NCBI GenBank assembly: GCA_030066475.1
Contig: JASJBO010000007.1
Location: forward strand, 1-31,769
Length of the DNA stretch: 31,769 nucleotides
Direction: 5' to 3'
DNA from: Myxococcota bacterium
Lineage (GTDB): Bacteria > Myxococcota_A > UBA9160 > PR03
Part shown: piece after piece, positions 1 through 31,769 of the stretch
Layout of the letters: each line of letters opens with the position of its first letter
How positions within the stretch are numbered: the first letter of the stretch is position 1
Notes under the pieces: model-generated
What the model saw: only the letters and a program-made list of their open reading frames with translations
Databases searched by the model: none
Told to the model about the DNA's origin: nothing
Made by a program: the position numbers and the translations under genes

Positions 1-2070
1 CAGCCGGGCGCGCTCGAAGAACAGGTCGCGCGGAGCGTCGGGGTCGGGCGCGGCCAGCGGATCGAGCAGCGCGTTGCGCAGCGAGGTCTCTTCGAGCTTG
101 GACACCAGCCGCGCCAGCCGCTCCTCGGACATCGACTGCCGCCGCGTGGCCGGCAATCCGTCGTCGTCGCCGTTGGGCCCCACCAGCGCGAACTCGACCC
201 GCTGGCCGCCCAGCAGGGTCACGCCCTTCGGGTGGAGCTCGCCGTTGCCGACCTCGTCGTCGAGCAGCTCGGGGCGCAGCCCCAGGCCCTCGGGGCCGGC
301 GACGTCGGGGTTCTCGAGCAGGAAGCCGCGCGAGATCCGGATCTGCTGGGTGGTGCCGTGCTCGAGCTCGCTGCGGAGCAGCATGCCCGCATGGCGTCCG
401 GCCACCGTCTCGGGGTACGAGGACGAGACCTCCTTGAACAGGGCCAGGCGCATGTCGCGGCGCTCCTGCTTGCGGGCGTAGCGCAGCGCCTGCTCCGCCG
501 CGCGCTGCTCGAGGTCGGCGACCTGCTCGGGGTCGGCGTTCGGGTCGGCCTTCGCGACGGCGTGGGCGCCGACCGGGTTGCCCCGGGCCTCGTTCAGGTC
601 GATCAGGAACTCGCGCATCTCGGCGGCGTGCAGCCCGTCGGGGTAGAGCGACAGGTAGCGCTTGGCGTGCCGCGCCGGCTCCCGGCCGTCCGGCGCCGAG
701 GTTGCGGTCTTGAACAGCCGCTGCGGCATGCCGGCCAGCGCGCTCGCCAGGGCAGGGGCCTCCAGCAGCCACTCGAGCGCGGTCGGCAGGTTGCGGTCGC
801 GCGGGCCCTTGGCCAGCGGGCCGAAGACGACGAACTTGAGCTTGTCCATGCGCTCGTCCCGGCGCGCCAGCTCGAAGGCCCGATGGGGATGGTGCTGCTC
901 GCTCTCGACCAGTCGCTCGGCGTAGCGCGCCAGCGGACCGTCGTCCTGCTCGGCGAGCTCTCCCAGCTCGTCCCACATCTCGTCCTCGGCGCCGCGCTCG
1001 CCCAGCGCAATGGCGTGGGCGAACTGGGCCTCGTCGGCGAGCGCCGGGTTGCGGCCCGACGTCAGCAGCTCCTCGCTGACGGCCTCGAGCCGGCCGTCCG
1101 GCAGCAGCAGCGCCACCGCCAGGGCGCGCGCCCCCTCGCCCAGCTCGCCGGGCGCGAGCGTCTCGGGCGCGCCCAGGCTGCGCCGGTGCTCTTCGTGGCG
1201 GTGCTGCGCCTGCTCCAGCGCCTTGGCGTACAGCTCCACCGCGTCGTCGTCCTCGGGCGCGTAGCGCAGGGCGCGGTGGGCGAGCACCAGGGCGGTGTCG
1301 GCCGTGCCCGCGCCGAGCGCCTCCTCGGCGGCGCGCAGGGTGCGCTTGCGCTTCATCTTGAACCAGCGGCGCTGGAGCGAGTCGATCCGGTCGAGCAGCC
1401 GGGGCGACTCCACCGACCCCGGATTCAGCTCGACGTACTGCTTCCAGTGGGCCAGGGCCTGGCGCTCCTGCAGGCTGATCGGCTCCTGGGCGTGCTCGGT
1501 CATGATCACGCCCACCGCCGCCTGCGCCACGCGCAGCGGAGCCATCGTCATGGTGAGGATCGAGCGCCCGAGCGCCGAGGCGAAGGCGTTGAAGATGCGC
1601 GCGAAGCGGGCGTGTCGGGCGTCGAAGATGCGGCGGCTCGCCAGCCGCAGCGGGTCGTCCTCGACCTGGATCTCGAGCGAGCGCCGCAGCGCGGGGTCGA
1701 GGTCGTCGCGATCGAGCAGCTCCTCGGCCGCGCGCCGGTAGGCGATGGCGTCGCGGCCGGTCGCCGCGGCGACGTGGATGCCGTGCGGCACCAGGCCCGA
1801 CGGCGCCTCGCCGGCGGCGCGGCGCTCGGCCTCGGCGCTCTCGAGGGCGGTCAGGGCGTCCGCCAGCTCGGCCGGCGTGCCCGCCAGCGCCGCCGTCGCG
1901 ACGTCGTGCGCGGCGCGGTCGGCGTCGTCGGGCATGAAGGTGTTGCTGCGGCCGATCGGCTCCAGCGGCGAGATCATCGGGATGCCGCCCGGCCCGCGGC
2001 AGGCGGCGAGCGCGAGACACAGCAGCAGCAGACAGGCGCCAGGAGCGCGCGCGGCAAGACCCCCTTGCAA
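1..2070 (-). CDS. Large lipoprotein of unknown function, C-terminus outside window
   Basis: The frame stays open to base 1, so the protein is cut; about 690 residues are visible. With a TTG start at 2070 the N-terminus has an Arg-containing n-region, a Leu-rich core (LLLLCLALAAC) and a lipobox L-A-A-C with Cys24, so export and lipidation are expected. The rest is mostly helical, Ala/Leu/Glu/Arg-rich and resembles degenerate TPR-like repeats; no catalytic motif is seen. I do not recognise the family. The start is uncertain: the frame is also open upstream through a block of dispersed repeats, no convincing Shine-Dalgarno precedes the TTG, and another in-frame TTG lies near 2151. It follows a second lipoprotein gene (2243-3211) on the same strand, so the two may act together at the envelope. 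The reading frame is seen directly; the envelope role is inferred. Confidence 0.7.
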   Translation of the reverse strand, partial: MQGGLAARAPGACLLLLCLALAACRGPGGIPMISPLEPIGRSNTFMPDDADRAAHDVATAALAGTPAELADALTALESAEAERRAAGEAPSGLVPHGIHVAAATGRDAIAYRRAAEELLDRDDLDPALRRSLEIQVEDDPLRLASRRIFDARHARFARIFNAFASALGRSILTMTMAPLRVAQAAVGVIMTEHAQEPISLQERQALAHWKQYVELNPGSVESPRLLDRIDSLQRRWFKMKRKRTLRAAEEALGAGTADTALVLAHRALRYAPEDDDAVELYAKALEQAQHRHEEHRRSLGAPETLAPGELGEGARALAVALLLPDGRLEAVSEELLTSGRNPALADEAQFAHAIALGERGAEDEMWDELGELAEQDDGPLARYAERLVESEQHHPHRAFELARRDERMDKLKFVVFGPLAKGPRDRNLPTALEWLLEAPALASALAGMPQRLFKTATSAPDGREPARHAKRYLSLYPDGLHAAEMREFLIDLNEARGNPVGAHAVAKADPNADPEQVADLEQRAAEQALRYARKQERRDMRLALFKEVSSSYPETVAGRHAGMLLRSELEHGTTQQIRISRGFLLENPDVAGPEGLGLRPELLDDEVGNGELHPKGVTLLGGQRVEFALVGPNGDDDGLPATRRQSMSEERLARLVSKLEETSLRNALLDPLAAPDPDAPRDLFFERARL

Positions 2071-2237
2071 GCGCCCGAAGGGCGCGCGCAGTGAGGCGAA
2101 GCCGAACGAAGTCCACCCGCTAGGAGCGAGCGCGGCAGAAGCCCCCTGCAAGCGGCCGAAGGTCGCGCGCAGTGAGGCGAAGCCGAACGAAGTCCACCAG
2201 AACGGCGCGCGCAGTGAGGCGAAGCCGAACGAAGTCA
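2067..2237 (-). repeat. Dispersed REP-like repeat, array A (3 copies)
   Basis: Three copies read on the minus strand begin near 2117, 2198 and 2237. Each has GGACTTC followed by the hairpin core GTTCGGCTTCGCCTCAC and then TGCGCGC. Copies 1 and 2 continue into a second hairpin-forming stretch (for example GCGCCCTTCGGGCGC near 2072-2086). This array carries the variant core in which both an outer and an inner base pair differ from the common form, each time on both arms, so pairing is kept. It fills the gap between two lipoprotein genes. Confidence 0.85.
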
Positions 2238-2242
2238 GACAC

Positions 2243-3211
2243 CTACGGGCTGAAGCGGTCACGGTCCACCTGCAGGGTGAAGGCGAGGAACGCCTCGAGG
2301 CGGCGCGCCGCCTCGAGCTTCTCGGGAGTGCCATCCTGGTTGGCCACCGCTTCGTAGAGCCGGGACGCCGCATCGACGAGCTCCTGGAAGGCGGGCGGGT
2401 CGAACCATAGGCTTTCGGGTGGCCTGGCCGCCACGTACTCCTCGGCGAGCCGGGCGTAGAGGTCGGCCAGCGCGAGCATGTGCCGGTTGGCGCGCTTGCT
2501 CTCCCGGTGGCGCGTCAGCACGCGCTGGCGCTCCGCCAGGGCGCGTACGTCGCCCTCGGGCTCGAGCTGGCGGCGCGCCTCGAAGTACTCGGCGCGCGCC
2601 ATGTCGGCCCGCTCCTCCTCCTCGCGCACCACGGCCACGTAGTGGGTGCCGCTCACCTCCTCGGCGAGGGCGCCAAGCAGCGCCAGGCGGCGGTCGTACT
2701 CGCGGATCGCGGCCTCCGGGTCGTCGGGCGCGGGCGCGCGGATGCCGCCGGGCGGCAGCGGCCGGTCGGCCTCGTAGCCCAGCGACGACGCCTCCTCGAG
2801 CGCGTCGCACACCGCGGCGCTGCGCAGCGCCTCCTGGCGCATCTCTCCCTCGTGCTCGGCGGCGTTCCGATAGGAGGTGGCGGCGAGCGCGTAGCCGCGC
2901 AGCCGCTCGAGCGCGCGCCCGCGGGTGAAGGCGATCACGTCGTCCATCCCACCCGCGCGTAGCGCGTTCTCGTGCAGCCGCTCGAGGCTCTCGAGCCGGA
3001 TCAGCGCGGCGCGGTAGACGTTGCGGCCGGTGAAGTCGCGCGCCGGCTCGAAGCGGTAGGTGTCGTCCGGGACGTGGCGGCGCAGCGTGGCGACGACCTC
3101 GAGCACGCTCTGCGCGGGCCGGTACTTGGGGTCGGGCGGCGGCGTCCGCGCGCACGCGACCAGCGCGGCGAGCAGCGCGCAGGCCGCCGCGGCGCGCCGC
3201 CCCGGACTCAG
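2243..3211 (-). CDS. Predicted lipoprotein of unknown function, helical/TPR-like
   Basis: 322 residues from a CTG start at 3211. That start is chosen because GGGAGG sits six bases upstream, the CTG overlaps the stop of the citramalate synthase gene as CTGA, and it gives a clean signal peptide (MSPGRRAAAACALLAALVAC) with lipobox L-V-A-C and Cys20. No ATG or GTG in this frame would give a comparable signal. The mature protein is charged and helical with Arg/Glu/Ala-rich segments suggesting TPR-like or coiled-coil packing; it ends DRDRFSP. No enzymatic motif is visible and I do not recognise the family. The four-base overlap suggests translational coupling to the upstream gene, although a functional link with amino-acid synthesis is not obvious. 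It may instead pair with the neighbouring lipoprotein. Confidence 0.75.
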   Translation of the reverse strand: MSPGRRAAAACALLAALVACARTPPPDPKYRPAQSVLEVVATLRRHVPDDTYRFEPARDFTGRNVYRAALIRLESLERLHENALRAGGMDDVIAFTRGRALERLRGYALAATSYRNAAEHEGEMRQEALRSAAVCDALEEASSLGYEADRPLPPGGIRAPAPDDPEAAIREYDRRLALLGALAEEVSGTHYVAVVREEEERADMARAEYFEARRQLEPEGDVRALAERQRVLTRHRESKRANRHMLALADLYARLAEEYVAARPPESLWFDPPAFQELVDAASRLYEAVANQDGTPEKLEAARRLEAFLAFTLQVDRDRFSP

Positions 3212-4752
3212 ACGTCCCTCCCGGTCGCCACCGCGTTGAGCATCTTCTCGGTGGCGATCACCGCGGCGGCGAGCTGGTCGGAGTCCACACCCAGCGTGCT
3301 GTAGGTGCCCTCGCCGGCGCCGCCGCGCTGCCAGGTGATCACGGTCTGCACCAGTGCGCCGGTGCGGCCGCCGGGCGGGATGCGCACGCGGAAGTCGACC
3401 AGGCGCGGCACGTCGAGGTCGAAGCGCTTGGCGGTCTTGCGCAGCGCGCGCATGAAGGCGTCGTAGCCGCCGTCTCCGCGGGCGCGCGCCCGCGCCGACT
3501 CGCCGTCCTTGGTCAGCTCCACCTCCGCTCGCGGCAGGCTCTCGCTGCCCACCTCCACGCGGTACGCGGTGACCTTGACCGGCTGGTGCGCTGGCTCGCC
3601 CAGCACGTCGGCGATGATGTACGGCAGGTCGGCGGGCACCACGGTGTGCTTCTTGTCGCCGAGCTCGATGATCCGGGCCAGCACCCGGCTGCGCGCCTCG
3701 TCCGAAAGCTCGATGCCGAGCGCCTTCAGGTTGTGGTCGAGCGACGCCTTGCCCGACAGCTTGCCCAGTGCGTAGCGGCGCGCGCGTCCGAAGCGGGCCG
3801 GCGCCAGCTCGGTCGCGTACAGCTCGCCCTTGGCGTCGCCGTCGGCGTGGATGCCGGCGGTCTGGGTGAACACGTCGCGGCCCACGATCGGCGAGTTGGC
3901 CGGGACGGTCTTGCCGCTGAAGGTCTCGACCAGCCGCGACACCGTCGAGAGGCGCGCCTCGTCGACCCCGCAGCGGAACTCGGTCTGGTCGTGCAGGGCG
4001 GCGACGACCTCGGCCAGCCGGCTGTTGCCGGCGCGCTCCCCCATGCCGTTGACGCTGGTGTGGACGCCGCGGGCGCCCGCGCCCACCGCCGCCAGGCAGT
4101 TGGCGGTGGCCAGGCCGTAGTCGTTGTGGGCGTGGTACTCGAAGTGGACGTCGGGCCAGGTGGCGGTCATCAGCCCGACGTAGCGCGCCGTGTCGTCGGG
4201 CGAGAGCGTGCCGAGCGTGTCGGGCAGGTAGATCCGCTCGATCGGCAGCTCGCGCAGCGCCTGCACCATCGCGAACACGTAGTCGAACGAGTGGCGCACG
4301 CCGCTCGACCAGTCCTCGAGGTAGACGTTGACCTTCAGGCGCCGGCGGCGCGCGCGCGCGATCGTGTCGGTGGCGCGCTTGCGGTGCTGCTCGGGGGAGA
4401 GACCGAGCTGGGCGCGGCAGTGCTCCTCGGAGCCCTTGAGCAGCAGGTTCATCACCTTGCCGCCCACCCCGCGAATCCACTGCACCGAGGCGTCGCCGTC
4501 GCAGTAGCCCAGGATCTCGACCCGCTCGATCGCCCCCTCGCGGCGCGCCCAGCTCGCCACGCGCCGCGCCGCCAGCCGCTCGCCCTCCGACACCCGCGTC
4601 GAGGCGATCTCGATGCGATCGACGCGCACCTCGGTCAGCAGCATCCGCGCGAGCTGGAGCTTCTCGGCGGGCGTGTAGGCGACGTCGGGCGTCTGCTCGC
4701 CGTCGCGCAGGGTGGTGTCCATCACCTCGAGGGTCGGATGCGGCTCCGTCAC
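3208..4752 (-). CDS. cimA: (R)-citramalate synthase, Leptospira LiCMS type
   Basis: 514 residues. It condenses pyruvate with acetyl-CoA to citramalate, the entry to the threonine-independent route to isoleucine. Seen: DTTLRDGEQ at 12-20 (R16, D17), HAHND at 207-211 (metal ligands H207 and H209), NGMGERAGN near 235-243, and a C-terminal LeuA-type regulatory domain from about 390 with RIPPGGRTGALV. From memory, the collinear Leptospira citramalate synthase uses L81, L104 and Y144 to select pyruvate; all three are present at the same numbers here, which favours citramalate over isopropylmalate synthase. Length equals the Leptospira enzyme. The start is GTG at 4752 with GAGG eight bases upstream. 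The stop overlaps the next gene as CTGA. The 5' leader contains a candidate Ile attenuator. Alternative: 2-isopropylmalate synthase or a homocitrate-type paralogue. Confidence 0.85.
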   Translation of the reverse strand: MTEPHPTLEVMDTTLRDGEQTPDVAYTPAEKLQLARMLLTEVRVDRIEIASTRVSEGERLAARRVASWARREGAIERVEILGYCDGDASVQWIRGVGGKVMNLLLKGSEEHCRAQLGLSPEQHRKRATDTIARARRRRLKVNVYLEDWSSGVRHSFDYVFAMVQALRELPIERIYLPDTLGTLSPDDTARYVGLMTATWPDVHFEYHAHNDYGLATANCLAAVGAGARGVHTSVNGMGERAGNSRLAEVVAALHDQTEFRCGVDEARLSTVSRLVETFSGKTVPANSPIVGRDVFTQTAGIHADGDAKGELYATELAPARFGRARRYALGKLSGKASLDHNLKALGIELSDEARSRVLARIIELGDKKHTVVPADLPYIIADVLGEPAHQPVKVTAYRVEVGSESLPRAEVELTKDGESARARARGDGGYDAFMRALRKTAKRFDLDVPRLVDFRVRIPPGGRTGALVQTVITWQRGGAGEGTYSTLGVDSDQLAAAVIATEKMLNAVATGRDV

Positions 4753-4764
4753 GGGACTGCCTCT

Positions 4765-4792
4765 GCGCCGCCTGCGGCTGCGAAAGCGGCGC
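4765..4792 (-). promoter_or_regulatory. Hairpin just upstream of the cimA ribosome binding site
   Basis: GCGCCGC (4765-4771) and GCGGCGC (4786-4792) form a 7-bp stem with a 14-base loop, immediately 5' of the AGAGG that precedes the cimA GTG. It could be part of the leader folding pathway. No direct evidence of function. Confidence 0.35.
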
Positions 4793-4799
4793 TCAATGC

Positions 4800-4833
4800 A
4801 CGAAGGCCGCGGATCGTGACCCGCGGCCTTCGT
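4800..4833 (-). terminator. Attenuator/terminator-like hairpin in the cimA leader
   Basis: A perfect 13-bp inverted repeat: CGAAGGCCGCGG at 4801-4812 and CCGCGGCCTTCG at 4821-4832, extended by an A-T pair at 4800/4833, with an 8-base loop. On the cimA transcript it follows the leader peptide stop (4854) by 20 bases and precedes the cimA start by about 47 bases. The downstream U-run is weak (the sequence after the stem reads TGCATTG), so it may be a poor or Rho-assisted terminator. Function as an attenuator is inferred from position and from the Ile-rich leader peptide. Confidence 0.5.
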
Positions 4834-4853
4834 ACGGCGAACGCTCGTTGGCG

Positions 4854-4937
4854 TCAGACGACGAACGACCCGGGCCTGGAGCCCGGGATGATAATCCGGC
4901 CGCTCGAGAGCGCCGTAGTCCGTTCCGCCGTCGACAT
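4854..4937 (-). CDS. Putative Ile/Val-rich leader peptide of cimA (attenuator)
   Basis: A 27-codon frame from ATG at 4937 to TGA at 4854-4856, ending GRIIIPGSRPGSFVV. It contains the run ATT-ATC-ATC (three Ile) and a terminal GTC-GTC (two Val). A 7-bp hairpin (CCCGGGC at 4869-4875 with GCCCGGG at 4881-4887) starts one codon after the Ile run, and a strong hairpin follows the stop. There is no Shine-Dalgarno, but the predicted promoter would start transcription within one to three bases of the ATG, so the leader would be translated leaderless, as reported for trpL in some alphaproteobacteria. Citramalate synthase feeds isoleucine synthesis, so stalling at scarce charged tRNA-Ile is a sensible signal. 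The frame is seen; the mechanism is inferred. Confidence 0.55.
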   Translation of the reverse strand: MSTAERTTALSSGRIIIPGSRPGSFVV

Positions 4938-4945
4938 CGCGTGCG

Positions 4946-4973
4946 AAGGTACCCAGGGCCCCCCGGGTGTCAA
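4946..4973 (-). promoter_or_regulatory. Predicted sigma-70 promoter of the cimA leader
   Basis: On the minus strand, a consensus -35 TTGACA (4973-4968), a 16-bp spacer and a -10 TACCTT (4951-4946). The expected start is about 4938-4940, next to the leader-peptide ATG at 4937. A perfect -35 hexamer in such GC-rich DNA is unlikely by chance, but the promoter is untested. Confidence 0.6.
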
Positions 4974-4999
4974 GCGAGCCTGGCCACTACCCTGGACGC

Positions 5000-5938
5000 G
5001 TGGCAGTGGACGGGGAGCGCGGCGAGCGCGTCTGGCAGGTGACGCGCGGCGAGGCGGGCACCCGGCTCGATGCCTTCCTGGCGGCGCGCCTCGGCGTGGG
5101 CCGCGCGGAGGTGCGGCGGCTGCTCGCGCGCGGCGCCGTCCGGAGGGACGGGCGCGCGCTCGGGTCGCGTCACAAGGGCGTGTCGCTGGCGGCTGGCGAG
5201 CGCCTCGCGGTGGTCGGGTTCGCGCCGCCGCCGGCGCGCCGCGCCCGCCCCGACGCGTCGCTCGCGCTCCCGGTGCTCGCCCGGGGCGACGGCTGGCTGG
5301 CGCTCGACAAGCCCGCGGGCTGCCCCGTCCATCCGCTGCGCGAGGACGAGACCGGCACCGTGCTCAACGCGGTGGCCGCGCTCCATCCCGAGGTGCACGG
5401 GGTCGGGGAGGGCGGGCTGCGCAGCGGCGTCGTGCACCGCCTCGACGTCGACACCTCGGGCGTGCTGCTGGTGGCGACCGCACCCGGGAGCTGGGCCCGG
5501 CTGCGCGAGGCGTTCGCGTCACACCGGGTCGAGAAGGTCTACCGCGCGCTGGTTGGCGGTACGCCGCCCGAGACGGGAGCGCTCGAGGTCGACCTGGAGG
5601 TGTCTCGGCACCGTCCCGCGCGGGTGCGCGCGCAGCCGGCGGGCCGCGGCGGGGCGGGCGCGCGGCGCGGGGGGCTGCGCTGGCGCGTGCTGGAGGTGTG
5701 GGACCGGGCGGCGCTGGTCGAGGTCCACCCGCGCACCGGCTTCCTGCACCAGATCCGCGCCAGCTTTGCGTTCCTCGGGCATCCGGTGCTCGGCGATCGG
5801 ATCTACGGCGACGCGGCCGCCGCTCCGCGCCAGATGCTGCACGCCGCGCACGTGCGCTTCGAGGAGGTCGAGGCCGCGAGCCCCGACCCGGCCGACTTCG
5901 CCGGCGCGCTGGCGCGCCTGCGCGGCGGCGCGCCGTGA
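5000..5938 (+). CDS. RluA-family pseudouridine synthase with S4 domain
   Basis: 312 residues from GTG at 5000; an in-frame GTG at 4967 would overlap the divergent -35 element and lacks a ribosome binding site. It isomerises uridine to pseudouridine in structured RNA, probably rRNA or tRNA. Seen: an N-terminal S4 RNA-binding segment (TRLDAFLAARLGVGRAEVRR, about 21-40), the RluA signature HRLDVDTSG with catalytic Asp149, and the late motif HPRTGFLHQIR followed by LGHPVLGDRIYG. The order S4 then catalytic domain and the length fit RluA/RluC/RluD-type enzymes; the target site cannot be told from sequence. It is divergent from cimA, and its stop is 13 bases before the next start, so it probably forms an operon with the flavodoxin gene. 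Confidence 0.85.
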   Translation: MAVDGERGERVWQVTRGEAGTRLDAFLAARLGVGRAEVRRLLARGAVRRDGRALGSRHKGVSLAAGERLAVVGFAPPPARRARPDASLALPVLARGDGWLALDKPAGCPVHPLREDETGTVLNAVAALHPEVHGVGEGGLRSGVVHRLDVDTSGVLLVATAPGSWARLREAFASHRVEKVYRALVGGTPPETGALEVDLEVSRHRPARVRAQPAGRGGAGARRGGLRWRVLEVWDRAALVEVHPRTGFLHQIRASFAFLGHPVLGDRIYGDAAAAPRQMLHAAHVRFEEVEAASPDPADFAGALARLRGGAP

Positions 5939-5951
5939 TAGGCTGGCCGCC

Positions 5952-6494
5952 ATGCACGTGCTCGTCGTCGTCGCCTCGGCCACCGGTCGCACCCAGCGCA
6001 TGGCGGACGCCTTCGCGGCCGGCGCCCGCGAGGCGGGTGCGGAGGTCGCGGTGCGCAGCGCCGACGAGGCGGGCGAGTCCGACCTGCTCTCCGCCGACGC
6101 GGTCGCGCTCGGCAGCGGCGTCCACATGGGCGGCATCGAGTCGTCGATGCGCGCCTTCTTCGAGCGCACCGCGCCGCTGTGGATGCAGGGCGCCCTGGTC
6201 GGCAAGCTCGGGGCCGCGTTCGTGAGCTCCGGCATGGGGGCGCGCGGCGGGGCCGAGCTGGCGCTGCTCTCGCTGCTCGCCGACCTCGCCGAGCACGGCA
6301 TGTTGCTCGTGTCCATGCCGAGCCGGCTCGAGTCGTTCCGCGCCGGCGGCTCGCACTGGGGTCCGGTGGCGTGGACGGCGCCGCGCGGCGCGGGGGCCGG
6401 ACCGACGGATGGCCACCTCAGCGCCGCGCGGGCGCACGGCAGGCACCTGGCGGAGTGCACCGCCCGCTGGCTGCGGGGCGCGCCGCCGGCGTGA
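5952..6494 (+). CDS. Flavodoxin/WrbA-like NAD(P)H:quinone oxidoreductase family protein
   Basis: 180 residues from ATG at 5952. The N-terminal strand followed by SATGRTQRMADAF is the FMN phosphate-binding loop of flavodoxin-fold proteins. SGVHMGGIESSMRAFFERT and GKLGAAFVSSGMGARGGAE match the layout of WrbA-like proteins (strand, FMN ring-binding loop, then the glycine-rich segment). It is expected to bind FMN in the cytoplasm and reduce quinones or act in redox stress. It is slightly shorter than classical WrbA (about 200 residues). It lies 13 bases after the pseudouridine synthase gene and converges with the small membrane protein gene. Confidence 0.8.
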   Translation: MHVLVVVASATGRTQRMADAFAAGAREAGAEVAVRSADEAGESDLLSADAVALGSGVHMGGIESSMRAFFERTAPLWMQGALVGKLGAAFVSSGMGARGGAELALLSLLADLAEHGMLLVSMPSRLESFRAGGSHWGPVAWTAPRGAGAGPTDGHLSAARAHGRHLAECTARWLRGAPPA

Positions 6495-6509
6495 GGCGCG
6501 GCGCGGGCT

Positions 6510-6731
6510 CTAGTCGACGTGGCGCGCGGTGCGCTCCTCGGACTTGCGGTAGGCCCGGTCGAAGGCGCCACCGGCGCGCTTCACGACCGAGTCCGGCTCG
6601 CCCTGCGCCTCGGATGCGAGCCCGATGCGCACGAACAGCCCGTCGAAGGCGCCCGACATGCCGTGGTTCATGACCTCGAGGCCGACCCAGATGCTCAGGA
6701 CCAGGAGGAAGAATCCGAAGACCTTCGCCAT
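6510..6731 (-). CDS. Small single-span membrane protein, unknown function
   Basis: 73 residues. A strong ribosome binding site (AGGAGGTGA, five bases before the ATG at 6731) marks this as a real gene. Residues 3-20 (KVFGFFLLVLSIWVGLEV) form one transmembrane helix; the remainder is a short hydrophilic, charged tail. I do not recognise a family. Convergent with the flavodoxin gene (15 bp between stops) and divergent from the zinc-ribbon gene (66 bp between starts). Confidence 0.75.
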   Translation of the reverse strand: MAKVFGFFLLVLSIWVGLEVMNHGMSGAFDGLFVRIGLASEAQGEPDSVVKRAGGAFDRAYRKSEERTARHVD

Positions 6732-6797
6732 GATCTCACCTCCTCGGGTGATTGGATCGGATCGACCGACCCGGCCCGGGGCCTGAGCGGAGGCCCG

Positions 6798-7283
6798 ATG
6801 CAGCTGCCCCCCCGGATCTGCCCGCAGTGCGGCGAGGAGTACCTGCACACGGTCGCGATCTGCGCCGACTGCGGGGTCGAGCTGGGCGCCGAGGGCCCGG
6901 CGGCGCAGGCTGCGGACGAGCTGCCGCCTGCCGAGCAGCTGGTGCCGGTGCGCAACGCCGAGGTCACCTGGATCGAGGGCCTGGCCGAGGCGCTGTCCGC
7001 GGCCGGCATCCCGAGCCGCGTCGAGCTGCCGCGGGCCGACGACGATCAGGTGCAGGCGCGCGGCACCGGCGCCGTGCGCTGCACGCTCTACGTGCGCCCC
7101 GAGGACGCGCAGGCCGCCGCTGCCGTCGACGACCAGTTCACGCGCGTCCAGGTGCCCGACCTGCCCGAGGACGCCGACGCCGCCTGGTCCGAGGCGGAGT
7201 CCTGCCCGGCCTGCGCGTCGGCGCTGCCCGCGGATGTGAGCGAGTGCCCGGAGTGCGGGCTGGCGTTCGTCGGCGAGGAGTGA
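6798..7283 (+). CDS. Zinc-ribbon protein with central DUF2007-like domain
   Basis: 161 residues from ATG at 6798, with GGAGG seven bases upstream. It has two CxxC...CxxC zinc ribbons: one at the N-terminus (CPQCGEEYLHTVAICADCG) and one at the C-terminus (CPACASALPADVSECPECG). Between them lies a segment (about 44-115) patterned like DUF2007, a small putative signal-transducing fold (NAEVTWIEGLAEALSAAGIPS... then CTLYVRPEDAQAA). Exact function unknown; the zinc ribbons suggest protein or nucleic-acid contacts. The stop is three bases from the cysE start, so the two are almost certainly co-transcribed. Confidence 0.75.
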   Translation: MQLPPRICPQCGEEYLHTVAICADCGVELGAEGPAAQAADELPPAEQLVPVRNAEVTWIEGLAEALSAAGIPSRVELPRADDDQVQARGTGAVRCTLYVRPEDAQAAAAVDDQFTRVQVPDLPEDADAAWSEAESCPACASALPADVSECPECGLAFVGEE

Positions 7284-7286
7284 GCC

Positions 7287-8105
7287 ATGCCCCGACCCGA
7301 GCCGCCGCGCACCGACCCGGTCTGGGAGGCGATCCGCACGGAGGTGCAGGAGGACGCGGCGCGCGAGCCGCTGCTGGCCAGCCTGCTCCACGCGACCGTG
7401 CTGCGCCACGCCTCGCTCGAGGACGCGCTCGCCTTCCACCTGGCCGGCAAGCTCGAGGATCCGAACCTCTCGGCGATGCTGATCCGCGAGGTGTTCGACG
7501 AGGCGATGACCGTGGACCCCTCGATCGGCGCGGCGGCGCGCCGCGACCTGCGCGCGGTGTCGGAGCGCGACCCGGCGTCGGCCGCGCGGCTCGCCACCGT
7601 GCTGCTCTACTTCAAGGGCTACCACGCCCTCCAGTCCTACCGGGTGGCGCACTGGCTGTGGACGCAGGGACGCCGGGCGCTGGCGCTCTACTTCCAGTCG
7701 CGCATCTCGCAGGCCTTCGCGGTCGACGTGCATCCCGCGGCGCGCATCGGCGCCGGCATCTTCATCGACCACGGCACCAGCGTGGTGATCGGCGAGACCG
7801 CGGTGGTCGAGGACGACGTCTCGATGCTGCACGAGGTGACGCTCGGCGGCACGGGCAAGGAGACCGGCGACCGCCACCCCAAGGTGCGGCGCGGCGTGCT
7901 GATCGGCACCGGCGCGAAGATCCTCGGCAACGTCGAGGTGGGGGAGGGCGCCAAGGTCGGCGCGGGGAGCGTGGTGCTCGAGGACGTGCCGCCCCACTGC
8001 ACGGTGGCCGGCGTGCCCGCGGAGGTGGTCGGGCGCCCGAGCGTCGAGCAGCCGGCGCTCGAGATGGACCACCGCCTGCCGCACCACGCGGGCGAGGGGA
8101 TCTAG
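7287..8105 (+). CDS. cysE: Serine O-acetyltransferase
   Basis: 272 residues from ATG at 7287 with GGAG upstream. It transfers acetyl from acetyl-CoA to L-serine, the first step of cysteine synthesis, in the cytoplasm. Seen: an N-terminal helical domain (1-140) containing KGYHALQSYRVAHWLW; a left-handed beta-helix of hexapeptide repeats (about 146-240); DHGTSVVIGET at 161-171 with active-site H162; LHEVTLGGTGK at 181-191; and GDRHPKV with H197. Length matches the family. It lies in a probable operon with the zinc-ribbon gene three bases upstream and is followed by a repeat array. Identification is secure; regulation by cysteine feedback is assumed from the family only. Confidence 0.93.
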   Translation: MPRPEPPRTDPVWEAIRTEVQEDAAREPLLASLLHATVLRHASLEDALAFHLAGKLEDPNLSAMLIREVFDEAMTVDPSIGAAARRDLRAVSERDPASAARLATVLLYFKGYHALQSYRVAHWLWTQGRRALALYFQSRISQAFAVDVHPAARIGAGIFIDHGTSVVIGETAVVEDDVSMLHEVTLGGTGKETGDRHPKVRRGVLIGTGAKILGNVEVGEGAKVGAGSVVLEDVPPHCTVAGVPAEVVGRPSVEQPALEMDHRLPHHAGEGI

Positions 8106-8108
8106 CAG

Positions 8109-8406
8109 GCTGGTGGACTTCGCTCGCCTGCGGCTCCGGCTGGGTGGACTTCGCTCGCCTGCGGCTCGCTGCGCGCGCCGTCGGGGGAACCGGCGGCGCT
8201 TGCGGGGTGCCCGCGAAGGGCCGGGTTGCCGGCGCGGGCGCGTCTTGGTGGACTTCGCTCGCCTGCGGCTCGCTGCGCGCGCCGCCGGGGGAACCGGCGG
8301 CGCTTGCGGGGTGCCATGGAGGGCGGTGTGCCAGCGCGGGCGCGTCCTGGGGGACTTCGCTCGCCTTCGGCTCGCTGCGCGCGCCTTCGGCGCTTGCGGG
8401 GGAGCC
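8109..8406 (+). repeat. Dispersed REP-like repeat, array B (4 copies, about 103-bp tandem period)
   Basis: Four plus-strand copies, with the GACTTCGCTCGCC segment starting at 8116 (truncated), 8147, 8251 and 8353. The last three are spaced 104 and 102 bp and share the layout GGACTTC, core GCTCGCCTGCGGCTCGC (TTC loop in the last), TGCGCGCGCC, a GC hairpin, CGCTTGCGGGG and a linker ending GCGCGGGCGCGTC. The stretch between cysE and the next gene (8106-8437) holds essentially only this array. Several frames stay open through it, which I treat as an effect of composition. Confidence 0.9.
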
Positions 8407-8437
8407 GTCGAGGAGCTCGGTGCCGCGCGGAGGCGGC

Positions 8438-9814
8438 CTAACTATCGCCCTTCATGCGGCGGATCTCTTCCTGGATCAGGGCTTCGGCCATCTGCGGGAT
8501 GACCTCCCAGGCGATCGACTCGATGCGGGTCAGGGCCTCGCGCACGATGCGGTCCGAGATGTCGCCGAAGGCCTCCCAGGCGACCTTCTCCAGGCTCTCG
8601 TGCAGGCGCTCGCGCAGGGCCGGCGTCAGGTCCGGGCCAGGGGCCGGCGCGGGCTCGGCGGAGCTGGCGGAGATGGCGGCCTCCGGCAGCGGCGGCGCCT
8701 CCGGGAGCGGCGGCGGCTCGGGCAGCGGCGGCGGCGCCTGGTCGTCTTCGGGGGCGGCCTCGAGGGCCGGCGGCGCGGGGGCCGGCGGCGGCTCGAGCAG
8801 GGACTCCGGCTCGGTCTCGGGCGGCGGCGGTGCGAGCGGCGCCGTCGCGGGAGGCTCCGGGAGCGCCGGCGGCGCCGGCACCCCGGCGCCGCTGCCCGCC
8901 TCGTCGAACGAGAAGTCGAAGCTCTCCTCGAAGCCGGCCGGCGCGAGGTCGGCGCCAGGCGGTGCCTCGCCGCTGCCGCCGGGGCTCGTGTCCAGCAGCG
9001 TGGTCGGCGGCGCGGCTTCGGGCTCGTAGGGCACCGTGGGCGGAGCCGGGGGCGTCGGCGGCGCCGCGACGGGCGCATCGAAGACGGCGTCGAGCTCGCT
9101 GCCCATCGCGCCGTCCGCGCTGGCCGCGGGCGCCGGCGGCGGGGGGTCGGGGAAGATCGCGATCGTGGCCTGCGGCTCGTCGGTCGGCGCCGCGAACGGA
9201 TCCGTCGCGACCGGCGGGACCTCGCTCTCGACGTCCGCCTCGAGCTCGAGCGGGTCGCCACCCAGCTCGGGCGGCTCCGCGCCTACCAGCACCGTCGCGG
9301 GGGCTTCACGGGGCGCGGGCGTGGTCTGGGGGCGATCCTCGTCGAAGAAGTCGTAGCCCGAGTCGTTCGTCTCGCCGGCCTCGACCGGAGGGGCCGCCAT
9401 GGCCACGGTGGCCTCCGGCGCCGTGTCGGCAGGCGTCGGCGCCGCGCTGCGCGCGAGCAGCTCGTTCACCTGGTCCACCAGTGCCTGGGCCTCGAACGGC
9501 TTGGTGATGTGCCCGTCGGCGCCGACCTCGCGCGCGCGGTCCTCGTCGAACGACTCGAAGGTGCCCGACAGCAGGACGACCGGCACGTGGCTCAGCGCGG
9601 GGTCCGCCTTGACCTCGCGGCACACCTCGTAGCCGTCCTTGCCCGGCATCAGCACGTCCGCCAGCACGACGTCGGGGCGTGCCTCGCGGGCCCGCGTGAC
9701 GGCATCGTCGCCGTTGTCCACGGTCAGCAGGACGATGTCCTCGTTCGCGAAGCTGATCCCGACGACCTTCTGGATGGTCACGCTGTCGTCGGCGAGAAGG
9801 AGCGTTCTCGGCAT
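8438..9814 (-). CDS. CheY-like receiver with long Pro/Ala linker and conserved helical C-terminus
   Basis: 458 residues from ATG at 9814. Residues 1-122 are a full receiver domain with acidic pair DD at 9-10, phospho-acceptor D53 (LADVLMPGKDG) and Lys of HITKPFEA. Residues about 125-395 are a low-complexity Pro/Ala/Glu-rich linker. The last 60 residues (ALRERLHESLEKVAWEAFGDISDR... IESIAWEVIPQMAEALIQEEIRRMKGDS) form an amphipathic helical module with two similar halves (EKVAWEAFGDIS and ESIAWEVIPQMA). Such receiver plus linker plus WEV-type tails occur in deltaproteobacteria; the output partner is unknown. No DNA-binding domain is seen, so control by protein contact is likely. It is divergent from a PP2C phosphatase gene. 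Confidence 0.85.
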   Translation of the reverse strand: MPRTLLLADDSVTIQKVVGISFANEDIVLLTVDNGDDAVTRAREARPDVVLADVLMPGKDGYEVCREVKADPALSHVPVVLLSGTFESFDEDRAREVGADGHITKPFEAQALVDQVNELLARSAAPTPADTAPEATVAMAAPPVEAGETNDSGYDFFDEDRPQTTPAPREAPATVLVGAEPPELGGDPLELEADVESEVPPVATDPFAAPTDEPQATIAIFPDPPPPAPAASADGAMGSELDAVFDAPVAAPPTPPAPPTVPYEPEAAPPTTLLDTSPGGSGEAPPGADLAPAGFEESFDFSFDEAGSGAGVPAPPALPEPPATAPLAPPPPETEPESLLEPPPAPAPPALEAAPEDDQAPPPLPEPPPLPEAPPLPEAAISASSAEPAPAPGPDLTPALRERLHESLEKVAWEAFGDISDRIVREALTRIESIAWEVIPQMAEALIQEEIRRMKGDS

Positions 9815-9905
9815 GGTTCCCCCACGGTGCCGCGGTCCGGCGCGGCACGCGCGCCTTTCGTCCGAGGCTCGGTTCGATGGCTCGGCGATTCACCGGGACG
9901 TCCCT

Positions 9906-9935
9906 ATTATCGACGCTGCCCCGCCGGCGATTGAA
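9906..9935 (-). promoter_or_regulatory. Possible promoter of the receiver gene
   Basis: On the minus strand, -10 GATAAT (9911-9906) and a weak -35 TTCAAT (9935-9930) with an 18-bp spacer, in an unusually AT-rich patch of the 270-bp divergent region 9815-10084. It would give a leader of about 85 bases. The rest of that gap shows nothing I can name. Confidence 0.35.
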
Positions 9936-10084
9936 CGGTTTTTGCGCCTGCGCGGCTGCCGGGGGGGAGGAGGCGAGACGCACGGGACCACGGAAGGCTA
10001 CCACCCGAAGGCCGTCCGGCCGATAGGGTGGGCCCCGGGGTCCGAGCCCCGGGCCGAGACGAGGTGGGGAGGTCCGCGAGTCCG

Positions 10085-10819
10085 ATGATCCTGCGAGCGG
10101 CAGCCGGTACGGACGTGGGTCGCCGCCGGGCGGCGAACGAGGACCACTACGCCCTGGCGCCGGAGATCGGCCTGTACCTGGTGGCGGACGGTCTGGGCGG
10201 TCACGTGGCCGGGCAGGTGGCGAGCGAGCTCGCCGCCGAGGCGTCGCTGCGGGCGGTGCGGACCCTCGAGGGCGCCGGCACCAGCCTCGCCGAGAAGCTC
10301 CGCTATGCCGTGATCGCCGCCAACCGCGAGGTCCACGAGACGGCCCGCCAGCGGCGCGAGCTCGCCGGGATGGGCACCACGCTGGTGGCGGTCCTGGCCC
10401 AGGACGGCCGCGCGGCCCTGGCCCACGTCGGCGACAGCCGGGCCTATCTGGTGCGGGGCGGTCGGATCCGCCAGCTCACCGACGACCACTCTCTGGTCGG
10501 CGAGCTGGTGCGACGCCGCGAGATCAGCGCCGACGCCGCCCGTGAGCACCCCCAGCGCCACGTGCTCACGCGCGCGGTCGGGGTGCGACCGTCGGTCGAG
10601 CCGGACCTCGCAGAGCTGACGCCCGAGGCCAACGATGTCTTCGTGCTGTGCTCCGACGGGCTCACCGGCCACGTGCGCGACGAGGAGATCGCGCGCTGCG
10701 TCACCGAGGTCGAGGACCCGCAGCAGGCCATCGACCAGCTCATCGCCCTCGCGAACCAGCGTGGGGGCGACGACAACATCACGGTCGTCGTCGCACGCTG
10801 CGAGAAGGACGACGACTAG
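10085..10819 (+). CDS. PP2C-family protein serine/threonine phosphatase
   Basis: 244 residues from ATG at 10085; GGGGAGG lies about 12 bases upstream, a little far, and an in-frame GTG at 10064 is possible. It removes phosphate from Ser/Thr, using two metal ions. Seen: GTDVGRRRAANEDHY at the N-terminus, VADGLGGHVAGQVAS (metal-binding DG), GMGTTLVAVL, AHVGDSRAYLVRGG, LCSDGLTGHV and the C-terminal GGDDNITVVV. Length and motif order match the stand-alone bacterial Stp/PrpC type. No Ser/Thr kinase gene is in the window, so the partner is elsewhere. Divergent from the receiver gene and followed by repeat array C. Confidence 0.92.
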   Translation: MILRAAAGTDVGRRRAANEDHYALAPEIGLYLVADGLGGHVAGQVASELAAEASLRAVRTLEGAGTSLAEKLRYAVIAANREVHETARQRRELAGMGTTLVAVLAQDGRAALAHVGDSRAYLVRGGRIRQLTDDHSLVGELVRRREISADAAREHPQRHVLTRAVGVRPSVEPDLAELTPEANDVFVLCSDGLTGHVRDEEIARCVTEVEDPQQAIDQLIALANQRGGDDNITVVVARCEKDDD

Positions 10820-10825
10820 TAAGCT

Positions 10826-11130
10826 GGTGGACTCCGCTCGCCTGCGGTCTTGGTGGACTCCGCTCGCCTTCGGCTCGCTGCGCGCTCCGGCTTCGCCTTC
10901 GCTTGCGGCTTCCCCCTGCGATCTTGGCGGAGATGGCTACGGGAGCTCCGGTCGTGAGGCCGCCTCGCCGGCCTGCCAGCTCGGCCCGAAACCGCCAAGG
11001 TCGCCCGCGCAAGCGCCGAAGGCGCGCGCAGCGAGGCGAAGCCGAGCGAAGTCCAGCAGTTGGACTCCGCTCGCCTTCGGCTCGCTGCGCGCTTCGGCTT
11101 CGCCTCCGCTTGCGGCTTCCCCCTTCGATC
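10826..11130. repeat. Dispersed REP-like repeat, array C (4 copies in both orientations)
   Basis: Copies: truncated direct at 10826-10848, direct at 10849-10910, inverted at 11011-11055, direct from 11060. The second and third face each other across a 118-bp centre (10901-11018) and form a REPIN-like inverted pair. The third and fourth touch back to back (GAAGTCCAGCAGTTGGACTCC region, 11049-11068). The inverted copy has core GCTCGGCTTCGCCTCGC, with the inner pair swapped relative to its neighbours (GCTCGCCTTCGGCTCGC). The remaining 11131-11375 shows no gene I can support. Confidence 0.88.
10901..11018 (+). repeat. 118-bp element centre, copy 1 (second copy at 19217-19334)
   Basis: This stretch matches 19217-19334 at about 108 of 118 positions by eye, with no length change. 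It is itself partly palindromic: GCGATCTTGGCGG at 10918-10930 mirrors CCGCCAAGGTCGC at 10992-11004 with one mismatch. Flanked by inverted REP-like copies, it looks like the interior of a small non-autonomous element. Confidence 0.8.
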
Positions 11131-11375
11131 GACGGTTGTGCCGGGGGAGCTGACGGTTTCGTAACTGCTCGGGGGGGCGCGCCGTCGAATCCTTGACGCT
11201 CTCGGCGCGGCCCCGCGTCTGCCGCAGCCGTGGGTGGCAGCGCAGCTGCGCAGGAATCTTCACGGCGTGGTGCCCTCCCGACCGCGAAAGACGGTGCGAT
11301 GACGCGGGGTTGCAGCCCTGGGGGCGGCCTCCGCGGTGACTTCTGCGGACGCGGCGCCGCCCTCCAGAACGGTGG

Positions 11376-11393
11376 TTGGCACGCCCCGTGCTT
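11376..11393 (+). promoter_or_regulatory. Sigma-54-type promoter upstream of the FliA-like sigma gene
   Basis: TTGGCACGCCCCGTGCTT carries GG at 11378-11379 and GC at 11390-11391 with exactly ten bases between them, and the TGGCAC half matches the sigma-54 consensus. Transcription would start near 11403, giving a leader of about 67 bases before the ATG at 11470. Two sigma-54 activators are encoded immediately downstream. The match is seen; use of the site is inferred. Confidence 0.6.
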
Positions 11394-11469
11394 CGTCCTG
11401 CATCCCGAGCGCAGGCGGCCGGAAGGAGTCCGGCAGTCGGAGTCGCCGACGGGGTGAACCGGGGGGAAG

Positions 11470-12234
11470 ATGGAGACGGTGTTGCGGGAAGCCAAGGAGA
11501 AGCACTCGGAGATTCCGGCGTCGGTGAAGGAGCAGATCGTGCTCGAGCACGCGCCCCTGATCCGGTACATCGTCAACCGCATCGCGGTGCGACTTCCCTC
11601 GCACATCGACCTCGACGACCTTCACAACACCGGCGTGATCGGTCTGATGGACGCGATCGAGAAGTACGATCCCGAGAAGAACTGCAAGTTCAAGACCTAC
11701 GCCGAGTTCCGCATCAAGGGCGCGATCCTCGACCAGCTCCGCTCGCTCGACTGGGTGCCGCGCAGCGTGCGCCAGAAGGGCCGCCGCCTCGAGCGCGCCT
11801 ACGGCGAGGTGGAGCAGCGGCTGGGTCGCTCGGCCAGCGAGGAGGAGGTGGCCGATTCGCTCGGGCTCCAGATCGAGAAGTTCCACGAGCTGCTCAATCA
11901 GGTGCGCGGCGTCTCGCTCGTCAACCTGGAGGAGCTGCGCGGCACGGGCAGCGACGGCGAGCGCACCGGCAGCTACGCCGACATCGTCGAGGACGTCCAC
12001 TCCGAGAACCCGTTCTCGGCCTTCAAGCAGCAGGAGACGCGCCGGGTCATCGCCGCCACCATCGGCCAGCTCCCGGAGAAGGAGCGCCTGGTCCTCACGC
12101 TCTACTACTACGAGGACCTGAACATGAAGGAGATCGGCTCGATCCTCGGCATCACCGAGTCGCGCGTCTGCCAGATCCACACCAAGGCGGTCGGCCGGCT
12201 CCGAGCCAAGCTCAAGAGCCTCACCGAGCGCTAG
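11470..12234 (+). CDS. fliA: FliA/WhiG-family (sigma-28 type) RNA polymerase sigma factor
   Basis: 254 residues from ATG at 11470, preceded by a purine-rich GGGGGGAAG. Seen in order: region 2 (PLIRYIVNRIAVRLPSHIDLDDL... GVIGLMDAIEKYDP... FKTYAEFRIKGAILDQLRSLDWVPRSVR), region 3 (about 105-160) and region 4 with a helix-turn-helix (LPEKERLVLTLYYYEDLNMKEIGSILGITESRVCQIHTKAVGRLR). The DWVPRSVR segment is typical of the FliA/WhiG group. In flagellated bacteria it drives late flagellar and chemotaxis genes, but no flagellar gene is in the window, so it may serve another regulon. It converges with an NtrC-type regulator (19 bp between stops). Confidence 0.88.
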   Translation: METVLREAKEKHSEIPASVKEQIVLEHAPLIRYIVNRIAVRLPSHIDLDDLHNTGVIGLMDAIEKYDPEKNCKFKTYAEFRIKGAILDQLRSLDWVPRSVRQKGRRLERAYGEVEQRLGRSASEEEVADSLGLQIEKFHELLNQVRGVSLVNLEELRGTGSDGERTGSYADIVEDVHSENPFSAFKQQETRRVIAATIGQLPEKERLVLTLYYYEDLNMKEIGSILGITESRVCQIHTKAVGRLRAKLKSLTER

Positions 12235-12253
12235 CTCGAAGGCCAGCACTCCA

Positions 12254-13696
<1,443 letters not shown>

Positions 13697-13737
13697 CGAT
13701 GCTCAAGTGTCCCGATTCCGGGACCGATGACGGCCGC

Positions 13738-15189
13738 ATGGGCAAGGAGTGCGCAGCGTCCGCGGCGCTCGAGCACGGCGCCGGCTCCGATGCCGAGCCG
13801 GGGCTGGTCCTGGTGGTCGACGACGAGGTCCTGATGCTGCGGGCCCTCGGTCGGATCCTGCGCGCCGACGGGCACCGCGTGGTGCTGGCGGAGCGCCCCG
13901 ACGCGGCCGAGACCGCGCTGCTCGAGCCCGACCTGGAGGTCGTGCTGCTCGATCTCTTCTTCGGCGAGCAGAGCGGTCTCGAGCTGCTCGACCGCATCAA
14001 GCGTGAGCGGCCCGAGGTCGAGGTCGTGGTCATGACGGGCCACGCCAGCATCGAGAGCGCCGTCGGCTGCATGCGCCGCGGCGCCTTCGACTACCTGGCC
14101 AAGCCGTTCGAGGACGTGCACCGCGTCCGCACCACGGTGCAGAAGGCGCTCGAGCGCAACCGGCTGCTGCGGCGCAACCACGAGCTCGAGCGCGAGCTGC
14201 GCGAGCGGGGCGTGATTCCCGAGCTGATCGGCAACGCGCCCGCGACCCGGCGCCTGGTGCGCACCATCCAGAGCCTGCGCCACAACGAGAGCCACGTGCT
14301 GATCCGGGGCGAGAGCGGCTCGGGCAAGGAGCTGGTCGCGCGGGCCATCCACGCCACCGGCCAGCGCAGCGAGGGTCCCTTCGTGCCGGTCGACTGCGGC
14401 GCCCTGCCCGAGACGATCATCGAGAGCGAGCTGTTCGGCCACCAGCGCGGCGCCTTCACCGGGGCGGTCGGGGCGCCCGGCCTGTTCCGCATGGCCCAGG
14501 GCGGCACGCTCTTCCTCGACGAGGTGGGCGAGATCCCGCTGGCGGTGCAGGCGAAGCTGCTGCGCGCGCTGCAGTACAAGGAGGTGCGCCCGCTGGGCGC
14601 GGCCGGGCCGCAGCCCGTCGACCTCCGCGTCATCACGGCGACGCACCGCGATCTCGAGGCGATGGTCGAGCGGGGCCGCTTCCGGATGGACCTGTACTAC
14701 CGGCTCGACGTGGTGCGGATCGAGGTGCCCCCGCTGCGCGCGCGGCAGGAGGACATCCCGCTGCTCGTCCACCACTTCCTCGAGAAGCACCGGCGGGTGG
14801 GCTCGGACGTCGTGGGCATCGACGAGTCGGCCCTGGCGCTGCTGGTGTCGCACGACTGGCCCGGCAACGTTCGCGAGCTCGAGAACGCGATCGAGTCGGG
14901 ACTGGCGCTCGCGCGCGGCCCGCGCCTGCGCGCGGCCGACCTGCCACTGGGCCGCGGCCGGCGCCGGGGGCGGGCGGTGCCGGGCCCCGCGGCCGACGCC
15001 GCGCTCCCGCTGTCACTCGCGGCGTACGAGCGCAGCGCGCTCGAGCGCGCGCTCCGCGAGTCGGGCGGCAACGCCACCGAGGCCGCTCGCCGGCTCGGCA
15101 TCGGGCGGAGCACCTTCTACCGCAAGCTCGGCAAGCACGGTCTGCGCGAGGACGAAGGCGGGGTTGGTCCCGGACGCGCGATCGGATAG
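13738..15189 (+). CDS. NtrC-family sigma-54-dependent response regulator (second)
   Basis: 483 residues from ATG at 13738, an internal start in a longer open frame. Receiver domain (about 22-140) with D72 ([11 protein letters not shown]) and K122 (LAKPFED); AAA+ domain with Walker A GESGSGKE, a canonical GAFTGAV loop, [12 protein letters not shown] and [17 protein letters not shown]-terminal Fis-type helix-turn-helix ([20 protein letters not shown]). It is a full activator of sigma-54 RNA polymerase. The downstream histidine kinase gene on the same strand is its most likely partner. Phospho-partner and targets are inferred; one candidate target is the sigma-54-like site before fliA. Confidence 0.93.
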
Positions 15190-15256
15190 CTTCGCTCCAC
15201 CCCCCGAGGCCAGCGGGTTCGAGCCGCCCCGGTGCAGCGTCGGGGCGAACAAGGGG

Positions 15257-16894
15257 GTGGAGCGCGTGGAGCGCGTCGCTGAGGCGGACCAGCCGGTTCG
15301 CATCGTCGTTGCGGAGCCCGTCGAGGCGGTTCCGTGGCGCGACACGGCCGCTGCGCTGCGGCGGCTCGGGGCCGAGGTGGAGCTGGTGCGCGTCCACGAC
15401 GCGGCAGCCTGCCTGGAGCGGGCGCGCGCGGGCGCCGACCTGGTGGTGCTCGACGAGGCGCTCGGCCCGCCGGCCGGTACGGTGCTCGAGGCGCTCCGCG
15501 GCGAAGGCCCGCCGGTGGTGCTGGTGGTCGGAGCGGGCGGCGCCGACGCGGCGCTGCGGGCGTTCCGCGCCGGAGCCGCCGACTGCGTGATCGCCAGCGC
15601 CGACTACGGCGAGGTGCTCCCCGCCGTCGCCCTCGAGCAGCTCAGCGGCTGGCGGCGCCGGCGCGAGCGCCGGGCCGCGGGCCGCCGGGTGCGCGATCTG
15701 CGCCGCTACCTCCGGAACATCATCCAGAACATGAACGGCGGCCTGCTGGTGGTGGGACTCGACGGGTGCATCAGCGCCGCCAATCCCACCGCGGCCCAGA
15801 TCCTGGGTGCCGGGCGCGACGAGCTGCCGGGCCGCCCGGTCTGGGAGTGGCTCTCGGAGGATCCGCGCGGCGGCTCGAGCCTGGCGCGCGCGCTCGAAGA
15901 CGGGACGCGCAGCCGCGGCGTCGAGGCGATGGTCCGCCGCCCCGACGGCGGCCTGGTCCCGATCGGCCTGTCGTGTGCGCCGCTGCTCGAAGACGACGGC
16001 ACCCGCCTGGGGGCGGTCGCGATCTTCCAGGACCTGTCCGAGCTGAAGCAGCTCCAGCGCCAGGTGCTCCAGACGGAGAAGATGGCCTCGATCGGCCAGC
16101 TCGCCGCCGGCGTGGCCCACGAGATCAACAACCCGATGGGCTTCATCCACGCCAACCTGGCGCAGATGGAGGAGTACCTCGCCGACCTGGGCCGCCTGCT
16201 CGAGGCGGCGGACGGGCTCGCCAAGGTCGCCGGAGTCGAGGGCGGGCCGGCGCTGCGCGCGGCCGCCGAGCGCTACGCCGAGTGCACGCGCGACGTGGAC
16301 ACCGCCTGGGTGCTGGACGACTTCGGCAAGGCGCTGCGCGAGTCGCAGGAGGGCTCGGAGCGCATCCGCCACATCGTGCAGGATCTGCGCTCGTTCGCGC
16401 ACCGCGACGACGCCGAGCTGGTGCCCGCCGATCTCGCCCGCTGCCTCGACTCCACCGCCCACATCGTGTGGACCATGATGAAGCACTCGCTGGTGCTGCG
16501 GAAGGAGTACGGCAGCCTGCCCCCTGTGCGCTGCTACCCGATGCAGCTCCAGCAGGTGTTCATGAACCTGCTGGTCAACGCCTACCAGGCGATCGAGCAG
16601 CGCATGCGGACGGCGGGTGGGAGCGGCGAGATCGTGCTGCGCACGCGCTCCTGCGGCGACCACGTCGAGATCGAGGTGAGCGACGACGGCATCGGGATCG
16701 AGCCCGACTGCCTGGCGCGGATCTTCGACCCCTTCTTCACCACCAAGGAGGTCGGCGTCGGCACGGGCCTCGGCCTCTCCACGTCCTTCGACATCGTGCG
16801 GCGCCACGGCGGGACGCTGCGCGCCGAGCCGCGCTCGGGCGGCGGGACCACCTTCTCGGTGCAGCTGCCGGTGGCGGGTCCCGCGGCGGGATGA
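15257..16894 (+). CDS. PAS-domain sensor histidine kinase with degenerate N-terminal receiver
   Basis: 545 residues from GTG at 15257 (an in-frame TTG at 15164 overlaps the previous gene). N-terminal 12-130 has the strand pattern of a receiver with a possible acceptor D66 (LVVLDEALG), but lacks the usual acidic pair and conserved Lys. Then PAS (about 150-262: RNIIQNMNGGLLVVGLDGCISAANPTAAQIL), HisKA with H288 (LAAGVAHEINNPMGF) and an HATPase_c domain (NLLVNAYQAIEQ, DDGIGIEP, FDPFFTTKEVGVGTGLGLS). No membrane span, so it senses in the cytoplasm. It autophosphorylates and probably feeds the upstream NtrC-type protein and the receiver whose start overlaps its stop as ATGA. Confidence 0.9.
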   Translation: MERVERVAEADQPVRIVVAEPVEAVPWRDTAAALRRLGAEVELVRVHDAAACLERARAGADLVVLDEALGPPAGTVLEALRGEGPPVVLVVGAGGADAALRAFRAGAADCVIASADYGEVLPAVALEQLSGWRRRRERRAAGRRVRDLRRYLRNIIQNMNGGLLVVGLDGCISAANPTAAQILGAGRDELPGRPVWEWLSEDPRGGSSLARALEDGTRSRGVEAMVRRPDGGLVPIGLSCAPLLEDDGTRLGAVAIFQDLSELKQLQRQVLQTEKMASIGQLAAGVAHEINNPMGFIHANLAQMEEYLADLGRLLEAADGLAKVAGVEGGPALRAAAERYAECTRDVDTAWVLDDFGKALRESQEGSERIRHIVQDLRSFAHRDDAELVPADLARCLDSTAHIVWTMMKHSLVLRKEYGSLPPVRCYPMQLQQVFMNLLVNAYQAIEQRMRTAGGSGEIVLRTRSCGDHVEIEVSDDGIGIEPDCLARIFDPFFTTKEVGVGTGLGLSTSFDIVRRHGGTLRAEPRSGGGTTFSVQLPVAGPAAG

Positions 16895-17259
16895 ACGACG
16901 CGCCGACCCTCCTGCTGGTGGACGACGAGGCGGCCATCCTGAACGCACTCCGGCGCGCGCTGCGCCGCGAGGGCTATCGCATCCTCACCGCGAGCGGCGT
17001 CGACGAGGCGCTGCGCATCCTCGACGCCGAGTCGATCGACGCGATCGTGTCCGACCACAAGATGCCGCGCGCGAGCGGGCTCGAGCTGCTCGAGGCGGCG
17101 CGCGCCCGGCACCCGGCCGCGGCCCGCATCCTGATCACCGGCTGGCCCGACGCCGTCCCGGAGGACCGGCGGCGGTCGCTCGGACTCCACGCCTTGCTGC
17201 CGAAGCCGTGGGAGGCGGACGCGCTCAAGCAGGTGCTCCGCGACGCGCTGGGTCGCTGA
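16891..17259 (+). CDS. Single-domain response regulator (receiver only)
   Basis: 122 residues from ATG at 16891, overlapping the kinase stop by ATGA, so translation is probably coupled. Receiver motifs: DDE at 11-13, acceptor D55 (IVSDHKMP), Thr of LITGWPD and Lys of LLPKPWEAD. No output domain. The KPW ending is typical of receivers found beside hybrid-type kinases. It may act as a phosphate sink or relay for the adjacent kinase, or act through protein contacts. Its stop is one base from the convergent membrane-protein gene. Confidence 0.9.
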   Translation: MNDAPTLLLVDDEAAILNALRRALRREGYRILTASGVDEALRILDAESIDAIVSDHKMPRASGLELLEAARARHPAAARILITGWPDAVPEDRRRSLGLHALLPKPWEADALKQVLRDALGR

Positions 17260-17260
17260 G

Positions 17261-18514
17261 TCACTCCTTCGGCAGCCGGCTCAGGTACTCCAGGTCGGGC
17301 TTCTGGGTGTTCTTGGCCCCGACCAGCAGGATGCGGAAGCGGCGCTGACGCCCGTTCGTGTAGTAGATGCGGCCCTTGCCGGCGAAGCCCAGCTCGAAGA
17401 TCGTGAGGTGGGCGGGCAGGCCGCCGACCTTGCGCCGCACGGCCGCGCTCTCGAGGTCGTCCGAGAGCCGCTTGACCGCCTCCTCGGCGCGCAGCTTCAT
17501 GCTCTCGTCGCGCAGCGCCACCAGGTTGTCGATCGCGTTGTCGTCGATCTCGACGTTCTTGTAGAGCGTCCGCAGCCGCTTGCCCAGCTGCTCGGTCTCG
17601 CGAGCGCGTCCGCCGCGCCCGCCGCCGCCCCGCGAGGCGCGCTTCAGCTGGGCCTCGACGTTGCGCAGCTCCTCGTCCTTGCCGGCCAGGTCCGACAGGG
17701 CCTCGTCGAGCAGCTCCTCGAGCGCCTGCCGCTCGTCCTGGAGCGTCTGCTGCACCTGGCCGGCCTGCGCGCGCAGCTCGTGCTCGCGGCGGGCGAGGGC
17801 GTCGAGCTTCTCCTGGAGCCGCGCCCGCTCGTCCGAGAGCGAGCGGATCTCCTCGCTCACCTCGGCCTCGACCCGCTCCTCCATGCGCCGCGACAGCTCG
17901 CCCAGCTCCGCCTCGATGCGCGCGGCGCGCGCGGCCGTCTCGTCGCGGGCGCCGATCGCCGCGTCGAAGCGGGCGCGCTCCACACGCGTGCGGCGGCGGT
18001 CGTAGAGGAACAGCGTCTGGATCAGCAGCGCCGCGTAGACGATCAGGATCCCGTTGGCGGCCAGCGAGTTGTGCGGCACCGAGACCACCACGTCGACGGT
18101 GGCCGGCAGCAGCAGGTCGGCCTCGGCGCCGGCCGACACGGCGTCCCCGGGCATCGGCGAGGGGATGCGCCGGCCCCCGACGTACAGCGGCGTGCGGCCG
18201 TCGGCCCCCAGCACCAGCGCCGTGACGCGCACGCCGCCGATCCGGGTCCAGACCGACCCCTGCAGCACCTGGCCGACGCGGAGCTGGATCTGCTCCTGGA
18301 TCGGTCCCTCCAGCGGGTCCACCTGCGCGGCGTCGGTGACGGCCGCCTGGAACCGGACCTGCAGCATCTGCTCGAAGGCCTTGACCGAGAAGACGTAGAG
18401 CACGACGAAGCAGACGATCGCGACGTAGGTGACGCGGAAGGCGGCGATCCGGTCGAGCGACCCCGCCGCCCCCGAAGGAAACGCCTTACCCTGAAACGGA
18501 AGAGTTTTCCCCAT
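17261..18514 (-). CDS. Two-span membrane protein with coiled coil and RelE/HigB-like C-terminal domain
   Basis: 417 residues from ATG at 18514; an upstream in-frame GTG at 18586 is possible. Layout: short cytoplasmic N-terminus; transmembrane helix about 27-43; extracytoplasmic region 44-152; second helix about 153-171; a long Glu/Arg-rich coiled coil about 175-295; a Gly/Arg linker (RGGGGRGGR); and a compact C-terminal domain about 335-417. That domain has two helices (MKLRAEEAVKRLSDDLESAAV) followed by strands HLTIFELGFAGKGRIYY, RFRILLVGAKNTQ and a helix PDLEYLSRL, the order and spacing of RelE/HigB toxins. No antitoxin gene is adjacent. The topology is clear; the RelE-like assignment is by eye and could be a look-alike fold. 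A sigma-54-like site lies upstream. Confidence 0.75.
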   Translation of the reverse strand: MGKTLPFQGKAFPSGAAGSLDRIAAFRVTYVAIVCFVVLYVFSVKAFEQMLQVRFQAAVTDAAQVDPLEGPIQEQIQLRVGQVLQGSVWTRIGGVRVTALVLGADGRTPLYVGGRRIPSPMPGDAVSAGAEADLLLPATVDVVVSVPHNSLAANGILIVYAALLIQTLFLYDRRRTRVERARFDAAIGARDETAARAARIEAELGELSRRMEERVEAEVSEEIRSLSDERARLQEKLDALARREHELRAQAGQVQQTLQDERQALEELLDEALSDLAGKDEELRNVEAQLKRASRGGGGRGGRARETEQLGKRLRTLYKNVEIDDNAIDNLVALRDESMKLRAEEAVKRLSDDLESAAVRRKVGGLPAHLTIFELGFAGKGRIYYTNGRQRRFRILLVGAKNTQKPDLEYLSRLPKE

Positions 18515-18632
18515 CTCCCCGACAGCATAGGGGCGCCATTCGTCCGTCCCAATGGCCCAGGGTCCGCGCACGGGCCGTGTTGGCACCGAGGGCTTCCCCG
18601 CGGGCCCTCCCGCCGGGGGCGCAGCATGATTC

Positions 18633-18650
18633 TTGCAGGCTCACAGCCAG
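18633..18650 (-). promoter_or_regulatory. Possible sigma-54 promoter upstream of the coiled-coil membrane gene
   Basis: On the minus strand CTGGCTGTGAGCCTGCAA places GG and GC ten bases apart, with partial matches to TGGC and TTGCA. It would start near 18621, about 107 bases before the ATG at 18514. Weaker than the site before fliA. Confidence 0.35.
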
Positions 18651-18669
18651 GGTTTGACGCGAGCGCCCC

Positions 18670-19017
18670 GTGCCGAATTCGGGGCGGCGAGGACTGGCGT
18701 TGGAGCAGGAGCGACGCAGGCCGTCCCGCGCCTCCTACGAGGGGTGGGTCGAGATCGTGGCGGACGGCCGCCGCCGCCTGGCGTCCGGCTGCGATCTCTC
18801 TGCAGGGGGCATCGGGATGCGCCTGAACCACGACCCGCCGTCGAGCGGCACCGCCGTCACCAGCGAGTTCGCGCTGCCCGGCATCTCGCTGCCATTGGCG
18901 CTCGAGGGCCGCGTGGCCTGGGTGGACCTGGCCAGCGGCCGGCTCGGCGTGCGCTTCGAGCCCCTCGACGCGAGCCTCGCGGAGCTGCTCGACAGTTATG
19001 TGGCGGGCGGTCTCTAG
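18670..19017 (+). CDS. PilZ-domain protein (c-di-GMP binding)
   Basis: 115 residues from GTG at 18670; a TTG at 18700 with GAGG upstream would give a 105-residue form starting just before the ERRRPSR motif. PilZ hallmarks: an Arg-rich RRRPSR element (RxxxR type), then the D-x-S-x-x-G motif in GCDLSAGGIGM, a beta-barrel pattern (GVAWVDLASGRLGVRF-like strands) and a final helix (AELLDSYV). It should bind cyclic di-GMP and relay it to a partner protein. It has no other domain and no cyclase or pilus gene nearby. Confidence 0.85.
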   Translation: MPNSGRRGLALEQERRRPSRASYEGWVEIVADGRRRLASGCDLSAGGIGMRLNHDPPSSGTAVTSEFALPGISLPLALEGRVAWVDLASGRLGVRFEPLDASLAELLDSYVAGGL

Positions 19018-19042
19018 GCGCTTCGGTAGGCCGCGATGCTGG

Positions 19043-19420
19043 CGCGAACACGTCTTGGTGGACTCCGCTCGCCTTCGGCTCGCTGCGCGCTCCGGCGGGA
19101 AGACCCGCCTCCGCTTGCGGCTTCCCCCTGCGGACCAGCCGGGTGCCGGGGCGAGCGCGGCCTTGTGGACTCCGCTCGCCTTCGGCTCGCTGCGCGCTCC
19201 GCCGCTGCGCGGCTCCGCTTGCGGCTTCCCCCTGCGATCTTGGCGGAGATGGCTTCGGGAGCTGCGGGCGTGAGGCCGTCTCGCCGGCCTGCCAGCCCGG
19301 TCCGAAGCCGCGACGGCCGCCCGCGCAAGCGCCGCCCTCGAAGCCCGAGCAGCGCGCCTCTGCCCACGCGGCGCGCGCAGCGAGGCGAAGCCGAGCGAAG
19401 TCCACCAAGACGTGTTCGCG
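19043..19420. mobile_element. Dispersed REP-like repeat, array D, bounded by a 22-bp perfect inverted repeat
   Basis: Two direct copies (core near 19067 and 19171) and one inverted copy (core near 19380-19396). The outer ends are perfect inverted repeats of 22 bp: 19043-19064 (CGCGAACACGTCTTGGTGG...) and 19399-19420. Counting the adjacent core, the imperfect inverted repeat reaches about 50 bp, with the two cores differing at exactly the paired positions 6 and 12. The interior holds the second copy of the 118-bp centre (19217-19334). This fills the gap between the PilZ and methyltransferase genes (19018-19447). No transposase is inside, so it looks like a non-autonomous, MITE- or REPIN-like unit. 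Confidence 0.75.
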
Positions 19421-19447
19421 TCCCACCGAGCCCCTAACCTCCGCCGC

Positions 19448-20242
19448 ATGCGAGTCGTCGATCTCGACCGGGACATGAGCGATGTGATTCCGACGGGGAC
19501 TACGCTGGACAGCGAGTTTCTGTTCGAGCGGATGACCGAGGAGACGCTGGCGCTGGCGGGGGCGGAGCCGGGGCGGCGGGTGCTCGACGTGGCGAGCGGC
19601 TTCGGGCAGGACGCGATCGAGATGGCGCGGCGCGGGGCGCGGGTGGTGGCGGCCGAGCCGTCCGAGCGCATGACGGCCTGGGCGCGGCTCCAGAGCGAGA
19701 AGGCCACCGGGCCGTTGCCCCTCTGGGTGCGGGGCTGGTCGGACGCGCTGCCGTTCGCCGACGCGAGCTTCGACGCCGTCATCTGCAAGGGCGCCATCGA
19801 CCACTTCGACCGGCCCGAGCTGGCGATTGCCGAGATGGCGCGCGTGACGCGTCCCGAGGGCCGCGTGGTGCTGGCGATCGCGAACTTCGAGTCGTTCTCG
19901 TGCCGGGCGGCGCGCGCCGTCGACGAGGTGAACGAGCGCTGGCTGGGCGGCAGCGTGCCGCGCGGCCGCCGCCACTACGACGTCCCGGCCGACCACTTCA
20001 CCCGCTACGAGGTGGACCTGATGCGCGAGCAGGCGGCCCGCTCGCTCGACCTCGAGGTGGTGCGCGGCGTCTCGCTCGCCTGGGGCCTGCCCTGGTGGAC
20101 CCGCTCGGTCGACAAGCTGCCGCGCGGGCTGGGGATGTCGATCCTTCAGGCGCTCGACGCGCTGGCCGGCCGGCGTCCCGATCTGGCCGACGTCGTCGTG
20201 TTGGCCGGGCGACCGCGCCGCGCGGCGAGGACCGCCCGGTAG
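19448..20242 (+). CDS. Class I SAM-dependent methyltransferase
   Basis: 264 residues from ATG at 19448; the frame stays open upstream into the repeat, but this ATG starts a normal N-terminus. SAM-binding motif I is VLDVASGFGQD; motif II acidic end VVAAEPSERM; post-motifs DALPFADASFDAVICKGAIDHF and PEGRVVLAIANFESF. This is a methyltransferase-11 type fold acting in the cytoplasm on an unknown acceptor. The next genes are glycosyltransferases and a second methyltransferase, so the substrate may be a glycan or lipid-linked sugar. Its last 97 bases overlap the 3' end of the convergent glycosyltransferase gene. Confidence 0.85.
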   Translation: MRVVDLDRDMSDVIPTGTTLDSEFLFERMTEETLALAGAEPGRRVLDVASGFGQDAIEMARRGARVVAAEPSERMTAWARLQSEKATGPLPLWVRGWSDALPFADASFDAVICKGAIDHFDRPELAIAEMARVTRPEGRVVLAIANFESFSCRAARAVDEVNERWLGGSVPRGRRHYDVPADHFTRYEVDLMREQAARSLDLEVVRGVSLAWGLPWWTRSVDKLPRGLGMSILQALDALAGRRPDLADVVVLAGRPRRAARTAR

Positions 20243-21477
20243 ACGTCGGCCGTGCGCGCCGCCACGCGCGGCCAGCCGTAGGCGGCCTCGATGCGCGCCG
20301 GGGCCGCTGCACCCAGGCGCGCGCGGGAATCGGGCTGCTCGAGCAGCGTGTCGATGCCCTTGGCCAGCGCGTCCGGGTCGCCGGGCGCGACCACCACACC
20401 GCCGCCCGCGGTCTCCATCAGCTCCGGCAGCGCGCCCGCGCGCGTCGCCACGACCGGCGTGCCGCACGCCATCGCCTCCGCCGCCGGCAGCCCGAAGCCC
20501 TCGTAGAGCGACGGCACCACCACCAGCGTGGCGCGCTGGTACAGGCGCACCAGCTCGTCGACGGGCACGCGCCCCGCGATGCGCAGCCGATCGTCCACGC
20601 CCAGGCGCCGCGCGCGCTTGCGGGCGCCGTGCTCGGCGTGGTCGTCGTCGACCAGCGTGAGCCGCACGTGCGGCGGCAGCTTCGCGAGGGCGCGGACCAG
20701 CACGGCCACGCCCTTGTTGGGGTCGGCCGCGCGGCCCACACACAGCAGCTCCGCCGGGGCGCGCGGCTGACTCGGGTCGGGCCGGAACAGCCCCGTGTCG
20801 AGTCCGTTGCCCAGCATGTGCAGCCGCTCGGGCCGCACGCCGAAGTCGTCGGTGATCTGCTCGGCGCTCGCGCGCGACGAGGTGATCACCCCGTCCAGAT
20901 GGCGCGCCACGAAGCCCTGCATGCCCACCGGGTGGAACTCGACGGTGCCGATGCGGTCGCGAAGGGTGCGGTCGCGCCGGAACGAGGCGCGCCGGTCCAT
21001 CGTGAGCGGGTGGTGCACCGTGGTCACCACCGGCAGCCCCAGCGCGCGGATCCCGAGCAGGCCCCAGCCGAGGCACTGGACGTCGTGCACCACGTCGTAG
21101 CGCCGGCCGGCGCGCAGGCGGCGCGCCAGCTCGCGCAGGGCGCGCACGCTGAACACGAACGGCTCGGGGAAGAAGCCGATCCGGCTGGCGGCCAGCTCGT
21201 AGAAGCGCAGCGGCGAGAGCACCGACGCGGGCCGCTCGGCGGGCAGGAAGTGCGCCCAGTCCTTCAGGAACCACTTGGCCCAGAACTCGTCGTTCGGCAC
21301 CCGGTGCACCGCGCGCGCGAACGGCATCGGGTCGGGGTAGGGCGGCCCCACCACGACGTCGACGTCGTGGCCGAGCCGCGCCAGCTCGCGCGCCAGGAAC
21401 CACAGGTAGATGCCCTGGCCGCCGCAGTTCATGTTGCCGCGGTAGGCCACGAAGCAGATGCGGAGCGGGCGGGTCAC
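20146..21477 (-). CDS. GT4-family glycosyltransferase (first of two paralogues)
   Basis: 443 residues from GTG at 21477, overlapping the upstream methyltransferase stop as GTGA. GT-B fold: N-terminal ICFVAYRGNMNCGGQGIYLWFLARELARLGHDVDVV, then a C-terminal nucleotide-sugar domain with LLCVGRAADPNKGVAVLVRAL and the E-x7-E region SLYEGFGLPAAEAMACGTPVV. It probably transfers a sugar in making a surface polysaccharide or glycolipid; sugar and acceptor cannot be told. The natural end of the fold is near VYRAVLAARRG; the last 20 or so residues are low complexity and lie antisense to the convergent methyltransferase gene. Confidence 0.88.
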   Translation of the reverse strand: MTRPLRICFVAYRGNMNCGGQGIYLWFLARELARLGHDVDVVVGPPYPDPMPFARAVHRVPNDEFWAKWFLKDWAHFLPAERPASVLSPLRFYELAASRIGFFPEPFVFSVRALRELARRLRAGRRYDVVHDVQCLGWGLLGIRALGLPVVTTVHHPLTMDRRASFRRDRTLRDRIGTVEFHPVGMQGFVARHLDGVITSSRASAEQITDDFGVRPERLHMLGNGLDTGLFRPDPSQPRAPAELLCVGRAADPNKGVAVLVRALAKLPPHVRLTLVDDDHAEHGARKRARRLGVDDRLRIAGRVPVDELVRLYQRATLVVVPSLYEGFGLPAAEAMACGTPVVATRAGALPELMETAGGGVVVAPGDPDALAKGIDTLLEQPDSRARLGAAAPARIEAAYGWPRVAARTADVYRAVLAARRGRPANTTTSARSGRRPASASSA

Positions 21478-22199
21478 GCCGCCCGGGCCGGCGCTGCGGC
21501 CTCCCTCTGCGTGTAGAGGACGAGGCTCTTCGGGCAGATGTAGTTCAGGATGCGCTTCTCGACGGCGTCCATCAGACGCGAGCCGGTGGCGCGGATCAGG
21601 AACAGCCGGTAGGCCTGCACCAGCCGGTTCGGCTCGGCGCGCGGCAGGCCGACCGCCGAGCGCAGCACCCAGTAGGGCGTGTGGAAGCCGTGCGCGAAGC
21701 CCACGCCGCGCGCCGCGAGCCCGGCGCGCGAGAGGGCGGCCGACAGCTCGCGCGGCTCGAAGATGCGGATGTGCCCGCCCGGCGACTCGAAGTACTCGTC
21801 GCCGAGCCGCAGGTACAGGTGCTCGCTCGTCGCGGTCGGCACCGTGACGGCGCAGGTGCCGCCCGGGCGCAGCACGCGCGCCAGCTCGCGCGCGGCGGCG
21901 CCAAAGTCGTGCACGTGCTCCATCACCTCGGAGCAGATCACCCGGTCGAAGCAGCCGTCGTCGAAGGGCAGGCGGAACGCGTCGCCGCGCAGCATGGCCC
22001 CGAGCCGGCCCTTCTCGCGGCCGCGCTCGCGCAGCCCGCCGGCCGCCGCCCGCAGCGAGGGCAGGTCGAGGTCGAGCCCCACCACGTGGGCGCCGCGCTC
22101 GAGGGCGCCGAAGCAGTGGCGCCCCTCGCCGCAGCCCACGTCCAGCAGCCGGTCGCCGCTGGCGATCTCAAGCCGCTCGAGATCGACCGTGAGCAGCAC
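21474..22199 (-). CDS. Class I SAM-dependent methyltransferase between two glycosyltransferases
   Basis: 241 residues from GTG at 22199, which lies 32 bases inside the end of the upstream glycosyltransferase gene. SAM motif I LLDVGCGEGRHCFGAL, acidic loop VVGLDLD, then LPFDDGCFDRVICSEVMEHV and LRPGGTCAVTVPT. UbiE/COQ5-like methyltransferase-11 fold. The overlapping gene ends on both sides indicate a tightly coupled operon, so its substrate is probably the glycan or lipid carrier made by the two glycosyltransferases. Specificity unknown. Confidence 0.87.
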   Translation of the reverse strand: MLLTVDLERLEIASGDRLLDVGCGEGRHCFGALERGAHVVGLDLDLPSLRAAAGGLRERGREKGRLGAMLRGDAFRLPFDDGCFDRVICSEVMEHVHDFGAAARELARVLRPGGTCAVTVPTATSEHLYLRLGDEYFESPGGHIRIFEPRELSAALSRAGLAARGVGFAHGFHTPYWVLRSAVGLPRAEPNRLVQAYRLFLIRATGSRLMDAVEKRILNYICPKSLVLYTQREAAAPARAA

Positions 22200-23427
22200 G
22201 CTGCACGTCCTCGAAGACCTCGACCAGGCGCGCCGCGGCCTGGTCCCAGCGGAACACGTTCTCGACCCGCGCGCGCGCGGCGCGCCCCATCTGCTCCAGC
22301 CGCACCGGGTCGGCGAGCAGGCGGGAGATGGCGTCGGCCAGGGCGCGCGGGTTGCGCGGCGGCACCAGCAGCCCGGCCTCCCCGTCGCTGCCCACCACCT
22401 CGGGCAGGGCGCCCGCCGCGTTGGCGATCACCGGCAGGCCGCACGCCATCGCCTCGCTGGCCGGGAACCCGAAGCCCTCGAAGAACGACGGCACCACCGC
22501 GATGCGGGCCGTCGAGTACTCCGCGATCAGGTCCTCGAGCTCGAACCAGCGCTTCTCGAGCACCACCCGCTTCTCGAGGCCGTGCTTCCGGATCCGCTGC
22601 GGCACCAGACCGTGGTCGGGGATGCGGCCGTCGACGATCTTGAGCGTCACGTGCTCGGGCAGCAGCTCGAGCGCGCGCAGCAGGGTGCCGATCCCCTTCT
22701 TGCGGTCCTCGGTGCGGCCGACGAACAGCAGGTCGGTCTCGACGCGCTTCTGCGGGTGGGGCCGGAACAGCGACGCGTCGGTGCCGTTGTAGACGACCGC
22801 CACCTCCTTCTCCGGAATCCCGAAGTAGCGCTCGATCTCGCGGCGCGACGCCTCGCTGACCGTCACGATCTTGTCGAGCCGCGGCGCGACCATCTGCTGC
22901 ATGAAGAGCGGGAAGTAGAGCGTGCGCTTGACCTTCTTGCGCAGGCTCGGATCGATCGCGAAGTCGGCCTCGCGGTCGATGTGGAGCGGGTGGTGGATCA
23001 CCGAGACCACCGGCACGCCGGTGGCGCGAATCCCCAGCAGGCCCCAGCTCAGGCACTGGTTGTCGAACACCACGTCGAAGCGGTAGCGGCGCTGCAGCTC
23101 GCGCCAGCGCATCAGCAGGCGCAGCCCGAAGGTCTGCATCTCGGGGAACACGCCGAAGCGCGACACCCCCAGCTCCCAGAGGTTGAGCGGCTGGAGCAGG
23201 CGCAGCGGCTTCTCGCGCTGGAACACGTCGGGCGACGGCACCCCGAACACGTTCTCGTTCGGGACCACGTGCAGCGGGATGCCCGGGTCGAGCTCGGGGA
23301 GCGGCGGGCCGGCGATCACGTGGACGTCGTGGCCCGCCCGCTTCCACTCGCGGGCGAGATACGCGGCGTAGATGCCCTGACCGCCGCAGTACATGTTGCC
23401 GCGGTAGGTGAGCAGCGCGATGCGCAC
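22168..23427 (-). CDS. GT4-family glycosyltransferase (second paralogue)
   Basis: 419 residues from GTG at 23427. It starts VRIALLTYRGNMYCGGQGIYAAYLAREWKRAGHDVHVIAGPP, closely matching the start of the other glycosyltransferase in this operon. Both also share a CLSWGLLGIRA or CLGWGLLGIRA segment and HHPL. The donor-binding half has DLLFVGRTEDRKKGIGTLLRAL and SFFEGFGFPASEAMACGLPVIA. GT-B retaining family with unknown sugar specificity. It lies 11 bases downstream of a small membrane-protein gene, whose product might anchor or assist it. Confidence 0.88.
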   Translation of the reverse strand: MRIALLTYRGNMYCGGQGIYAAYLAREWKRAGHDVHVIAGPPLPELDPGIPLHVVPNENVFGVPSPDVFQREKPLRLLQPLNLWELGVSRFGVFPEMQTFGLRLLMRWRELQRRYRFDVVFDNQCLSWGLLGIRATGVPVVSVIHHPLHIDREADFAIDPSLRKKVKRTLYFPLFMQQMVAPRLDKIVTVSEASRREIERYFGIPEKEVAVVYNGTDASLFRPHPQKRVETDLLFVGRTEDRKKGIGTLLRALELLPEHVTLKIVDGRIPDHGLVPQRIRKHGLEKRVVLEKRWFELEDLIAEYSTARIAVVPSFFEGFGFPASEAMACGLPVIANAAGALPEVVGSDGEAGLLVPPRNPRALADAISRLLADPVRLEQMGRAARARVENVFRWDQAAARLVEVFEDVQRAAHGRSRAA

Positions 23428-23438
23428 CGGCGGCCCGC

Positions 23439-23678
23439 CTAGCTCGAGGCGTCGGACGCGGGCTCGCCGTCCGGTGCGTCGTCCTCGGGCTCGACCTGGA
23501 CGCTGTAGATCGTCCAGCCCACCCAGAAGGTGAGGCCGAGCACGAACAGCGTGAGGATCGAGACGGGGATCGCGAGCGCCAGGTAGCTGCCGCGCAGCAC
23601 GCCGATCAGGAACAGCAGGGCCGCGAGGGCGGCGCCCACGCAGATCAGGCCGCCCTGGAGTCGGGAGGAGTCGTTCAT
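23439..23678 (-). CDS. Small two-span membrane protein, unknown function
   Basis: 79 residues from ATG at 23678, with GGAAGG about 11 bases upstream. Two hydrophobic helices (about 10-28 GLICVGAALAALLFLIGVL and 34-56 LAIPVSILTLFVLGLTFWVGWTI), then an acidic tail (EPEDDAPDGEP). No family recognised. It is the first gene of the glycosyltransferase/methyltransferase operon and directly downstream of the 6S-like RNA. Confidence 0.7.
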   Translation of the reverse strand: MNDSSRLQGGLICVGAALAALLFLIGVLRGSYLALAIPVSILTLFVLGLTFWVGWTIYSVQVEPEDDAPDGEPASDASS

Positions 23679-23746
23679 CGCGAGGGCGTCCTTCCTTCGG
23701 ATCGGGGCACGGGTCCGCGGGTCGGGACCGGGAGGGGGTCGAGTGG

Positions 23747-23778
23747 CCGCGGGCGCGGCCCCTCAGCCGCGCCCGCGG
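23747..23778 (-). terminator. 12-bp GC hairpin downstream of the 6S-like RNA
   Basis: CCGCGGGCGCGG (23747-23758) and CCGCGCCCGCGG (23767-23778) form a perfect 12-bp stem with an 8-base loop, a few bases after the proposed 3' end of the RNA. There is no U-run, so it may mark the RNA end or a processing stop rather than act as a classical intrinsic terminator. Confidence 0.45.
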
Positions 23779-23782
23779 GCGA

Positions 23783-23959
23783 TCCGCCGCTTGGCCGTGG
23801 GGAAGAAGGCTCAACCTGGCATCTACCAGGTGGGCTCCGTATCGCCGGACTTCGCTTCCCGAGCCCAAGGCGTCGGGCGCTCGGTCACGCCGAGGCACGG
23901 ATCCCGTGTTGAACCTACCGGGTCGAGCGTCGACTCCCCTCACGAACCGGGCAGACGGC
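23783..23959 (-). ncRNA. ssrS: Probable 6S RNA
   Basis: About 177 bases on the minus strand with the 6S plan: closing stem, central bubble, apical stem. The 5' end (GCCGUCUGCCCGGUUCGUG, from 23959) pairs imperfectly with the 3' end (CUUCCCCACGGCCAAGCGGC, 23805-23786) over about 20 pairs. The bubble follows, with 5' strand about 23933-23906 and 3' strand about 23831-23806. The 3' strand of the bubble contains a small hairpin, CCUGG-UAGAUG-CCAGG. Then GGGAUCCGU (23905-23897) pairs with ACGGAGCCC (23840-23832) at eight of nine positions, and an apical CUCGG...CCGAG hairpin caps the rod. A consensus-like promoter places the start exactly at the closing stem. Such RNAs bind the housekeeping RNA polymerase holoenzyme as a promoter mimic. 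Structure was worked out by hand; identity is inferred from architecture, not sequence search. Confidence 0.65.
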
Positions 23960-23964
23960 GCCGA

Positions 23965-23993
23965 AGTATTCGCGTCGCTGACTGTCGTGTCAA
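23965..23993 (-). promoter_or_regulatory. Sigma-70 promoter of the 6S-like RNA
   Basis: On the minus strand, -35 TTGACA (23993-23988), a 17-bp spacer and -10 AATACT (23970-23965). The expected start, near 23958-23959, coincides with the first paired base of the RNA's closing stem. Promoter and structure were found independently, which strengthens both. Confidence 0.65.
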
Positions 23994-24034
23994 TGAACCG
24001 GCCCCGAGGGGTCGGTCGGGGTAAGCTGCGGGCC

Positions 24035-25171
24035 GTGCGGGTCGTGGGATTGATGTCGGGAACGTCGGCCGACGGGATCGACGCGGCGCTCGTCGAGTGG
24101 CCCGACGCCGGCCCGGCGTGCCGGCCGTTCCGACTGCTCGCGTTCCGGGAGGTCCCCTTCGACGCGGCGCTCCAGGAGCGGATCCACCGCCTGGCCGCCG
24201 CGCGCGTCGAGGCGAAGGACGCGCTGCGCGAGCTGGCGGCGCTCGACGTGGAGCTGGCCGAGCAGTTCGCCGCGGCCGCGGCTGCGGTGGCCGCGCAGGC
24301 GGGGGTTCCCCTCGACCAGGTCGCCGCGATCGCCTCGCACGGCCAGACCGTGGCGCACCACCCGGAGCTGGGCGCCACGCTCCAGATCGGCGACCCGTCG
24401 CGCATCGCCGAGCGCACCGGCGTCACCACGGTCGCCGACTTCCGCGCGCGTGACCTCGCCGCGGGCGGCGAGGGCGCGCCGCTCGCGCCGTTCTTCCACT
24501 GGGCCGCGCTCGCCGATCCCGGCGAGGCGCGCGCCGTGCTCAATCTGGGGGGCATCGCCAACCTCACTGGGCTGCCCGCCGGCGCCGCGGCCGGCGACGT
24601 GGTGGCGTTCGACGTGGGGCCCGCGAACGCACTGGTGGACGCGGTCGTGACCACCGCCAGCGCCGGGCGCGAGCGCCTCGACCGCGACGGCGAGCGCGCG
24701 CGTCGCGGGCGGGTCGACGCCGCCCTGCTTGCGCGCCTGCTCGACGACGACTTCCTGCGCCGCCCGCCGCCCAAGTCGACGGGCCGCGAGCGCTACGGCC
24801 TGGCCGAGGGCGAGGCGCTGCTGGCCGAGTGGCAGCGCCGCGACGCCCCGCTCGACGACCTGGTGGCGACCCTGGTGGCCTTCACCGCCGAGGCCGTGGC
24901 GCGCGCCTGCCGCGACTTCCTCGACGCGCCCGGCCGCGTGCTGGTGGGCGGCGGCGGCGCCCGCAACCCCGCGGTCATGGCCGCCCTGCGCGCGGCCCTT
25001 CCGGGCGTCGCCGTGGAGCCGACCGACGCGGCCGGCGTCCCCTCCGACGCCGTCGAGGCGATGGCGTTCTCCCTGCTGGGCCGCAACGCATTGCTCGGTC
25101 TCCCCAACCACCTGCCCCGGTGCACGGGCGCCCGCCGAGCCCTCGTCCTCGGCGAAGTCGCGCCAGGGTAG
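24035..25171 (+). CDS. anmK: Anhydro-N-acetylmuramic acid kinase
   Basis: 378 residues from GTG at 24035 (an in-frame ATG at 23993 overlaps the divergent promoter). It opens and phosphorylates anhydro-MurNAc from cell-wall turnover to MurNAc-6-phosphate. Seen: RVVGLMSGTSADGIDAALVEW (ATP-binding signature of the family), ASHGQTVAHHP, LQIGDPSRIAERTGVTTVADFRARDLAAGGEGAPLAPFFH, LNLGGIANLT, FDVGPANALVDAVV and VGGGGARNPAVM. Length matches the family (about 370). Cytoplasmic. The genes at 26767-30073 encode possible later steps of MurNAc recycling, though on the other strand and separated by a transposase gene. Confidence 0.93.
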   Translation: MRVVGLMSGTSADGIDAALVEWPDAGPACRPFRLLAFREVPFDAALQERIHRLAAARVEAKDALRELAALDVELAEQFAAAAAAVAAQAGVPLDQVAAIASHGQTVAHHPELGATLQIGDPSRIAERTGVTTVADFRARDLAAGGEGAPLAPFFHWAALADPGEARAVLNLGGIANLTGLPAGAAAGDVVAFDVGPANALVDAVVTTASAGRERLDRDGERARRGRVDAALLARLLDDDFLRRPPPKSTGRERYGLAEGEALLAEWQRRDAPLDDLVATLVAFTAEAVARACRDFLDAPGRVLVGGGGARNPAVMAALRAALPGVAVEPTDAAGVPSDAVEAMAFSLLGRNALLGLPNHLPRCTGARRALVLGEVAPG

Positions 25172-25284
25172 GCGCCTGACGCGCCTGCCTGGATAGCCGG
25201 GGCCCTGCGGAAGAGGGCTTCTGGGACGGTGGTGGCCTGGGGGTTGGGTGGCTCGCGTGGCGCGGGCGTGGAGCGCGTGGGCTC

Positions 25285-25929
25285 GTGGCGGTCGAGAGAG
25301 TGCGGGCAGCTGCGCGTCCGTGCGGAGCGGTCGTGAGCAGCAAGGGGTTACGCGCCGGGGTGCCGAAGGGGTGCCCGGCGCACGTGACGATTCGCGTCCG
25401 CGATGGGATCCCCTCCTTGCGGACGCGCCGCTTCGTCGCCGACTTCCGCGCCTCGCTCCGCAAGGCCTGCGAGCGCGGCGAGTTCCGCGTGGCGCACTAC
25501 TCGATCCAGCGCGATCACGTGCACCTGATCGTCGAGGCGGCCGGGAAGCAGGCGCTGGGACGGGGGATGAAGTCGATCTCGGCGCGTCTGGCGCGGGCGG
25601 TGAACCGGGTGTTCGGGCGCAGGGGGCAGGTGCTGGATGGGCGCTATCACCTGCATCTGCTGAAGACGCCGCGGGAGGTGCGGAATGCGCTGGCGTACGT
25701 GCTGCTGAACGCGCGCAAGCACTGGCGGGAGCGGCGGGGGAAGGTGCCGTCGGTGAGGCTCGACGAGGCGTCTTCGGGGCGGTGGTTCTCGGGGTGGAGG
25801 CGGAGAGTGCCGGGGCCGAGACCGCCGGGTTTGCGGGAGGTGGCCCTACCACGTAGCTGGCTGCTGCGTAGCGGCTGGCGCCGCTACGGGCTGGTGGATC
25901 CGGCGGAGGTCCCGGGCGCGAGGCCCTGA
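25285..25929 (+). CDS. Y1 (HUH, IS200-like) transposase of the REP-associated type
   Basis: 214 residues from GTG at 25285. Seen: AHVTIRVRDGIPSLRTRRF; the HUH motif HVH at 78-80 in YSIQRDHVHLIVEA; KSISARLARAVNRVFGRRGQVLDGRYH; and the helix with candidate nucleophile Tyr138 (REVRNALAYVLLNARKHW). The tail (SGRWFSGWRR... LPRSWLLRSGWRRYGL) is typical of stand-alone RAYT-like proteins. Such enzymes cut single-stranded DNA at hairpins. No IS ends flank it, but a copy of the dispersed hairpin repeat begins about 50 bases after its stop. The N-terminal 25 residues look poor and the exact start is unsure. Catalytic residues appear intact, so it may be active. Confidence 0.85.
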   Translation: MAVERVRAAARPCGAVVSSKGLRAGVPKGCPAHVTIRVRDGIPSLRTRRFVADFRASLRKACERGEFRVAHYSIQRDHVHLIVEAAGKQALGRGMKSISARLARAVNRVFGRRGQVLDGRYHLHLLKTPREVRNALAYVLLNARKHWRERRGKVPSVRLDEASSGRWFSGWRRRVPGPRPPGLREVALPRSWLLRSGWRRYGLVDPAEVPGARP

Positions 25930-25979
25930 CCACACCCAGAATCGCCCCAGGCCGCCCCCGCCCAGCAACCCGAACCTAC

Positions 25980-26037
25980 GCGGGCACCCCGCAAGCGCCG
26001 AAGGCGCGCGCAGCGAGCCGCAGGCGAGCGAAGTCCT
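25980..26037 (-). repeat. Dispersed REP-like repeat, copy E beside the Y1 transposase
   Basis: One full copy reading on the minus strand: GGACTTC, core GCTCGCCTGCGGCTCGC, TGCGCGCGCC, then hairpins GCGCCTTCGGCGC and GCGGGGTGCCCGC. It starts about 50 bases past the transposase stop and runs into the stop codon of the MBL-fold gene (26036). Its outer flank (AGCAACCCGAACCTACGCGG at 25964-25983) recurs in array F. Confidence 0.88.
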
Positions 26038-26770
26038 ACAGCTCGACGCGCAGCCCGTCGTCCGCCGTCTCCAGCTCCAGCCGGCCGCGGCGGCGCGCCA
26101 TCTCCTCGCCGAGGTGGGTCACGATCATCCGCTCGCAGTCGAACTCGGGCGCGCGCTCGCGCAGCGTGCGGTAGTTGAGGTGGTAGTCGAAGTCGAGCTC
26201 GTGGAAGGTGCACTCGCAGGCGAACAGGTCGGCGCGGCGCGCCGCCGCGGGCAGCGCGTCGAACCAGCCGGTGTCGCCGGTGTAGACCACGCGCTGCGCG
26301 CCCTCGGTGGCGATCAGGCCGTGCGGATGGGTGTCCGGGTGGTGGTGGGCGGCGAACGCCTCGATGCGGGCCGGCCCCAGGTCGGCCGGCTCGCCGGCCG
26401 CGAGCTCGACGAAGCGCAGCGGGAACGAGAGCTCGCGGTCGAGCGACTGCGCGAAGGCCTCGCCGACCGCGCGCACGCGGGCCTCCACGCCGGGCGGACC
26501 GGCGATCACCAGCGGCTGCGTGCGGTGGTCCTCGTAGTGCGAGGCCAGCACCAGGAGCGGGATGCCGGCGAAGTGGTCGCCGTGAAAGTGCGAGACGGCG
26601 ATCGCGTCGATCTCGTCGCGCGCGATGCCGAGCGAGGCGATCCCGGTGCCGGTGGTCGGCGCGCAGTCGAGCAGCAGGCCGCCGCCGTCGCAGCGCACGA
26701 AGATCGCGGCCTGGCGGCGGCCGCCCGCGCCGAATGCGTCGCTGGTGCCGACGAACACGACCTCTCTCAT
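26036..26770 (-). CDS. Metallo-beta-lactamase-fold hydrolase, RNase Z-like group
   Basis: 244 residues from ATG at 26770, overlapping the upstream stop as ATGA. Metal-binding motif HFHGDH at 61-66, later HHHPDTHPHG near 158, YTGDTGWF, and a final THLGEEM. The N-terminus VVFVGTSDAFGAGGRRQAAIFV and the spacing fit the RNase Z/PhnP-like branch, cytoplasmic and two-metal. The substrate is not evident: it might be an RNA 3' processing enzyme or a small phosphodiester/ester hydrolase. It is last in an operon with MurU-like and AmgK-like genes, so a role in cell-wall sugar metabolism is possible but unproven. The stop codon lies at the edge of a REP-like repeat. Confidence 0.85.
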   Translation of the reverse strand: MREVVFVGTSDAFGAGGRRQAAIFVRCDGGGLLLDCAPTTGTGIASLGIARDEIDAIAVSHFHGDHFAGIPLLVLASHYEDHRTQPLVIAGPPGVEARVRAVGEAFAQSLDRELSFPLRFVELAAGEPADLGPARIEAFAAHHHPDTHPHGLIATEGAQRVVYTGDTGWFDALPAAARRADLFACECTFHELDFDYHLNYRTLRERAPEFDCERMIVTHLGEEMARRRGRLELETADDGLRVEL

Positions 26771-27699
26771 GCGGCGGCCTCCGGTGCGCAGGCGTGGAAG
26801 CGGCCGCCCGCGAACACTCCGTCGCGCGCCTCGAAGCCGGGGGGGACGCGCTCCCCGTCCCACACGACCACGCGCTCGAGCCGCGCCCCGGCCCCCAGCT
26901 CGGCGCCCGCGCCCACGATCAGCTCGGGCTCGACGCGGACGCCGGCGCGGCGCGCTGCGGCCTCGGCGCTCCGGTTGCGCGAGCGCAGCGGCGAGAAGTT
27001 GGCGGCGAGGTACTCGTCCGGTGTCCCCACCGGCTCCCAGTCGCAGCGGTCCGAGGCCAGCAGCTCGCCGCGCACGTCGTCGGCCCCCGCGCGCAGCTGC
27101 GGCGCCAGCCAGTCGTCGAGGTGGCCGAACACCCGGCGCTCGGGCAGGCTGTCGAGTGCAGCGGCCGCGATCAGCGTGACGCTGATGTAGACCCCGGCGC
27201 GCGTCTCGCCGCCCAGGTCGAAGCGCCGTCCGATGCGGCGCACCCGGCCGGCGTCGTCGATGCCGATCGTGCCGAAGCGCTCGGCGCGCGGGTCGTCGCG
27301 CAGCACCAGGGTGGCGGCGTCGCGGCGCTCGCGGTGGCGCGCGAGCAGCGGCGCCAGCTCGAAGTCGAAGAGCATGTCGCCCGCCAGGAACAGGCTGGGA
27401 TCGCTCTCGCGCAGGAACGCCGCGGCCTGCCGCAGCCCGCCGCCGGTGTCGAGCAGCGCGGGCTCGTGCGAGAAGTGCACGGCGAGCCCCTCCGGCGCGC
27501 AGCGCAGGGCCGCCTCGCGCACGCGCTCCGGCTCGTGGTGCAGGTTCAGGACCACCTCCGAGACCCCGTTCGCGGCCAGCCAGGCCAGGTGGTGCGCCAC
27601 GAGCGGCACGCCGCGGATCGGGAGCGCCGGCTTCGGGCACAGCCGCCCGAGCGCGCCGAGCCGCGTTCCGAGCCCCGCGGCCAGGATCATCGCGCGCAC
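26767..27699 (-). CDS. Sugar-1-phosphate nucleotidyltransferase, MurU-like
   Basis: 310 residues from ATG at 27699, overlapping the kinase gene end by 13 bases. N-terminal nucleotidyltransferase signature MILAAGLGTRLGALGRLCPKPALPI (G-x-G-T-R and PKP), LLDTGGGLRQAA, and FLAGDMLFDFEL with the catalytic Asp. The C-terminal part (VEPELIVGAGAELGAGARLERVVV) has short left-handed beta-helix repeats. It joins an NTP to a sugar-1-phosphate. Paired with an AmgK-like kinase, it most likely makes UDP-MurNAc (MurU step), but GDP-mannose- or glucose-type activity cannot be excluded from sequence. Confidence 0.8.
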   Translation of the reverse strand: MRAMILAAGLGTRLGALGRLCPKPALPIRGVPLVAHHLAWLAANGVSEVVLNLHHEPERVREAALRCAPEGLAVHFSHEPALLDTGGGLRQAAAFLRESDPSLFLAGDMLFDFELAPLLARHRERRDAATLVLRDDPRAERFGTIGIDDAGRVRRIGRRFDLGGETRAGVYISVTLIAAAALDSLPERRVFGHLDDWLAPQLRAGADDVRGELLASDRCDWEPVGTPDEYLAANFSPLRSRNRSAEAAARRAGVRVEPELIVGAGAELGAGARLERVVVWDGERVPPGFEARDGVFAGGRFHACAPEAAA

Positions 27700-28757
27700 G
27701 CGGTCGCCTCCGGCAGAAGCTGGGCGAGCAGCGCGGCGAAGCGCTCGATCCGCACGTCGAGTCCGGCCGTGCGCTCGGCCGCGTCGCGCAGGTAGCGCCC
27801 GGTCGGCGCGGCGTGGCGCAGCCAGTCGCGCCGGCCGCGCGCCGCGACCTCGTGGAAGAGGGCATGGTCCTTGCCCTTGCGCACCAGCGTGATCAGGTCG
27901 AAGCGCTCGGCGAAGACACCGGCCGGCGGCGCGTCCGGCAGCTCGGTCCGGACCGCCTCACGCAGCGCACACACCTCGTCCCAGGGCAGCTCGACGTACG
28001 AGTCGCGCAGCAGGCACACCAGGTCGTACTCCGGCGGCGCCAGGAACGCGCCCTGCACGTCCACCATGGCGAGCCGGCCGCGCGCGTCGCCGGGCGGCAG
28101 CACCAGCAGGTTGCTGCTCTGGTAGTCGCGGTGCGCGATCCGCTGTGGCGCCGCCTCGATCGCCTCGGCCGCGCAGGCGAAGGCCTCGCGGACCACCGCG
28201 AGCTCCGCGTCGCGCGCCGCGCGGCCGAGTCCGGCCGCCAGGCTCGCCGCCGCGAAGCGCTCGGCCTTGTGCGCGATCAGCGCCGCGTCGAGCCGGCGCC
28301 GGAACGCCGGCAGGCCCGAGCCCGCGTCGGCGAGGCGCTGGAGGAGCGGCACCAGCGCGCACGCCCGGCCGAGCCACGCGCGGCGCTCGGTGGGCGACGC
28401 GTCGCGCAGGACGTCGCCGAGGCTCGTCGCGCCGAGGTCCTCGAGCAGGTCGATGCCGCGCTCTGGGTCGCCCGCGTAGCGCCGCGGCACGGGCACGCCG
28501 TGCGCCTCGAGCGCACTGCGCAGCGGCTCGAGCGGCGGCTCGGGCGCCATCCGCGAGGGGGGCGCGGGGGCGTCGAAGCGCACCACGACGCTCGCGCGGG
28601 ACCCGCCGCGCAGGTGCAGGCGCGCGAAGTGCCGGTAGCCGAGCCCGGGCGCGACCGGCTCGATCCGCACCAGCTCACCGCCCGGCCCGGCGGCGATCAG
28701 CCGCCGCAGCGTGTCCTCGAGCGGGCGCCAGTCGAAGGCCGCCGGAGTTGCCAGCAC
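27687..28757 (-). CDS. APH-fold sugar kinase, AmgK-like
   Basis: 356 residues from GTG at 28757, with GAGG nine bases upstream and 11 bases after the previous gene. Kinase features: an N-lobe with VVVRFDAP and LLEDLGATSLGDVL, a catalytic HRDYQSSN loop, a metal-binding MVDVQGA, then PEYDLVCLLRDSYVELP. The last segment resembles AmgK (N-acetylmuramate/N-acetylglucosamine kinase), where a YDLxSLLRDxY motif follows the metal site. It would phosphorylate the anomeric position of MurNAc, giving substrate for the MurU-like enzyme encoded next. The aminoglycoside phosphotransferase family is broad, so the substrate is inferred from this neighbour. Confidence 0.78.
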   Translation of the reverse strand: MLATPAAFDWRPLEDTLRRLIAAGPGGELVRIEPVAPGLGYRHFARLHLRGGSRASVVVRFDAPAPPSRMAPEPPLEPLRSALEAHGVPVPRRYAGDPERGIDLLEDLGATSLGDVLRDASPTERRAWLGRACALVPLLQRLADAGSGLPAFRRRLDAALIAHKAERFAAASLAAGLGRAARDAELAVVREAFACAAEAIEAAPQRIAHRDYQSSNLLVLPPGDARGRLAMVDVQGAFLAPPEYDLVCLLRDSYVELPWDEVCALREAVRTELPDAPPAGVFAERFDLITLVRKGKDHALFHEVAARGRRDWLRHAAPTGRYLRDAAERTAGLDVRIERFAALLAQLLPEATACAR

Positions 28758-28768
28758 TCGCGTCCGCC

Positions 28769-30073
28769 TCAGGCGAGCAGCCAGTGGCACGCCGCGGTGG
28801 CGGCCACCACGCCGGCCAGGTCGCCCGACAGGCAGGCGCCCAGCGCGTAGCGGCTCTCGCGCACGCGCGCGGCGCCGAGGTAGATCGTCAGCACGTAGAA
28901 GGTGGTCTCGGTCGAGCCCTGGAGGCTGCTCACCAGCATCCCCACGAACGAGTCGGGACCGTGCGTCTCCATGATCTCGACCATCAGACCGTAGGCGCCC
29001 GAGCCCGAGAGCGGGCGCAGGATCGCCATCGGCAGCGCCTCGGCGGGAATCAGGCCGCCGAGCAGAGGGTCGAGCAGGCCGACGAACAGCTCCATCGCGC
29101 CGGACGCCCGGAACATCCCGAGCGCCACGAGAATCATCACCAGGAACGGGACGATACGCACCCCGACTTCGAGTGCTTCCTTGGCTCCCTCGACGGCGGC
29201 CTCGTAGACCCGCACCCGGCCCGCGACGCCGAACAGCAGCAGCGAGACCATGAACACCGGCAGGAACCAGCTCCCCAGCAGCTCGCGGAACAGCTCGCCG
29301 GCGCCGGTGCCGGCGGGGGCGCGGGCCACGTGGAGGACCAGCGCCCCGAGCAGCGCGACCAGGAACCCGTAGACCACCAGCCGCGCGCCCGGCGACATGG
29401 GGCCCGGTGGCTCGGGCAGCACCGGCACCTCGACTGCGTCGGCCGGGCCGGGGGCGGCCTCGGCGGGCTCGGAGACCTCGTAGCGGTCGGCGCGGAAGCG
29501 CGGCAGCCGACGCAGCGCGAGCGCCATGCTCACCGCGACCACGGTCGAGAAGCTCGTGGCGATCAGCGTGGGGCCCCAGATGGCGTCGGGCGCGACCGAC
29601 TTCAACGACTCGCGCAGCGCGATCACGCCGGTGGGAATCAGCGCCACGCTCGACGCGTTGATCGCCAGGAACAGCACCATCGGGTCGCTCGCGACGCCGG
29701 GGCGCGGGTTGAGCTTCTCGAGCTCGACCATCGCCTTCAGCCCGAACGGCGTGGCGGCGTTGCCCAGGCCGAGCACGTTCGATGCGAGGTTCATCACCAT
29801 GGCGCCCATCGCCGGATGATCCGGCGGCACCTCGGGGAAGAGCCGGCGCAGCAGCGGCGACAGGGCGCGCGTCACCAGGTGCAGCAGGCCGCCGTCGCGC
29901 GCCACGCGCATCAGCCCCAGGAAGAGCGCCATCACGCCGACCAGGCGGATCACCAGGTCGACCGCTTCGCGCGCCGCCGCCAGCCCCTCCGCCTTCACGG
30001 CGTCCATGCGCCCCAGATAGGCGGCGCACAGCACGGAGCCGAGCATCAGCCCGAGCCAGATGCCGTTGAGCAA
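28769..30073 (-). CDS. Fused SpmA-SpmB (nucleoside recognition/Gate domain) membrane protein
   Basis: 434 residues from TTG at 30073 with a GGGGGG tract upstream; the start gives MLNGIWLGLMLGSVL, like typical SpmA N-termini. The first half (1-190) is SpmA-like: GRMDAVKAEGLAAAREAVDL, LFPEVPPDHPAMGAMVMNLASNVLGLGNAATPFGLKAM, INASSVALIPTGVIALR. After an acidic Pro-rich linker (about 195-230), the second half is SpmB-like: EGAKEALEVGVRIVPFLVMILVALGMFRASG, RPLSGSGAYG, SSLQGSTETTFYVLTIYLGA. Multi-span inner-membrane protein. In Bacillus, spmA and spmB are separate genes in the dacB operon and affect spore-cortex peptidoglycan. Here they are one gene, divergent from a D-Ala-D-Ala carboxypeptidase. 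Transported substrate, if any, unknown. Confidence 0.88.
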   Translation of the reverse strand: MLNGIWLGLMLGSVLCAAYLGRMDAVKAEGLAAAREAVDLVIRLVGVMALFLGLMRVARDGGLLHLVTRALSPLLRRLFPEVPPDHPAMGAMVMNLASNVLGLGNAATPFGLKAMVELEKLNPRPGVASDPMVLFLAINASSVALIPTGVIALRESLKSVAPDAIWGPTLIATSFSTVVAVSMALALRRLPRFRADRYEVSEPAEAAPGPADAVEVPVLPEPPGPMSPGARLVVYGFLVALLGALVLHVARAPAGTGAGELFRELLGSWFLPVFMVSLLLFGVAGRVRVYEAAVEGAKEALEVGVRIVPFLVMILVALGMFRASGAMELFVGLLDPLLGGLIPAEALPMAILRPLSGSGAYGLMVEIMETHGPDSFVGMLVSSLQGSTETTFYVLTIYLGAARVRESRYALGACLSGDLAGVVAATAACHWLLA

Positions 30074-30094
30074 CGGTCCCCCCCGCCGGCTCGT

Positions 30095-30123
30095 TTGCCC
30101 ACAGCGAGCCTCGGGGATACGTT
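30095..30123 (+). promoter_or_regulatory. Possible promoter of the carboxypeptidase gene
   Basis: TTGCCC (30095-30100), a 17-bp spacer and TACGTT (30118-30123) in the 81-bp gap between the divergent genes. The start would be near 30130, about 25 bases before the TTG codon at 30155. Plausible spacing, modest match. Confidence 0.35.
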
Positions 30124-30154
30124 CGACGGCGTCAAGTTCGGGGGGTTCCGAGAC

Positions 30155-31585
30155 TTGTCGAGAGGCTCCTGGAGAGGCGCCGAGCGGGCTGCGGCGGCGC
30201 TTCCGCTCCTGCTGGTCCTCGCGTGTGCGGCGCGGGCGGGGGTCGACCCCTTCGCCGCGCGCCTGGACGCGGCGCTGTCCGCGAAGACGCTGCGCGGCGC
30301 GCAGATCTCGGCCCTGGTGGTCGACCGCGCCGACGGGCGCGTGCGCTTCGAGCGCGACGCCGACCGCGCGCTGGTGCCCGCCTCGAACCAGAAGATCCTG
30401 ACCTCGCTGGCGGCGCTCGAGACCTTCGGCCCGGCGCACCGCTTCACCACCTGGATCGGGGCCGACGCCGCGCCGGACGCCGAGGGTGGCGTCGCGACCC
30501 TGTTCGTGCGCGGCGGCGGGGACCCGGCCCTCACCTCGGAGGACTGGTGGCGCCTGGCCTCCGACCTGCGCCTCGCCGGCCTGCGGCGCGTGCGCGGCGA
30601 CGTGGTGCTGGACGACTCGGCGTTCGACCGGGTGGGCTGGCACCCGGACTGGGGACCGGTGTCGTCGCGCGCCTACCACGCGCCGGTGAGTGCGCTCGCG
30701 GCCAACTACGGGGCCTTCGCGGTCGAGGTGCGCTCGGGCGGCGAGGTGGGCGGCCCCGCACCGGCACGGATCGACCCGCCGCTCGGCTGGCTGCTGCTCG
30801 ACAACCGCGCCACCACCGGCCCCCCGGGCTCACCCCGCCGTCTGAAGCTCGAGCGCGCCCCGCGCGACGGCGGCGAGGGCGTCCGCGTGCGCGGCAGCCT
30901 GCCGCGCGGCGGCGAGCCGCGCACGCTCTACGCGAGCGTCTCGGATGCCACCCGCTACGCGGGGGAGGTGCTGGTGCTGCAGCTCCGGGCCGTCGGCATC
31001 GAGGTCGGCGGTGGCGTGCGGCGCGGCGCGGTGCCTGCCGGCGCCGCCGAGCTGCTCGAGTTCCGCGGCCGACCGCTCGCAGAGGTCGTGCGCCTGTTCA
31101 TGAAGTACAGCAACAACGCGATCGCCGAGTCGCTGGTGAAGTCGATCGGGCTGGCAGTGGCTGGCCGGCCGGGCTCGTGGGAGCGCGGCATCGGGGCCAT
31201 GCGCGGGTCGCTCGAGCGGCTCGGGCTCGACGTCTCGGCGGTCCGCCTCTCCGACGGCTCGGGCCTCTCGCGCCGCAACCGGGTGCCGGCGCGGGTGCTC
31301 GTCGACGCGCTGCGCGCCGCCGACGCCTCGTTCGACTTCGGCCCCGAGCTGCTCGCCTCGCTGCCGATCGCGGGGGCCGACGGCACGCTGCGCGAGCGCA
31401 CCAGCGACGCTCGCGGCGCCGTCCGCGCGAAGACCGGCCGTCTCGACGGCGTCGCGACCCTCTCGGGCTTCGCCCGCCCGGCCGGCGGCGGCGCGATGGT
31501 GTTCTCGCTGCTGGTGAACGGACCGCGCGACGACGCCACCGTCGTCGACGCGATCGACGCCTTCGCCGCAGCCCTGGTCGACTAA
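30155..31585 (+). CDS. dacB: PBP4-type D-Ala-D-Ala carboxypeptidase/endopeptidase (peptidase S13)
   Basis: 476 residues from TTG at 30155, with GGGGG upstream; the start gives a signal peptide (MSRGSWRGAERAAAALPLLL...ARAG), so it is periplasmic. Penicillin-binding motifs: SxxK in PASNQKILTSLAALETF, SxN in MKYSNNAIAESLVKS, and KTG in RAKTGRLDGVATLSG. The PBP4-specific insert lies between the first two motifs (GGGDPALTSEDWWRLASDL... GDVVLDDSAFD... DNRATTG). It trims D-Ala from, or cleaves crosslinks in, peptidoglycan. Length matches DacB. It is divergent from the SpmA-SpmB fusion and near recycling genes. Confidence 0.92.
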   Translation: MSRGSWRGAERAAAALPLLLVLACAARAGVDPFAARLDAALSAKTLRGAQISALVVDRADGRVRFERDADRALVPASNQKILTSLAALETFGPAHRFTTWIGADAAPDAEGGVATLFVRGGGDPALTSEDWWRLASDLRLAGLRRVRGDVVLDDSAFDRVGWHPDWGPVSSRAYHAPVSALAANYGAFAVEVRSGGEVGGPAPARIDPPLGWLLLDNRATTGPPGSPRRLKLERAPRDGGEGVRVRGSLPRGGEPRTLYASVSDATRYAGEVLVLQLRAVGIEVGGGVRRGAVPAGAAELLEFRGRPLAEVVRLFMKYSNNAIAESLVKSIGLAVAGRPGSWERGIGAMRGSLERLGLDVSAVRLSDGSGLSRRNRVPARVLVDALRAADASFDFGPELLASLPIAGADGTLRERTSDARGAVRAKTGRLDGVATLSGFARPAGGGAMVFSLLVNGPRDDATVVDAIDAFAAALVD

Positions 31586-31608
31586 CGCCCTCCGCCCGCC
31601 AACTCGTC

Positions 31609-31769
31609 CCTTACGCGGGCACCCCGCAAGCGCCGCAGGCGAGCGAAGTCAACAAGGCCTCCTCCGCAGAGCAACCCGGACCTACGCGGGCACCCCGCAA
31701 GCGCCGCAGGCGCGCGCAGCGAGCCGCAGGCGAGCGAAGTCAACAAGGCCGCCTCCAGCAGAGCAACCC
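31609..31769 (-). repeat. Dispersed REP-like repeat, array F (2 copies, continues past window)
   Basis: Two minus-strand copies: 31611-31659, lacking 19 bases between two GCCGCAGGCG direct repeats, and 31682-31750, complete. Both begin from the flank ACGCGGGCACCCCGCAAGCG and end CGAAGTCAACAAGGCC. The window ends in AGCAACCC, which begins the same flank again (compare 31670-31677), so another unit probably follows. Confidence 0.87.

Follow-up and report, generated by a model that had tools for sequence, protein, structure and literature searches.

Two-hairpin, REP-like repeats with conserved pairing between the genes of a Myxococcota contig

What are the hairpin-forming repeats scattered along this contig, and how did they spread? 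REPs are repeats found widely among bacteria, and mobilization by RAYTs is the leading proposal for their dispersal. An earlier note on the window (the whole stretch of 31,769 nucleotides analyzed here) had described many copies of one motif in six intergenic stretches, with a 17-nt core, GCTCGCCTGCGGCTCGC, whose paired letters change together. The number and unity of the copies are confirmed: 13 copies with two hairpins (H1 and H2), one with H1 only and at least three fragments of one motif lie in six gaps (A, 2067-2236; B, 8116-8397; C, 10824-11113; D, 19061-19402; E, 25991-26035; F, 31619-31741). A covariance model (CM R1) run without filters gave 14 matches at 38.8 to 67.9 bits (the 13 two-hairpin copies and the H1-only copy), followed by two fragments at 22.7 and 21.7 bits and then by scores of at most 15.6 bits; the third fragment was seen by repeat finding (family D4). 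The core with up to three mismatches occurs at 18 places in the window, five of them outside the six stretches, compared with 3.5 on average and 10 at most in 100 dinucleotide shuffles, and the array A form, GTTCGGCTTCGCCTCAC, has three exact occurrences. Arrays A to E are intergenic, as had been claimed; array F lies at the window edge, with no called gene on its right. A crude gene finder put array A “inside” an open frame that was over-extended; a lipoprotein-like signal peptide, as we read the translation, would place the true gene start past the array. The features are as follows.

2067..2113, minus strand: array A copy, both hairpins, H1 GTTCGGCTTCGCCTCAC, H2 arm GCCCTTCGGGC; CM R1, 67.9 bits
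2148..2194, minus strand: array A copy, both hairpins, imperfect H2 arm (GACCTTCGGCC); CM R1, 64.7 bits
2205..2236, minus strand: array A copy, intact H1 without its own H2, joined to the copy that follows; CM R1, 38.8 bits
8116..8143, plus strand: array B truncated copy, directly 3' of the stop codon of the serine acetyltransferase gene (7287-8105); CM R1, 21.7 bits; repeat family D4
8147..8203, plus strand: array B copy, both hairpins, long H2 stem; CM R1, 65.5 bits
8251..8307, plus strand: array B copy, both hairpins, long H2 stem; CM R1, 67.2 bits
8353..8397, plus strand: array B copy, both hairpins, short H2 (GCCTTCGGC); CM R1, 64.7 bits
10824..10846, plus strand: array C truncated copy, directly 3' of the stop codon of the PP2C phosphatase gene (which ends at 10819); repeat family D4 and sequence
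10856..10906, plus strand: array C copy, both hairpins, left arm of inverted pair; CM R1, 56.7 bits
10894..11018, no strand: array C spacer within the inverted pair, 90% identical over 125 nt to D 19210-19334 (repeat D8), with differing H2 arms
11009..11053, minus strand: array C copy, both hairpins, right arm of inverted pair, pair 6-12 swapped; CM R1, 63.7 bits
11063..11113, plus strand: array C copy, both hairpins; CM R1, 56.1 bits
19061..19118, plus strand: array D copy, both hairpins; CM R1, 55.3 bits
19168..19222, plus strand: array D copy, both hairpins, left arm of inverted pair; CM R1, 51.9 bits
19210..19334, no strand: array D spacer, match to the C spacer (repeat D8)
19325..19402, minus strand: array D copy, both hairpins, long H2 loop, right arm of inverted pair, pair 6-12 swapped; CM R1, 59.2 bits
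25285..25929, plus strand: Y1/RAYT-like gene adjoining array E, not part of the element; Pfam PF01797, 2.8e-7; NF047646, 45.1 bits against a cut-off of 80
25991..26035, minus strand: array E copy, both hairpins, abutting the TAG stop (26036-26038) of the right-hand minus-strand gene; CM R1, 63.9 bits, and sequence
31619..31650, minus strand: array F fragment; CM R1, 22.7 bits
31697..31741, minus strand: array F copy, both hairpins; CM R1, 62.2 bits

The 17-nt core is real but forms only half (H1) of the conserved unit, which is about twice as long (~50 nt) and in which a second hairpin (H2) comes after the first. H2 has a constant foot (GCGCGC/GCTTGC), kept in 90/98 copies, and an upper stem that varies between copies yet remains self-complementary. 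On the bottom strand, opposite to that of the earlier note, the unit reads 5'-[H2: GC-AA-GC-variable arm-loop-arm'-GC-GC-GC]-A-[H1: GC-GA-GCC-GNA-GGC-GA-GC]-GAAG-3'. The TC/TC internal loop previously described is correct for the top strand, but on the bottom and probably folding strand it would be a tandem G.A mismatch. This mismatch is kept at positions 3-15 (T/C) in 155/166 copies and at 4-14 (C/T) in 158/166, and a fully paired H1 (GCTCGCC..GGCGAGC) is present in only 6 to 7. The outermost letters of both hairpins are almost invariant. In 159/166 copies the H1 loop reads TNC, or GNA when read from the bottom strand, as does the H2 loop in 23 of 40 distinct arms; GNA loops on G-C stems are reported to form extraordinarily stable DNA mini-hairpins (PMC4686876).

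The case for structure rests on covariation and not on stability, as fold energies were not below those of shuffled sequence (z of -1.16 to 0.41 as DNA and -1.31 to 0.14 as RNA; seven folds). Fold energy was dropped as proof of structure; the best fold of the array E copy departs from the consensus. As the earlier note described, both pair 2-16 and pair 6-12 are changed in array A, and only pair 6-12 is changed in the inverted copies of arrays C and D. A covariation scan in which the tested positions were left free covered 237 distinct copies (172 copies in a first pass). Pair 6-12 is C-G in 187, G-C in 46 and non-pairing in 4, compared with 77.0 non-pairs expected if the positions were independent, and C-G and G-C occur together within single genomes (22 and 20 in G476, 9 and 5 in the window, 25 and 5 in G420). 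At pair 2-16, T-A was seen 11 times versus 1.26 expected. Independent substitution at these pairs, the outcome that had been named as a refutation, was not what the copies showed. The 2-16 intermediates are C-A (12) and T-G (2), so that 12/14 are G.T wobbles on the bottom strand, although they cluster in related genomes and 12 versus 2 does not represent 14 independent events.

Pairing is also kept in H2, where 91.5% of arm cells are paired, compared with 49.6% after shuffling (maximum, 60.8% in 2,000 shuffles). All four outer pairs form in 63 of the 79 copies analyzed (shuffled mean, 9.9), with 24 distinct four-letter 5' arms; the 79 are those left of 172 after 74 copies with no recognizable H2 end and 19 more with short arms were set aside. 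An alignment of 35 rows, chosen by us among well-formed copies, is 96.9% paired and has a covariation score of 0.277 (shuffled, 0.076; slid, ≤0.069), and RNAalifold, unguided, gave the same two helices (13 pairs) from these rows. One of five measures on this alignment, further pair types, did not exceed shuffles (14 versus 12.7; reached by 142 of 500). Selection very likely acts on the fold. The folding strand is probably opposite to that of the earlier note. Thermodynamic parameters favor the bottom strand in 79/90 copies as DNA and in 74/90 as RNA. Because this preference is near-equal, the parameters do not separate the two molecules; we infer that the recognized form is DNA rather than RNA.

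Matches occur in 48 of 89 genomes of the class, and 21 genomes have at least 20 (the largest per-genome counts are at least ~70). Two related genomes, G435 and G431 (~92% identical), have seven distinct comparable sites, of which five are shared, two of these with different copy numbers, and one is occupied only in each genome. Presence thus differs at two of seven orthologous sites, as for a mobile element, and the covariance model found no copy at either empty site. The empty site in G435 (L236) has a 25-nt stretch that looks by eye like a decayed copy in the opposite orientation, and this case may therefore be turnover and not a clean empty site. Kept folding with paired letter changes, together with presence that differs between related genomes, makes the repeats look like tiny non-autonomous mobile elements. 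Carriage by phages or plasmids was rejected, as a 28-nt pattern had no exact match in IMG/VR and plasmids gave one weak partial match, inside a gene of Rhodovulum. No match with up to one mismatch was found in 395 genomes of the phylum around G001, which is not necessarily that of the window. Six 15- to 20-letter pieces of the unit were absent from the literature searched (preprints and most subscription papers lie outside it), and among the titles and abstract openings listed for REPs in myxobacteria, none describes such a repeat.

Array E lies ~60 nt downstream of the RAYT-like gene (25285-25929), whose protein has DHVH and Tyr motifs and belongs to a family named REP element-mobilizing transposase RayT by some sources. 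This arrangement would fit repeats that are the REPs of that transposase (a REPtron), but the family does not track the repeat: it is present in 24/89 class genomes and was not found in seven repeat-rich ones (G476, G420, G427, G412, G413, G452, and G410). Any NF047646 protein is found in 11/21 repeat-rich and 26/68 other genomes (Fisher p = 0.31). The 10 repeat-rich genomes with no NF047646 match, and G413, G452, and G410, where PF01797 was not found, are drafts, so that these absences are weak evidence. Among 74 Y1 loci outside the window, a clear copy is present at one place only (L077, identical to L203, in G412), more than 1 kb away, and the other loci reach 21.1 bits at most. The 74, of 103 in total, are L001-L020 of L001-L043, 24 of L074-L103 (six G422 loci left out) and all of L202-L231. 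Loci outside the 74 were covered by a pattern search, which gave flanking copies at 0/43 loci and at 1/30 among L074-L103. Since six stretches of the window carry copies, the adjacency of array E to this gene is likely due to chance. The gene, at first a strong lead, was abandoned as mobilizer once co-occurrence and flanks had been tested. It is probably not the enzyme that moves the repeat; the REPtron reading is mostly refuted and highly improbable.

In the window and in the three genomes tested, the copies sit preferentially between genes (p of 3e-6 to 4e-24), contrary to the suggestion that the motif might be common inside genes. One alternative is a structured RNA in 3' untranslated regions (for mRNA end protection, stop-codon ribosome stalling, or termination), with selection on the RNA fold. 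Convergent gaps are indeed enriched in G413 (7/14 intergenic copies; p = 0.0008) and G420 (9/25; p = 0.013), but not in G476 (0/30), and orientation to the transcript is inconstant: in tandem gaps the top strand is antisense in 22/26 cases in G476 and sense in 4/5 in G413 and 4/12 in G420. Such an RNA would fit the bunching of stop-codon distances within genomes (among long-ORF stops ≤60 nt upstream, 15 nt in 7/17 in G435, 3 nt in 6/15 in G420, and 49 to 53 nt in 8/11 in G413) and the report that in E. coli a REP lying no more than 15 nt from a stop codon affects translation (PMC12306157). The bunched distances alone remain as a suggestive pointer to the stop codon. A long-ORF stop lies ≤60 nt upstream of 9/46 copies in G476, 11/25 in G413, 15/34 in G420, and 5/14 in the window, but random intergenic positions already give 23 to 29%. 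The excess is therefore small or absent (modest in G420, G413, and the window and nil in G476 on the top-strand side), and stop-codon proximity was dropped as proof of targeting. On the other side in G476, a stop lies within 75 nt of 23/46 copies, a count with no random control. A transcription terminator was rejected, as a T run (≥5 T in the next 10 nt) follows H2 in 1/98 copies on the top strand and H1 in 0/171 on the bottom strand, and at two sites the element lies past what we read as an intrinsic terminator. Among five Rfam matches in the window at E ≤ 1, only 6S RNA, elsewhere in the window, reached its gathering score. We consider an RNA element unlikely.

Still less probable is a mutational artefact, in which template switching at quasi-palindromes generates matched changes without selection on folding. 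At a hairpin, such switching can turn one arm into a copy of the other. This would account for fast-changing, perfectly paired H2 arms, among them those of C and D, which are unlike each other although the sequence around them is 90% identical. It should also erase mismatches, yet those of H1 and of the H2 foot are kept, paired H1 is rare, and the outer letters hardly vary. The claim that the double changes imply selection stands for the kept pairing (233/237 at pair 6-12); selection need not be their sole maker, because arm-to-arm copying can produce them too.

On balance, we lean toward REP-like non-autonomous elements of two adjacent hairpins, recognized as folded single-stranded DNA by a nuclease acting in trans, most likely an HUH-type single-strand nuclease. 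Such an enzyme would read the hairpin feet and mismatches, whereas the upper stem would matter to it by structure alone, a behavior reported for the REP transposase of E. coli; new copies would survive mainly where harmless, between genes or at a stop codon. More tentatively, the repeats could be a tagless two-hairpin REP-like class, present in one Myxococcota-like class and sparsely beyond, moved by a non-RAYT nuclease and convergent on the recognition logic of E. coli REPs (AA/GC mismatch and foot constant; upper stem paired but free in sequence). The naturally varied copies allow the sequence to be read for the parts of the hairpins that are fixed, those that need only pair, and the strand that folds. 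In addition, the family includes drafts of repeat-rich genomes that yielded no RAYT, and identifying the enzyme would put to the test the need for RAYTs in REP-like dispersal. An apparent switch of element strands at two places in G413 had suggested a replication-strand bias; this idea was dropped because the third-position skew, where sampled, tracks the orientation of genes and not a replication pattern, and because the G413 sequence is incomplete, a scaffold held together by N runs in the hundreds.

The likeness to REPs noticed earlier holds for the conserved stem mismatch, and the repeat shares with REPs in general its many copies concentrated between genes and an imperfect palindrome in which pairing is kept, but a GTAG or CGTC tag and a linked RAYT, both defining, were not found. 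GT[AG]G lies directly 5' of the unit on the top strand in 0/172 copies (within 8 nt in 12/172) and at the bottom-strand H2 foot in 0/98 (within 8 nt in two); CGTC, TGTC, or CCTC lies near 7/172 on the top strand and 4/98 on the bottom strand. TGGA lies near the 5' side of the unit on the top strand in 10/14 window copies. No cognate RAYT flanked by copies was found, array E beside the RAYT-like gene of the window being the only near case.

E. coli-type REPs (GTAG superfamily; group 2/subclass 2.2 TnpAREP) resemble the repeat in being high copy, intergenic, and at ORF ends, between convergent or same-direction genes, with termini that supply stop codons (PMC3733652, PMC6006769). The AA/GC mismatch of the bottom-strand H2 foot matches the bulge of E. 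coli REPs (A12A13-G26C27) base for base, and in both the stem is imperfect and its upper part free in sequence, being described for E. coli as non-specific and structural (PMC8266576). The repeat departs from these REPs in its phylum and sequence, in having a pair of hairpins in each unit with just 2 bp under the AA/GC mismatch, and in having neither a GT[AG]G tag nor a linked RAYT that could be found. CGTC-tagged repeats are similarly dispersed palindromes and are said to have no dedicated transposase; their reported stems are 8 to 9 bp (PMC3733652), and the repeat here mostly has no CGTC-like tag. Spread by Y1-type enzymes, proposed for the TIR repeats of TIRYT transposases (PMC3733652), is a shared proposal, with no flanked Y1 gene found here. 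Inverted pairs and tandem arrays are common to the repeat and to REPIN/BIME mosaics, from which it differs in that same-strand neighbors outnumber inverted ones (16 of 22 pairs within 400 nt, the others being four +- and two -+). The +- pairs are 165 to 203 nt apart in the window and in G420.

The repeat works like a REP, being a folded imperfect palindrome that is dispersed between genes and turns over among close relatives. The main evidence is covariation in its stems together with turnover; its mechanism beyond the fold is something we infer. The window (31,769 bases, 74% G+C) encodes a LeuA-like protein, pseudouridine synthase, serine acetyltransferase, a response regulator, PP2C, a sigma factor, two NtrC-type regulators, PilZ, a glycosyltransferase, methyltransferases, AnmK, a Y1/RAYT-like protein, a nucleotidyl transferase and a Gate-domain protein. 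The earlier note had placed the copies in six intergenic stretches, and the copies were indeed located there, with the pair changes it had described. A covariance search without filters gave 14 window matches (67.9 to 38.8 bits), of which 13 have two hairpins and one has only the first (H1, the 17-nt core). Two fragments followed at 22.7 and 21.7 bits, the next window matches scoring ≤15.6 bits, and a third fragment emerged from the repeat search. The inverted pairs of arrays C (10824-11113) and D (19061-19402) have a common 125-nt spacer at 90% and yet different arms in the second hairpin (H2), which suggests that each inverted pair was copied with its spacer as one block.

The conserved unit is longer than the 17-nt core, which is followed 3' by T, GCGCGC, a segment that varies among copies, and GCTTGC. 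This segment is complementary to itself: 121 of 172 distinct copies have a stem of 3 bp or more, versus 19.7% in a control in which the first 30 nt were shuffled. H2 arms were compared in the copies that had a recognisable end, GCTTG[CG], 5-24 nt on (98 of 172; 74 dropped) and arms of at least 11 nt (79 of the 98; 19 dropped), and 3' arms were redealt among copies 2000 times. The four outer pairs formed in 91.5% of cells (shuffled mean 49.6%, maximum 60.8%), and all four formed in 63 of the 79 copies (shuffled mean 9.9, maximum 20), which carry 24 distinct four-letter 5' arms. Of the 98 copies, 90 retained the H2 foot GCGCGC/GCTTGC, which contains a single wobble and a single mismatch.

Pairing in H1 was counted mostly at loci picked by pattern hits, ignoring relatedness; the first pattern (30-mer, ≤3 mismatches) penalises a double change and the later one is neutral. 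In the first pass, in which the tested pair did not count towards the match score, pair 6-12 was C-G in 130 copies, G-C in 39 and other in 2 (n=171); pair 2-16 was C-G in 161, T-A in 5, C-A in 2 and T-G in 1 (n=169); and pair 7-11 was C-G in 162, G-C in 4 and other in 2 (n=168). Among a larger set of 237 copies, pair 6-12 was C-G in 187 and G-C in 46, with 4 non-pairs versus 77.0 expected under independence, and pair 2-16 was C-G in 210, T-A in 11 (expected, 1.26), C-A in 12, T-G in 2 and other in 2. Both 6-12 states occur together within the window and within genomes G476, G420, G413 and G431; in G435 the pair is solely C-G (27/27). A 35-row alignment of rows picked from well-formed copies had 96.9% paired cells versus 81.8% when shuffled, and a covariation of 0.277 versus 0.076 shuffled and ≤0.069 slid. 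Its 14 further pair types were no excess over shuffles (12.7; 142 of 500 reach 14). Unguided RNAalifold returned the same two helices.

Copying of one arm onto the other would, alone, tend to erase mismatches, so the mismatches kept in H1 and at the H2 foot speak for selection. Position 3-15 of H1 stays T/C in 155 of 166 copies and 4-14 stays C/T in 158 of 166; a fully paired H1 (GCTCGCC..GGCGAGC) occurs in 6-7 copies, six of them from G420. Several features bear on which strand folds, probably the one opposite to that read here. On the strand read here, pyrimidines face each other in the H1 mismatch. The opposite strand has 5'-C-GA-G-3' on both sides there, a stable tandem sheared G.A context. 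TNC forms the H1 loop in 159 of 166 copies (GNA on the other strand) and the H2 loop in 23 of 40 distinct arms; PMC4686876 describes GNA loops with G-C closing pairs as extraordinarily stable DNA mini-hairpins. Half-way states of pair 2-16 favor C-A, a G.T wobble on the other strand, over T-G by 12 to 2 (p 0.013), being concentrated in related genomes. DNA parameters gave the other strand the lower computed energy in 79 of 90 units, and RNA parameters did so in 74 of 90; as a caution, fold energies of the repeat do not beat those of shuffled sequences. The H2 foot on the other strand (GC-AA-GC ... GC-GC-GC) contains an AA/GC mismatch identical in its bases to the E. coli REP bulge. The REP transposase of E. 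coli requires that bulge, and the upper half of its stem is described as having a structural role only (PMC8266576).

Turnover was seen between G431 and G435, which are 89-95% identical over long matches. Five of 7 distinct comparable sites are occupied in both genomes, two of these with unequal copy number; one copy is in G435 only (L234:8600) and one in G431 only (L257:18241), and the covariance model likewise found nothing at either empty site. The second of these contains, in G435, 25 nt that on visual inspection look like a decayed copy in opposite orientation, so this site may reflect turnover, not clean insertion.

The nearest of the genomes compared by AnmK (7 of 13 tested matched) was G006, a MAG carrying locus L015, at 78% identity. 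Together with the source names of the Y1 protein's relatives, this makes Myxococcota the presumed label for the window. Copies were found in 25 of 60 of its relatives (30-mer, ≤3 mismatches) and none with the reversed control. The covariance model matched 48 of 89 class genomes, 21 with at least 20 matches, per-genome counts being capped near 70. A strict pattern matched 22 of 282 genomes of the phylum, three of them outside the 90 listed class genomes (G524, 20; G536, 8; G706, 1), so the family lies mainly in one class, with outliers. Several subfamilies occur together in G420 (L172-L191), with a 5' end of CATTTATCGTGA or a GCCGGGC-loop-GCCCGGC hairpin, and an H2 region that is short or ~45 nt. 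The 5' extension of copies in G435 (L232-L251) is a third small palindrome with a matched swap, TTAGGCGGCCGAGCCC / TTAGCCGGCCGAGGCC.

Gene context was taken from a crude gene finder, with edge copies set aside. Copies were intergenic far above expectation (p 3e-6 to 4e-24), with inside-gene calls of 3/13 in the window, 9/39 in G476, 6/20 in G413 and 3/28 in G420. Convergent gaps were enriched in G413 (7/14) and G420 (9/25), and not in G476 (0/30). The window count of 7/10 (p 0.07) was too high, falling to 4/10 after correction, because the gene finder missed one gene:

19412-20239, plus strand: methyltransferase gene, Pfam-supported

With this gene counted, array D lies between two plus-strand genes. 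A long-ORF stop lay ≤60 nt upstream, on the strand read, of 17/31 copies in G435, 8/26 in G431, 9/46 in G476, 15/34 in G420, 11/25 in G413 and 5/14 in the window. Random intergenic positions gave 26% (G476), 28% (G413), 29% (G420) and 23% (window), so the copies show a modest excess at best. Stop-to-copy distances are bunched genome by genome. In G476 stops are commoner on the other side (23/46 within 75 nt, a count with no control), and in some G435 copies the 5' extension ATCCTTAG itself provides the stop codon.

One gene beside the repeat encodes a relative of REP-associated transposases:

25285-25929, plus strand: RAYT-like protein, HUH and Tyr motifs present

Thousands of relatives exist (6385 of 7994 scored candidates); sources label P0003, P0005 and P0006, among the best, "Myxococcota bacterium". 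Its Y motif, YVLLNARKHW, differs from Y---NP, the class 2 form according to Quentin et al. (PMC6006769). The family occurs in 24 of 89 class genomes, with ≤34 matches per genome, and showed no visible relation to the repeat across the 89. NF047646 was likewise unrelated (11/21 repeat-rich versus 26/68 other genomes; p 0.31), and loci around Y1 genes lacked clear copies, save one place in 74 non-window loci. The RAYT-like protein is a member of a Y1 family with motif YVLLN[AV]RKHW, whose matches number 34 in G436, 29 in G462 and 19 in G422; this family is multi-copy, whereas the TnpAREP proteins that Quentin et al. place in class 2 are low-copy. A block, AACATCGCCCGATTCAAG, lies upstream of some G001 Y1 copies and is exact in L002 and L005 (among L001-L043).

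By tag and RAYT tests, the repeat is not a member of the GTAG or CGTC REP families. Known REP families show "alternative complementary stem residues" (PMC3733652), so compensatory change by itself is not new. We did not find described a two-hairpin unit, an upper stem naturally free in sequence but paired, or repeat-rich genomes in which no RAYT was found.

Further features of the window were as follows:

23777-23960, minus strand: 6S RNA candidate (54.3 bits; Rfam gathering cut-off, 46.4), between AnmK and a short open frame
12254-13696, minus strand, and 13699-15189, plus strand: divergent NtrC-type sigma-54 regulators, with inverted similarity over 182 nt at 75%
20384-21468 and 22361-23430: three matching blocks, 71-72% over 137-144 nt, ~1.97 kb apart

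The two regulators are probably an old inverted duplication. The matching blocks look like the result of an old tandem duplication, with one copy inside a glycosyltransferase gene.
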